48,635 nt of DNA from Candidatus Coatesiibacteriota bacterium (lineage in GTDB: Bacteria > RBG-13-66-14 > B26-G2 > WVWN01 > G020348885), in assembly GCA_020348885.1 (NCBI GenBank), contig CP070755.1, positions 2,201,434-2,250,068 on the forward strand. Direction: 5' to 3'. A program made the translations under genes and the position numbers. Of this stretch, positions 1 to 48,635 are shown in pieces. The notes beneath the pieces are model-generated. The model was not told the DNA's origin, ran no database searches, and saw nothing but the letters and a program-made list of their open reading frames with translations. Position 1 is the first letter of the stretch; each line of letters begins with the position of its first letter.

Positions 1-1
1 A

Positions 2-280
2 GACGGTAAGGGGACTGAGGAAGTCCTGGCGGCCATAGAAGAACACAGGGGTTATATAGAATCGGCCGGCATCGGTGCGGAAAGGCGCCGCGCGAGGGCA
101 AAACGCGAGTTGATGGAGCTGTTGGAACGCGATATACTTGGTGCGGTAACGGGCTCGAACGGTTTTGAGGAAGCGGTTGACGCGGCCATAACGCGTATAC
201 TGGGCCGGGACAGTACGCCCTACCGCGAAGCCGAAAAGATTTCGAAGGCTTTTAAGTTAAATGAATTAAGCCGGTCCTAA
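2..280 (+). CDS. meaB: MeaB/ArgK-type GTPase, C-terminal end (5' partial)
   Basis: The window opens inside this gene, in the frame that begins at base 2 and stops at 278-280. About 92 residues are visible. They include GKGTEEVLAAIEEH and an Arg-rich helix (RRRARAKRELMELLERD), which fit the C-terminal helices of the MeaB/ArgK G3E GTPases. These proteins chaperone B12-dependent acyl-CoA mutases, loading adenosylcobalamin and ejecting damaged cofactor. The nucleotide-binding domain lies outside the window. Two mutase large subunits and one B12 subunit follow downstream, which supports the call. The identity is inferred from C-terminal sequence and context, without sight of the G motifs. Confidence 0.75.
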   Translation, partial: DGKGTEEVLAAIEEHRGYIESAGIGAERRRARAKRELMELLERDILGAVTGSNGFEEAVDAAITRILGRDSTPYREAEKISKAFKLNELSRS

Positions 281-318
281 AGCCGGTTTAACCGTAACCC
301 GACACGAAAGGGGCCGCA

Positions 319-1476
319 ATGGTTTACAACTGGGCACCGGAACAACAAGAGATCCGGGATATGGTTAAGGAGTTCTGCGAAGAACACGTCGTACCCTATC
401 ATCAGGAGTGGGACCGAAGGCCGCCCGAGTTCCCGGAAAAGGTTTTCCAGAAGATGGCGGCCGCCGGTTTCTTGGGTTTCCCTACGGCCAAGGAGTACGG
501 CGGCCTCGGTGAGTCGAAAATACGCTACGCCACCCTGATAGAGGAGATGTCCAAGTACGACGCGGCTATCGGTATCGTGATGGCCGTGGCCGTTCTGGCG
601 TCTTATCCCGTAGAAGCGTTCGGGACCGAAGAACAGAAGAAGAAGTACCTGCCGCCCATGTCCAAGGGTGAGATAAAGGGCGCTTTCGCGCTCACGGAGC
701 CTGAAGCCGGTTCCGACGCCGCCAACCAGCAGGCGACCGCCGTGGATAAAGGCGACCATTATCTGTTTAACGGCGAGAAGATATTCATCACGTCCGGGAA
801 CGTTGCCGACGTGGTTGTCTTGATATGTCGGATTTTGGAGAGCGAAGACCAGCCCTTGGAGAAGGGCAAGGTCAGCGCGTTGATATTCGACACGCCCGAC
901 GACCCGGGTTATTCGGCCGAAGTGCTCAAGTATAAACTCGGTATCCGCGCGTCGACCACCGGCAGGTTATTCTTCAGGGACGTGAAGATACCCAAGGGAA
1001 ACCTGCTCGCCGAGGTCGGCAAGGGTTTCCGGGTCGCGATGACCACCCTAGACGGTGCACGGATAGGCGTGGCCTCCCAAGCGATCGGGATCGCCCAGCG
1101 GGCTTTCGACGAATCGGTCGAATACTCGAAGAAACGCGAACAGTTCGGCGCGCCCATAGCGAAACTGCAAGCGATTCAGTGGATGATCGCCGACATGGCG
1201 ACGCGGCTCCAGGCGGCTAGGCTTCTCACTTACAGCGGCGCGATGATGGAGGACAAAGGCGTTAGGTTTAGCAAAGAGGCTGCGATGGCGAAGCTGTTCG
1301 CGTCGGAGACCGCCGACTTCTGCGCCGACTGCGCCATGCAGATCCACGGCGGGTACGGCTACTGCGGGGACTACTCCGACATCGAACATATCTACCGGGA
1401 CGCGCGTATTACAAGAATATACGAGGGGACCAGCGAAATCCAGAGGCTCGTTATCGCGAGCCATATCCTACGCTAG
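319..1476 (+). CDS. Acyl-CoA dehydrogenase (short-chain/isobutyryl type)
   Basis: This 385-residue protein has the usual length of a tetrameric FAD acyl-CoA dehydrogenase. It would oxidise an acyl-CoA to the 2-enoyl-CoA and pass electrons to ETF. FALTEPEAGSD near residue 121 is the FAD/substrate signature. QFGAPI lies near 275, and YEGTSEIQ near 368 carries the likely catalytic Glu. The ATG follows AAAGGGG (307-313) at 5 nt. It lies between meaB and an isobutyryl-CoA-mutase-like subunit, so a C4 substrate such as butyryl- or isobutyryl-CoA is likely. Exact chain specificity cannot be read from the sequence. No ETF genes are in the window. Confidence 0.93.
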   Translation: MVYNWAPEQQEIRDMVKEFCEEHVVPYHQEWDRRPPEFPEKVFQKMAAAGFLGFPTAKEYGGLGESKIRYATLIEEMSKYDAAIGIVMAVAVLASYPVEAFGTEEQKKKYLPPMSKGEIKGAFALTEPEAGSDAANQQATAVDKGDHYLFNGEKIFITSGNVADVVVLICRILESEDQPLEKGKVSALIFDTPDDPGYSAEVLKYKLGIRASTTGRLFFRDVKIPKGNLLAEVGKGFRVAMTTLDGARIGVASQAIGIAQRAFDESVEYSKKREQFGAPIAKLQAIQWMIADMATRLQAARLLTYSGAMMEDKGVRFSKEAAMAKLFASETADFCADCAMQIHGGYGYCGDYSDIEHIYRDARITRIYEGTSEIQRLVIASHILR

Positions 1477-1486
1477 TTGGATTAAT

Positions 1487-1494
1487 GGTATAAT
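1487..1494 (+). promoter_or_regulatory. Extended -10 promoter before the mutase operon
   Basis: TGGTATAAT (1486-1494) is an exact extended -10 (TGnTATAAT) in the short gap between the acyl-CoA dehydrogenase and the first mutase gene. No good -35 lies 16-18 nt upstream, as is usual for extended -10 promoters. It could start the mutase/carboxylase genes separately from meaB. Confidence 0.5.
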
Positions 1495-1538
1495 ATATAC
1501 GTATGTATAAGGTAACAGGTTAAACGAAGGGGTCGGTT

Positions 1539-3203
1539 ATGGCTGTAGAGGGTCAAACCCATCTCCGGGAAATAATCGAAGAGTGGGAGGAGCGGGCCGC
1601 CGGACGGGAAGAGCGGGACGCGCTGTTCGAGACGGTGAGCGGGCGGCCGATAAAGCCCCTCTATACGCCCGAGAATCTCGAGGGCTTCGATTACGTCGAG
1701 CAACTCGGGGTGCCCGGCGCGTACCCGTACACCCGCGGCGTCCAGGACAATATGTACCGGGGGCGCTTGTGGACGATGCGCCAGTTCTCGGGTTTCGGCT
1801 CCGCCGAAGACACCAACGCCCGGTATAAATACTTGCTCGACCACGGGCAGACTGGGTTGTCCGTCGCCTTCGACCTCCCGACGATAATGGGCCGGGACTC
1901 GGACCACCCCCGGTCCGAGGGCGAGGTCGGCAAGTGCGGCGTCGCCATATCGTCCCTGGCCGATATGGAGGTTCTCTTCGACGGGATTCCGTTGGATAAG
2001 GTATCGACGTCGATGACGATAAACGCCCCGGCCGGGCTCCTTCTCGCTTACTACATCGCCGTCGGCGAAAAGCAGAACGTGGACTCCGCCGTCCTCCGCG
2101 GGACCATCCAGAACGATATCCTGAAGGAATACATAGCCCAGAAGACGTGGATATTCCCGCCGGCGCCGTCGATGAGGATAATCACCGACATCTTCGCGTT
2201 CTGCCGCGACCACGTCCCCAAATGGAACACGATTTCGATTTCGGGGTACCATATCAGGGAGGCCGGCGCGACAGCTGTCCAGGAGTTGGCCTTCACACTG
2301 GCAGACGGCTTCGCGTACGTCGAGGCCGGCATCGAGGCCGGGCTCGACGTGGACGAGTTCGCCCCCAGGCTTTCGCTCTTCTTCAACGCCCACCTCGACT
2401 TCTTCGAAGAGATAGCCAAGTACCGGGCGGCCAGACGCATCTGGGCGAGGCATATGAAGGAAAAGTACGGAGCTAAAAACCCGCGGTCTTGGTTGATGCG
2501 TTTCCATACCCAGACGGCGGGGTGCAGCCTTACGGCTCAGCAGCCGGAGAACAATATCGTACGGACGGCGCTGGAGGCCCTCGCTGGCGTCCTCGGCGGA
2601 ACACAGTCTCTTCATACCAACTCTATGGACGAAACCCTGGCGTTACCTACTGAAAAAGCCGTCCTGATCGCCCTGAGGACCCAGCAGGTAATCGCTCATG
2701 AATCCGGCGTCGCCAACACGATCGACCCGCTGGCTGTCTCCTACTTCGTCGAATCGCTGACCGACCAAATGGAGGAGGAGGCCGAGGAGTACTTCAGGAA
2801 GATTGACGAGTTGGGCGGTGTCCTGAAGGCGATAGACGCCGGGTTCTTCCAGCAGGAGATAGCCGACGCGGCCTTCGCGTATCAGAAGAAGATAGAACGG
2901 GGTAAGCGGGTAGTAGTAGGCGTGAACAAGTATGAGATACCCGACGAGGAACTGACTATTGAAGTTCTCAAGATAGACCCGGAGGTGGAGCGGATACAGA
3001 TGGAACGCCTGGCGCGGGTACGGTCGGAGCGTTCGGCCGCGGACGTCGAAAAGGCCCTCGGCGGACTGAGGCAGGCGGCCCGCGACGGGACCAATGTAAT
3101 GCCCCACTTCCTCGCGTGCGCCAGGGCGTACGCGACTCTGGGCGAGACCCTGGACGTCCTCCGGGAGGAGTTCGGCGAGTACAAAGAACGGCCGATATTC
3201 TAA
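1539..3203 (+). CDS. icmA: Isobutyryl-CoA mutase-like large subunit (B12-dependent acyl-CoA mutase)
   Basis: This is the TIM-barrel large subunit of an adenosylcobalamin acyl-CoA mutase, 554 residues, without a fused B12-binding domain. Family hallmarks are [38 protein letters not shown] and [10 protein letters not shown]. The substrate-site positions equivalent to Tyr89 and Arg207 of Propionibacterium methylmalonyl-CoA mutase are Phe83 (RQFSGFG) and Gln201 (YIAQKTW). They are 118 residues apart, as in the reference enzyme. Phe plus Gln is the pair known from isobutyryl-CoA mutase, which interconverts isobutyryl- and n-butyryl-CoA. The B12 subunit follows 32 nt downstream. A different branched-acyl substrate remains possible. 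Confidence 0.8.
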
Positions 3204-3235
3204 CGTCCGACCGTTCATAAGCCAGAGGTACTGAA

Positions 3236-3628
3236 ATGGCGAAAAAGATACGCGTATTAATCGCAAAACCAGGGCTCGACGGACACGACCGGGGGGCCAA
3301 GGTAGTGGCCCGGGCGCTCCGTGATGCCGGGATGGAAGTGATCTATACGGGGCTCCACCAGACGCCCGAGGCCATCGTCGAAGCGGCGATACAGGAGGAC
3401 GTAGACGTAGTGGGACTCTCGATACTCTCGGGTGCTCATATGACGATGTTCCCGCGGGTGAAGGCGCTTCTCGCCGAGCGGGGCGCCGACCACATTCTGG
3501 TAACCGGCGGCGGTATCATCCCGGAGGACGATATCGAGGCGTTGGGCGGTGAAGGAATCGGGCAACTCTTCGGTCCTGGTACTAACACCGATGAAATAGT
3601 GGGCTATATCGAAGCGGCTGTGAGTTAG
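3236..3628 (+). CDS. icmB: Acyl-CoA mutase small subunit, B12-binding domain
   Basis: This 130-residue stand-alone Rossmann-like cobalamin domain has the DxHxxG motif D15-G-H17-D-R-G20, whose His is the lower axial Co ligand. It also has [10 protein letters not shown] and the glycine run TGGGII, which complete the base-off B12 pocket. It matches the C-terminal domain of methylmalonyl-CoA mutase and the small subunit of isobutyryl-CoA mutase. The ATG is preceded by GAGGT. It is the only B12-binding subunit in the window, although there are two large subunits, so it may serve both. The icmB symbol rests on its pairing with the preceding gene. Confidence 0.88.
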
Positions 3629-3655
3629 GCGCCGGTTTCGATAAGCGGTGTAGGC

Positions 3656-3720
3656 GCCGAGCCTTGGCTCGGCAAGAAGAAACGTAAGGGAACGGTTTAC
3701 GGGGAACCCCTATTCCGTAA
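3656..3720. repeat. Intergenic inverted repeats between mutase and carboxylase genes
   Basis: The 125-bp gap holds a perfect palindrome, GCCGAGCC-TT-GGCTCGGC shape (3656-3673). A second hairpin has GGGG-AA-CCCC inside TTACGG/CCGTAA arms (3697-3720). Neither is followed by a T run, so they look like mRNA-processing or stability hairpins, or small repeat elements, rather than terminators. Confidence 0.45.
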
Positions 3721-3753
3721 CCATTAACGCCGTTAATCGAACCGAAATTACCG

Positions 3754-5301
3754 ATGCCGAACGAAGATAAATATCAGAAGCTGGCCGAGTTCCGGCAGAA
3801 GGCCGTCGAGGGCGACGCCGCAAGAATAGAAAAGCAGCACGAGAAGGGCAAGCTGACTGCCCGTGAACGGTTGGACATACTGTTCGACGACGGGACCTTC
3901 CATGAGCTCGACCAGATGGTCGTCCACCGGTGCCACGACTTCGGGATGCAGGAGCGTAAACCCTTCGGCGACGGTGTCATCGCCGGTTACGGCTTAATCG
4001 AGGGCCGCCTGACGTACGCGTTCGCCCAGGATTTCACCGCTTTCGGCGGGACCCTTTCCCGGGCCCACGGCGAGAAGATATGCAAGGTCATGGACCTGGC
4101 CCTCAAGAACGGCGCGCCAATGGTCGGGTTGAACGACTCGGGCGGGGCTAGGATACAAGAGGGGGTCGACTCGCTCGCCGCGTACGCCGAGGTCTTCTTG
4201 CGGAATACGTTGGCCTCCGGCGTCGTCCCGCAGATTTCGGCGATCATGGGCCCGTGCGCCGGAGGCGCAGTATATTCGCCCGCCGTGACCGATTTCGCCT
4301 TTATGGTCGACGGGACAAGCCACATGTTCCTGACCGGCCCGGACGTTATCAAGACCGTGATGAACGAGGACGTAACGTTCGAGGAGTTGGGGGGCGCGCG
4401 GGTGCACGCGTCGAAGTCGGGCGTCTGCCACGTCGTCGCAGGAGACGAGTTCGAGTGCCTGCGGGAGATTCGGCGCCTACTCCAGTTTTTCCCTCAGAAC
4501 AACATGGAAGACCCGCCGGTCCGCGCATCGAACGACGACCCGGCGCGGATGGACGGGGAGTTGGATGAAATCGTCCCGGAGTCGCCGAACAAACCGTACG
4601 ATATGAAAGAGATTATAAAGCGGGCGGTAGACGACGGCGACTTCTTCGAGACCCACGCCGATTTCGCGCCGAACCACGTAACCGGGTTCGCCCGTTTCGG
4701 CGGTCAGCCGGTCGGTATCGTCGCTCATCAACCGGCGGTGCTGGCGGGGTGTCTCGACATAGATTCGTCGGCGAAGTCGGCGCGGATGATTCGCTTCTGC
4801 GACTGCTTCAACCTGCCGGTCGTTACCTTCTCCGACGTGCCGGGGTTTCTGCCGGGGACCGACCAGGAGTGGCGGGGCGTAATCAAGCACGGCGCGATGC
4901 TCTTGTACGCGTACGCTGAAGCGACCGTCCCCAAGGTCCACGTCATCACGCGCAAATCGTACGGCGGGGCGTACGCCGTGACGTCCAACCGGCACATGCG
5001 CGGCGACATCGTTTACGCGTGGCCGACGGCGGAGATAGCCGTGATGGGCGCCGAGGGCGCGGTACAGATACTCTACCGCCGGGAGTTGAAGGAGGCGGAA
5101 GACGCGGGTGCCCTCGCCGATAAACTGGTTGCCGAGTTCCGGGATAAGTTCGCCGACCCGTACACCGCCGCCGGGCTGGGGTACGTGGACGAGGTAATAA
5201 TGCCACGCGAGACGCGGCCGAAGGTTATTAGCGCCCTTAAGATGCTCGATCATAAACGGGACCACAACCCGCCGAAGAAGCACGGGAATATACCGTTGTA
5301 G
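3754..5301 (+). CDS. pccB: Propionyl-CoA carboxylase beta (carboxyltransferase) subunit
   Basis: This 515-residue protein is a biotin-dependent acyl-CoA carboxyltransferase, the usual length for PccB/MmdA. It moves CO2 from carboxybiotin to propionyl-CoA to give (S)-methylmalonyl-CoA. GKLTARERLD near residue 30 is the family's N-terminal signature. GPCAGGAVYSPA in the N domain and KSYGGAYAV plus MGAEGAV in the C domain are the glycine-rich oxyanion/CoA and biotin sites. Biotin carboxylase and carrier genes follow directly. No membrane decarboxylase subunit (OadB/MmdB type) is present, so I read it as a carboxylase. No convincing Shine-Dalgarno precedes the ATG. Confidence 0.93.
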   Translation: MPNEDKYQKLAEFRQKAVEGDAARIEKQHEKGKLTARERLDILFDDGTFHELDQMVVHRCHDFGMQERKPFGDGVIAGYGLIEGRLTYAFAQDFTAFGGTLSRAHGEKICKVMDLALKNGAPMVGLNDSGGARIQEGVDSLAAYAEVFLRNTLASGVVPQISAIMGPCAGGAVYSPAVTDFAFMVDGTSHMFLTGPDVIKTVMNEDVTFEELGGARVHASKSGVCHVVAGDEFECLREIRRLLQFFPQNNMEDPPVRASNDDPARMDGELDEIVPESPNKPYDMKEIIKRAVDDGDFFETHADFAPNHVTGFARFGGQPVGIVAHQPAVLAGCLDIDSSAKSARMIRFCDCFNLPVVTFSDVPGFLPGTDQEWRGVIKHGAMLLYAYAEATVPKVHVITRKSYGGAYAVTSNRHMRGDIVYAWPTAEIAVMGAEGAVQILYRRELKEAEDAGALADKLVAEFRDKFADPYTAAGLGYVDEVIMPRETRPKVISALKMLDHKRDHNPPKKHGNIPL

Positions 5302-5346
5302 TCGAGGATTGGACGTATATAAGGTAGCCGGGCCGAATCCGATAAG

Positions 5347-6858
5347 ATGTTCTCCAAAATCCTCATAGCCAACCGGGGCGAGATAGCCGTGCGGGTCATA
5401 CGGACCTGCGAGGAGATGGGTATCCCGACGGTGGCGGTGTATTCGGACGCGGACAGGGGCGCCCTCCACGTCCAGTACGCCACCGAAGCCTACAACATAG
5501 GGCCCCCGCCGGCGACCGAGTCGTATTTGCGCGGCGATAAGTTGATCGAGCTCGCGAAGCGCGTAGGTGCCGAGGCCATCCACCCCGGTTACGGTTTCCT
5601 GGCGGAAAACGCCGACTTCGCCGAAGCGTGCGACGACGCCGGTCTCGTTTTCATCGGGCCGTCGCCGGGCGCGATGCGCTTGTCCGGCGATAAACTCAAG
5701 GCCCGCGAGACGATGGTCGCGGCGGGCGTCCCCGTGATTCCCGGTATCGATACTTCGGACGTACCGGAAGGCGAACTGCCGGGTCGCGCCGAGGAAATAG
5801 GCTACCCGATCATGGTGAAAGCCGCCGGCGGGGGCGGTGGGAAGGGTATACGCATAGTCCGAGGGCCCGATGAACTGGAAGCGGCCCTGCGTCAGGCCCA
5901 ATCCGAAGCCGCGAGTTCCTTCGGCGATGACCGGGTATACGTCGAGAAGATGATCGTCCGGCCGCGGCACATCGAGGTCCAAATACTGGGCGACCGCCAG
6001 GGCAACGTAGCCCACCTTTACGAGCGCGAATGTTCGATTCAGAGACGCCATCAAAAACTCGTCGAGGAGTCGCCGTCGCCGGTCCTCGACGACGACGCCC
6101 GCGCCGCGATGACCGAAGCGGCGGTCAAGGCCGCCAAAGCCGTGAACTACGACAACGCCGGGACTATCGAGTTCCTTCGGGACGCCGATGGGAACTTTTA
6201 TTTCTTGGAAGTGAACGCCCGGCTCCAGGTGGAACACCCGGTAACGGAAATGCTCGTTGGCCGAGACCTGGTTCGGGCGCAGATACGGGTCGCGGCCGGT
6301 GACGAACTCTGGTTCGAGCAGGACGAGGTCGTCCCCCGGGGCGCCGCCATTGAATGCCGCATATGCGCGGAGGACCCGGACAACAAGTTCTACCCGGCCA
6401 CCGGCGTCGTCTCCCGGATGCGGGCGCCCGGCGGCCCGGGGGTCCGGCTCGACAGCGGCTGTTTCCAGGGTTACGAAGTACCGGTTTATTACGACCCCCT
6501 TATCGCGAAGCTCATCGTCCACGGCGAAGACCGATCGGCGGCGTTGACCAGGATGGAGCGGGCTCTCAACGAGCTCATACTGGAAGGTTTCCCCACCACG
6601 CTGCCGTTCTACAGGTGGCTGATGGGGAACGAAGACTTCCGGGCCGGGGACTTCGACACGACCTTCATAGACGAACATTACAGGCCCGGGCCGGTTGGCG
6701 AGAGCGAACTCGAGATGGCCGCGTCGGTACTGTGCGCGCTGATGGAGCACGCGAGCGCCGACGGGTTCGGCGCGGAAGATAAGGCGGCCGCCGACGGAAA
6801 GGCCGGGATCTCCGCGTGGAAATACGGTTGGCTCAAGGACCGGTTGGGGACCTACTAG
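5347..6858 (+). CDS. accC: Biotin carboxylase subunit of acyl-CoA carboxylase
   Basis: This 503-residue ATP-grasp enzyme carboxylates biotin with ATP and bicarbonate. It opens with the N-domain motif KILIANRGEIAVRV. The glycine-rich ATP lid starts at K158 (KAAGGGGGKG). HIEVQ, ERECSIQRRHQKL and EVNARLQVEHPVTE form the metal, bicarbonate and biotin sites. The C-terminal ~50 residues extend past the usual ~450-residue AccC core. It sits between pccB and a separate carrier gene, so it most likely acts in a three-gene propionyl-CoA carboxylase rather than in fatty-acid synthesis. Confidence 0.93.
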   Translation: MFSKILIANRGEIAVRVIRTCEEMGIPTVAVYSDADRGALHVQYATEAYNIGPPPATESYLRGDKLIELAKRVGAEAIHPGYGFLAENADFAEACDDAGLVFIGPSPGAMRLSGDKLKARETMVAAGVPVIPGIDTSDVPEGELPGRAEEIGYPIMVKAAGGGGGKGIRIVRGPDELEAALRQAQSEAASSFGDDRVYVEKMIVRPRHIEVQILGDRQGNVAHLYERECSIQRRHQKLVEESPSPVLDDDARAAMTEAAVKAAKAVNYDNAGTIEFLRDADGNFYFLEVNARLQVEHPVTEMLVGRDLVRAQIRVAAGDELWFEQDEVVPRGAAIECRICAEDPDNKFYPATGVVSRMRAPGGPGVRLDSGCFQGYEVPVYYDPLIAKLIVHGEDRSAALTRMERALNELILEGFPTTLPFYRWLMGNEDFRAGDFDTTFIDEHYRPGPVGESELEMAASVLCALMEHASADGFGAEDKAAADGKAGISAWKYGWLKDRLGTY

Positions 6859-6867
6859 AAACCGAAT

Positions 6868-7374
6868 ATGAAGTACCAAACCCGAATAGGCGATAAGACG
6901 TACGAGGTAGAGCTGACCGCCGGCGACGGCGGGACCGGGGTCTCGGTCGACGGCAACGAGGTAAACGTCGACTACTTTGAGATATCGGCCGGCGCCATCT
7001 ATTCGATAATAATAGACGGCCGTTCTTACGAGCTCTGGGTTCGCCGGGAGGGGAAGGAGTACGAGGTCTTCGCCGAGGGGCGCACTTTGAACGTGGCGGT
7101 CCTCGACGAAAGACGGCAGCGGGTCGAGTCGATGAAGGCTACTATGCCGTCGGCGAAGACCGGCTTCGTTATGAAGGCGCCTATGCCGGCGGTGGTTACG
7201 GCGGTCCTCGTCGAACCGGGACAGGAAATTAAACAAGGGGACGTCCTCTGCCAGCTCGAGGCGATGAAGATGGAGAACGAGATGGCTGCCGAGGCCAACG
7301 GCGTAGTGGCCGAAGTTAAGATCGCCGCCGGCGACGGCGTCGAACAAAACGACGTACTTATAGTTGTCGAATAA
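6868..7374 (+). CDS. Biotin carboxyl carrier protein with PCC-type linker domain
   Basis: This 168-residue protein carries biotin between the carboxylase and carboxyltransferase. The C-terminal ~75 residues are a biotinyl domain with EAMKMENEM; Lys134 is the biotinylation site. The N-terminal ~95 residues are beta-rich (YEVELTAGDGG, YFEISAG, SYELWVRREG). They resemble the BT linker domain found between carboxylase and carrier in propionyl-CoA carboxylase alpha chains. The two genes thus look like a split PccA. The gene begins 9 nt after the carboxylase stop, so it is surely co-translated. Confidence 0.92.
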   Translation: MKYQTRIGDKTYEVELTAGDGGTGVSVDGNEVNVDYFEISAGAIYSIIIDGRSYELWVRREGKEYEVFAEGRTLNVAVLDERRQRVESMKATMPSAKTGFVMKAPMPAVVTAVLVEPGQEIKQGDVLCQLEAMKMENEMAAEANGVVAEVKIAAGDGVEQNDVLIVVE

Positions 7375-7382
7375 AACAACTG

Positions 7383-8978
7383 ATGTCAGGTAGCGACCTG
7401 GGGAAAGAAGAGCGTAACTACGAGACGCCCTCGGGCGTTCCCGTCGAGACAGTTTACGCTGAACTCCGGGCCGGTACGGCCGAGCGGTTGGGCAGCCCCG
7501 GCGAACCGCCGTATACCCGGGGTATACACCCGGATATGTACCGGGGTCGCCTCTGGACGATGCGGCAGTACGCCGGTTTCGGCGACGCCGAGACGACGAA
7601 CCGCCGGTTCAAGTACCTTATCGAACAGGGGCAGACCGGCCTATCGGTCGCCTTCGACCTTCCCACCCAGGTGGGTTACGATTCGGACGACCCGGCCGCC
7701 GAGGGCGAGGTCGGTCGCGTGGGCGTCGCCGTATCCACCTATGACGACTTCGCGGAGCTCTTCACCGGGCTGGACCCTGCGGAGATATCGGTCAGCATGA
7801 CCATCAACTCGACGGCGCCCGTACTCTTGGCGATGTACCTGGTGTTGGCGGAAAGGGCCGGTGTCGCGTGGTCAGAACTCCAGGGTACTGCCCAGAACGA
7901 TGTCCTAAAGGAGTACTTCGCCCGGGGAACGTATATATATCCGCCGAAGGCCGGGCTCCGCCTGGCGGTCGACCTAATCCGATTCGCGTCGGCGGAGGCG
8001 CCGAAGTGGAACTCGATTTCGATATCGGGTTATCACATACGCGAAGCCGGGGCCAACGCCGTACAGGAGTTGGCTTTTACCTTCGCCGACGCCGTCGAAT
8101 ACGTTAAAGGGGCGCTCGACGCGGGACTCGATATAGACGAATTCGCGGGCCGGTTAAGCTTCTTTTTTAACGCTCACAACGACCTGTTCGAGGAAGCGGC
8201 CAAGTTCCGGGCGGCGCGACGTATCTGGTACCGAATCATAACCGAGGACTTCGGTGCGCGCGAGCCGAGGTCGTCGAAGTTGCGGTACCACGTGCAGACC
8301 GCCGGTTCGACCCTGACGGCGGCGGGACACGAGAACAACGCGGTCCGGGTAACGCTTCAGGCGCTGGCCGCCGTGTTGGGCGGCGCTCAGTCGATACACA
8401 CAAACTCACGGGATGAGGCGCTGGGCCTCCCGACCGAGGATTCGGTACGGTTGGCACTCAGGACCCAACAGATAATCGCGTACGAGAGCGGCGCCGCGTC
8501 GACCGTCGACCCGCTGGGTGGTTCCTTCTACGTCGAGTACCTGACCGACGAAATCGAACGGCGGGTCGAGGAATACCTGGCCGACATAAAGGCCCGCGGC
8601 GGGGCTTTATCCTGTATCGAATCCGGTTTCTTCGCCGACGAGATCGCGGCGAACGCATACAGCCAGCAGCGCGCCATCGACGCGGGCGAGATGAAGGTCG
8701 TAGGAGTCAACTGCTTCGAAGAGCCGGAGGAGACCGACGTGGAGGTCCTGAAGGTCGACCCGGCCCTGGCCGAAGCGCGACGCAAGAAACTCGCTGAATA
8801 CCGAAAGCGGCGGGATCCGGAACCGGTCGATAACGCGCTGGACGCGTTAAAAGTCGCGGCTGAGGGCGATACCGCGTCCATGATGGAGCCGATTGTCGAG
8901 TGCATCCGGGTCGGCGCCACCGTCGGCGAGATAAGCGGCGCGCTTAGGGACATCTTCGGGACCTACGACGAACGATGA
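7383..8978 (+). CDS. mutA: Methylmalonyl-CoA mutase large subunit
   Basis: This is the second B12-dependent mutase large subunit in the cluster, 531 residues and again without a B12 domain. It shows [42 protein letters not shown] and QSIHTNSRDE. The substrate-specifying pair is Tyr63 (RQYAGFG) and Arg181 (YFARGTY), 118 residues apart. This matches Tyr89/Arg207 of true methylmalonyl-CoA mutase, where Arg binds the substrate carboxylate. It would convert (R)-methylmalonyl-CoA to succinyl-CoA. It starts 8 nt after the biotin carrier and overlaps the epimerase by 4 nt (ATGA). It presumably borrows the small subunit at 3236-3628 or one encoded elsewhere. Confidence 0.92.
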   Translation: MSGSDLGKEERNYETPSGVPVETVYAELRAGTAERLGSPGEPPYTRGIHPDMYRGRLWTMRQYAGFGDAETTNRRFKYLIEQGQTGLSVAFDLPTQVGYDSDDPAAEGEVGRVGVAVSTYDDFAELFTGLDPAEISVSMTINSTAPVLLAMYLVLAERAGVAWSELQGTAQNDVLKEYFARGTYIYPPKAGLRLAVDLIRFASAEAPKWNSISISGYHIREAGANAVQELAFTFADAVEYVKGALDAGLDIDEFAGRLSFFFNAHNDLFEEAAKFRAARRIWYRIITEDFGAREPRSSKLRYHVQTAGSTLTAAGHENNAVRVTLQALAAVLGGAQSIHTNSRDEALGLPTEDSVRLALRTQQIIAYESGAASTVDPLGGSFYVEYLTDEIERRVEEYLADIKARGGALSCIESGFFADEIAANAYSQQRAIDAGEMKVVGVNCFEEPEETDVEVLKVDPALAEARRKKLAEYRKRRDPEPVDNALDALKVAAEGDTASMMEPIVECIRVGATVGEISGALRDIFGTYDER

Positions 8979-9382
8979 AGGTAAAGCGCGTAAACCACGT
9001 CGGTATCGCCGTCGAAAGCTTGGACGAGGCGCTCAAACTCTGGCGGGAAGTGCTGGGGCTGGAGCCCGCCGAGGTCGAGGAGGTCGCGGCGATGAGGGTC
9101 CGGGTTGCTGTACTCCGACCCGGCGAGACCGATATCGAATTACTCGAGAGCACCGATGACGAAGGGCCTATCGGTAAATTTATCTCGAGTAAAGGGCCGG
9201 GGATCCACCATATATGCCTCGAAGTTGACGACATCGAAGAAGCCCTGGCCGAGCTAGCTGCGGCCGGGTATAAGTTGATAGACGAGGAGCCGCGGGTGGG
9301 CGCCGGCGGCTACCACGTCGCCTTCGTCCACCCCAAGAGCAGCGGCGGAGTGTTGTTGGAGTTGTCTGAAAAGATTAAATAA
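8975..9382 (+). CDS. mce: Methylmalonyl-CoA epimerase
   Basis: This 135-residue VOC (glyoxalase-fold) protein has the family length. It interconverts (S)- and (R)-methylmalonyl-CoA, linking the carboxylase product to the mutase substrate. Metal-ligand candidates are His8 (VNHVGIAVE), the His in GIHHICLEVDD and the Glu in VLLELSE near the C terminus. ETDIELLE in the first half is also typical. Its ATG overlaps the mutA stop, showing translational coupling. Confidence 0.93.
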   Translation: MKVKRVNHVGIAVESLDEALKLWREVLGLEPAEVEEVAAMRVRVAVLRPGETDIELLESTDDEGPIGKFISSKGPGIHHICLEVDDIEEALAELAAAGYKLIDEEPRVGAGGYHVAFVHPKSSGGVLLELSEKIK

Positions 9383-9392
9383 GGGAGCCACT

Positions 9393-10157
9393 ATGCCCTA
9401 CCTGGAAATCGAGAAAAAAGGTAACGTCGCGTGGATAACGCTGAACAACCCTGATACGCTCAACGCCCTCAACCGGGCGGCGCACGAGGAGATAAGCCAA
9501 GCGGTGGACGACCTCGAGGCCGACCCGGACATACAGGTCGCGGTGCTAACCGGCGCCGGTAAGGCTTTCGTCGCAGGCGCCGATATCACCGAGATGGTTA
9601 ATATGAGCGGCGACGAGGCGCGCGACTTCTCCGACTTCGGGCATTCGGTATTCATCAAGCTGGAGAAGTCGCCGATAGTGTCCATAGCGGCGGTCAACGG
9701 GTTCGCCCTTGGTGGCGGCATGGAGCTGACGATGGCCTGCGACCTGCGTATCGCGTCGACCAAAGCCAAGATGGGGCAACCGGAGTTGAACCTGGGCGTA
9801 ACCCCCGGCTTCGGCGGGACGCAACGGTTGGCGCGTCTCGTCGGTATCGGGCGGGCCAAGGAGATGCTGTTTACCGGCGAAATGATAGACGCGGAGACGG
9901 CGAAAGAGTACGGCCTGGTTATGGCGGTTTACGAACCTGACGAATTGCTGGACGAAGCCGCCAAGTTGGCCGAGAAGATACTGTCGATGGGCCCGACGTC
10001 CCTGCGGCTCGTCAAGAAGGCGATAGACGAGGGTTACGGTAGGGATATCGTCGAGGGGTGCTCTATCGAAGCCGACGCTTTCGGGGAATGCTTCGCCTCC
10101 GGCGACGCTAAAAAGGGAATGACGGCCTTCCTCGAAAAGCGTAAGGCCGAATGGTAA
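9393..10157 (+). CDS. Enoyl-CoA hydratase/isomerase (crotonase)
   Basis: This 254-residue crotonase-fold protein hydrates 2-enoyl-CoA (probably crotonyl-CoA) to 3-hydroxyacyl-CoA. The oxyanion-hole regions are FVAGADITEM and GFALGGGMELTMACD. The active-site segment PELNLGVTPGFGGTQRL holds a Glu at the place of a catalytic Glu of rat hydratase. The start follows AAGGGAG. The dehydrogenase, hydratase, thiolase and hydroxyacyl-CoA dehydrogenase of this cluster make a complete C4 beta-oxidation set. The reverse (butyrate-forming) direction is chemically possible. Confidence 0.9.
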   Translation: MPYLEIEKKGNVAWITLNNPDTLNALNRAAHEEISQAVDDLEADPDIQVAVLTGAGKAFVAGADITEMVNMSGDEARDFSDFGHSVFIKLEKSPIVSIAAVNGFALGGGMELTMACDLRIASTKAKMGQPELNLGVTPGFGGTQRLARLVGIGRAKEMLFTGEMIDAETAKEYGLVMAVYEPDELLDEAAKLAEKILSMGPTSLRLVKKAIDEGYGRDIVEGCSIEADAFGECFASGDAKKGMTAFLEKRKAEW

Positions 10158-10170
10158 CCAAGGTAGTAAT

Positions 10171-10234
10171 ACCGCCGGATTCATCCGGCGGTGCTTAACC
10201 AGCCGAAGGCATAGAACCCCGACTTCAGTCGGGG
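10171..10234. repeat. Paired intergenic palindromes (REP-like)
   Basis: Two perfect hairpins lie in the gap before the thiolase: ACCGCCGGAT-TC-ATCCGGCGGT (10171-10192) and CCCCGACT-TC-AGTCGGGG (10217-10234). Both have a central TC dinucleotide and no following T tract. Such doublets resemble REP/BIME elements or IS200/IS605-type end hairpins. No transposase gene is nearby. Confidence 0.5.
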
Positions 10235-10275
10235 AACGAGAACAACAACTTATTAATTAATTGGGAGGAGACACG

Positions 10276-11457
10276 GTGAAAGACGTAGTTATAGCAAGCG
10301 CGTGCAGGACGCCGATAGGCCGGTTCCTGGGGACGCTTGCGCCCCTTAAGGCGTCCGACCTGGGCGGCGTCGTAATCGCCGAAGCGGTAAAACGTGCGGG
10401 GATAAAGCCCGAGGACGTGGAAGAGGTCATAATGGGTAACGTCGTCTCGGCGGGGATGGGCCAGGCGCCGGCCCGCCAGGCGGCGATTAAAGCGGGGATA
10501 CCGCCGGAAGTAGGCTCAACGACGATAAACAAGGTCTGTGGTTCCGGCCTGAAGGCGGTCTCGATGGCGGCCCAGGCGATAAAGGCTGGCGACCACGACG
10601 TCATCGTCGCCGGAGGATTGGAATCGATGTCCAACGTGCCCCATTACTTCTTCAAGGGCCGGTCCGGCCAAAAATTCGGCAACATGGACCTGGTGGACGG
10701 GATGATATACGACGGTCTCTGGTGCGTCTTCGAGGACACCCACATGGGCAACCTGGGCGATTGGACCGCCGAGAACTCGGGCATTAGCCGAGAAGAACAG
10801 GACAAATGGGCGGCGGGAAGCCACCGGAAAGCGGTCGAGGCGATAAAGGGCGGTAAGTTCAAGGCCGAGATAGTCCCCGTCGAGGTGCCCCAGCGTAAGG
10901 GCGACCCGATAGTCTTCGATACCGACGAAGGCCCCAGAGAGGATACGAACGAGGAAGCGCTGGCCAAACTCCGTCCGGCGTTCAGCAAGGAAGGAACGGT
11001 CACCGCCGGGAACGCGCCCGGGCTCAACGACGGCGCCGCGGCGCTGGTGGTGATGTCCGCCGAGAAGGCGAAGGAGATGGGCGTGAAGCCGCTCGCGCGT
11101 ATAACGGGATACGCCACTGGTGGTACGCCGCCGAAGGAGCTCTTCTACGCGCCGATCGCGGCGGTCCGCAACCTGATGGAGAAAACCGGCGCGAAGATAG
11201 AAGACTACGACTTAATCGAGGTCAACGAAGCGTTCAGCGCCCAGGTGCTGGCCGACGCCAAGGAGCTGGGCTGGGACGCGGATAGGGTGAACGTTAACGG
11301 CGGGTCGGTGGCCCTCGGTCACCCCATCGGGGCGAGCGGCGCGCGTATTCTTACGACCTTACTCTATGCGATGGAGGACCGGGGCGCCAAGACCGGTCTC
11401 GCGACCCTTTGTCTCGGCGGCGGAAACGCCGTCGCGATGAGCGTCGAGAAGCTGTAG
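10276..11457 (+). CDS. Acetyl-CoA acetyltransferase (thiolase)
   Basis: I place the start at GTG 10276 because GGGAGGAG (10263-10270) lies 5 nt upstream; this gives 393 residues beginning [15 protein letters not shown]. The active site is complete: nucleophile Cys88 ([11 protein letters not shown]), His349 ([16 protein letters not shown]) and Cys379 (CLGGGNAV), plus NEAFSAQ. These match the biosynthetic/degradative thiolase II family. It would cleave acetoacetyl-CoA to two acetyl-CoA, or run in reverse. An in-frame TTG at 10261 is a less likely start because it precedes the ribosome-binding site. Confidence 0.93.
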
Positions 11458-11532
11458 TTGTGGATAATCCGACGCGGACGCGAATTGCCGTGCCGCGTCA
11501 TCGAGGCTTAAAACCCCCAGAGGGAGGAACCG

Positions 11533-12384
11533 ATGGAGATAAAGAAGGTCGGCGTCGTCGGCGGGGGGACGATGGGCAACGGTATCGCCCATGTCTTCGC
11601 CCAGTCGGGTTACGACGTCGTGTTGGTAGAACAGTCCGACGACCTGCTGGAGAAGGCGTTCTCGATAATCACCAAGAACCTGGGGCGCCTGGTCAAGAAG
11701 GAGAAGATTACACAAGAGGATGCCGATGCGGCGATAGCGAAGATAAAGAAGAGCACCGACCTGGACGACGTGAAGGGCTGCCAACTCGTCGTCGAGGCGG
11801 TCTTCGAGAGTTTCGACGTGAAGAAAGAAATTTTCGAGAAGCTCGATAAGGTATGCCCGAAGGGCGCGATACTGGCGACCAATACGAGCTCAATCCCGAT
11901 AACCCAGATCGCCGCCGTTACCGGACGGCCCGAGTCCGTAATCGGGATGCACTTCATGAACCCGGTCCCCGTGATGAAGCTGGTCGAGATAATCCGCGGC
12001 ATCGCGACGTCCGACGAGACGGCCGCGGCCGCGGTAGCGGCGGTCGAGAGCCTGGGCAAGACGCCGGTCGAGGTGAATGACTATCCTGGGTTCATCAGCA
12101 ACCGGGTGCTGCTGCCGATGATAAACGAGGCGGTCTTCTGCCTGTACGAGGGCATCGCGACCCGGGAGGCCATCGACACGGTGATGAAGCTGGGGATGAA
12201 CCACCCGATGGGCCCACTGGAGCTGGCGGACCTCATCGGCCTGGACGTGTGCCTGGACATAATGGAGGTGCTGTACGCGGGCTTCAACGACTCCAAGTAC
12301 CGCCCGTGCCCGCTCCTCAAGCAGATGGTCCTGGCCGGGTACTTGGGCCGCAAGACCAAGAAGGGGTTTTACGAGTACGAGTAG
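11533..12384 (+). CDS. 3-hydroxybutyryl-CoA dehydrogenase
   Basis: This 283-residue NAD(P)-dependent 3-hydroxyacyl-CoA dehydrogenase has the single-domain bacterial length. The Rossmann motif GVVGGGTMGNGIAHVFAQ opens the protein. GMHFMNPVPVMKLVE places the catalytic His at residue 140. VNDYPGFISNRVLLPMINEA and the C-terminal GRKTKKGFYEYE are family hallmarks. GAGGGAGGA precedes the ATG. It oxidises 3-hydroxybutyryl-CoA to acetoacetyl-CoA, the substrate of the thiolase just upstream. A terminator follows, so it is the last gene of the catabolic cluster. Confidence 0.93.
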   Translation: MEIKKVGVVGGGTMGNGIAHVFAQSGYDVVLVEQSDDLLEKAFSIITKNLGRLVKKEKITQEDADAAIAKIKKSTDLDDVKGCQLVVEAVFESFDVKKEIFEKLDKVCPKGAILATNTSSIPITQIAAVTGRPESVIGMHFMNPVPVMKLVEIIRGIATSDETAAAAVAAVESLGKTPVEVNDYPGFISNRVLLPMINEAVFCLYEGIATREAIDTVMKLGMNHPMGPLELADLIGLDVCLDIMEVLYAGFNDSKYRPCPLLKQMVLAGYLGRKTKKGFYEYE

Positions 12385-12408
12385 GGATACGTATCGATTG
12401 CGTTATGG

Positions 12409-12444
12409 AGAACCCGGGGATATTATAACCCCGGGTTCTTTGCT
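12409..12444 (+). terminator. Terminator of the catabolic cluster
   Basis: An 11-bp perfect stem (AGAACCCGGGG, 12409-12419, with its complement 12429-12439) has a 9-nt AT-rich loop and is followed by TTTG. It lies between convergent genes, and the perfect stem may also slow transcription coming from the minus strand. Confidence 0.8.
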
Positions 12445-12472
12445 GTTTCGTAAGGTAAACTTCGAAACGAGT

Positions 12473-13261
12473 TTATTCGATTTGAGCTAGGTATAACGAC
12501 TCGAGGTCCTCGCCTATCTCTATATCGTCGATATCGCTTACCGATCGCATACTGGGCGCGCGTTTCATAAGCGGCGTTAACTCGTTCGGTCCCAGGAACC
12601 GCTTCTTAATCTTCGAAAGGCCTATAAGCGGCGTCATCCCTACGGCCGTAACTTCATGGTAACCGACGTTTTCCATGTGGGATATATTGAGACCGATTGA
12701 AGCGTCGGCAAGATCGATTTGTTCAATATCGGCTCCGGCTTCTAATTTTATAGACGCTTTTTTGCCGCCTGAGACGATTACTGTTGTCGCGCCGGCGTGA
12801 ACGATGTCTGTAACTATAGCCCACCTTTTGTCCCAAAGACCGCCCTCGAGTAGTTTTAGGATTATCTTCTCTATTTTGATTTTGTTTGCGTACATATCGT
12901 GTACGCATTCCGAAGCGTTAAAGAACGCTCCCTTTTGGCTGGTAAATTCAACGTCTATACCAGCGTTAGCGCATACGGTGCCGTTGATGTCGACTCCGCC
13001 TTTTGCGTAAATCTTGAATTTACACGCATCTTCGGACGCGAACAACTTTTGATCCCGTTCGTCGTCTTTAACCACTTCTAGGTCCACGGTTTCGCCGGTC
13101 TCTTTAATGATATCCAACAGGTTCCCCTTGTGTTCGAATTTGTGGTCGTCTATTAGGCCTACGTGACCTAATTCTACGGGTTTACCGGGCTCCCAGTTCG
13201 CGTGCAAAGGCCTTAGGTGTTTGTATACCTCGTCCGTATAGTAATCCGAAATCGACGGCAT
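12473..13261 (-). CDS. Hypothetical beta-rich protein; remote gasdermin-like pattern possible
   Basis: I do not firmly recognise this 262-residue protein. It has no signal peptide or clear membrane helix. It is rich in alternating beta-strand patterns (FKIYAKGGVDINGTV; WAIVTDIVHAGATTVIVSGG) and ends in an acidic stretch (SDIDDIEIGEDLESL). The order of its segments recalls the strand layout of gasdermin-family pore-forming domains, and length fits bacterial members. However, no N-terminal Cys and no dedicated protease gene is adjacent, so this is speculation. On its strand, AAAGGAGA precedes the ATG. The coding DNA is more AT-rich than its neighbours, which suggests acquisition by transfer. 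Confidence 0.7.
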   Translation of the reverse strand: MPSISDYYTDEVYKHLRPLHANWEPGKPVELGHVGLIDDHKFEHKGNLLDIIKETGETVDLEVVKDDERDQKLFASEDACKFKIYAKGGVDINGTVCANAGIDVEFTSQKGAFFNASECVHDMYANKIKIEKIILKLLEGGLWDKRWAIVTDIVHAGATTVIVSGGKKASIKLEAGADIEQIDLADASIGLNISHMENVGYHEVTAVGMTPLIGLSKIKKRFLGPNELTPLMKRAPSMRSVSDIDDIEIGEDLESLYLAQIE

Positions 13262-13405
13262 CTTGTTCTCCTTTGTTTTTTACCGGTTAAGTTTAGCTAA
13301 CGCTTACCTCGATTAAAATAGTCCCTAATCGGCGTTTACTCTTTGGTTGATCGATTAGCGATTAACGGTTATGTTGATTAGCGAAGGTTCATCTTTTCGG
13401 TACCG

Positions 13406-14440
13406 TTAACCCTTAAACCCATCCAAATAATCCCTAGTGAAATCGATTTTTAGTTCGATCCAGAGCGGGTAGTGGTCCGACATCTGGAACGTGCGCCAGG
13501 TCCGGTAGTACTTCTTGCGCTTTTCGGGGTTGTAGCGGGTGTAGCTCGTTTCTTTCTCCTTAATGTAGTCCTTATACGCGTCAAACTCGTCGTCCGCGAA
13601 GACGGCTTCGTAAAATTTGAAGATGCCGGCGTTCGGGCGGTTATCGCCCAGGCGGAGTTCATCCTCTTTGGTCTTGAAAGCAATCTGGTCGTAGAAGTAG
13701 TTCTCGTCGATGTTTGTCGGGTGCCGAACCTCGTCGGGAACCTTGAAACCGCTACCCTCCAGGGCGTACATCGTCTCGCATTCGGGACTGACGATGTTGA
13801 AGTCGCCCAGCAGGACGTAGTTGTACTCGTCGTCCTCCTTGGCCCTCTTCGCCATAAACTCGCCTATTTTCTTTATTTCCTTGACGCGCCGTTCGAATTT
13901 AACGCCAGTTTTCGTGCCATAGTAGATGTGTACGGTGCAGAGTTTGAACTTGAACCAACCGGATTGGAAAGCGACCACAAAAGGCGTCCGGGAAAACTGT
14001 TTCTCGCCTGCTACTAGTTTCGTTTCGGGGAGGACTATCTCGCCGGCAACGTTCTGGAAACTGACCTTCCGGGTGTCGTAGACGAACGTCATCCGTTCCC
14101 GGTTTCCGGATCTCCCTTCGGTTATATCTGTCGCGATGAAGTCCCACTCGTGGCCGAGGTAGCCCATTACCTTCTTCAAGTCCCGTAGGTCTTCGTTTAC
14201 CTCTTGAAGGGCGACTATGTCGAACGCCGAGATCGTTTCGGCGATGTAGTAGAAAGACTCGGGTATCCGACGCCCGTACTTGGGGCGCCGCCGGCCGAAC
14301 TCCCGGACGTTCCAGGTCGCAAGAAGAAGGGTGTCACTCGCGGTCCGCGGCGGGACGCACTGTTTTTTAATCTCGTCCCGGAGAGCGATTAACTTACCGG
14401 CGACTCGCGGCCTTTCTCCCACCGGTTTTACGTCCCTCAA
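13406..14440 (-). CDS. Endonuclease/exonuclease/phosphatase family protein
   Basis: This 344-residue protein carries a complete EEP (DNase I-like) motif set: TWNVREFG, LQEVNED, HIYYGTKTG, LLGDFNIVS and SDHYPLWIEL. These supply the Asn, Glu, His, Asp/Asn and Asp-His of the metal-dependent phosphodiesterase site. The substrate (DNA, RNA, phospholipid or inositol phosphate) cannot be told. No signal peptide is seen, so it is probably cytoplasmic. The listed start is TTG 14440. The better Shine-Dalgarno (AAAGGAG) lies about 18 nt further upstream, and in-frame stops precede it, so the true start could be a non-standard codon in ERDTVFYGGL. A TTGACA promoter lies upstream. Confidence 0.85.
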   Translation of the reverse strand: MRDVKPVGERPRVAGKLIALRDEIKKQCVPPRTASDTLLLATWNVREFGRRRPKYGRRIPESFYYIAETISAFDIVALQEVNEDLRDLKKVMGYLGHEWDFIATDITEGRSGNRERMTFVYDTRKVSFQNVAGEIVLPETKLVAGEKQFSRTPFVVAFQSGWFKFKLCTVHIYYGTKTGVKFERRVKEIKKIGEFMAKRAKEDDEYNYVLLGDFNIVSPECETMYALEGSGFKVPDEVRHPTNIDENYFYDQIAFKTKEDELRLGDNRPNAGIFKFYEAVFADDEFDAYKDYIKEKETSYTRYNPEKRKKYYRTWRTFQMSDHYPLWIELKIDFTRDYLDGFKG

Positions 14441-14534
14441 TCCACCGTAGAAAACCGTATCCCGCTCCTTTTATTAATAATATCCGGATGGATGATACCG
14501 ACGCACGCAGTTTATAATGCTTATTCACTTTAGT

Positions 14535-14563
14535 TTATTAGCATAGGATTACACGCATGTCAA
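14535..14563 (-). promoter_or_regulatory. Sigma70-like promoter for the nuclease-family gene
   Basis: Read on the minus strand, TTGACA (14563-14558) is followed after exactly 17 nt by TAATAA (14540-14535). The start of transcription would be near 14528, leaving about 85 nt of leader before the coding region. Confidence 0.6.
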
Positions 14564-14851
14564 GAATTATTATTATATTCAAACAACGCATTCAATCGAT
14601 TCAATCGAAACAATCGAAACGACCGATTTATAATAATACAACCGAAACAACGTGTTTTTCGATTCGGGAGCTTGGAACCGGGTAAAGGGCGCAGTTTGCC
14701 CGCGCCGTTTTTGAAGCGGGAATACGCCCATTATTCCGCCTTTTCGGCGACGGGGTCTTCTTTTTTGCGTTCGTCGCCGGTTCCCTGTGTCGTAGAACCG
14801 GGTAGGGTTTTGCAAGTATAAGTAACGTTTAGGTAGATAGTTGCTACAACG

Positions 14852-14883
14852 AAAGCGCCCCCCTGGAAGGGAGGCGCTTTTTT
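14852..14883. terminator. Terminator-like hairpin after the M6 peptidase gene
   Basis: AAAGCGCC (14852-14859) pairs with GGCGCTTT (14873-14880); the stem continues inward through C/G pairs after one mismatch. T runs follow on both strands, six on the plus strand and three on the minus strand. It lies 14 nt past the stop of the minus-strand peptidase and probably ends that transcript. Confidence 0.65.
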
Positions 14884-14896
14884 CGTTAATAGGTTT

Positions 14897-16852
14897 TTAC
14901 CTACCGCCGACAACGACGAGCTTACGTACGGCTATGTAACCTGGTGTTTCCAGCCGGTATATATAATTGCCCGGAGGTAGACCAGTTACTTCGCGCGTAT
15001 GCTCGCCGGAGCTCAGTCGCCCGTCGGCCAGGGTCGCGACCTTCCTGCCTGCGATGTCGTAAACTCCCAACTCCACGCACGCGTCCTCCGGTAAGGCGAA
15101 CGGTATTATGGCCTTCCCGCTCGACGGATTCGGGCGGGCGTTACCCAGGGCGAACGAAGTGGGCGTGCCGGCGCCGGCGGTCGCTTCGGCCGGCCCGTAT
15201 TCTGTGGCGCCCCCGCCGACGTCCACCACTTCGAGCCAGTAGCGATAGGTCGTGCCGTCTTTCACCTTCAGGTCGTCGAAGACGTACGGCGGGCTGCCGG
15301 TAATCAATGACCCGTTAAGCTTCTCTCTTACCGTCGCTAACCGGGCGTGTTTTCCTTCATTACCGGCGGTTTCCCGGTACAGGTTAAACCCCGCCAGCGT
15401 CCCGTCGTTGGCGACGTCCCACGTAACTTCGATTCCTTTCGCGTCGGGACGCGCCGAGAAGTGGGTTACCTTTACGTCCGTCGAGTCGAGGTAAATATCG
15501 CATATCAGGCTTAACCCGACGGTCTCGAAACCTGATATGGTTATATTCGTAGGGACGCCGTCGTTGTCGTCGGAGTTCGGGTAAGTGTGCGGCGCGAAAG
15601 CGGTCGCGTCGGAGCTTCCAGGGTATGGGTCGCCGTCGTCGCCTATGTTGTCCTCGTACGGGTCGGGGCGTTCGCCGTCGCCGTGTTCCAAGTCGTCAAG
15701 GCCGTCGGCTTCCTCCAGGTCAACGACGTTGTGCCATTGAGGTAACGTATGGTCGATGTGCCAGATGAGTATTCCGGTACCGACGAGAGTCTGGTCGAAT
15801 CCGACGTTTTGCCTGTTTGCTATCAGGAAGTACTCCTGCCCCGGCGAGCCGTCGCGCCATATTTTGTATACGTCTTGGTACTGCTCGACCGGGCGTAGGG
15901 TTACGTCTTCCATATCCTCGGTTACGACCGTCGGCGTTACCCAGTCCAACCGCTCTTTCGACCAGGCGCAGAGGTGGCTAGGATAGCGCCCGTCGATGCC
16001 GTCGCCGCCCCAGGCGCCGTAACCCATAAGTCCCCATAAACCGATGCCGAGGGTCCAGCGGGAATAGTCGTAAAGGTCGGGTAAACCGATGACGTGGCCC
16101 ATCTCGTGGCAGACGACGCTTATTCCGATTATCGCGCCGTCCGTCTCTTCTTCGGGTTGTATGGCGTAGTCGTATATCTTGATATACCCGCCGCCGGCTT
16201 TCGGGTCGTCGGTTTCGTAAGCGGGACTCAGGTTCCATTTATGGGACCAGATATCGTTTGGGTCGCCAGTATCCTCGCCGCCCGGATCGGCGTGGAATAC
16301 CAGAAAAAGGTCCACGTAACCGTCGTCGTCGCCTGAGTTGGGTACGCCGTCGGGCCCGTCGTTATCGTATAGGCCGTAGTTTACGTCCGGGTCGGATAGT
16401 TCGGCGGCGCGGAGCGCAACCAGGCGACCGCCCCACGAAAGGCCGTAGTTACCGTCGTTATAATTGTCGTAGTAATCGTCCGGCGTCGTATACCAGCCGT
16501 ACGCCTCCCCTTCGACGTCGTATTGGTAGAAAGAGTTCTCCTGGAAGAAGTCGCGTAGGCTGCCAGTCGGATACTCGTTGTCGGAGTATAATAATTCGTC
16601 GTATGCCGATTCGGGGTGCGACGGGTCGTGGGGTCGGTCCGGGAAGTCTACCAATACCGCCACAGACGAGCCGGTTCCGCTCAATCGCTGGTGTAGGGAC
16701 CCGGGTTTCCCAAACCATTCGGGGAATTCGGGTAAGGGCGCGCCCGTGACGACGTGTAGCCCGTTCTCGTCGTATGCGCCCGGGTTAGGGGGCATACCGG
16801 TACCGGGAACGACGAAGCCGGCCAGTAAACATGTGATCAATAATATACGCAT
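14897..16852 (-). CDS. Secreted M6-family (immune inhibitor A-like) metalloprotease with C-terminal sorting-type domain
   Basis: This 651-residue protein begins with a signal peptide (MRILLITCLLAGFVVPGTG). The zinc site is HEMGH at residues 249-253, followed by VIGLPDLYDYS and LMGYGAWGG, as in M6 peptidases. Asp/Gly-rich loops (NDGPDGVPNSGDDDG) suggest Ca binding. A fibronectin-III-like segment (~470-560) precedes a C-terminal ~80-residue domain. That domain has NARPNPSSGKA, VYDIAGRKVATL, GLPPGNYIYRL and ends RKLVVVGG, typical of FlgD-like/T9SS type-A sorting domains. It is likely exported, then anchored or released at the surface. AAGGAGA precedes the ATG on the minus strand. Confidence 0.9.
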   Translation of the reverse strand: MRILLITCLLAGFVVPGTGMPPNPGAYDENGLHVVTGAPLPEFPEWFGKPGSLHQRLSGTGSSVAVLVDFPDRPHDPSHPESAYDELLYSDNEYPTGSLRDFFQENSFYQYDVEGEAYGWYTTPDDYYDNYNDGNYGLSWGGRLVALRAAELSDPDVNYGLYDNDGPDGVPNSGDDDGYVDLFLVFHADPGGEDTGDPNDIWSHKWNLSPAYETDDPKAGGGYIKIYDYAIQPEEETDGAIIGISVVCHEMGHVIGLPDLYDYSRWTLGIGLWGLMGYGAWGGDGIDGRYPSHLCAWSKERLDWVTPTVVTEDMEDVTLRPVEQYQDVYKIWRDGSPGQEYFLIANRQNVGFDQTLVGTGILIWHIDHTLPQWHNVVDLEEADGLDDLEHGDGERPDPYEDNIGDDGDPYPGSSDATAFAPHTYPNSDDNDGVPTNITISGFETVGLSLICDIYLDSTDVKVTHFSARPDAKGIEVTWDVANDGTLAGFNLYRETAGNEGKHARLATVREKLNGSLITGSPPYVFDDLKVKDGTTYRYWLEVVDVGGGATEYGPAEATAGAGTPTSFALGNARPNPSSGKAIIPFALPEDACVELGVYDIAGRKVATLADGRLSSGEHTREVTGLPPGNYIYRLETPGYIAVRKLVVVGGR

Positions 16853-16963
16853 ACGGTTCTCCTTATTGCGTCGCCTAGTTACTTGCGTTACCTGATTATA
16901 CGTTGAAATTCGCGCGTATGGAAGCGTAAATTCCCCCGGGATATCAATTAGGCATAACGTGCC

Positions 16964-16985
16964 CCGATGTTCTATCGGTTTTTTT
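16964..16985 (+). terminator. Orphan terminator-like hairpin
   Basis: A 5-bp stem CCGAT/ATCGG with a 5-nt loop is followed by T7. No plus-strand gene precedes it, so it may insulate the phage-like promoter from read-through, or be a relic. Confidence 0.35.
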
Positions 16986-17085
16986 ATTATAGGTATAGCG
17001 ATTTGAGACAGATATTAATAACGCTGATTTCCCAACGATTTCGTTAAATATCGTCAAGAAACTAGTTAAAAACCTCCAAACGCTC

Positions 17086-17114
17086 TTGACATAGCTATAG
17101 CAATATGCTATAGT
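17086..17114 (+). promoter_or_regulatory. Strong sigma70 promoter with internal palindromic operator
   Basis: TTGACA (17086-17091), a 17-nt spacer and TATAGT (17109-17114) make a near-consensus promoter 46 nt before the portal gene. The spacer and -10 contain a perfect inverted repeat, CTATAGC-AATAT-GCTATAG (17095-17113). A dimeric repressor bound there would block polymerase. This is the expected layout for a silent, inducible late operon. Confidence 0.75.
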
Positions 17115-17159
17115 CCAGTTATTCAACGTTCTACCTTTTTACCTAACCCAAAAAACGTT

Positions 17160-18353
17160 ATGGGAATAATCGAAAAGGCCAAGGAGTTATTGTTCGGCGA
17201 CGTCGAGAACCGACCCCGGCCCGGCGCCGAGGTACTAGGGTACTCATCCTTCGACGGGCCGATAGCTCGCCACTTTTTCGCGGCGCCGGACTTGGCCGCT
17301 TACCGGAAAATGCGCCTGGACGGGCAGGTATCCGCAGGGCTATCGGTCCTCAAGCTGCCAGTTATGAGCCGCCGTTATCAAGTGGTCGCTGATTCGGACG
17401 AAGTGGGCGATTTCGTCAGGAAAGCTCTGGAACCGGTCTGGCGGGACCTGGTTAGGGGCGCACTCCTCGCCCTCGACTATGGTTTCGCCGCGATGGAAAA
17501 AGTCTGGGCTTTGGACGAGAAGGGTAAACTAGTTTACGCCCGTTTCAAGGACCCGGAACCGGAAACGTTGGAGCTCGACGTGGACGACCACGGCAACTTC
17601 GCCGGCGTTTCGCAGCGGCCGGACCGGCGTATAGACCCAGATAAAGCGTTCCTGTATACCCACCGTCTCGAACACGGCAACCTGTACGGTATCAGCCGCC
17701 TCCGTCCCGCGTATCCTTATTGGCGTACGAAAGAAATTATCTACTTGTTCCTTAATCGGTATCTCGAGCGGAAGGGTAACCCGCCGGTAGTGGTCAAGTA
17801 TCCGCCGCGGGTTACGCCGTCGGACACGGGGCCGGCCGCCGACAAGAACGCGAAGGCTGCGCTGGAGCTGGGCGAGAAGCTACTCGAGAACTCGGCCGTC
17901 GCAGTCCCCCACGATACCGACTCGCACGGGCACCGGACCTGGGAAGTATCTTACCTCGAGGACGATCCCAGGGTTGCGATGTTCTTGGAATATATCGAGC
18001 ACCTGAATAAGATGATACTCCGTTCCCTTTTCGTCGCGGACCGGGTTTTTACCCAGGACGGCGATACCGGTTCGTTCGCCCTCGCGAAGGTCCACGCCGA
18101 TATCTTCCTGATGAGCGAAGAGGGGCTAATCGCGGATATCGAGGCCGCCATCAACGAGCAGGTCGTGAAACCGCTTGTCGAGTTTAACTTCGGCCCCTGC
18201 GAACACTGTAGAGTCGTCGTCGAACGTTTCAACGAGGAGGACCGGGAAGTGTTGAAGGACGTTTTTCTGCGGGCGGTGGACTCCGGCAAAGCGCGGCCGG
18301 CCGTGGACGAACTCGCCGAACGCCTGGGCGTCCCCCTGGCGGAGAATTGGTAA
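17160..18353 (+). CDS. Phage portal protein (DUF935, Mu gp29-like)
   Basis: This 397-residue protein matches the DUF935/Mu gp29 portal family in pattern. It has a gp29-type alternation around RMRLDGQVSAGLSVLKLPV, a central ALLALDYGFAAMEKVW, and the conserved RYLERKGNPPVVVKYP. The portal forms the dodecameric DNA channel at one head vertex and binds the terminase and the tail connector. Mu gp29 is longer, so this is a compact version. It is the first gene after the operator-bearing promoter. In Mu-like phages terminase genes come just before the portal; here they are missing. Confidence 0.82.
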   Translation: MGIIEKAKELLFGDVENRPRPGAEVLGYSSFDGPIARHFFAAPDLAAYRKMRLDGQVSAGLSVLKLPVMSRRYQVVADSDEVGDFVRKALEPVWRDLVRGALLALDYGFAAMEKVWALDEKGKLVYARFKDPEPETLELDVDDHGNFAGVSQRPDRRIDPDKAFLYTHRLEHGNLYGISRLRPAYPYWRTKEIIYLFLNRYLERKGNPPVVVKYPPRVTPSDTGPAADKNAKAALELGEKLLENSAVAVPHDTDSHGHRTWEVSYLEDDPRVAMFLEYIEHLNKMILRSLFVADRVFTQDGDTGSFALAKVHADIFLMSEEGLIADIEAAINEQVVKPLVEFNFGPCEHCRVVVERFNEEDREVLKDVFLRAVDSGKARPAVDELAERLGVPLAENW

Positions 18354-18358
18354 CCCCC

Positions 18359-18387
18359 TTGTTTAACCGCCGTTAAAGTGATACACT
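18359..18387 (+). promoter_or_regulatory. Promoter of the moron-like gene
   Basis: TTGTTT (18359-18364), 17 nt, TACACT (18382-18387). Each box has three or four consensus bases and the spacing is ideal. It lies just after the portal stop and 37 nt before the likely ATG. Confidence 0.45.
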
Positions 18388-18423
18388 ATGTACTGGGAAC
18401 GTTACACCATAAGGGGGACCGAT

Positions 18424-18954
18424 ATGCGTGCGATTCGCGTGATGGCGATATTTTTATCCACTCTTTCGATAACTTCGCAAGCCGATGCCGAAGCAGGCGA
18501 AGTGGTTGAACTCAACCACGGTTTTCAGTTCGAGGAGCCGGGGTCGGAGTGGACGGTTAAGAAGTATGATTCCGCGTTGGTTCTCGCCGGGTTGGAGAGG
18601 GAGAACAGCGAAGCGGTAATAACGATTACGTACTTCGATTATACGATTTACGACGACATAAACGTCGATTACGGATACCTTCGGGGGCTTCTCGTGAAGA
18701 ACGAGAAGTCTACGTACAAAGCGACCAAGCCTAATTACGAACGCGTGAACCTGGATAAAGTCATCCTTTCGACCGGCGACGCCGCGCGACTGGAGTTCAC
18801 TACCGAAATAGCTAACGACAAGCGACGTTCGGTCGTTACCTGTTTGAACTCGGGTAAGCTGGTCTTTTTCGTCTCGATGGAGTCGAGAGAAGAAGAGTTC
18901 GACGAAGTGATAAGCGATTACAAGGCGTTGCTTTCGAGTATAGTGGTTAAGTAA
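18424..18954 (+). CDS. Secreted PsbP/DcrB-like protein, moron-like cargo
   Basis: I choose ATG 18424 because AAGGGGGA lies just upstream and the protein then opens with a signal peptide (MRAIRVMAIFLSTLSITSQADA); length is 176 residues. The mature part has the layout of PsbP/DcrB/DUF1795 proteins: a beta segment (NHGFQFEEPGSEWTV), a later GDAARLEF strand, and a closing helix with EEFDEVISDYKALLSSI. Its molecular role is unknown. It is not a virion protein by sequence. With its own promoter and terminator it interrupts the portal-protease junction, as a phage moron does. An upstream in-frame ATG at 18388 is less likely. Confidence 0.8.
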   Translation: MRAIRVMAIFLSTLSITSQADAEAGEVVELNHGFQFEEPGSEWTVKKYDSALVLAGLERENSEAVITITYFDYTIYDDINVDYGYLRGLLVKNEKSTYKATKPNYERVNLDKVILSTGDAARLEFTTEIANDKRRSVVTCLNSGKLVFFVSMESREEEFDEVISDYKALLSSIVVK

Positions 18955-18992
18955 AACGCGTAGTTTTAAACGAAAATTGGATTAACCGGGAG

Positions 18993-19024
18993 AACCGGGT
19001 CTGTTTAGCAGGCCCGGTTTTTTT
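18993..19024 (+). terminator. Strong terminator after the moron-like gene
   Basis: An 11-bp stem AACCGGGTCTG (18993-19003) pairs with CAGGCCCGGTT (19009-19019) with one G-U pair and a 5-nt loop, then T7. It would stop the moron transcript, and also reduce read-through from the late promoter into the protease gene. Confidence 0.85.
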
Positions 19025-19036
19025 GTTGGAGGGTTG

Positions 19037-20206
19037 ATGGAGCCGAATCGCATCGAAGTAAATTACCTATCCAGAAACGTCGAGATGGACGGAAAGCCCG
19101 TACGTTTCAGGAAGGAGATAATACGCGTCGGGCGCTTCCGGCACCCGCAAGACCCGGACGAGGTCGTGGAGATTACCGAAAGTCGCTTGCGCAGGTGGGC
19201 CGAGAACTTTCGGCGGGCAGGCGTAAAGGTGTGGGTACCGTACCGGCACAGCGCTGACCCGAAGGATAACACAGGTTGGGTCGAGGATATGTTCGTCGAC
19301 AAGAACCGGCTCTTCGCCGTGATACGCGTAATAGACGACGAAACGGTCCGGCTGCTACGCGAAGGGGTTATCGAAGACGTCTCTGTCGGGGTTGACCTCG
19401 ATTACGTGGACGCCGAGGGGAGACGCTTGGGCGAAGTAGTACGGCACGTCGCCCTCACGCTAGATCCGTATGTCCGCGAACAGCAAGGTTTCATTGAGAT
19501 GACTGACGAAAGAAACGATATGAGAGTTAACGAGAAAGGGGGTGGAGGGATGCCGGAAACTATATACGCGTACGTGGACCCCGAGACGGGCGTCGGTTTC
19601 TACCCGCACCACCGCGACGACGGAACAGTCGATTTAGAGAAAGTTAAAGCGGCTTTGGAGGAGTTGGAAGGTTCGGACTTGCCCGAAGACGTGAAAACGA
19701 TAATCCGCGAACACTTGCTCGCTCACCTGGCGGAGGCCGAAGGGGCCGCCGCGGCGACGGCCGAGGGTAGTATGGACGCCGAGGCGAGGACGAAACTCCT
19801 CGAACTGGAAGCGATGAGCGCCGAGTTGGCCGAGCGGAATAAAAACCTCAGGCGGAAGATACGGGACCTGCGCCGCAAACATTCTTTGACGAAGCGAATG
19901 TTCGCCGAGCAAGAGGTGGACGACTACGTAGCCGAGGGGAAACTCACGCCGGCGTGCCGGCCGGAAGCGTTAGCGATGCTGTTGGACGGGACCGGCAGAA
20001 CGCTTGAGCTGGAAGGCGGTCGGGTAACCGTCGCCGAGACTTTCCGGCGGCTGGTCGCGAAGATGCCGCCGGTGGTCGATTTCGGCGAGTACCTGGCGCT
20101 TGAGAAACCAAACCGGGACGAGCCGCTGGGCGAATCTGAACTGAAGATACTCGACGCGCTGGGCGTTAGCCCGGCCGACGTACGTTCGTACGCCAGCACG
20201 CGATAA
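19037..20206 (+). CDS. Prohead protease/scaffold (Mu gpI-like)
   Basis: This 389-residue protein starts at ATG 19037, after GGAGGG. The N-terminal ~165 residues resemble the Mu I-type serine prohead protease. PYRHSADPKDNTGWVEDM offers the His, IEDVSVGVDLDY the Ser, and VRHVALTLDP the conserved closing segment. The C-terminal half holds a charged coiled coil (ELEAMSAELAERNKNLRRKI, about 245-290), as expected of a scaffold that is degraded during head maturation. A possible internal start at 19550 could make the scaffold separately, as Mu gene Z does within I. Confidence 0.78.
   Translation: MEPNRIEVNYLSRNVEMDGKPVRFRKEIIRVGRFRHPQDPDEVVEITESRLRRWAENFRRAGVKVWVPYRHSADPKDNTGWVEDMFVDKNRLFAVIRVIDDETVRLLREGVIEDVSVGVDLDYVDAEGRRLGEVVRHVALTLDPYVREQQGFIEMTDERNDMRVNEKGGGGMPETIYAYVDPETGVGFYPHHRDDGTVDLEKVKAALEELEGSDLPEDVKTIIREHLLAHLAEAEGAAAATAEGSMDAEARTKLLELEAMSAELAERNKNLRRKIRDLRRKHSLTKRMFAEQEVDDYVAEGKLTPACRPEALAMLLDGTGRTLELEGGRVTVAETFRRLVAKMPPVVDFGEYLALEKPNRDEPLGESELKILDALGVSPADVRSYASTR
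19550..20206 (+). CDS. Possible internal scaffold start (Mu Z-like) within the protease gene
   Basis: In-frame ATG 19550 is preceded by the purine-rich AAAGGGGGTGGAGGG, with GGGGGT ending 6 nt upstream. It begins MPETIYAYVDPETG just after the protease domain and would make a 218-residue scaffold containing the coiled coil. The nearer GGAGG lies only 1 nt from the ATG, which is too close to be optimal, so translation here is uncertain. Confidence 0.35.
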   Translation: MPETIYAYVDPETGVGFYPHHRDDGTVDLEKVKAALEELEGSDLPEDVKTIIREHLLAHLAEAEGAAAATAEGSMDAEARTKLLELEAMSAELAERNKNLRRKIRDLRRKHSLTKRMFAEQEVDDYVAEGKLTPACRPEALAMLLDGTGRTLELEGGRVTVAETFRRLVAKMPPVVDFGEYLALEKPNRDEPLGESELKILDALGVSPADVRSYASTR

Positions 20207-20236
20207 GCGAAACGGAATTATATACGGAGGTAAAAA

Positions 20237-20650
20237 TTGACTGCTTTAACCGAAAACTACGACGCCGAGCGGAAGGACGGGATACTTATTACCTACCCCG
20301 TATCCGCGGGCGAGACCGTGTACAAAGGCGCGCTCGTGTGTTTAGACGCCGACGGTTATGTCGTACCCGGCGACGACGCGAGCGGTTACGCGTTTGTCGG
20401 CGTGTCGTATGAGAAGGCCGATAATACTGACGGCGCCGACGGCGACGCGACGGCCCGTGTGTGGAAGGTCGGAACGTATGTATTTGCGGCCGACTTTACA
20501 GCCGGGCAGGAGGATGTCGGAAGCGAAGTTTACGTCGTAGACGACAATACGGTGAGTACCTCGACCACGTACGCCGTCGCGTGCGGAACCGTTGTTGAGG
20601 TTATCTCGAGCGCTTCGGTCCGTGTACGTATAGATAACAGCGTTAAGTAG
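20237..20650 (+). CDS. Head decoration/cement protein (DUF2190-like)
   Basis: This 137-residue protein starts at TTG 20237 with GGAGG 6-7 nt upstream. It is beta-rich, with ITYPVSAGETVYKGALVCLDA and the late strand VVEVISSASVRVRIDN. These fit the DUF2190 type of small capsid-associated proteins found between the protease and major capsid genes of Mu-like and related phages. These bind the outer capsid and stabilise the shell. It has no signal peptide. Confidence 0.72.
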   Translation: MTALTENYDAERKDGILITYPVSAGETVYKGALVCLDADGYVVPGDDASGYAFVGVSYEKADNTDGADGDATARVWKVGTYVFAADFTAGQEDVGSEVYVVDDNTVSTSTTYAVACGTVVEVISSASVRVRIDNSVK

Positions 20651-20663
20651 AGGGGGTGAAGAG

Positions 20664-21563
20664 TTGACGATAATAAAAGACGATATGGGGCGGCTTCTGG
20701 ACGCCGGCGTTAAGACGCTTTTCTATAAAGCGTACGAAACCGCGCCGGCCCAGTACGACGGTATCGTTACGGTCGTCCCGTCAAGTACGAACTCCGAGGA
20801 CTATAGTTGGCTGGGCGCGCTCCCGACGATGCGTGAGTGGACCGACGAACGAATACCCCGCGGCCTGATAGAACACGAGTTCACGATAACCAATAAAGAC
20901 TGGGAAGTAACCATCGCGGTTGACCGTAACGTTATCGAGGACGACCAGTACGGACAGCTAAAGGCGCGGATTTCGGCGATGGCCGAGGAAGCGCGCCGCC
21001 ACATCGACGAGCTCGTGTTCGAGCTTCTGGCGTCCGGTTTCGCCGGCGTTTGCTACGACGGGCAGCCCTTCTTCGACACCGACCACCCCGACGGGGTCGG
21101 CGGTACCCAATCCAACAAGGGAACCGACGCACTCTCAGCAACCGCTTACGGCGCGACCCGCGCTGCAATGATGAAGTTCGCCGACGACCAGGGCAGGGTG
21201 ATGGGCGTCGTACCCGACGCGCTGGTGGTTCCACCGGAACTGGAAGAGACGGCTCGCCAGGTGCTCAACAGCGACTTCTATCCCGAAACAGGATACGAGC
21301 ATATCGGCAACCCGTGGAAAGGGTCCGCGACGCTGGTCGTAAGCCCATACCTGCCGGACGCCGACGACTGGTTCCTGCTTTGCACTTCCCGGGCCGTCCG
21401 GCCGCTCGTACTCCAGATGCGGAGAGAAGTTACGTTCAACGCGCTCGAAGGGCAGAGTGAAGGCGGGTTTATGCGTAAGCGTTACCTGTACGGCGCCGAC
21501 GCCCGGTACAACGTCGGTTACGGACCGTGGCAGTTCGCGTACGGGAGTTCGGTTTCGACGTAG
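20664..21563 (+). CDS. Major capsid protein (Mu gpT-like)
   Basis: This 299-residue protein matches the Mu gpT major head subunit in length and pattern: FYKAYETAP near the start, LGALPTMREWTDERIPRG, FTITNKDWEVTIAVDRNVIEDDQYG and the late FTHP-like FFDTDHPDG. It would form the HK97-fold shell. TTG 20664 follows AGGGGGTGAAGAG. A 12-bp hairpin directly follows the gene, which may adjust expression of the capsid against the tail genes. Confidence 0.85.
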   Translation: MTIIKDDMGRLLDAGVKTLFYKAYETAPAQYDGIVTVVPSSTNSEDYSWLGALPTMREWTDERIPRGLIEHEFTITNKDWEVTIAVDRNVIEDDQYGQLKARISAMAEEARRHIDELVFELLASGFAGVCYDGQPFFDTDHPDGVGGTQSNKGTDALSATAYGATRAAMMKFADDQGRVMGVVPDALVVPPELEETARQVLNSDFYPETGYEHIGNPWKGSATLVVSPYLPDADDWFLLCTSRAVRPLVLQMRREVTFNALEGQSEGGFMRKRYLYGADARYNVGYGPWQFAYGSSVST

Positions 21564-21588
21564 CGAACGTTTCCGCGCCGATATAACC

Positions 21589-21631
21589 CGGCGGGGGCCT
21601 TAACCGATGTCCGTTTAATAGGCCCCCGCCG
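21589..21631 (+). promoter_or_regulatory. 12-bp hairpin after the major capsid gene
   Basis: CGGCGGGGGCCT (21589-21600) and its perfect complement (21620-21631) enclose a 19-nt loop. No T run follows. It is likely an mRNA-stabilising or attenuating structure separating head from tail transcripts. Confidence 0.6.
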
Positions 21632-21648
21632 AGACGGAGATAGCTACT

Positions 21649-22086
21649 ATGGCTTACGTAAATGTTTCGGACGTTCGAGAACGGTTGCCGCTCATTACCG
21701 ATTCGGTGCGGACCGACGCTCAAATCGAGAGGTTTATAGACGACGCCGGCGCGGTCGTCGACGGATACCTGCGGGGCGTTTACGAGCTTCCGCTAGGCGA
21801 ACCCGTCGACCCGTTGGTGGGGTACATCGCCTTGGAACTTACGTGCGGTTTGGTCCTGGAGAACGTTTACGGCGAGGAGTCGCCCAATGATGTAGCCCAA
21901 CCGCGGCTCTTAAAAAACCGCGCGCTCGCGTTCCTGGACGATATCCGATCCGGCCGGATACTACTGGACCACGACGCGTACCCTGCCGGTAACGCGCCGG
22001 CCGTCGCGAGAGAAAGCGTGCTGTCCGGCGATACCGAACGGTCCCTTTTCTCGGTCGACCCGGACGTACTGGGGCCGATCGAATGA
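21649..22086 (+). CDS. Mu gp36-like head-tail connector (DUF1320)
   Basis: This 145-residue protein resembles the DUF1320/Mu gp36 family. It is alpha-helical, opening with YVNVSDVRERLPLIT, then IERFIDDAGAVVDGYLRGVYELPL and LKNRALAFLDDIRSGRI. These proteins follow the major capsid gene in Mu-like phages and are thought to be neck or head-completion proteins, as gp6-type connectors are. The usual position just after gpT supports the call. Confidence 0.78.
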   Translation: MAYVNVSDVRERLPLITDSVRTDAQIERFIDDAGAVVDGYLRGVYELPLGEPVDPLVGYIALELTCGLVLENVYGEESPNDVAQPRLLKNRALAFLDDIRSGRILLDHDAYPAGNAPAVARESVLSGDTERSLFSVDPDVLGPIE

Positions 22087-22099
22087 GGAGCGTTTCGCG

Positions 22100-22552
22100 A
22101 TGATTTACGACGCGACCGATTACGTCAAGGAAACTAAAGAGCTGGTGAAGTCGTTAATAGAGACCGAGTTCGCGGGCGCGATCGTCCATATGTCGGACCC
22201 GGACAATGTCCCCGCATACGGCGGCGGGACGTTCTGCGTCGAAGGCGCCGCTTCCGGCGCCGATACGTCCCACGGCGCGTTCGGCCAAGTTTACGTTACA
22301 ATTCGAGTCTGGACGTACTACACCGAAGTAGATAACGAGTTGGCCGAGGCGCGGGTGAGCGAGTTGGCGCAAAAGCTGGAGGCGGTGTTGTTAGCGGCCA
22401 CGTCCGGCGGCCCCGCCGCGGGCAACGACATAGTGGGCACCGACTTCATACAGACTGCTTATTTGACAAGGGAAAAGGGCCGGGCTTTGCGCCGGAAGTA
22501 CCTACGCGCTGCTAGGACTGAATGGCGCGTCCGGTTGGCCGCGTGCCGATGA
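22100..22552 (+). CDS. Tail completion/terminator-like protein
   Basis: This 150-residue protein fits the small tail-completion proteins that sit between neck and tail-tube genes. It has an N-terminal helix (VKELVKSLIET-type), a beta strand QVYVTIRVWTYY, then a long helix (ELAEARVSELAQKLEAVL). That helix-strand-helix order is common in tail terminators of the gpU/gp37 kind. I see no stronger family mark. GAGGAG lies upstream of the ATG. Confidence 0.55.
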   Translation: MIYDATDYVKETKELVKSLIETEFAGAIVHMSDPDNVPAYGGGTFCVEGAASGADTSHGAFGQVYVTIRVWTYYTEVDNELAEARVSELAQKLEAVLLAATSGGPAAGNDIVGTDFIQTAYLTREKGRALRRKYLRAARTEWRVRLAACR

Positions 22553-22598
22553 CCGCGATTTCGACGGGGAAAACGAGCGTTTCCTGTAAGGAGGCGAA

Positions 22599-23318
22599 AT
22601 GAAGCTTATAGGAAAAGGATTGATAGTCGATTTAACGGACGGGTTGGAGTTCCCCGACTACGGCGACCTGATGGTTAACTTCGGGTTGAACGTGCTAAAC
22701 GTTCCCAGCCCGGCCGTGAACGGCGGTTACGTCGTGCCGTACGACGCGCCCATAACGGGGAAGATATCCTGGTACGACATTACGCCCGAGATACTCGCGT
22801 CCTTGACAGGCGGCGGGTTGACAGACGGAACGATTCGGTACGCCCGGGCCGAACCGCACCAGGTCCCGGCATCGGAGCCGTACGAAATAGCACTGGATAA
22901 TACCGATGTCGTTCCGCTATCGGAAATTGTGGCCCGCGAGGATGGCGTCCGTATGCGGCGCGTCCAATCGGACCCGGCCGCTGGTGAGTACGCGATTACC
23001 GATAATACGCTGGAGTTCAGTCCTGACGACACCGGAACCAACGTTTACGCGGATTATTTCTACGAGGATTCGACGACCGGGAAGACGATGACCGTAGACC
23101 CGTACACGCTACCAGGCGAGTTCAAGCTGCTCGCGAGTTTGAAGTTCTACGATACGTCCGTGGCCGACTACATCGGCGAGCTGGTATTTATAGCCGAACG
23201 TTGCCGCCGAACAGGACCGGTGGACGTAGGCAGTCGAGCGACCGATTTCGGAACGTTCGGTTTCGACTTCGCCGTCGAGAATCGCGGCGCCGGCGACGTC
23301 GTCGTGTGCTTCCCGTAA
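22599..23318 (+). CDS. Major tail tube protein, probable
   Basis: This 239-residue protein is beta-rich and starts after a strong AAGGAGG. Tube-like features are an early GKGLIVDLTDG strand, a long middle region and a C-terminal run (GTFGFDFAVENRGAGDVVVCFP) of strands. Genes at this position, before the chaperones and tape measure, normally encode the tail tube. There is no sheath gene, so the tail would be non-contractile, unlike that of Mu itself. The call rests mainly on position and size. Confidence 0.6.
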   Translation: MKLIGKGLIVDLTDGLEFPDYGDLMVNFGLNVLNVPSPAVNGGYVVPYDAPITGKISWYDITPEILASLTGGGLTDGTIRYARAEPHQVPASEPYEIALDNTDVVPLSEIVAREDGVRMRRVQSDPAAGEYAITDNTLEFSPDDTGTNVYADYFYEDSTTGKTMTVDPYTLPGEFKLLASLKFYDTSVADYIGELVFIAERCRRTGPVDVGSRATDFGTFGFDFAVENRGAGDVVVCFP

Positions 23319-23324
23319 CCGGGC

Positions 23325-23753
23325 GTGGACCGTCGCAAGGAAGAAGCCGTCCGCCTGGTACTGGAGGGGAAGGCCGCCGCGCAAGTCGCTAAACTGATTA
23401 AAGCCAGAGAGGAAACGGTACGCGAATGGTTCTCGGATCCGGAGTTTATAGCGCGTGCGAAGAAGGAGTTAACCAACAAATGCCTTCTGTTGATACCGGA
23501 CATCCTGGCGCGTTTGGCCGAGCTTATCCGGGAGGGTTCCGATACTGCTTCCGTCCAGGCGATAAAAGTCGTAGTAAAACTCTGGGAGAACGTGAAAGCC
23601 GACGGCGAGGACGAGAAAGTTATTGATTCGTTAATCGCGATAATCGATAAGGTGCTGGGCGAACTGGATAGGGAACAGGAAAGGCAGGCCTTTTACAAGC
23701 GGGCGCCCGGGACGCCCGGCGACGGCGCCGAGGAGACCGCCGATGAAGGGTAA
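23325..23753 (+). CDS. Small-terminase-like helix-turn-helix protein
   Basis: This 142-residue protein starts at GTG 23325. Residues 1-45 form a homeodomain-like HTH (EAVRLVLEGKAAAQVAKLI, then VREWFSDPEFIARAKKEL). The W-x-x-PEF pattern is frequent in phage small terminase subunits, and the helical remainder with GSDTASVQAIKVVVKL fits too. Small terminases recognise DNA for packaging. It is misplaced here, between tail tube and chaperone, and has no large terminase partner nearby. Another helical tail-module protein is a possible alternative. It overlaps the next gene by 11 nt. Confidence 0.5.
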   Translation: MDRRKEEAVRLVLEGKAAAQVAKLIKAREETVREWFSDPEFIARAKKELTNKCLLLIPDILARLAELIREGSDTASVQAIKVVVKLWENVKADGEDEKVIDSLIAIIDKVLGELDREQERQAFYKRAPGTPGDGAEETADEG

Positions 23754-24192
23754 GCTGACCGAAAGGCTACGGAAGCTGACGACCCGGGAGCGCGAAGCGC
23801 TGGACGAAATGGGAGACGAAGTCCGTTCGTCGCAGCCCGGGCCCGAGGACGTTATCACGCGGACTGTAAAGGTCGGTTCCACGGAACTACCGATACTCAA
23901 TCTGAACGGGTTATGGGCGCTCAGAAAACTCCTTCGCGACGATACGAACGAGGCCGAAGCGATGTTAACTATCGTCTGGGTTTTACGAAACCAACACCGG
24001 CCTGAACTAGTTGACGTCGTCACCGACGGCGCGCCGAGGGACGAGTTGGCGGCGTTGGCCTGCGAAATTGATTTAGCCGCCGCGGCTGACATCCTGGCCG
24101 CGTTCGAGGAGATGGTCGCCCCTTTCGGCAAAAGGGACGACGGTGGGAAAGCGGCCGGACGCCGCGGGGAACCGGTGGAGAGGGTGCGTTAG
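23743..24192 (+). CDS. Tail assembly chaperone (gpG-like)
   Basis: This 149-residue, mostly helical protein (LTERLRKLTTREREALDEM; LNLNGLWALRKLLRD; ELAALACEIDLAAAADILAAFEEM) lies just upstream of the tape measure, where siphoviruses encode the tail assembly chaperone. The hydrophilic, charged C terminus fits. The -1 frame is open from 24090 through the next small gene, so a -1 frameshift could make a longer G-T fusion. No canonical slippery heptamer is in the correct phase. Confidence 0.55.
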   Translation: MKGKLTERLRKLTTREREALDEMGDEVRSSQPGPEDVITRTVKVGSTELPILNLNGLWALRKLLRDDTNEAEAMLTIVWVLRNQHRPELVDVVTDGAPRDELAALACEIDLAAAADILAAFEEMVAPFGKRDDGGKAAGRRGEPVERVR

Positions 24193-24194
24193 TA

Positions 24195-24356
24195 GTGAGT
24201 ATGCTGCGTGCGTTTCCGGGTATGACCGTGCGCGACGTCGTGTGCGAAATGAACCTGATTAATCTGTGGGCCGTCGGGGAACACCTGCGGATGTTGGAGA
24301 GCGCCGCGGAAGCCGAGGCCGAAAGACTCAATCCGGCCCTGGGAGGTGCGAGGTGA
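24195..24356 (+). CDS. Small gene before the tape measure (gpT-like chaperone part)
   Basis: A 53-residue frame starts at GTG 24195 (or ATG 24201) and reads with natural composition: MLRAFPGMTVRDVVCEMNL, then a helix with EHLRMLESAAEAEAERL. It ends exactly where the tape measure begins (GTGA overlap, 24353-24356), so it is translated in the operon. Size and place match the T part of the lambda G/GT chaperone pair. No clear ribosome-binding site precedes it, which is compatible with frameshift or coupled translation. Confidence 0.6.
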   Translation: MSMLRAFPGMTVRDVVCEMNLINLWAVGEHLRMLESAAEAEAERLNPALGGAR

Positions 24357-25024
24357 ACGGCGGAAGTCCGGAAGGTTTATCGGCGGACGAGCTTCGAGAC
24401 GTCGAGTTGACTCTCGAGCGAATAAATGAGCAGCTAGCCGAGATATCGAGGCGTCAGGAAGAGGTGGCCGCGTCTGTCGGCTCCGGCATAAGGAAAGCGG
24501 CCCGCGATGTCGAGGAGTTCAACAGAAAGATGGAAAGGGACACCAGTCGGGCATTGGCCGGTATGATAGCGGGCACGAAGAGCGCCGCGAACGCGATGCG
24601 CGGGGTATGGCAGAACTTCCTCTCGTTCTTCCTGAACAGGATAATCGAACAAATAAGCGGGGCTCTCGGCGGCCTCGTCGGCGGGGGTGGCGGTGGTTTC
24701 TTCGGCGCCCTTTTCGGCGGCCTTCTCGGACTCTTTGGGCTTCAGGAGGGCGGCCTGGTTCGGGGAACCCGCGAGGGGCGGTTGTTCGTCCTCGGCGAGA
24801 ATTTCACCGACGAGCTGGTCGTCCCCCTGTCGAAGATCGCCGCCGGCCGTTCCGCGGGCGGGCCGGGGCAACTCGAAGTCACCCCGCAGGTGAGTATCTT
24901 CCCCCGGTTCGTAATCGAAAACAACGCGCCTCTGGACGCCGAGATGCGGGTTTATGAGATGGCCGAGACCGGGCGCCGCCTGGTGGCCGCGACGGACCTG
25001 GTCGGCGCGCCGGAGAACGAATGA
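24353..25024 (+). CDS. Very short tail tape measure protein
   Basis: I choose GTG 24353 because GGAGG (24342-24346) lies 6 nt upstream; upstream in-frame codons read as Arg-rich non-protein. The 223-residue product has an N-terminal coiled coil (LTLERINEQLAEISRRQEEV), then SAANAMRGVWQNFLSFFLNRI. A glycine/hydrophobic segment and the tape-measure C-terminal signature follow (GGLVRGTREGRLFVLGENF, DELVVPLSK). At roughly 0.15 nm per residue it would set a tail of only about 33 nm. RcGTA has a tape measure of about this size. The next gene overlaps by ATGA. Confidence 0.75.
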   Translation: MNGGSPEGLSADELRDVELTLERINEQLAEISRRQEEVAASVGSGIRKAARDVEEFNRKMERDTSRALAGMIAGTKSAANAMRGVWQNFLSFFLNRIIEQISGALGGLVGGGGGGFFGALFGGLLGLFGLQEGGLVRGTREGRLFVLGENFTDELVVPLSKIAAGRSAGGPGQLEVTPQVSIFPRFVIENNAPLDAEMRVYEMAETGRRLVAATDLVGAPENE

Positions 25025-25887
25025 CCGATGACGCGAAGAAACGAGTAAGGGTTTTTCTCGGTTTCGGCCCCGGCGGCGGGCGACCTACCGAGTTTACCGA
25101 CAGGGTAACCAGGGTCGGCCCGCTGGTACGTACGCGGGAGAACGCGCCCGGCGTCCCGTCGGTCGCGACGTTCTCTCTCGAGATAACGCCCGAAGATGAC
25201 GGGACGACCGCCGGCCGCGGAACCCTGTTCGAGAGCGAAACGGTAACGTGCGAGGTTTACTGGACCGGGTCACGCTCGAGACGTCCGCCGGCCGGAGACA
25301 GGTTGTTTTATGGGGTATTGAAGGGATCGCCGAAATCTGCGGAGAGCGTCGTCGAAAGGCGCGCTACGCTAAACTTCGTCGGCGCGCTGGCGGGACTGTG
25401 GGACGACGCTGAAGCCGAATTGTTCGACGGCGAACGCCGCTACGTTGATTTAGAAACCGACGTCTTACCGGTTATTTTGACCCGCGCTAAACTCCCCGTA
25501 AACGGTGTCGATATCCAAATACCACCCGTCGAGACCGACGAACCGTTCTGGTCGCCGGTCGGCCGCCCGCCGGCCGACCTGTTGGCGGTTGCCGAGGAAG
25601 AAGCCGCCGCGTACGAGGTTCGTGGCCCGGCGTGGGATACCGCGCGTTCGGTCGTTTACGTCGGATTCGGGCCGTTTATCTGCTATTACGACGGGTCCGC
25701 TTGGTCGGTAGTCGCGAACGTCGGTTATTCCGGCGGAGACCCGGCGCTTAAAACCATAGGCTGGCGCGTCGTCTACCTCGAGTACGATAGGGAGGCCGAC
25801 GGACTCCTTGGCGTCGCCGAGACCGTCGAAGGTGATGTCCGCGAACATGCAGCCCACGTGAAGGCGAGGTTCGCGGTCGGATTATAA
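25021..25887 (+). CDS. Tail tip/hub protein, probable
   Basis: This 288-residue protein follows the tape measure with a 4-nt ATGA overlap, the usual place of the distal tail or hub protein. It is beta-rich (RVFLGFGPGGG; VATFSLEITPEDDG; VTCEVYWTGS) and mentions of small Gly/Asp turns are frequent. No enzymatic motif is seen. A role in the tail tip beneath the tube is inferred from order only. Confidence 0.5.
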   Translation: MTDDAKKRVRVFLGFGPGGGRPTEFTDRVTRVGPLVRTRENAPGVPSVATFSLEITPEDDGTTAGRGTLFESETVTCEVYWTGSRSRRPPAGDRLFYGVLKGSPKSAESVVERRATLNFVGALAGLWDDAEAELFDGERRYVDLETDVLPVILTRAKLPVNGVDIQIPPVETDEPFWSPVGRPPADLLAVAEEEAAAYEVRGPAWDTARSVVYVGFGPFICYYDGSAWSVVANVGYSGGDPALKTIGWRVVYLEYDREADGLLGVAETVEGDVREHAAHVKARFAVGL

Positions 25888-25909
25888 GCCGTAGCCAAGG
25901 GGATTCGTA

Positions 25910-27496
25910 TTGAAGCAAGTAAAATTTAACGACGCGGCTTTGTTCCGCTTATACGACAAGGGCATAGCGGTACGCTCAAAAACGCTCTCGTTCCACAGCC
26001 ACAAGGACGAGGACAGCGACGAGTTAGCCCGCTGGACCGTTGAGGCCGTCGGTTACCCCCACGTCTACAGCACCCAGGAGATAGGTATTCCCGACCACGA
26101 GGTACGTACCGAGGGAACAATCAAAGGGTATTACGGCCGGGGGACCCGTATATGGGCGGTGAAGGACCTGGACGATACGCCGCCGACCCACGGCTGGGAG
26201 GCGACGGTCCACGACTCGATAACCGGTTACAGGCAGTGGTTAGGTAAATTGTTGAAGATAACGGATGCCGACGAAGGTTGGACCGTCGAATGCGAACGGC
26301 CGTTCGGGTATCCGATATCGTCGGGCTCCGCCGCGTACTTCTACCGACCGGGCGTCCTGCCAACCGACAACCTGTTGGTACCGAAGTTATGCGATGTCGA
26401 AATTAGGTACGAACAAGAGGAGGGTCCCGCGTCGCCCGTTCCCGCGCCCGTGGAAATCTATCGCCGTTTTTGGCGCCGAGGAAAAACGTCGTTCTACTTC
26501 GCCGATAAAACCGGCGAAGTCGCCGAAGGCGAAACAGCTCGGCTGGACGCCGGTTTCTACGCATTCGTCTCCCAGCACGAGCTGCAAGACATTGAAATAA
26601 AGATAGACGACGAGGTTTATGTACACCATTACAACGAGCCGGCGTCGCCTTTTAACGTAATCTTAAAGAATGTCGCCCATCCCGCTTACTTCTTATCCGC
26701 CGGTCTGTGGGTCGAGCAGGAACCCCAGGACGCTAAAAGGTTCAGCGCGCCAGGAAACCCGAAAGCCGTAATCCACGGTCGGCCTTTGTACGATACAGAC
26801 GGTGAACCGGTCGAGGGCGCCGGTGGCGTATTCTTCGGCGAGGGGCCCAACGGCGCGCCGTGGGTTGGCCGCAACGTCGTCGGATTCGACCCGAACCCGA
26901 AGGTCTTCGTGAAAGGCTGCGCGTTGGGCCGCTTCGACGGAGCACGTCTGGACGGGAAGTTCAATTACAGGGGAGAGGACGATTACCTCGGCCTTCCGCC
27001 GTACGAGCTCTCGGGAGGTATGGCCGCGCCCCCCGGCGAGCTGGCCGGCCCGCGGATACTTACGACCCGGATATGGAAACGAACGCGCTTGCAGGTGGTG
27101 TGGGCGGCGCCGCCAGGCGATGATGAACTCCCAGCTGGGTACGACGGCGGTTGGGCCGCGGTCCTGATGGTCCCCGGCGACCGAACCGAACTTCTGGAGG
27201 AAGGCGACGTTATAAGGCTGGGCGCCGGTCCCGGCGACGAACCGTACCCGCGGGAATACGTTGTATCCGAATCAGGCGCCGGCGTACGGTACGTAGACGA
27301 GGACAGCCCGTACGCGCTGGACGACTCGTGGCGCGGACGGACCGAAGTGTTCACTTGGTTGATTATATTGGAGCTGGATTCGTCCGGCGATTTAACCCAC
27401 GACGAGCGGGTCAGGTTGGAAACGCTCGGGAAGTACATATCTGTCGCCCGGGGTTGGGACGTACGCCACGAGGTTTGGAAAGCTGGACAAGGCTGA
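25910..27496 (+). CDS. Tail tip/baseplate-type structural protein, unknown family
   Basis: This 528-residue protein starts at TTG 25910 after AAGGGGA (6 nt). It is beta-rich with many Tyr/Trp/Gly turns (YGRGTRIWAVKDLDD; HGWEATVHDSITGYRQWL). A Pro/Ala/Gly-rich stretch near 375 (YELSGGMAAPPGELAGP) looks like an interdomain linker. I do not recognise the family. It lies between two likely tail-tip genes, so it is probably a structural or host-interaction protein. Confidence 0.5.
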   Translation: MKQVKFNDAALFRLYDKGIAVRSKTLSFHSHKDEDSDELARWTVEAVGYPHVYSTQEIGIPDHEVRTEGTIKGYYGRGTRIWAVKDLDDTPPTHGWEATVHDSITGYRQWLGKLLKITDADEGWTVECERPFGYPISSGSAAYFYRPGVLPTDNLLVPKLCDVEIRYEQEEGPASPVPAPVEIYRRFWRRGKTSFYFADKTGEVAEGETARLDAGFYAFVSQHELQDIEIKIDDEVYVHHYNEPASPFNVILKNVAHPAYFLSAGLWVEQEPQDAKRFSAPGNPKAVIHGRPLYDTDGEPVEGAGGVFFGEGPNGAPWVGRNVVGFDPNPKVFVKGCALGRFDGARLDGKFNYRGEDDYLGLPPYELSGGMAAPPGELAGPRILTTRIWKRTRLQVVWAAPPGDDELPAGYDGGWAAVLMVPGDRTELLEEGDVIRLGAGPGDEPYPREYVVSESGAGVRYVDEDSPYALDDSWRGRTEVFTWLIILELDSSGDLTHDERVRLETLGKYISVARGWDVRHEVWKAGQG

Positions 27497-27513
27497 TAAG
27501 CCGTCGCTAAGCT

Positions 27514-28284
27514 ATGAAACCATTTATATCGATAATAGGCGGTAAGACGCGCCGTGCCAGGCGGTTAGCCGAGTTATTACCAACGGCCCGGTGCTACGTT
27601 GAGGTGTTCGGCGGTTCGGCCGCTGTGCTATTTGCGAAGGAGCGTTCGTCGGTTGAGATTTACAACGACGCCGACGGCGAGCTGGTTAATTTATTCAAAA
27701 CGGTCCGGGACCGCCCGGGCGGTTTGAGCGAAGCGCTGAGGTTCTTACCCGCTTCGCGTGAATTCTACCGCGAGTTGTTGAACGGGAGTTGTAGCGACGG
27801 TGACTCAGTCCGGCGCGCCGCCGCTTACTACTTCGTACTTAGGAACTCGTTTTCGTGTAAGCCCGGTGCCGGGTTTCGCTCCAGCAGGGCTGAGCGGTCC
27901 CGGTACAGTATGTTCGCCGACTTCACGAAGTGGTCCGAGCGCCTCGACCGCGTTTACATAGAGGATTTGGATTTCGAGGACGTAATCGAGAAATACGACG
28001 GACCGGATACGATCTTCTTCGTCGACCCGCCCTACCCCGGCCGCGAGCGTTATTACAACGGCGGGTTCAAACCGGAGGACCACGAACGGCTCCGCGACGT
28101 TCTCGCCGGAACCCGCGGGAAGTGGTTGCTGACGTACGCGGATACGCGGGAGATACGGGAGTTGTACGGAGGTTACCATATCCGGGCGGAGACGGTGCCC
28201 TACTCGGCGTCCCTGGACCGGGGCAAGCGGCGCCCGCCGGCCAATGAGTTGGTAATCTCGGACTACGATACGGAGGGCGAATAG
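27514..28284 (+). CDS. dam: DNA adenine methyltransferase (Dam/D12 family)
   Basis: This 256-residue protein is a D12-class N6-adenine methyltransferase. The SAM site is near the N terminus (SIIGGKTRRARRLAELLP, in place of the usual KWxGGK), followed by YVEVFGGSAAVLF and EIYNDADGELVNLF. The catalytic motif is DPPY at residues 171-174, and KWLLTYADTREIREL and NELVISDY close it. It has no restriction partner in the window. It sits in the middle of the tail genes as an enzyme that is not a virion component, probably cargo that protects or marks DNA. Confidence 0.88.
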   Translation: MKPFISIIGGKTRRARRLAELLPTARCYVEVFGGSAAVLFAKERSSVEIYNDADGELVNLFKTVRDRPGGLSEALRFLPASREFYRELLNGSCSDGDSVRRAAAYYFVLRNSFSCKPGAGFRSSRAERSRYSMFADFTKWSERLDRVYIEDLDFEDVIEKYDGPDTIFFVDPPYPGRERYYNGGFKPEDHERLRDVLAGTRGKWLLTYADTREIRELYGGYHIRAETVPYSASLDRGKRRPPANELVISDYDTEGE

Positions 28285-28285
28285 A

Positions 28286-29404
28286 ATGGATTGGGAAACC
28301 TCGTACATATTCACGTCGGAAGCCGACCGGCCGGAGGAGGGCCGGGAAATCGATTGGGAAGAAGCCGAAGTCCATGGCGAAAAGGTTGTTCCAATGACCG
28401 ACGCGAAAAGGCCGTCGGCGCCCAGGGCCGCGTTACGGCATTACCCGATAGTCGAAGGTTCGGTCTTGGTCGCCGCGGCGCCGCCGGACCGTTCGGCATT
28501 TGACGTCGTCGACGTAACAGACGTTCCGTCGTGGGGGGTCCCGGCGAAGGACGAAGCGTACGTCGACCGGAAAGGCGGCGACGACGCCGACACGGTTTAC
28601 GTGTACGTGAACCCGGGCCGCGAAGGTGACGAGATACACGTTCAATACGAGTACTACCCTTCCGGCGAACCGCCAAAGTTGTACGCTTGCGGCGGCCCCG
28701 TCTATTGGACCGGTCCCGAAGCCGGGAGTTGGTTCGTGTACGAAGGCGGCGAAGTGAAACGAGGTTACAGCGCGTCGCCGCTTCGAGAAGCCGCGACCTC
28801 CGGTGATGGCGTATTCGCAGCTGGGCCGGACCTTTACATTTACTCGCGGCGCCGCACGACCGTTTTACGCGATTTCCCGGCCGAGGCGAAATCTAAAGAG
28901 GTCATCGGGTATCTGGCCCAGGCGTGGGGCGTCGACGTGGACTACACCGACTCGCGGATATTCCGCTTCGCGGCGGAGGGCGGGAACAACCACACGATAG
29001 ACGCCGACGAAGTAATCGGCTTCGGTTCGAAGACACGGCGCCCGGCCGCGCCGATCGTGGAAGTAAGCTATGCTGCCGGGCGGGTTCGGAGCGGCGACGG
29101 AAAGGAAACGGTCGTTTATCGGAACCCATATATTGACAGCTTGGCCCATGCCAGGTGGGTCGCCAATAGGCTCCGCCGGCGTTACGAACACGAGCGGTTT
29201 ATATTCGAGTTGCGGCTCGCCGGCGTAAAGGACATCGAACCCGGCGACATGGTAGGTTTCGACGCCGGCGGAGTCGAACGTTCCGGCGTCGTCAGGAAAG
29301 CGCGGCTAGACCTGGAAGCGCGGATAACCATTCTCGAGTTGGCTTTGAACGAGGGAGGAGGGGAAAAGAAGTGTCACGGTTCCAATACGTTTCCGGCGGA
29401 GTAG
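28286..29404 (+). CDS. Tail tip protein (hub-like)
   Basis: This 372-residue protein starts at ATG 28286 after GGAGGGC. The C-terminal ~200 residues (KEVIGYLAQAWGVDVDYTD; YIDSLAHARWVANRLRRRYEH; LAGVKDIEPGDMVGFDAGG) look like the hub domains of phage tail proteins, where GD-V/M-V loops are typical. The N-terminal part is Pro/Asp-rich with an Ala-Pro linker near residue 55. The end overlaps the next gene, whose GTG start (29371) lies inside it. The call rests on context and these patterns. Confidence 0.55.
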   Translation: MDWETSYIFTSEADRPEEGREIDWEEAEVHGEKVVPMTDAKRPSAPRAALRHYPIVEGSVLVAAAPPDRSAFDVVDVTDVPSWGVPAKDEAYVDRKGGDDADTVYVYVNPGREGDEIHVQYEYYPSGEPPKLYACGGPVYWTGPEAGSWFVYEGGEVKRGYSASPLREAATSGDGVFAAGPDLYIYSRRRTTVLRDFPAEAKSKEVIGYLAQAWGVDVDYTDSRIFRFAAEGGNNHTIDADEVIGFGSKTRRPAAPIVEVSYAAGRVRSGDGKETVVYRNPYIDSLAHARWVANRLRRRYEHERFIFELRLAGVKDIEPGDMVGFDAGGVERSGVVRKARLDLEARITILELALNEGGGEKKCHGSNTFPAE

Positions 29405-29970
29405 GCCCGCCGAAAGTGGAGGTCCTTTCGGCAGGCGGCGCCGTTCTACGTACAGTAGTTCTGGCGGAATCGGCCAAGCTGAACGAGAGTTACGAGTTAG
29501 TGACGGTACGTAATAGCGCGGTTACCGGCGGCATCGTGGACGTACCCCGAGGGTATCGGTACCGCGCGGATATCGATTTCGCTACTCTGGTGTTGGACGA
29601 ATGGCGTGAGGTCGTACGGCTCTTTAGCGATTACAACGCCGGGAAGGCATTACGTTTTTACCCGCACGACGATGAGCCGGGCGTCTTTTATAAAGTCGTT
29701 CCGGGGTCCGGGGTAGCGCTTCCATATCTACAGGGAAGGTATCTAGGCTACGAGGGCAAGGTTTCGTTCGTCGGCGTGGAGGTGCTCGATTACGTACCTT
29801 GCCCGGCGTCCTTCAGCTTCTTCTGTTCCGCCGACGAGACCGGTTACGACCCCGGCGAGGTATCGCACTTCACCGACGCCGAGGAGGAGGGTTACGCGGC
29901 CGGCGAAATAAGTTGGTTCTCGGGTACCGCCGTAATAGGGCAACGTGAGGAGATAAGCGTGGGGAGTTAA
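29371..29970 (+). CDS. Distal-tail (Dit)-like protein, possible
   Basis: This 199-residue protein begins at GTG 29371 after GGGAGGAGGGGAAAAG, overlapping the preceding gene by 34 nt. The N-terminal 130 residues are beta-rich, with a WREVVRLF helix and YEGKVSFVGVEVLDYVPC strand in the style of Dit galectin-like or tail-tip proteins. The C-terminal ~50 residues repeat a motif DETGYDPGEVSHF and EEGYAAGEISWF, which looks like a small tandem repeat. Function is inferred from context. Confidence 0.5.
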   Translation: MSRFQYVSGGVGPPKVEVLSAGGAVLRTVVLAESAKLNESYELVTVRNSAVTGGIVDVPRGYRYRADIDFATLVLDEWREVVRLFSDYNAGKALRFYPHDDEPGVFYKVVPGSGVALPYLQGRYLGYEGKVSFVGVEVLDYVPCPASFSFFCSADETGYDPGEVSHFTDAEEEGYAAGEISWFSGTAVIGQREEISVGS

Positions 29971-30031
29971 CGGTGTTTTAACGACGCGCTCAGATCGTAT
30001 ACAGGTAAGAAGGAAAGGCGGGTTATTTAGT

Positions 30032-31999
30032 ATGGCCGGTATTTTTAAGTGGGTGTTCGAGAATATAGCGCCGGGCGAGACGGACCCGGAAAAACGCGTG
30101 GACGCGGACCGGGTAATGGACAACTTCTACGCGTTGGCGCGTTCGAACGCGAATAAGCGAGCCCTGGGCGCCGACGCCGAAGACGGCAACTCCAACGGCG
30201 TATCGACGCAGGACCAGTGCAACATCACGGTACTTACGGTCGACGGCGTAGGCGGTTTATTGGAATTAAACGACGAAGTAATCGTTTCGGACGGGACCAG
30301 CGTATGGTCATTAACCAACGTTTTGACGGACGACGAGTTGTCGTTCAACGATTCCCATCTCGCGAAGGGTTCGGGCCCGTCCGACTACTCGGATCCGGGC
30401 TTCATTGATGGCCTGGATATAAAGATAACCGGATTCAAGGACGTGTTGGGCAAAGACCAACTTATACTTGCCGGTTCCCACGCTCAGAAGATTACGGGCG
30501 AGGACATTGAGACATCCGCGTCCGACGCGAAGAAACTCGGGGTTGCCGTAACAGACGTTCAATCCCAAGTAGATGTTTCGCTTGAACCGAACGGTTCGTT
30601 AAAGAGCGCCTTGGTGGCCGTCGAAAACATAGCAAGCGACGCGATGCTGGAGGAAAACGACGGCAACCTGGTCTTCGGGATGATGGAGTACGACTGGGAT
30701 AACGATGGCTACGCCAACGGCTGGAGGGCCTACAACGACCCGACGGGCGCCGAACTCTCGTCCGAACAATCGGTGTTCGGCGACCGTTCCCAGAAGGTGA
30801 CCGCCAGCCAGCCGGACGACGGTATCGTCAACGACCCGGACGAGTGCCGGTTCGACGTCGCCAGTTATAAGGGTCGCGGTCTCTCGGCCGCCGCGTATGT
30901 TTATTGTTCGACCGATGATACGGTCGTAATCGAAGTTTACGACGGTATTGGTGCGTCCGCGAGCGAAGCTGGAGGGACCGCCGGCGCGTGGGAACGTATC
31001 TACGTAACTCGCGAAATCGACGGTTCGGCGACAGACTTGCAGGTACGGATATACGCAACGGAAGCGACGGTTTTCTACGTTGACGAAGTCCACGTTTGCC
31101 TGGGCAGGTTACCGGTCGGATTCCATCCTCACTCGGACGAACAGATAAGGCAAAACGTATCGGAGGCGAACCTCACGAACTACTGCCCGAATTCCGGTTT
31201 CGCCGAGTGGAGTTCCGGCGACCAATCTTTGCCGGACTTATGGGGCGGGAACGGCGCGGTCCAAAACAACCCCAACGGTCTGTTCGGGGAAGGCTGCGCG
31301 GCCGTGTCTTTCGATATTGGCGAGAAGTTTTTTATGGATGTTCCGAAATACCGGGATTTCCGCGAGAGAACTGTTTATTTTAACGCTTATGTCCAACTGG
31401 ACAACGGCGTTAACGCGCTTCGTATGCAAGTGGACGACGGCGTCGGGACCACGTACAGGGATGTGGTGCCCGGCTTCGGCTGGCAGCGCCGCGGTGTCAG
31501 GCACACGGTGGATCCGGATGCCACCATGCTGAGGATATCGTTCGAGAACCAGGACGGCGGTAATATAACGGTGCTTATCGACGGCGTTATGTTGACGGTT
31601 GACCGGTATCCTATCGGGTATAAACCGGCTACGGTATATAAACCATTCGTCGTCGAGTTCGGGTTGGCCGGTACGGTAGTCGATGGGTTTATGGAAGGGC
31701 CGGGCGGCGTAACCACCGGCGTTCCCATTCCGTTCCCGGGAATTATCCAGTCCCTTTACGTTCGGGAGGGCGTGCCTGGAATAGGAGACGATAGTTTCAA
31801 GGTTTATGTAGGCGGCGCTCTATACGCCGACTACGACGTTACCCTCGGGAACGGCGAAACCGGCGTTTCGGCGGGTGTCGCCGCGGCGGACGCCGTCGAA
31901 CTAACGCCCGGCGCTTACGTTCAGATATATTGCGACGCGGCCGCGATGGGCGCGGGTTCGGACGCGGTCGCCGTGTTGAAGGGCATTACGTGGGTATAG
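30032..31999 (+). CDS. Tail fibre / receptor-binding protein with two related beta modules
   Basis: This 655-residue protein is the largest of the cluster and lies near its end, the usual place for a fibre. The N-terminal ~200 residues likely attach it to the tail. Two related beta-sandwich modules follow (about 210-370 and 390-535), each with a strand pair and an ending of the type RLPVGFHPHSDEQ or RYPIGYKPATVYK. Both resemble carbohydrate-binding or jelly-roll folds. The C-terminal ~115 residues are a further Gly/Ala-rich beta domain (YVGGALYADYDVTLGNGE). It probably binds sugars on the target cell surface. Confidence 0.6.
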   Translation: MAGIFKWVFENIAPGETDPEKRVDADRVMDNFYALARSNANKRALGADAEDGNSNGVSTQDQCNITVLTVDGVGGLLELNDEVIVSDGTSVWSLTNVLTDDELSFNDSHLAKGSGPSDYSDPGFIDGLDIKITGFKDVLGKDQLILAGSHAQKITGEDIETSASDAKKLGVAVTDVQSQVDVSLEPNGSLKSALVAVENIASDAMLEENDGNLVFGMMEYDWDNDGYANGWRAYNDPTGAELSSEQSVFGDRSQKVTASQPDDGIVNDPDECRFDVASYKGRGLSAAAYVYCSTDDTVVIEVYDGIGASASEAGGTAGAWERIYVTREIDGSATDLQVRIYATEATVFYVDEVHVCLGRLPVGFHPHSDEQIRQNVSEANLTNYCPNSGFAEWSSGDQSLPDLWGGNGAVQNNPNGLFGEGCAAVSFDIGEKFFMDVPKYRDFRERTVYFNAYVQLDNGVNALRMQVDDGVGTTYRDVVPGFGWQRRGVRHTVDPDATMLRISFENQDGGNITVLIDGVMLTVDRYPIGYKPATVYKPFVVEFGLAGTVVDGFMEGPGGVTTGVPIPFPGIIQSLYVREGVPGIGDDSFKVYVGGALYADYDVTLGNGETGVSAGVAAADAVELTPGAYVQIYCDAAAMGAGSDAVAVLKGITWV

Positions 32000-32008
32000 G
32001 AGCCGAAA

Positions 32009-32269
32009 GTGGGGGGTAACAACGGGTTCAAAGAGTTCGTACGCGCAGAGATACGGAACGTGAAAGACGCCGCCGAACGCAACTACGAGGAACATAAAGC
32101 GCTTTTCGACAAGCTGGCCGAGTTGGCGGAACGCGTAATCGCGATCGAGGCTCTGTTGGAGTCGGGTGCCGCCGACCGGAAAAGCCGCCGTGCGATGTGG
32201 GCAGTGGTGCTCGCGGCACTTATAACTGCGTTGGGCGGTGCGTTCGCGGCGGTGGCGGGGAGGTTGTGA
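32009..32269 (+). CDS. XhlA/holin-associated-like membrane protein
   Basis: This 86-residue protein starts at GTG 32009 with AGGAG upstream. It has a charged coiled coil (residues ~15-55, AEIRNVKDAAERNYEEHKAL then LAELAERVIAIEALLESG). One C-terminal membrane helix (AMWAVVLAALITALGGAFAAV, residues ~63-83) follows. That layout matches XhlA-type proteins, which act with holins in phage-like lysis modules. No holin or endolysin gene follows, so its lysis role is uncertain here. Confidence 0.6.
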   Translation: MGGNNGFKEFVRAEIRNVKDAAERNYEEHKALFDKLAELAERVIAIEALLESGAADRKSRRAMWAVVLAALITALGGAFAAVAGRL

Positions 32270-32310
32270 TGTTGTTTACAGGATAGCCGGTAAAAAAAGC
32301 GCCGCGATTT

Positions 32311-32338
32311 TTGTCAGAAATTGACAGTGAAGTATGTT
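32311..32338 (+). promoter_or_regulatory. Promoter with palindromic operator before the WYL regulator
   Basis: TGTCA-GAAAT-TGACA (32312-32326) is a perfect inverted repeat about 60 nt before the regulator gene. A weak promoter can be read over it (TTGTCA 32311-32316, 16 nt, TATGTT 32333-32338), so a dimer bound there would repress. It may be autoregulatory. Confidence 0.45.
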
Positions 32339-32387
32339 AGCATGAGACGAGGGAATGGCAGAATGCAAATGAAACCCGGCGAAATAG

Positions 32388-33080
32388 ATGAAAAAATCAG
32401 AGCGGCTTTTTTACGTCTATAACCTGCTGAAGACCGGCGCTTCCTTCACTATCGCCGACCTAGTGGAGAAGTGTAACGTATCGGAGCGGACTATTTACCG
32501 TGACATAGCCGACCTCTCGGCGTATATCCCCCTCTATTATGACGACGGATACCGTTTATTGAACCTGACGCCGCCGGCTGTTCCGCTACCGCTTCCCTTT
32601 TCGACTAGTGACCTTTTGCTTATAAACCGCTGTTTGAAGGCGACGCCGCTGAACGCTTTGCCGGCGGCCCGCCGAAAGGTAGATTCTGTACTCCGCAAAA
32701 CCCGAGATGTGATGCGTGCCAACCCGGAAGACGGTGTAGACGTCGCTAACTACGCCGAGGTAATCGGTGGAAAACCGCCCGACTCTAAGAACGAGCAACG
32801 TACCCTGCGGCTCTTGGAGAAGGCTATACGTGACCGGCGGGTCGCGCTTTGTTCCTATAAACGCGACAACGGTGGTCCGGTCGAGGAAGAGACCGGGCCC
32901 CTCGGTCTGATACACTATAACGGCGACTGGTTCTATGCTGCCCGGGTAATTGCGCGGAACGAGGACGCGCTGATAAACGTAAATACGATAGAACGGGCCG
33001 AGATAATCGATAAGGAGTTCGTAACCGTTTCCAGAGATTTACGGGCTTTCTTCAACGATATATTAAAGGGCAACGCGTAA
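32388..33080 (+). CDS. HTH-WYL transcriptional regulator
   Basis: This 230-residue protein has an N-terminal winged HTH of the HTH_11/DeoR type (RLFYVYNLLKTGASFTIADL; NVSERTIYRDIADLSAY). A C-terminal WYL domain (about 135-215) has CSYKRDNGGPVEEE and GLIHYNGDWFYAARV, with DWFYAAR at the WYL signature. WYL regulators sense ligands such as nucleic acids and often govern phage, CRISPR or DNA-damage genes. It lies directly after the phage-like cluster on the same strand and is the only regulator in the window. It is therefore the best candidate to bind one of the two palindromes here. Confidence 0.85.
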   Translation: MKKSERLFYVYNLLKTGASFTIADLVEKCNVSERTIYRDIADLSAYIPLYYDDGYRLLNLTPPAVPLPLPFSTSDLLLINRCLKATPLNALPAARRKVDSVLRKTRDVMRANPEDGVDVANYAEVIGGKPPDSKNEQRTLRLLEKAIRDRRVALCSYKRDNGGPVEEETGPLGLIHYNGDWFYAARVIARNEDALINVNTIERAEIIDKEFVTVSRDLRAFFNDILKGNA

Positions 33081-33118
33081 AACCTGTGTATCGTAAACTC
33101 TTAACAGTAGGAGGATGT

Positions 33119-33601
33119 ATGGCGGTTGTAAATAGGGGGACAGCGTTCGCCGCGGGCCTTACGGCATTGGCGATTTTCGTTTTACCGGTAGTGTCGTTCG
33201 CCGCTCTCCACGCTTGCTACTTGGACCACTCGCCGGACGCTTTTAACCCGGATTATAAGATAAAGCCGGCCGTGGCCGGGCACTCGCTCCTCGTTGAGTT
33301 CCGGGCCAGGGCGGACGAGTTCGGCATGACCGTAGGTGGGCCTGAGTGGGCGCAGATGAAAGCGATTATAAACGACTACGAGGCTTATTACGATACCAAG
33401 ATGGCGGTTATCGACGGGTACCGGCAGACCCTTGAGGAAAACGAACTCACCGAGGCTGAGATACAGTCGATAATAGACGATATTCACGCGGACCTGAAGG
33501 AACTGGACTACCGCTTTATAGAGGACGGCTTCGCCTGCCGTGCGTTGATACCGGACCAGGCGTGGGCGAACTACGAGGTTTGGTTCGTTTCGAACCACTA
33601 G
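33119..33601 (+). CDS. Small exported hypothetical protein
   Basis: I choose ATG 33119, preceded by AGGAGGA, giving 160 residues. It opens with a likely signal peptide or membrane anchor (GLTALAIFVLPVVSFAALHA). The rest is acidic with predicted helices (MKAIINDYEAYYDTKMAVID; TEAEIQSIIDDIHADLKEL). Cysteines near residue 35 and near 137 could form a disulfide. I know no family. An upstream in-frame ATG at 33086 would add residues before the signal peptide and is unlikely. Confidence 0.65.
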   Translation: MAVVNRGTAFAAGLTALAIFVLPVVSFAALHACYLDHSPDAFNPDYKIKPAVAGHSLLVEFRARADEFGMTVGGPEWAQMKAIINDYEAYYDTKMAVIDGYRQTLEENELTEAEIQSIIDDIHADLKELDYRFIEDGFACRALIPDQAWANYEVWFVSNH

Positions 33602-33630
33602 GGTTTTTAACGGCGGGTCTATCGTAGATT

Positions 33631-34140
33631 ATGAAAGCCGAATTCGTAGGCATATATATTTCAGACGACGGGTGGCCTAGAGCCGTCGTCGTACTCGACG
33701 CCGGCGCTTTCGCGATAAGCATCGATAGACCCACCGCCGTATCCATTCTCGTAGCCGCGCGGGGGTTTCCGAAGGAGGCGCGAGAACTTAAAAGGCTTCT
33801 CCTTCACGACCTTATGGCCGAGATAATATCACGCGGTGGGTTGTCTATCGAAAAGGTCGTAATCGACCGGGCGCTCGAAATAAAGAGGATTGATGAGGGC
33901 TTCGTAACAGGTACGATAGAAGGGGCAGGTTTAATTTATTCCGCTACGCTCCACGGTACGGACCGCGACGGCGTTTCCTTCGAGCCGCTGACGGTCCGGC
34001 CGTCCGACGGTATCGCGATCGCGGTCCGCGTCGGCTGTGATATCGAAATCGCCGACGACGTGGTTCCGAAGTTGACCCTTTACGACCCTAACGAAATCCC
34101 CTTCCGCAAACTTTCGCTACGCGAGATCGATAAGTTGTAG
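33631..34140 (+). CDS. Bifunctional nuclease (BFN/DUF151) family protein
   Basis: This 169-residue protein has the BFN (DUF151) layout. An N-terminal strand-rich domain reads FVGIYISDDGWPRAVVVLDAG, then SRGGLSIEKVVIDRAL and EGFVTGTIEGAGLIY. It ends with the typical acidic/beta segment VRPSDGIAIAVRVGCDIEIAD. Plant and bacterial members have reported DNase and RNase activity. Length matches the family. It has no signal peptide. It lies between an exported protein and the rplM promoter, and its transcription may end in the weak hairpin near 34202-34217. Confidence 0.8.
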   Translation: MKAEFVGIYISDDGWPRAVVVLDAGAFAISIDRPTAVSILVAARGFPKEARELKRLLLHDLMAEIISRGGLSIEKVVIDRALEIKRIDEGFVTGTIEGAGLIYSATLHGTDRDGVSFEPLTVRPSDGIAIAVRVGCDIEIADDVVPKLTLYDPNEIPFRKLSLREIDKL

Positions 34141-34261
34141 GAAGCAACCATGTTACGGCGCAGTTATTTACGACCGGGTGGTAGTTAACGGCGGTCCTAT
34201 AAAGTGTATAAGCACTTCGTTCCTTTCTTCCCTCCCCTTCTATCTCCGGCGAAAAAACGAC

Positions 34262-34290
34262 TTGACTTTCAACCCCCGGTTTGGTAACAT
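34262..34290 (+). promoter_or_regulatory. Promoter of the rplM-rpsI operon
   Basis: TTGACT (34262-34267), 17 nt, TAACAT (34285-34290). The rplM TTG start is about 135 nt downstream, leaving a long leader. Confidence 0.65.
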
Positions 34291-34331
34291 CAACTTCCTA
34301 ACCTATTGTGGTTTAAGGTTATTCCTACCTG

Positions 34332-34359
34332 CTTACGCCCCGAACCGGAGGGGCGTGAG
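34332..34359 (+). promoter_or_regulatory. rplM leader hairpin
   Basis: CTTACGCCCC (34332-34341) pairs with GGGGCGTGAG (34350-34359), ten pairs with one U-G, closing an 8-nt loop. It sits in the leader between promoter and rplM and could be an L13 autoregulatory element; no known class is assigned. Confidence 0.4.
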
Positions 34360-34430
34360 TTAAAAGTGGGTTTGTGTATCCGGGAAGGTGCGGCCTTCAA
34401 AGAACGTCCGTTTTTGGCGAGGTAAATGTT

Positions 34431-34892
34431 TTGAAACGAAAGACTTACACGCCCAAGAAAAACGATATAGAACGGCGTTGGTACGTGATTGACGCCGACG
34501 GCGCCGTCCTCGGCCGTCTCGCGACCGAGGTTGCTAACGTCATACGGGGGAAGCATAAACCGTACTTCACGCCGCATCTCGACACCGGCGACTTTGTAAT
34601 CGTCATAAACGCAGAGAAGGTGGCGCTAACCGGAAAGAAGCTAATCGATAAAATATACTACCGGCATTCGGGGTACGTCGGAAACTTGAAAGAGATATCG
34701 GCCGGGAAGCTGCTGGAAATGAATCCAGAGAAGGTGGTACTCCACGCGGTGCGTGGTATGTTGCCGAAAAACCGGTTGGGACGAAAACTCTTGACGAAAG
34801 TAAAGGTTTACCGGGGCAACTCCCATCCTCACGAAGCTCAAACGCCGGAGCGATGGGTAATAGGAGCGGGGCCGGCCGCAGCGAAGGGCTAA
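34431..34892 (+). CDS. rplM: 50S ribosomal protein L13
   Basis: This is L13 of the large ribosomal subunit. I choose TTG 34431, with GAGGT about 7 nt upstream; the product then begins [16 protein letters not shown] and has 153 residues, close to the E. coli length. Landmarks are [54 protein letters not shown] and [11 protein letters not shown]. The upstream extension of the frame to 34374 is not protein-like. rpsI follows, the standard pair. Confidence 0.96.
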
Positions 34893-34917
34893 TTGGAAGG
34901 TAATAAGGAGTAACGCG

Positions 34918-35310
34918 TTGGAAGCGAAACGATATTACGCTACGGGGCGCCGGAAAACGGCCGTCGCACGGGTTTGGATATCGGCGGGTTCGGGCAAGAT
35001 TACCGTCAACCGCCGCGAGCTTGAGGACTATTTCCCGGTTTTCACGCAAAAACGACAGGTGCTGATGCCGTTCGAAGTAACCGGGACGGACGGGAACTTC
35101 GACGTTTTCGCGACCGTCCGCGGTGGTGGCCTTTCCGGCCAAGCCGGCGCGGTCCGCCACGGCGTCGCGCGCGCCTTGGAGAAGGTCCATCCCGAACACC
35201 GCCAGACGTTGAAGAAGGCAGGCCTACTAACCCGTGACCCGCGGATGAAGGAGCGGAAGAAGTACGGGCAGCGGGGCGCCCGTGCTCGGTTCCAGTTCTC
35301 GAAACGTTAA
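34918..35310 (+). CDS. rpsI: 30S ribosomal protein S9
   Basis: This 130-residue protein is S9 of the small subunit. It begins with [15 protein letters not shown], has [10 protein letters not shown] and [16 protein letters not shown], and ends ARFQFSKR. The conserved C-terminal Lys-Arg reaches the P-site tRNA. The start is TTG 34918 after AAGGAG. It lies 25 nt after rplM and is surely co-transcribed. Confidence 0.97.
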
Positions 35311-35353
35311 AGCGTATGTAAGGCGATAAAGTTAATACGGCGAATCCAAAGAA

Positions 35354-35429
35354 ACCACTCCAAAGGGAGCGCCGCCGAACGCGGCGAGGTCCGAACAACC
35401 GGGCTCCCTTGGCTACCCCAGGAGGTGGT
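35354..35429 (+). promoter_or_regulatory. Structured rpsB leader that can cover the Shine-Dalgarno
   Basis: Three stems nest here. ACCACTCC (35354-35361) pairs with GGAGGTGGT (35421-35429) with one bulged G. AGGGAGC (35364-35370) pairs with GCTCCCT (35403-35409). GCCGC/GCGGC (35371-35375 and 35381-35385) forms an inner hairpin. The outer stem buries the only Shine-Dalgarno-like sequence before rpsB, an arrangement expected of S2 autoregulation. Confidence 0.6.
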
Positions 35430-35437
35430 CCGTAAAA

Positions 35438-36262
35438 ATGGCCGACGTTACGATGAGAGAGCTGCTCGAAGCGGGGGTTCACTTCGGGCACCAAACCAGA
35501 CGGTGGAACCCCAAGATGAAGAGGTATATCTTCGCCGAACGCAACGGGATCTATATCATAGACCTCCAAAAAACGCTCGAGAAGGTAAAAGATACATACG
35601 AAGAGGTGAAGGAAACGGCGGCCCGCGGCGGCCGCATCCTTTTCGTCGGTACGAAGAAGCAAGCCCAGGAAACCATCAGGGAGGAAGCGGTTCGTTCCGG
35701 AAGTTACTACGTCAATACCCGTTGGTTAGGCGGTATGCTAACCAACTTCGAAACGATTCGGAAAAACGTCGACAGGCTCGAAGAGATAGAGAAACTTGAG
35801 GCGAACGAAGAGGTATTTGGCCAGTACACGAAAAAAGAGCAGATCGAATTGCTGAAGGAAAAAGCCCGTAAAGAAAAGCTTCTTTCCGGCGTCCGGGAAA
35901 TGAGGCGTCTTCCCGATATGGTTTTCGTCGTGGACCCGCGACGGGAGGACATAGCGGTTCGGGAAGCTTCCCGCCTGGAGATTCCGATAATAGCTATCGT
36001 CGATACGAACTGCGATCCCGACCCGATAGATTACGTTATTCCGGGGAACGACGATGCGATAAGGTCTATACGTTTGATAACTTCCGCGGTCGCCGACGCC
36101 GTCGTCGAGGGGCGAGCGCTCCGGACCGAAGGCACGCAAGTATCGAAGAAATCCGGAAAGAAGATGGAAGCGGAAGAACCGGCGGAACCCGCGGCCGGGG
36201 GCGAAGAGTTTAAGGAACCGGAAAAGGACGTTGCCGAAGCGGTGGCTGAAACCGCCGAATAA
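35438..36262 (+). CDS. rpsB: 30S ribosomal protein S2
   Basis: This 274-residue protein is S2. It has [57 protein letters not shown] and [23 protein letters not shown]. Bacterial S2 is usually about 230-260 residues; the last ~40 form an acidic Lys/Glu/Ala tail ([19 protein letters not shown]) like the low-complexity tails of NusA and IF2 in this window. The ATG at 35438 is 12 nt from GGAGG, a long spacing. tsf follows, the classic rpsB-tsf order. Confidence 0.96.
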
Positions 36263-36325
36263 ACGAGTAAAGCGACCAGAGAGACGACCGATACTAAAAA
36301 CCCAGTAACCGCGGAGGAACGGTTA

Positions 36326-36925
36326 ATGGTGGACGTTAAAGCGGAAACGGTCAAGAAGCTCCGGGACAGGACCGGTGCCGGGATGATGGACTGTAAAAAC
36401 GCGCTCGTGGAGTGCGGCGGCGACGAGGAAAAAGCGATCGAGCTGCTTCGGGTGAAGGGCTTGGCCGCCGCCAAGAAGAAAGCCGGGCGTACGGCTAACG
36501 AGGGCGTAGTCGCCAGCTATATACACCCGGGCGACAAGCTCGGTGTGCTCGTCGAGGTGAACTGCGAGACCGACTTCGTGGCAAGGACCGACGACTTCCG
36601 GGAAATGGTGAAGAACGTCGCGATGCACATAGCCGCGTCGGACCCTCTCGCCGTGGACCGGGATAACATACCGGCTGACGTGCTAGAAGAGGAAAAGAAT
36701 ATAATCGCCGGGCAGGCGAAGGAGTCCGGTAAGCCCGATAACGTGATAGAGAAGATAGTCGAGGGTCGGCTGAATAAATTCTATGAGGAGAGTTGCCTGC
36801 TCGAGCAACCGTACGTTAAAGACCCGGACGTTACCGTAAAAGAATACGTGGACTCGGTAATTGGGAAGTTAGGCGAAAACATCGTCATCCGGCGGTTCGT
36901 CCGGTTCAAGCTTGGGGAGGATTAA
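36326..36925 (+). CDS. tsf: Elongation factor Ts (short form)
   Basis: This 199-residue EF-Ts is of the short form known in Thermus and some other lineages (E. coli has 283). It has the N-terminal UBA-like KKLRDRTGAGMMDCKNAL, then RTANEGVVASYIHPGDKLGV and NCETDFVART, whose TDFV loop disrupts EF-Tu magnesium binding. It recycles EF-Tu-GDP. It lies between rpsB and pyrH. Confidence 0.96.
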   Translation: MVDVKAETVKKLRDRTGAGMMDCKNALVECGGDEEKAIELLRVKGLAAAKKKAGRTANEGVVASYIHPGDKLGVLVEVNCETDFVARTDDFREMVKNVAMHIAASDPLAVDRDNIPADVLEEEKNIIAGQAKESGKPDNVIEKIVEGRLNKFYEESCLLEQPYVKDPDVTVKEYVDSVIGKLGENIVIRRFVRFKLGED

Positions 36926-36949
36926 TACTTCTTATCCGTATGGAGGCGC

Positions 36950-37657
36950 GTGTCCGTTAGGTATAAAAGGGCCCTGTTAAAACTCTCCGGCGGCGCCTTG
37001 ACCGGCGGCCGGGACGTGTCTCTCGACCCCGACACGCTGGAGTACATCGCGGACGAAATACTTGGAGCGGTCGCCGAGGGCCTCGATCTGGGAGTCGTTA
37101 TCGGCGGCGGGAACCACTTCCGGGGGCGCCAGGCCGGCGAATGGAAACTCGACCGGGTTACCGTCGATTACATGGGTATGCTCGGTACGGCGATGAACGG
37201 TCTTGCGCTGGCCGACGCGCTGGTTAAGAAGGGCGCGGCGCCCTTCGTTATGAGTTCGTTCCCGATGGGCGAAATTTGCGCTCCCTACGACCGGCGCCGG
37301 GCTCTGAAACATATAGAGAAAAGCGTGGTAATATTCATCGGCGGGACCGGCCGCCCGTTCTTCACCACCGATACGACGGCTGCCCTCAGGGCTTGCGAGA
37401 TAGGCGCCGAAGTCCTGTTGAAAGCGACCGACGTGGACGGCATCTTCGACGCGGATCCGGACGGGAATCCCGACGCCAAGCTTATTCCGGAGATTAGCTA
37501 CGTGGACGTGGTAAAGTGTAACTTACCCGTTATGGACGCAACCGCCGCGGCGATGTGTATGCAGAACCAGCTTCCGTTGATAATCTATAACGGGACCGTA
37601 CCCGGGAACTTATATAAAATCGTAAATGGCGAACGAATTGGGACGTTGGTGGGGTAA
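36950..37657 (+). CDS. pyrH: UMP kinase
   Basis: This 235-residue hexameric bacterial UMP kinase phosphorylates UMP to UDP. Landmarks are RALLKLSGGALTGG, VVIGGGNHFRGRQAG, MGMLGTAMNGLAL, FIGGTGRPFFTTDTTA and LLKATDVDGIFDADP. GTG 36950 follows GGAGG at about 5 nt. It is co-transcribed with tsf and frr, as in most bacteria. Confidence 0.96.
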   Translation: MSVRYKRALLKLSGGALTGGRDVSLDPDTLEYIADEILGAVAEGLDLGVVIGGGNHFRGRQAGEWKLDRVTVDYMGMLGTAMNGLALADALVKKGAAPFVMSSFPMGEICAPYDRRRALKHIEKSVVIFIGGTGRPFFTTDTTAALRACEIGAEVLLKATDVDGIFDADPDGNPDAKLIPEISYVDVVKCNLPVMDATAAAMCMQNQLPLIIYNGTVPGNLYKIVNGERIGTLVG

Positions 37658-37663
37658 CGCGCG

Positions 37664-38230
37664 ATGACCGAGATATTCGACCAATACGTAAAAGAGGCCG
37701 AAGGCAAGATGGAAAAGACCATCGCGGCCGTGGAACGGGAGCTGTCCACGATACGCACCGGCCGGGCGGCTCCGTCGTTGCTCGATAGGGTATCGGTCGA
37801 AACATACGGTTCCCAGATGCCGATAAACCAGGTCGCGACGGTTTCGGTACCGGACCCCCACACGTTGATAGTCCAGCCGTGGGACAAGTCAATAATCGCC
37901 GACGTAGAGAAGGCGATACTGGGCGCGAACATCGGCCTTACGCCCGTAAGCGACGGTAACGTTATACGTATCAACGTACCCCGCCTGACCGAAGAGCGGC
38001 GTAAAGAGATGGTAAAACTCGCCAAACAGTTCGCCGAAGAGGGCAAAGTGGCGATAAGGCGCGTCCGCGGCGACGCCAACAAGCATATTAAAACCGCGGA
38101 AAAGGAACAGGGGCTTTCGGAAGACGCGTCCAACGACGCGCAGGAAAAAGTACAGTCGTTCACCGACGATTACTGCGAAAAGATCGACGAACTCCTTAAC
38201 GCGAAGGAAGAGGAGATACTAGAGATATGA
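37664..38230 (+). CDS. frr: Ribosome recycling factor
   Basis: This 188-residue protein splits post-termination ribosomes with EF-G. It shows MEKTIAAVERELSTIRTGRA, the hinge region PSLLDRVSVETYGSQMPINQ, IRINVPRLTEERRKEMVKL and VRGDANKHIK. Length is standard. It starts 6 nt after the pyrH stop. Confidence 0.97.
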   Translation: MTEIFDQYVKEAEGKMEKTIAAVERELSTIRTGRAAPSLLDRVSVETYGSQMPINQVATVSVPDPHTLIVQPWDKSIIADVEKAILGANIGLTPVSDGNVIRINVPRLTEERRKEMVKLAKQFAEEGKVAIRRVRGDANKHIKTAEKEQGLSEDASNDAQEKVQSFTDDYCEKIDELLNAKEEEILEI

Positions 38231-38314
38231 GGTAGTATCTTCCAACTGGATCCGACTTCGCTTACGGGGCGTTCGCCAGATGCGCACGGCGTGAACGTCC
38301 CTGTTTATTTCTGA

Positions 38315-38320
38315 TATAGT
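38315..38320 (+). promoter_or_regulatory. TATAGT -10 box just before uppS (possible leaderless transcript)
   Basis: TATAGT ends 9 nt before the uppS ATG, with a weak -35 (GTGAAC, 18 nt away). A start about 7 nt downstream would give almost no leader. No Shine-Dalgarno precedes the ATG. Confidence 0.35.
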
Positions 38321-38329
38321 GATAAACGT

Positions 38330-39097
38330 ATGGAGATAACGAACCCCCTTGAAGAACTGAGCGCCGACGAACTTCTCGCGATGGTCGACCGAGACCGGTT
38401 GCCCCGGCATATAGCCGTAATTATGGACGGTAACGGCCGTTGGGCCAAAGAGCGTAAGTTCCCGCGGATACGGGGCCACCGTGCCGGGATAAAGGCCGTA
38501 CGCGGGTGCATCACGACCTGCCGGGAACTCGGCGTTCCTTACCTGACCCTGTACGCGTTCTCGATGGAGAACTGGAAGCGGCCGGAACGGGAGATCAAGG
38601 GGTTGATGAAGCTATTGAAAGAGTACTTGATAGGCGAACGTGAAGAGATGCTGGAGAAGGGCATCCGGCTACGGGCTATCGGGCGGCTCGACTATCTACC
38701 CGAAGACGTCCGGGCCGTCCTGGACGAGACCCGCGACGCCACCGCAAAAGGGACAGAGATGACCCTTACCCTAGCCTTATCGTACGGCGGACGGGCCGAG
38801 ATTGTGGACGCCGTCAAGAGCCTGCGTGTGGGTAACCTCGAAGATATCGGTGAAGAGGATATATCGGAGCATATGTACGCGCCGGACCACCCCGACCCGG
38901 ACCTCCTTGTCAGGACCAGCGGCGAGATGCGCATCTCGAACTTCCTCCTCTGGGAGATCGCGTACGCCGAGATATACGTAACGAACGTGTACTGGCCCGA
39001 CTTCGACGCGAAGCACGTTTACGCCGCGATAGTGGACTATCAGCGGCGCGAACGCCGCTTCGGCGGAGTAACACCTGCCGTGGGGGCCCGCGGGTGA
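38330..39097 (+). CDS. uppS: Undecaprenyl diphosphate synthase
   Basis: This 255-residue cis-prenyltransferase makes the lipid carrier for peptidoglycan from FPP and IPP. Motifs are HIAVIMDGNGRWAKERK (Mg-binding Asp), RGHRAGIKAVR, YAFSMENWKRPE, and DLLVRTSGEMRISNFLLWE. The N-terminal ~20 residues before the core are Glu/Leu-rich. Its stop overlaps the cdsA start (GTGA). Confidence 0.96.
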   Translation: MEITNPLEELSADELLAMVDRDRLPRHIAVIMDGNGRWAKERKFPRIRGHRAGIKAVRGCITTCRELGVPYLTLYAFSMENWKRPEREIKGLMKLLKEYLIGEREEMLEKGIRLRAIGRLDYLPEDVRAVLDETRDATAKGTEMTLTLALSYGGRAEIVDAVKSLRVGNLEDIGEEDISEHMYAPDHPDPDLLVRTSGEMRISNFLLWEIAYAEIYVTNVYWPDFDAKHVYAAIVDYQRRERRFGGVTPAVGARG

Positions 39098-39906
39098 ACC
39101 CACTGCGTTATATTACCGCGGCGGTCTGGGTGCCGGTCCATCTGGCGATAATCTGGTTCGGGAAGCCGGTGCATCTCTTGATTTATTTCGGGCTCCTTAT
39201 AGTAGTCGGCTCGCTCGAGATGTTTGGTCTATTGGAGAAAAAGGGCGCTCGACCGTACCGGCTCACGGTACTGGTGTTCGGGTTGATACTTATAACGGCT
39301 GTAACGTTCGCGTACGGAACTGTCGTTTATGTCCTGGCGACGTTCGCGGTAGCGGTGACGATCGGTGCCGTTTTCCGGCGGGATAACGCGGGGGCGCTGG
39401 GCGATACGGCCGCGACTATTCTGTCGTTCGTTTACCCGGGAGCCCTACTCGCGTTCTTGATAGCTATCGGTGGATTGGAATCGGGCCGAGTATATCTGGT
39501 AATATTGTTTCTTGCGATATGGGCGACCGACACGGGCGCTTACTTCGCCGGGAAGGCCTTCGGCCGGCACGCCTTGGCTCCCCGTATAAGCCCGAAGAAG
39601 TCTATAGAGGGGTTGGTCGGTGGGGCGGCCGCCTGTTTGGCGGCGGTACTCGTGATGACTCGGTTGGTTTGGCCGGACGTAAGTTTCGGTTACGGATGGA
39701 GTTTGAGCCTGGCTGCGATCCTAGTCGCCGGTTCCGTATTGGGCGACCTCACCGAATCGGTTTTTAAGAGGGACGCCGGCGAAAAGGACAGCGGCTGGGT
39801 TCTGCCCGGCCACGGCGGTGTACTTGACCGTTTCGACGGTGTCTTCGTCTGTGCGCCGGCGGTGTACGTCCTGATACAGGCGCATAACTTCTACGTCGGC
39901 AAGTGA
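39094..39906 (+). CDS. cdsA: Phosphatidate cytidylyltransferase
   Basis: This 270-residue membrane protein makes CDP-diacylglycerol from phosphatidate and CTP. It has about seven hydrophobic helices (for example AIIWFGKPVHLLIYFGLLIV). The signature region includes ATDTGAYFAGKAFG, LAPRISPKKSIEGLVGG and KRDAGEKDSGWVLPGHGGVL then DRFD. GTG start overlaps uppS; its stop overlaps dxr. Confidence 0.95.
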   Translation: MNPLRYITAAVWVPVHLAIIWFGKPVHLLIYFGLLIVVGSLEMFGLLEKKGARPYRLTVLVFGLILITAVTFAYGTVVYVLATFAVAVTIGAVFRRDNAGALGDTAATILSFVYPGALLAFLIAIGGLESGRVYLVILFLAIWATDTGAYFAGKAFGRHALAPRISPKKSIEGLVGGAAACLAAVLVMTRLVWPDVSFGYGWSLSLAAILVAGSVLGDLTESVFKRDAGEKDSGWVLPGHGGVLDRFDGVFVCAPAVYVLIQAHNFYVGK

Positions 39907-41102
39907 TGGTCGAAGCGAAAAATATAACGATTTTGGGCTCAACTGGAAGTATAGGCGTAAACGCCCTCGACGTTATTTCGTCCCTGGGCGGCGGGTACCG
40001 GGTGGTCGCGTTGGTTGCGGGCAACAACGTCGAGCTTTTAGCGGAACAAGCGCTTCGCTTCAAACCCGAAGTCGCCGTAATCGCCGAAGAATCCAAATAC
40101 GCCGACCTGGCCGATAGGCTGGCCGGTTCGGGGGTAGCCGCTGCGGCTGGCGCCGACGCGGTAGAGGGTGCGGCGGCCCGAGACGACGTAAACGTGGTCG
40201 TCGCGGCGATAGTCGGGTTCGCAGGTTTCAGACCGACGCTGGCGGCCCTTCGCGCGGGTCACGACGTGGCGCTCGCGAATAAAGAGACCCTCGTGGCCGG
40301 CGGAGCGGTCGTAAAACCCCTCGTCGAGGGCGATGGGCCCCGCCTGCTCCCGGTGGACAGCGAACACGCGGCCCTTGCGCAGTGCCTACTCGGTACGAAA
40401 CCGGAAGAAGTGGAAAGGCTCGTACTTACCGCGTCCGGCGGCCCGTTTCTGGACGCGCCGGCGGAGGAAATCTACGGTGCGTCACCCGAACAGGCGCTTA
40501 ACCATCCCAATTGGAACATGGGCGCCAAGATTACCGTCGATTCGGCGACGATGATGAACAAGGGGCTTGAAGTAATTGAAGCCCACTGGCTTTTCGATAT
40601 GCCCTTCGACCGGATCGACGTCGTGGTACATCCCCAGTCGGTGGTCCACTCGATGGTAGAGTTCCAAGACGGTTCGTTGGTGGCGCAGATGGGCCCGGCC
40701 GATATGCGGCTTCCGATTCAGTTCGCTTTAACGTATCCGCTCAGGGCCGACACGAAGTTCGAGGGCGACGGTTTCTCGCTTGTCGACGTCGGTACTCTCG
40801 AGTTCCGGGAACCGGATGCCGATAAGTTCCCGAGCTTGTCGCTGGCGGTTGAAGCCGGGCGAGCCGGCGGCGTAAAACCCGCCGCCCTGAACGCGGCAAA
40901 TGAGGTCGCCGTAAACGCTTTCCTGGAGCGGCGGATACCCTTCGGCGCCGTTGCCGAAACCGTAGCCGCCGTGTTGGAGGACGCGCCCGACGACGAACCG
41001 ACCTACGACAATATCGTGGGCGCCGACGTGTGGGCGCGGCGCCGGGCCGAAGAAGTGATATCGAAAACGCAGACGCCGAGCGCGTCGGGTTCGAAACTAT
41101 GA
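39906..41102 (+). CDS. dxr: 1-deoxy-D-xylulose-5-phosphate reductoisomerase
   Basis: This 398-residue enzyme makes MEP from DXP with NADPH, the second step of the MEP isoprenoid pathway. Landmarks are ITILGSTGSIGVNALDVIS, LANKETLVAGG, VDSEHAALAQ, NHPNWNMGAKITVDSATMMN and GLEVIEAHWLFDM. I use ATG 39906 (TGATG with the cdsA stop); a GTG at 39903 is an alternative. ispG, further downstream, is another enzyme of this pathway. Confidence 0.96.
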   Translation: MVEAKNITILGSTGSIGVNALDVISSLGGGYRVVALVAGNNVELLAEQALRFKPEVAVIAEESKYADLADRLAGSGVAAAAGADAVEGAAARDDVNVVVAAIVGFAGFRPTLAALRAGHDVALANKETLVAGGAVVKPLVEGDGPRLLPVDSEHAALAQCLLGTKPEEVERLVLTASGGPFLDAPAEEIYGASPEQALNHPNWNMGAKITVDSATMMNKGLEVIEAHWLFDMPFDRIDVVVHPQSVVHSMVEFQDGSLVAQMGPADMRLPIQFALTYPLRADTKFEGDGFSLVDVGTLEFREPDADKFPSLSLAVEAGRAGGVKPAALNAANEVAVNAFLERRIPFGAVAETVAAVLEDAPDDEPTYDNIVGADVWARRRAEEVISKTQTPSASGSKL

Positions 41103-41722
41103 AAACGCTGTTTATAATATTATTAACAGCGACCGCGTTTTCGTATGCCGATCTGGAAAGCTACGTCGCCGATATCGAGGAGGACATCGCGGCTGACCCC
41201 AGCAACGCCGACCTGTACGTCGAGCTTGCGGAGGTTTACGCCGGTGCCGGTATGTACGAAGACGCGGCCGCCGCGTATCGGGAGGCGATAGCTAGGACCG
41301 AGGAAGACGCGTTCGTCACCCTCGCGTTGGCCGATATGTACCTGGAGAGCGGGCTCGAAGGCAACCGGGAGCACCTGTCATCGGCGGTTGATACGTACCG
41401 TAGCGCACTCGGTAAGGACGACACTTTAATCGCCGGCCGGAAGAATATGGGTAGGGCGTACCACGAGATGGGCCAGTACGATAACGCCGTCGGCGCGTAT
41501 GAGTTGTATCTCGTAGAGAAGCAGTTGGATTACGATATACTGTGGCTTTGCGGCCGGGCGTACGAAGGACTCGGACGATACGATAAGGCCCTCGAGAAGT
41601 ACCAGGCTATATACGACGCGGTAACCGGCCCGTTCGCAACGGCCGGGCGCGTCGGTATGTTCGGTACAGCCGACGACCTAAAAGAACACATGGATAACGT
41701 CGAAAAGGAACTCTTGCGATGA
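41099..41722 (+). CDS. Exported TPR-repeat protein
   Basis: ATG 41099 overlaps the dxr stop (ATGA) and gives 207 residues with an N-terminal signal peptide (MKTLFIILLTATAFSYA). Tetratricopeptide-like repeats follow (NADLYVELAEVYAGAGMYED; DTLIAGRKNMGRAYHEMGQY; DILWLCGRAYEGLGRYDKAL). It is probably periplasmic and binds partner proteins. It is not part of the usual dxr-rseP gene order. Partner and role are unknown; an envelope-stress or assembly role beside rseP is a guess. Confidence 0.85.
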   Translation: MKTLFIILLTATAFSYADLESYVADIEEDIAADPSNADLYVELAEVYAGAGMYEDAAAAYREAIARTEEDAFVTLALADMYLESGLEGNREHLSSAVDTYRSALGKDDTLIAGRKNMGRAYHEMGQYDNAVGAYELYLVEKQLDYDILWLCGRAYEGLGRYDKALEKYQAIYDAVTGPFATAGRVGMFGTADDLKEHMDNVEKELLR

Positions 41723-42015
41723 CGGATGAAGAGCGGGACGAGAGGGATGTCGCGAACATCGTCGCGGTGATTTTTCCACAAAGTGGTGGGTACATGGCCA
41801 GGCTTATGCCGATAGGTATAGATTGTTACAGCGAGACGCTGGACGGCTTGCACGAAGAAATTTCGAAAGTGATAAAGGACTATCAAGAATATATTGAGAA
41901 CGTGGACTTCGATGAATGGTACGAAGAGGGCACCGAGTTTGCGTTATTCGGCGAACGGTTGCCCGGCGGCAAAGGGAGTTATTTCGTGGAACCGTTCGAC
42001 GATTGGCTCCACTAG
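41719..42015 (+). CDS. Small conserved-context hypothetical protein
   Basis: This 98-residue acidic protein overlaps the TPR gene by 4 nt (ATGA), so it is translationally coupled. It reads MTDEERDERDVANIVAVIF, has a helix with DGLHEEISKVIKDYQEYIE, and ends Trp-rich (EWYEEG; PFDDWLH). No signal peptide. The first half vaguely recalls HicB-like folds, but no toxin lies beside it. Function unknown. Confidence 0.75.
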   Translation: MTDEERDERDVANIVAVIFPQSGGYMARLMPIGIDCYSETLDGLHEEISKVIKDYQEYIENVDFDEWYEEGTEFALFGERLPGGKGSYFVEPFDDWLH

Positions 42016-42035
42016 AGACCGTTGAGAAACGCGAA

Positions 42036-43358
42036 ATGGTTTTGACTGTTATATATTTCTTAATAGCTTTAACGATACTGGTGCTGGTTCACGAGTCGGG
42101 GCACTTCGCCGCGGCAAAACTCGCCGGCGTCCGCGTGCTTCGCTTCAGTTTCGGGTTTGGTAAGATCCTCGCGTCGAAAACGTGGCGCGGCACCCAGTTC
42201 GCGTTGTCTTTGATACCCCTGGGCGGATACGTGAAGATGGCCGGCGAAGACGCCGAGGACGCCCGCGGCGAACCCGACGAGTTCTTCTCGAAGCCGCCCT
42301 GGGTGCGTATGCTCGTCGCAGCGGCGGGACCGGCGAGTAATCTCGTCCTGGCGGTAGTAATATATGCCATCGTGGTTAAGGCCGGGTACACCCTTTATAC
42401 CTTCCCGGCGACGATCGGCGGGATAGTCGAGACGGCGGAGATAAAAGGCGAAGAAATCGTAATGCCGGCGGCCGCCGCAGGTCTCCGTTCCGGCGACGTT
42501 ATAAAATCTATTGAGGGCTCGCCCGTAGAAAACTGGACCGATATCGAAAAGAATATTTACGTAAACCCGGGCCGTGAGCTGACCGTCGTCGTCGAACGGG
42601 CCGGCGAAACCAAGGACTTCGAGGTAACGCCCGTAATGGATCCGGAATCGGGCACGGGGCGTATCGGTATTCTGCCCTATCAATCGAACGATATATACGA
42701 GGTGATACCCGGCACAGCGGCGGAAGAAGCGGGCGTGCGGAAAGGTGACCGTCTCGCTTCCTTCGACGGTGAAGAGACCGAGAGTTACACGGCCGTTATA
42801 AAAAGGCTGGACGACTTGGAACCGCGGCGGTATGAGGTCGTCGTCTCGTCGCCGCGGGGAGAACTCGCGTACGCGATAGAGTACGACGGCGGGGGCGCTG
42901 ATGAGCTTGTACGCGAGATGGGCCTTATTTGCGGTCTCATCGAAGTACCGGTTAGCGTGGGATGGGCCGAGATGTTCCCGGCCGGCGCCGCCCACACGTA
43001 CGAAGCGTTCGTGATCACGTTAAAGGGCTTGAAGCTACTCATAACTGGGCAGGTCCGGCCCGACAAGGCGTTGGGCGGCCCGATAACCATCGCCGCTATG
43101 GCCGGCGAAACGGGCAGGGCCGGCTGGAAGACCTTTCTCCAGTTCATAGCGTATCTATCGATTATCCTGGGGATTATGAACCTGCTACCGGTCCCGGTCC
43201 TCGACGGCGGGCATATAGTCTTCGGCGGTATCGAATTGGTCTCGCGGCGCCGGCTTCCTATGAAAGCCCGGGAGATAATCAACCTTATCGGCCTGGCGAT
43301 GATAGCAGGGATAATGGTCCTCGCGATATTCGCCGACGTAAGCCGATTCGTGTTCTAA
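42036..43358 (+). CDS. rseP: Site-2 protease RseP
   Basis: This 440-residue integral membrane zinc protease has HESGH (His19, Glu20, His23) in the first helix and the third metal ligand in VPVLDGGH (Asp390). FSFGFGKILASK and LIPLGGYVKMAGED follow the first motif as usual. The middle holds PDZ-type regions (AAAGLRSGDVIKSIEGSPVE; EAGVRKGDRLASFDGEE). It cleaves membrane anti-sigma factors and remnant signal peptides. ATG 42036 is chosen because upstream residues are not protein-like. Confidence 0.94.
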   Translation: MVLTVIYFLIALTILVLVHESGHFAAAKLAGVRVLRFSFGFGKILASKTWRGTQFALSLIPLGGYVKMAGEDAEDARGEPDEFFSKPPWVRMLVAAAGPASNLVLAVVIYAIVVKAGYTLYTFPATIGGIVETAEIKGEEIVMPAAAAGLRSGDVIKSIEGSPVENWTDIEKNIYVNPGRELTVVVERAGETKDFEVTPVMDPESGTGRIGILPYQSNDIYEVIPGTAAEEAGVRKGDRLASFDGEETESYTAVIKRLDDLEPRRYEVVVSSPRGELAYAIEYDGGGADELVREMGLICGLIEVPVSVGWAEMFPAGAAHTYEAFVITLKGLKLLITGQVRPDKALGGPITIAAMAGETGRAGWKTFLQFIAYLSIILGIMNLLPVPVLDGGHIVFGGIELVSRRRLPMKAREIINLIGLAMIAGIMVLAIFADVSRFVF

Positions 43359-43375
43359 GTCGAATAACGGCGCGA

Positions 43376-44431
43376 ATGTTCACTCGCGATAAGACTAAAA
43401 GGATAGAGTTCGGCGGTATTTCCGTCGGTGCCGGCGCGCCGATTCGGGTCGAGTCGATGACGAAGACCGACACGCGCGACGCGCCCGCGACCCTCGGCCA
43501 AATCGACCGGCTGACCGAGGCCGGGTGCGAGATAGTGCGGGTCGCCGTACCGGATATGGGCGCGGCGGCCGCCTTCGGCGAGATAGTCGCCGGTTCGCCC
43601 GTACCCGTCGTCGCGGACATCCATTTCGACTATCGGCTGGCCTTGGCGGTACTGGAGACCGACGTCGCGAGCGTAAGATTAAACCCCGGGAACGTCCGCA
43701 AGCGGGAGCATATGCAGGCGATTGCCGGCAAGGTGAAGGAAAAGGGAATCCCGGCGCGGGTAGGCGTAAACGCCGGTTCAATCGACCCGGCAGTGCTGGA
43801 GCGGCACGGTAAAAGGACCGGTGCCGCCCTGGCCGAAAGCGCCGTAAACACGGTACGCGTCCTCGAGGACTTTGGGTTGGAGGATTTCATAATCAGCGCG
43901 AAATCGACCGACGTCTTCGTCAACCTGGAGGCGAACCGTAAGATCGCTGAGGAATTGCCGTATCCGCTCCACGTAGGCGTTACGGAAGCCGGTTTCGGGA
44001 CTTCGGGCGTCGTGCGCTCGGCCCTCGGCATCGGGATGATACTATCCGAGGGCATCGGCGACACGATCCGGGTATCGCTTACCGAGGACCCGACTTATGA
44101 GGTCGAGGTCGGGTACGAAATCCTGCGGGCGTCCGGCGTCCGGCGCCGCGGTCCGACGGTTATCTCCTGCCCGACCTGCGGGCGTCTGGAAGTGGATTTG
44201 AAGTCGCTGGCGAGGTCCGTCGCCGAGGCCGTAAAAACGATGGACAAAGACATTACGGTCGCCGTAATGGGCTGCGCGGTGAACGGTCCGGGGGAGGCTT
44301 CCGAGGCCGACGTGGGTATCGCCGGCGGGAAGGGTCGGGGCGTCGTCTATCGCCGGGGCGAGCTAGTCCGGTCGGTGCCTGAAGAGGAGCTTTTGGAAGC
44401 CTTGCTTGAGGAGTTGGCGGCGCTCGGTTAG
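43376..44431 (+). CDS. ispG: 4-hydroxy-3-methylbut-2-enyl diphosphate synthase
   Basis: This 351-residue [4Fe-4S] enzyme of the MEP pathway converts MEcPP to HMBPP. It has the barrel motifs RVESMTKTDTRDAPATLGQI, VVADIHFDYRLAL and RLNPGNV. The cluster cysteines are C265 and C268 (SCPTCGR) and C300 (MGCAVNGPGE). I choose ATG 43376; upstream sequence belongs to rseP and its gap. Short bacterial form without the central insert of plant enzymes. Confidence 0.96.
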   Translation: MFTRDKTKRIEFGGISVGAGAPIRVESMTKTDTRDAPATLGQIDRLTEAGCEIVRVAVPDMGAAAAFGEIVAGSPVPVVADIHFDYRLALAVLETDVASVRLNPGNVRKREHMQAIAGKVKEKGIPARVGVNAGSIDPAVLERHGKRTGAALAESAVNTVRVLEDFGLEDFIISAKSTDVFVNLEANRKIAEELPYPLHVGVTEAGFGTSGVVRSALGIGMILSEGIGDTIRVSLTEDPTYEVEVGYEILRASGVRRRGPTVISCPTCGRLEVDLKSLARSVAEAVKTMDKDITVAVMGCAVNGPGEASEADVGIAGGKGRGVVYRRGELVRSVPEEELLEALLEELAALG

Positions 44432-44449
44432 GTGTTACGGGAAACGGTA

Positions 44450-44968
44450 ATGGCGATACTAACGGAAAACGTGCGCGAGAAGCTGGTTGAGATGTTCGGC
44501 GCGATTGCCGAGGAAGAGGGTCTCGACGTGTTCGACCTAACGCTGGCCCATCGCAAAATGAGTTGGGACATCAGGGTCGTTTTGGACCGGTTCGACGGGT
44601 ACGTAACCATTGAGGACTGCGCCCGGCTGAGTAAGCGATTCGTCGCCCGCCTGGAGCTGGAGCGGCTGTTCACCGGCGACTATAAACTGGAGGTATCGTC
44701 GCCCGGGCTGGACCGGCCTCTCAGGAAAGTCGAGGACTACGAGCGTTTCAAGGGAGAGAAAGCCAAGCTGATAATCGCCGGTGTATCGGGAACCGAAGTG
44801 GTAATCGGCGACGTCGTGGGGACCGGGGAAGACTCCGTAACCCTGTCGGTGAACGGCGAAGAGCGGGAAATAGACCTGCGTGCGATAAAGAAAGCGAACC
44901 TCGATGTCGTAGTACCCGGTTTCGACGGTTCGAAGAAAAAACGCAAGCGGAAGAAAAGGACGAAGTAA
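44450..44968 (+). CDS. rimP: Ribosome maturation factor RimP
   Basis: This 172-residue protein assists 30S assembly. It shows the RimP patterns VRVVLD-like (SWDIRVVLDRFDGYVTIEDC), LSKRFVARLELERLFTGDY and LEVSSPGLDRPL, then DVVGTGEDSVTLSVNGEE. It ends in a basic tail (KKKRKRKKRTK). Two starts are possible, GTG 44432 and ATG 44450; neither has a strong ribosome-binding site. nusA and infB follow, the usual order. Confidence 0.92.
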   Translation: MAILTENVREKLVEMFGAIAEEEGLDVFDLTLAHRKMSWDIRVVLDRFDGYVTIEDCARLSKRFVARLELERLFTGDYKLEVSSPGLDRPLRKVEDYERFKGEKAKLIIAGVSGTEVVIGDVVGTGEDSVTLSVNGEEREIDLRAIKKANLDVVVPGFDGSKKKRKRKKRTK

Positions 44969-44996
44969 ATCGCTCGGCGGATTCGAAAACTTTCAA

Positions 44997-45025
44997 TTGA
45001 AAATAAGTTGTTATTACGCTATTAT
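44997..45025 (+). promoter_or_regulatory. Promoter of nusA-infB
   Basis: TTGAAA (44997-45002), exactly 17 nt, TATTAT (45020-45025). It lies in the only AT-rich gap of this operon, 48 nt before the nusA start. Confidence 0.65.
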
Positions 45026-45072
45026 ACGTGAATTAAGTGCGCGGGAACGCATAAAAATCGAATGGTGGGTAA

Positions 45073-46854
45073 ATGGACGAGTTTAACGTAATGAGCATAA
45101 TCGAGAACGTTGCCCGGGCCAAGGGCGTCGAACAGAGCGTCGTCGTCGAGGCGTTGGAAGCGGCCCTTACGTCCGCGTCCAAACGGAGCCATCTCAACAT
45201 ACCCGAGATGGAGGTTCACATATTGGTCGAGGACGACGAAGCCGTGATAGTTTCCCGGCGCAAGGTCGTGGACGAAGTGGTTTGGCCGGGGCTGGAGATA
45301 TCGCTGGAAGAAGCTCGCGAAGTATATCCCGACGCCGAGTTGGACGACGAGCTCGACCTAGAAATTTCGCCGTCCATCTTCGGGCGGAACGCGGCGCAAA
45401 TCGCTAAACAGGTGGTAATCCAGCGCATCCGGGAAGCCGAGCGCGAGATAATCCTCGAGGAGTACCAGGACCGGGTCGGCGAGGTCGTTACCGGCGCCGT
45501 AAAGCGGGAGACCAAGGGCCGGCTCATAGTGGACCTGGGCCGAACCGAAGCGATAATGCCCTATAACCACCGGATTCCTGGCGAGGACTACCGAATAGGC
45601 GACAGGATACGCGCGTTGCTTCTCGAGGTAAAGGAGACGCCCAAAGGCCCGCAGATAGTTCTTTCCAGGAGCACCGACGAGTTTCTGGTAAAACTGTTCG
45701 AGATGGAAGTTCCGGAGATATACGAGGGCATCGTCTCAATAGTGGGGGTCGCCCGGGAGTCGGGTTCCCGCTCCAAGATAGCGGTAAGGTCGACTGACTC
45801 GAAAGTCGACCCGGTCGGTACGTGTGTCGGGATGCGCGGTTATCGGGTCCAGGCGGTTGTGCGGGAGCTTTCGGGGGAAAAGGTCGATATCGTAAGGTTC
45901 TCGGAGTCCATCGAGGAGCTTACGAGGAACGCGCTATCGCCAGCGCAGATTACGGCGATAGAAGTGGACTACGACAATCAGGAGATAATCGTAGTAGTTC
46001 CCGAGAATCAGCTCTCCCTCGCCATCGGCAAGAACGGACAGAACGTGCGTCTCGCGGCCAGGCTCGTCGGCTGGCGGCTCGACATCTACAACGAAAACGA
46101 GCGGGAGGAGTTACGCCGCAAGGAAGCCGAGGAAGCCGAAACTGCCCTCGCGTTTCTAACGTCCCTTCCGGGTATAGGCGAAAGCCTAGCCGAGGCTATG
46201 TTCGTCGAGGGTTTTCTGACGGCGGAAGATATATTGTCGGTCGAGCCGGAAGAGCTTACCGAAGTACCGGGAATAGGGCTGGCGAAGGCCAAAAAGCTGC
46301 AGGAGGCGTCCGAGGAGTACCTGGTCGAAGCGGCGGCCCGGGCCGCCGAAGAAGCCGCGGCCGAGGCCGCTCGGTTGGAGGAGGAAGCGGCTGCGGCCGC
46401 CGAAACTACGGAAGAAGGCGAAGCCGAGGAGCAACCTGAACCTGCGGAAGCCGAAGAGGACGCCGTAACGGCTGAAGAACAAGAACCGAGGGAACCCGTG
46501 GAAGCCGGAGACGAAGCCGCGGAGGCCGACGAGGAAACGGCCGTAGGAGTCGGCGACGTTGCCGACGAAGAACCGCCGGGCGAACCGGAAACGGAAACGG
46601 CCGCCGCGACGGAAGACACCGAAACGCCGCGTGAAGAACCAACCGGCGAAGAACCGACCGCGGAAACCGACGAGCCATCCGAAGTCGAAAAGGAAACCAC
46701 GGAAGGCGAAACGGCGCCAGACGAGGCGGAACCGCCGTCCGAGGAACCGGCCGCCGGCGCCGCGGCAGAAGGTAAGGCGCCGGATGAGCCGGAACCGGAA
46801 GAGGCCGGCGAAGCCGAAGGTGCCGACGAACAGGCGAAAAAAACCGATTATTAA
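45073..46854 (+). CDS. nusA: Transcription termination/antitermination factor NusA with long acidic tail
   Basis: This 593-residue NusA has the N-terminal RNA-polymerase domain (IIENVARAKGVEQSVVVEAL), an S1 domain (VVTGAVKRETKGRLIVDLG), KH1/KH2 (DPVGTCVGMRGYRVQAVV; LSLAIGKNGQNVRLAARL) and a helix-hairpin-helix segment (SLPGIGESLAEAMFVEGF; VPGIGLAKAKKLQ). The last ~165 residues are a Glu/Ala/Pro/Thr-rich acidic tail (EEPTGEEPTAETDEPSE), far beyond the usual NusA. The tail may bind RNA polymerase or basic partners. It controls pausing and antitermination. Confidence 0.95.
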   Translation: MDEFNVMSIIENVARAKGVEQSVVVEALEAALTSASKRSHLNIPEMEVHILVEDDEAVIVSRRKVVDEVVWPGLEISLEEAREVYPDAELDDELDLEISPSIFGRNAAQIAKQVVIQRIREAEREIILEEYQDRVGEVVTGAVKRETKGRLIVDLGRTEAIMPYNHRIPGEDYRIGDRIRALLLEVKETPKGPQIVLSRSTDEFLVKLFEMEVPEIYEGIVSIVGVARESGSRSKIAVRSTDSKVDPVGTCVGMRGYRVQAVVRELSGEKVDIVRFSESIEELTRNALSPAQITAIEVDYDNQEIIVVVPENQLSLAIGKNGQNVRLAARLVGWRLDIYNENEREELRRKEAEEAETALAFLTSLPGIGESLAEAMFVEGFLTAEDILSVEPEELTEVPGIGLAKAKKLQEASEEYLVEAAARAAEEAAAEAARLEEEAAAAAETTEEGEAEEQPEPAEAEEDAVTAEEQEPREPVEAGDEAAEADEETAVGVGDVADEEPPGEPETETAAATEDTETPREEPTGEEPTAETDEPSEVEKETTEGETAPDEAEPPSEEPAAGAAAEGKAPDEPEPEEAGEAEGADEQAKKTDY

Positions 46855-46897
46855 TCGCGTTTAAGCATTAATCGAAGTCCAGTAAGAGGTAGGGTAA

Positions 46898-48635
46898 GTG
46901 GCGAAAAAGAGGATACACGAAATCGCGAAGGAACTGGAGATAACCAGCAAAGAGGTGCTTCGGGCGTGCGAACGGCTCGGAATCGAGGTCAAATCGCACT
47001 CCAGCTCGGTCTCCGAGGATGAGGAAAAGCAACTCCGGGACTTCTTCAAGCAGAAGGCTTCGGGTACGGCGAAGACCCTTCCGAAGGACTACCTGGGCGA
47101 CGAGAAGGCGCGTAAGCGCGTCGTCCGACTGAGGAGAAAAACGGAAGCGGAAGAACCCGAACCGGCGCTGGAACCGGTCGAGGCCGCCGAAACCGAACCG
47201 GCCGTCGAAACGGAACCGGAAGCCGAAGCGCCGCCGGTCGAAGAACCGGCGGTGCCTGAAGAGGAAGTCGGTGGAACGGCCGAAGAGGAGGAACCGGAAG
47301 AAAAGTCGAAGCCGAAGAAGCGCAAGAAGCCCAAGGTAATCGGACGGCCGAAGACGACCGCGAAGATAATCGGGCAGATAGATTTGCCGGAAACCGAGGA
47401 ACCAAAGGAAAAGGTCGGAGAACCGAAACGCAGAAAAAAGAAGAAGCGGCGTCCCGAAGAAGCCGAAGTCGAAGCGCCCAAGCGCCGTAAACGGAAATTG
47501 CCGCGAAAGCGGAAACGCGGAGAACGCCGCCGCGGAAGGAAACGCCCGTCCACCCTACCGCCCAAGGAAAAGAAGGTTATACCGAAGAAAGTCCCGGTTC
47601 GGAGCGGGGAGTTGGCCGCCGAGTTCGCGTACCGCGTGGGCGAGTCCTACGAAACGGTTGAAGAAAAACTCTTGGAGTTGGGCTACGAATTCGTTGACCG
47701 CACAACCCTCATCCCGCCGGACGACCTAGAAGTGTTGGTCGAGGTGATGGGTTTCGAGCTAATCGAAACGGAGATTGAAGAAGATTTCCGGCCGCGGCCG
47801 CCGGTGGTAGCGGTGCTGGGCCACGTCGACCATGGGAAGACCACGTTACTCGACGCGATCCGGGAGACGAACGTGGTCTCGTCCGAATCGGGCGGGATTA
47901 CGCAGCATATAGGCGCGTCCAACGTCGAGACGCCCAACGGCCGTATAACCTTCTTGGACACGCCGGGACACGAGCTTTTCACGGCGCTTCGGGCCAGGGG
48001 CGCCGAGATAACCGACATCGCCGTTCTTGTCGTTGCGGCCGACGACGGCGTAATGCCCCAGACGGTCGAAGCGATAAACCACGCGCGAGCCGCCGAGGTT
48101 CCGGCCGTCGTCGCCATAACGAAGACCGACTTGCCTGGCGCCGAACCCGACCGGGTGAAGCAGGAGCTTGCGGCCCAGGGCGTAGTAGTCGAGGATATGG
48201 GCGGCGACGTGTTGGCCGTCGAGACGGCGGCGCCCAAGGAAGTGGGCCTTCAAGAATTGCTGGATGCTATCCTACTCCAGGCCGAGTTAATGGAGCTGGA
48301 AGCGGACTTCGCGGCCAGAGGTTCGGGCGTCGTAATCGAATCGCGAATAGATAAAGGCCGCGGGCCGGTCATAACCCTGCTGGTAAATGAAGGGATGGTG
48401 CTTATAGGCGACGCATTTCTGGCCGGTTCGGTCGCCGGGAAGATACGGGCGATGACGGACGACAAGGGGAGTAAGCTGAAAGAGGCTTTCCCGTCGGACG
48501 CCGTCGAGATTATCGGTTGTGAGGGCGTGCCGGAGGGCGGCGACGCGTTGGCGGTAGTGCCGGAGTATAAACTGGCGCGGCAAATCTCCGACGACATAGC
48601 TTCGGCCGAAAAAGGGGTGTTCCGAGAAGAGGACG
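46898..48635 (+). CDS. infB: Translation initiation factor IF-2 (3' partial)
   Basis: The gene starts at GTG 46898 after GAGGTAGGG and runs off the window; 579 residues are seen. The N-terminal IF2N domain ([20 protein letters not shown]) is followed by a Glu/Pro/Lys-rich linker (about 85-225), a second IF2N-type segment and the G domain. G1 is [10 protein letters not shown]2 region [10 protein letters not shown]3 DTPGHE. G4 reads TKTD where IF-2 has NKxD, and G5 reads ETAAPK where SAK is expected. IF-2 places initiator tRNA on the 30S subunit with GTP. Confidence 0.96.

Follow-up and report, generated by a model that had tools for sequence, protein, structure and literature searches.

The head and tail genes in the window (the whole stretch of DNA analysed, 48,635 nucleotides) raise the question of whether they make up a prophage, the remnant of one, or a particle that the host has taken over. 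The cluster proper starts at position 17160 and its structural part extends to ~32269, an uninterrupted run of plus-strand genes combining a Mu-like head with a tube of siphovirus type and a very short tape measure (Table 1). The initial annotation had described an intact head/tail run of ~15.1 kb, which Pfam and PHROG matches bore out. The cluster is probably the principal structural locus of a multi-locus particle system of phage origin, domesticated independently and long ago, that resembles a gene transfer agent (GTA) and would transfer DNA.

Table 1. Features of the cluster and its borders, with the distant terminase gene
Feature	Position	Strand	Evidence
Sigma-70 promoter, near-consensus	17086..17114	+	TTGACA-17-TATAGT with TG, 11/12; overlapped by candidate operator
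Mu-type portal protein	17160..18353	+	Portal_Mu PF06074 1e-45, phrog_113 9e-62
Predicted secreted protein between portal and protease	18388..18954	+	Homologs L208, L209, L210, L212, E ~1e-27 to 1e-33
Head maturation protease/scaffold-like	19034..20206	+	phrog_976 2e-15; orthologs in f3, f4, f5
Capsid decoration-type protein	20237..20650	+	phrog_1731 6e-32; conserved across all families
Major capsid protein, Mu gpT type	20664..21563	+	PF10124 1e-85, phrog_371 3e-88
Gp36-type head-tail connector	21649..22086	+	PF07030 8e-11, phrog_195 8e-13
Likely tail terminator/head-tail joining protein	22100..22552	+	Position; blastp to L189:2258-2731 (G005), 20% identity, E 8e-11
Tail tube protein, siphovirus type	22599..23318	+	AlphaFold model and Foldseek
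TerS-like protein with helix-turn-helix	23325..23753	+	Weak: phrog_2538 2e-6, phrog_7344 5e-6
Likely tail assembly chaperone	23743..24192	+	Position before tape measure; same-position orthologs in f3, f4, f5
Very short tape measure protein, 252 aa	24266..25024	+	Weak tape-measure PHROG matches; same-position orthologs of 204-225 aa
Tail hub/tip, N-terminal third	25021..25887	+	Aligns to first part of G005 1259-aa protein
Tail hub/tip, middle third	25910..27496	+	Aligns to middle of G005 1259-aa protein
D12-class DNA N6-adenine methyltransferase, accessory slot	27514..28284	+	PF02086 4e-23, phrog_56 2e-68
Tail hub/tip, C-terminal third	28286..29404	+	Aligns to last part of G005 1259-aa protein
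Putative tail tip/baseplate protein	29371..29970	+	Orthologs in f3 and f5
Putative receptor-binding/fibre protein	30032..31999	+	Position; orthologs in f3 (8.6e-65) and f5
Holin-like small membrane protein	32009..32269	+	Weak, phrog_937 3e-4
HTH-WYL transcription regulator	32388..33080	+	PF08279, PF13280; candidate member of the system only
Solitary TerL, gpA-type	C1:2140949-2142529 = L185:8950-10530	-	G005 TerL query, E 1e-103; PF05876 GpA_ATPase 3e-18

The head genes are of Mu type, as judged from their matches to PF06074, PF10124 and PF07030, and the secreted protein predicted between portal and protease is retained by family f2 in its reduced operon (related families are designated f1 to f5, and genomes G000, that of the window, G005 and G006). 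For the tube, Foldseek matched the AlphaFold model (pLDDT 68) to the tail tubes of SPbeta SPR, YSD1, Chi and JBD30, which points to a siphovirus-type fold; the model of the 29371-29970 product was uninformative (pLDDT 37). A Mu-type head joined to a non-contractile tail had been put forward as a novelty, a claim that we drop, since transposable siphophages already have this combination and the tube fold matches those of JBD30 and SPbeta-type tubes. The cluster contains no match to a sheath family, and both capsid and portal are present, so it does not encode a contractile injection system or tailocin. The single hub protein of G005 (L101:8091-11870, 1259 aa) corresponds here to three ORFs arranged around the methyltransferase gene, a split that could be due to fission, decay or an assembly error.

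The promoter and operator previously noted at the left end are present, the former as a genuine sequence pattern matching the consensus at 11 of 12 positions, the latter as a candidate: a perfect 8-bp inverted repeat, CTATAGCA-ATA-TGCTATAG at 17095-17113, overlaps the promoter, and even with up to three mismatches allowed the palindrome occurs only once in the window (0.05 copies expected). The portal operon of G005 likewise starts with an 11/12 promoter. An operator common to the cluster and the unlinked terminase gene was searched for and not found. The WYL regulator reported at the right end, a possible repressor of the cluster, is there as well, with no homolog seen in the clusters of the relatives compared.

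Every structural gene is of phage origin, and Mu-like capsids are found as prophages in many phyla; the locus could thus be an ordinary temperate prophage, Mu-like or other, or a decaying remnant whose early genes have been lost or gone unrecognised. Its surroundings argue against this. The cluster and its immediate borders lack genes for a large terminase, an integrase, a transposase and an endolysin, and the window contains neither a DDE transposase nor a Mu-type early region. A search for integration and replication modules, made by eye and with family scans of selected genes in the window and around the G005 cluster, revealed none; inspection by eye of the surroundings of the G005 cluster, and of ~17 kb to the left and ~15 kb to the right of the present one, showed no integrase, transposase or replication gene. 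We also considered a prophage bounded by att repeats and rejected it, no att-like repeat pair being found to bracket 17160-32269.

The whole genome of the window contains no terminase matching PF03237, phrog_38 or phrog_2. A divergent G005 gene, recognised through a weak phrog_2 match and used as query, led to a large terminase (TerL) of gpA type, which lies 76 kb from the portal gene among host genes and has its own consensus promoter (12/12). This TerL is motif-complete, with the ATPase motif KAAQVG, DELD, the zinc cysteines and the nuclease acids common to the G000, G005 and G006 orthologs; the latter two belong to phrog_675 (~1e-118). TerL and cluster are also apart in G005 (by 39 kb) and in G006 (on a separate contig), which represent two other families of the class. 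The suggestion that the terminase is encoded elsewhere in the genome was thus correct, and extends to two related families. This TerL family is present in exactly the three genomes with an f1-type capsid, the other 11 genomes of the phylum having no clear match, and the type of TerL varies by family (phrog_675, phrog_2, phrog_38), indicating that packaging modules were swapped or that the elements were acquired more than once.

A cluster without a large terminase might also be a phage satellite, or a fragment providing capsids for a helper, with packaging performed by another phage. Satellites, however, usually lack full head and tail sets of their own and carry integrases, the reverse of what is seen here, and the genome has a single terminase of that family, encoded by a solitary gene that is embedded in host DNA and conserved in three families; we regard this explanation as highly improbable.

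The terminase is not the only gene to lie apart. In G005, a homolog of the tail terminator (L189:2258-2731) is located among host genes ~44 kb from the portal, and in G006 the portal, capsid operon, tail operon and TerL are found on four different contigs, with the end of the capsid operon abutting CvpA/FtsB/enolase and the start of the tail operon following AspRS-HU. Host neighbourhoods held in common (HU, enolase and a two-gene block beside TerL) tie the scattered pieces together. In family f2, capsid and portal have been lost from the f1-type locus. With the terminase 76 kb away in the window's genome and 39 kb away in G005, and with four contigs involved in G006, the system would be unable to package and pass on its full gene set as a unit, a multi-locus organisation characteristic of GTAs. 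A prophage spread over several sites, as in G006, could not transmit itself.

We compared 14 genomes of the phylum, nine of them at least 90% complete, and 372 genomes from elsewhere, all of them assemblies whose quality we do not vouch for. The genes for the gpT-type capsid and for the portal are each present in 13 of the 14 phylum genomes, including all nine that reach 90% completeness; the gene set is mostly single-copy. The tail-tube family was detected in 12 of the 14, versus 2 of the 372 other genomes and none of 50,697 phage records; the tube and the terminase have no more than distant relatives among viral contigs. The tube tree unites the order-mates f1 and f2 (support 99/99), and branching order within f2 and within f5 is the same as in the host RpsB tree. 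The major capsid protein (MCP) tree is consistent within f1/f3/f4 and within f5 but gives no resolution deeper than the family level, and the capsids of the phylum do not fall into one well-supported clade. We accordingly abandoned the view that a single proven clade unites the f1-type with the f5-type capsids; the tree is compatible with such a clade but does not demonstrate it. The structural genes are under purifying selection in the two families where dN/dS was measured (mostly 0.1-0.4), G000 itself having no close relative: in f5, values were 0.2-0.4 for most head and tube genes and up to 0.65 for the hub, and in f2 they were 0.06-0.4.

Certain traits still fit a prophage, namely the variable accessory slot, the split hub and the loss of capsid and portal from the f1-type locus in f2. 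Set against them are a terminase gene that lies 76 kb off and is unlinked to the cluster in each of three families, near-universal single loci, a host-like tube tree and purifying selection. The findings chosen as tests beforehand fall on the same side: there is neither integrase nor terminase near the ends, att repeats are absent and the cluster is not confined to one strain. The ordinary-prophage reading is thus strongly disfavoured, and we consider it improbable.

The remaining genes bear on what such a particle might carry. The slot after the hub is variable, with a methyltransferase (Dam) in f1 and a TGT-like gene in f3, and ImmA and PIN also among its cargo, and in this resembles phage morons; orthologs of the methyltransferase are also encoded by the reduced operons of f2. 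Alternatively, the domesticated, headed particle might not transfer DNA but serve to kill competitors or to deliver a toxin or other protein. Such a particle could make use of the conserved putative receptor-binding protein and hold effectors in this slot, and GTA function is here predicted from the genes. For a DNA-free device, however, there would be no need to keep a motif-complete, co-occurring terminase and a portal; the slot holds the DNA-modifying Dam in f1 and a TGT-like enzyme in f3, and no toxin domain was recognised. We find such a device unlikely. The small terminases of known GTAs lack a helix-turn-helix (PMC6854486). The TerS candidate in the window has one and is not adjacent to TerL; in f2 and f5, ORFs of ~80-95 aa without an obvious helix-turn-helix lie directly upstream of TerL. 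The proposed lack of lysis enzymes held in part: a search of the window's genome for an endolysin like that of G005 found none, but there is a weak holin-like gene here, and in G005 a holin-like gene and a putative M15-type endolysin (recognised by eye) adjoin the cluster.

Permanent, vertically inherited head and tail genes with a distant packaging motor are best read as those of a domesticated GTA, not of a virus. The domesticated, GTA-like particle of the initial annotation gains support from the unlinked TerL, the near-universal, mostly single-copy gene set and vertical inheritance, and the system displays GTA features in its Caudoviricete-type head and tail genes in a cellular genome and their inheritance with the host lineage. 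Under this GTA-like reading, the promoter before the portal gene would be released from its palindromic operator in some cells, and portal, protease/scaffold, decoration and gpT-type capsid proteins would, going by their families, form a procapsid. The gpA-type terminase, encoded 76 kb away and expressed from a promoter of its own, would dock on the portal and fill the head with any available chromosomal DNA; a short non-contractile tail would be added, and after cell lysis the particles might deliver DNA to relatives. Several points count against a GTA: the differing TerL types, the weak MCP clade, the lack of an endolysin here, the helix-turn-helix in the TerS candidate, the moron-like slot, the split hub and the capsid loss in f2.

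A more far-reaching version is possible but tentative, namely a phylum-wide GTA of independent Mu-head origin, so old that it has become dispersed as host-embedded genes that selection maintains as a set, with enzymes of the DNA-modifying slot marking the packaged DNA so that the recipient would not restrict it. The dispersed solitary pieces would then be the terminase, portal, tail terminator, head operon and tail operon, and the slot enzymes Dam in one family and a TGT/DpdA-like enzyme in another.

Only a handful of GTA lineages are known, mostly from chance finds. To our knowledge, a Mu-type head has not previously been linked to a GTA, and our literature search found no report of such a system. 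Reviews point out that sequence by itself does not suffice to find GTAs, given their repeated origins and their spread over several loci (PMC11841831). Near-universality in a host clade, a host-like tree and a terminase that is unlinked yet co-occurring provide a usable signature, which here yields a candidate GTA in a phylum-level lineage. If the candidate is real, gene exchange via domesticated particles would be the rule across an entire phylum, and the extent of GTA genome dispersal compatible with function becomes testable.

Among known elements, Mu-like prophages of Clostridia, Proteobacteria and Spirochaetes (L021-L100) share the order of portal, decoration and gpT-type capsid genes but lack the tail module seen here, whose tube family is nearly confined to the phylum. 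Mu-like transposable siphophages of the JBD30 group likewise pair head genes of Mu type with the tail tube of a siphovirus. They are live transposable phages with a transposase, a longer tape measure and a linked terminase, none of which is linked to the present cluster. The tape measure of RcGTA is very short, as here. RcGTA and RcGTA-like elements (Rhodogtaviriformidae) also resemble the present system in their ~15-kb head-tail cluster, non-contractile tail, vertical inheritance and several loci (PMC9662315, PMC11841831). The capsid of RcGTA is of HK97 type and its cluster opens with the linked TerS and TerL genes, in contrast to the gpT-type capsid and unlinked TerL found here, and no RcGTA-type family was recognised in this cluster. 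A close parallel in organisation, the only aspect compared, is with BhGTA/VSH-1 of Brachyspira (Brachygtaviriformidae), which has a structural cluster of similar size (16.3 kb) and a single-copy terL, the only one identifiable, outside it; BhGTA is conserved across its host group, has co-diversified with the host and bears little likeness to known phages (PMC9662315). Particles and gene transfer have been demonstrated for BhGTA, and its cluster includes an endolysin, whereas the present system is known from its genes alone; it differs further in its Mu gpT-type capsid, its conservation over five or more families of a phylum and the separation, in one family, of head operon, tail operon and portal.

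The phage head and tail genes of the window form a single unbroken run on one strand (table), to the left of which lies a promoter, TTGACA-17-TATAGT, overlapped by a perfect 8-bp palindrome. The left neighbours include an M6 peptidase and a protein with an endonuclease/phosphatase fold; the right ones encode a bifunctional-nuclease-domain protein, rpsB, tsf, an amino-acid kinase (pyrH by position), ribosome recycling factor, undecaprenyl diphosphate synthase and further housekeeping functions. No flanking att-like repeat pair was found, and reading of translations together with family scans of selected genes revealed no integrase or transposase around the run, as the initial annotation had stated, and no replication genes. 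The run is surrounded by ordinary chromosome. The tail hub is encoded by three ORFs, possibly reflecting fission, decay or an assembly error. The tail terminator, chaperone and receptor-binding protein are putative, assigned by position and conservation. In a genome of family f3 (G005), the portal operon also starts with a promoter (11 of 12 consensus positions) beside short palindromes.

Features of the head/tail gene run and of related loci (plain coordinates, window; L-prefixed, other sequence stretches)
Feature	Location	Basis
Head and tail gene run	17160-32269	
Promoter	17086-17114	
Mu-type portal	within 17160-32269	PF06074 (family scan)
Head maturation protease-like protein	within 17160-32269	phrog_976 (family scan)
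Decoration-type protein	within 17160-32269	phrog_1731 (family scan)
Major capsid protein, Mu gpT-type	within 17160-32269	PF10124 (family scan)
Gp36 connector	within 17160-32269	family scan
TerS-like protein	within 17160-32269	weak match (family scan)
Tape measure	within 17160-32269	weak match (family scan)
Likely tail terminator	22100-22552	position, conservation
Tail tube protein	22599-23318	structure model
D12 adenine methyltransferase (Dam)	27514-28284	family scan
HTH-WYL regulator	outside run, beyond its end	family scan
TerL, window's genome	C1:2140949-2142529, minus (L185:8950-10530)	G005 TerL as query
TerL, G005	L155:3427-4962	phrog_675
Promoter of portal operon, G005	L101:18864-18892	
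TGT/DpdA-like enzyme, G005	L101:7130-8119	
ImmA-like and PIN-like genes, G007	L107:9936-11592	
Split f2-type capsid gene, G003	L115:2504-3835	
Sigma-region-4-like gene, f5	L104:4753-5127, L161:3185-3628	
Reduced f1-type operons, f2	L208:8113-12158, L209:8131-11392, L210:8760-10996, L212:5333-10183	

The structure model of the 239-aa tube protein (pLDDT 68) matches siphovirus tail tubes, namely those of SPbeta SPR, YSD1, Chi and JBD30, and family scans of the cluster gave no match to any sheath family. The tape measure comprises only 252 aa, and 204-225 aa in relatives; the tail is therefore very short. Since JBD30 is a Mu-like transposable siphophage, the combination of a Mu-type head with a non-contractile tail, initially suggested as a new lineage of such a system, is already known.

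A search with three terminase families yielded no match in the window's genome. In G005, a weak phrog_2 match led to a solitary 511-aa gene, which matches the terminase large subunit (TerL) family phrog_675 at 4e-119. With its product as query, a single gene was retrieved in the window's genome (526 aa; E = 1e-103), as was one in G006, a genome of another family; the phylum's other eleven genomes gave no clear match. Common to all three proteins are the gpA-type ATPase motif KAAQVG, a Walker B reading DELD, four cysteines of a zinc finger and the nuclease acids; Pfam assigns GpA_ATPase (3e-18). The terminase thus lies elsewhere in the genome, as originally proposed: 76 kb from the portal, with its own 12-of-12 promoter, its neighbours, as judged by eye, being membrane-protein and radical-SAM-like genes. 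The G005 gene lies 39 kb from the cluster, and that of G006 on a contig other than that of the capsid genes. Retention of a motif-complete terminase, present exactly where the f1-type capsid (that of the window's family) is present, speaks against a DNA-free device.

Further genes are scattered in these relatives. The G005 homolog of the likely tail terminator is absent from the cluster and lies ~44 kb from the portal, amid host genes. In G006, the protease-decoration-capsid operon directly abuts CvpA, FtsB and enolase genes at its end, the tail operon begins on another contig after AspRS and HU genes, a third contig carries the portal by itself, with host genes after it, and TerL is on a fourth. 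Host genes at the borders of both operons show, even given the draft assembly, that the set does not form a single block; scattered in this way, the element would be unable to package itself and spread as a virus. The pieces share neighbourhoods: HU precedes both the G006 tail operon and the reduced operons of family f2, the head operon of G006 is bordered by enolase, which is also found near the reduced locus of genome G004, and the two host genes adjoining TerL in the window's genome have orthologs 6 kb away from the tail operon of G006. These common neighbours suggest that the pieces scattered from one ancestral site.

The phylum is represented by 14 genomes, all of them public assemblies that differ in completeness. 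The capsid protein was detected in 13 of these, always at a single locus, and the portal also in 13 (weakly in G004); both occur in all nine genomes at least 90% complete. In G003, a frameshift, which may be real or an assembly artefact, splits the f2-type capsid gene and, accordingly, its match. In one search, 4 of 27 genomes outside the phylum gave a capsid match. The tube family was present in 12/14 genomes of the phylum versus 2/372 others, and 50,697 phage records gave no match. In the tube tree, f1 and its order-mate f2 are united (99/99), and the species order within f2 and within f5 agrees with the RpsB tree; in the capsid tree, f1, f3 and f4 group together and the arrangement inside f5 is host-like, the deep between-family links lacking resolution. 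Relatives within f5 are sufficiently close for dN/dS, unlike those of the window's genome in this set; capsid, protease, tube and portal give ~0.2-0.4, and the hub reaches 0.65. A genome of another phylum (G117, stretch L246) carries a compact terminase-capsid-tube-short tape measure-hub cluster between UvrD-like helicase and ClpC-like genes; no integrase was seen there, and the cluster may encode a further domesticated particle.

The families differ in their terminases. In f5, a phrog_38 TerL directly precedes the portal, and f2 has a second cluster, which includes a capsid of its own and, adjoining a portal, a TerL of phrog_2. TerL modules have been exchanged between families, and descent with the hosts is probable for the tail genes and most head genes. 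All four f2 genomes retain, directly after the HU gene, a reduced f1-type operon with no portal or capsid, encoding a secreted protein (18388-type), decoration protein, tail terminator and tube, with a Dam methyltransferase downstream in three of the four on the stretch examined; its genes are under purifying selection (dN/dS) despite a tube without a head. A small sigma-region-4-like gene, a candidate regulator, lies just upstream of the f5 terminase genes. Many NHL/beta-propeller-like genes for secreted proteins intervene in the f2 capsid cluster (L114, L153, L156, L157), in which gp36-like and M15-like peptidase genes also recur in pairs. The slot after the hub is variable. Its DNA methyltransferase in the window and its TGT/DpdA-like enzyme in G005 would be consistent with protecting the DNA that is delivered; this remains a suggestion, because in G007 the slot holds ImmA-like regulator and PIN-like genes.

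The simplest account of these genetic data is an ancient domesticated particle working like a gene-transfer agent, which would be produced, contain DNA, be released and transfer that DNA. Gene-transfer agents are caudoviricete-derived, vertically inherited and cannot package their whole own genome (Kogay et al., PMC9662315). In Brachyspira, the structural cluster of 16.3 kb does not include the only identifiable terL, which is located elsewhere (Kogay et al., PMC9662315), the same arrangement as in the window's genome.
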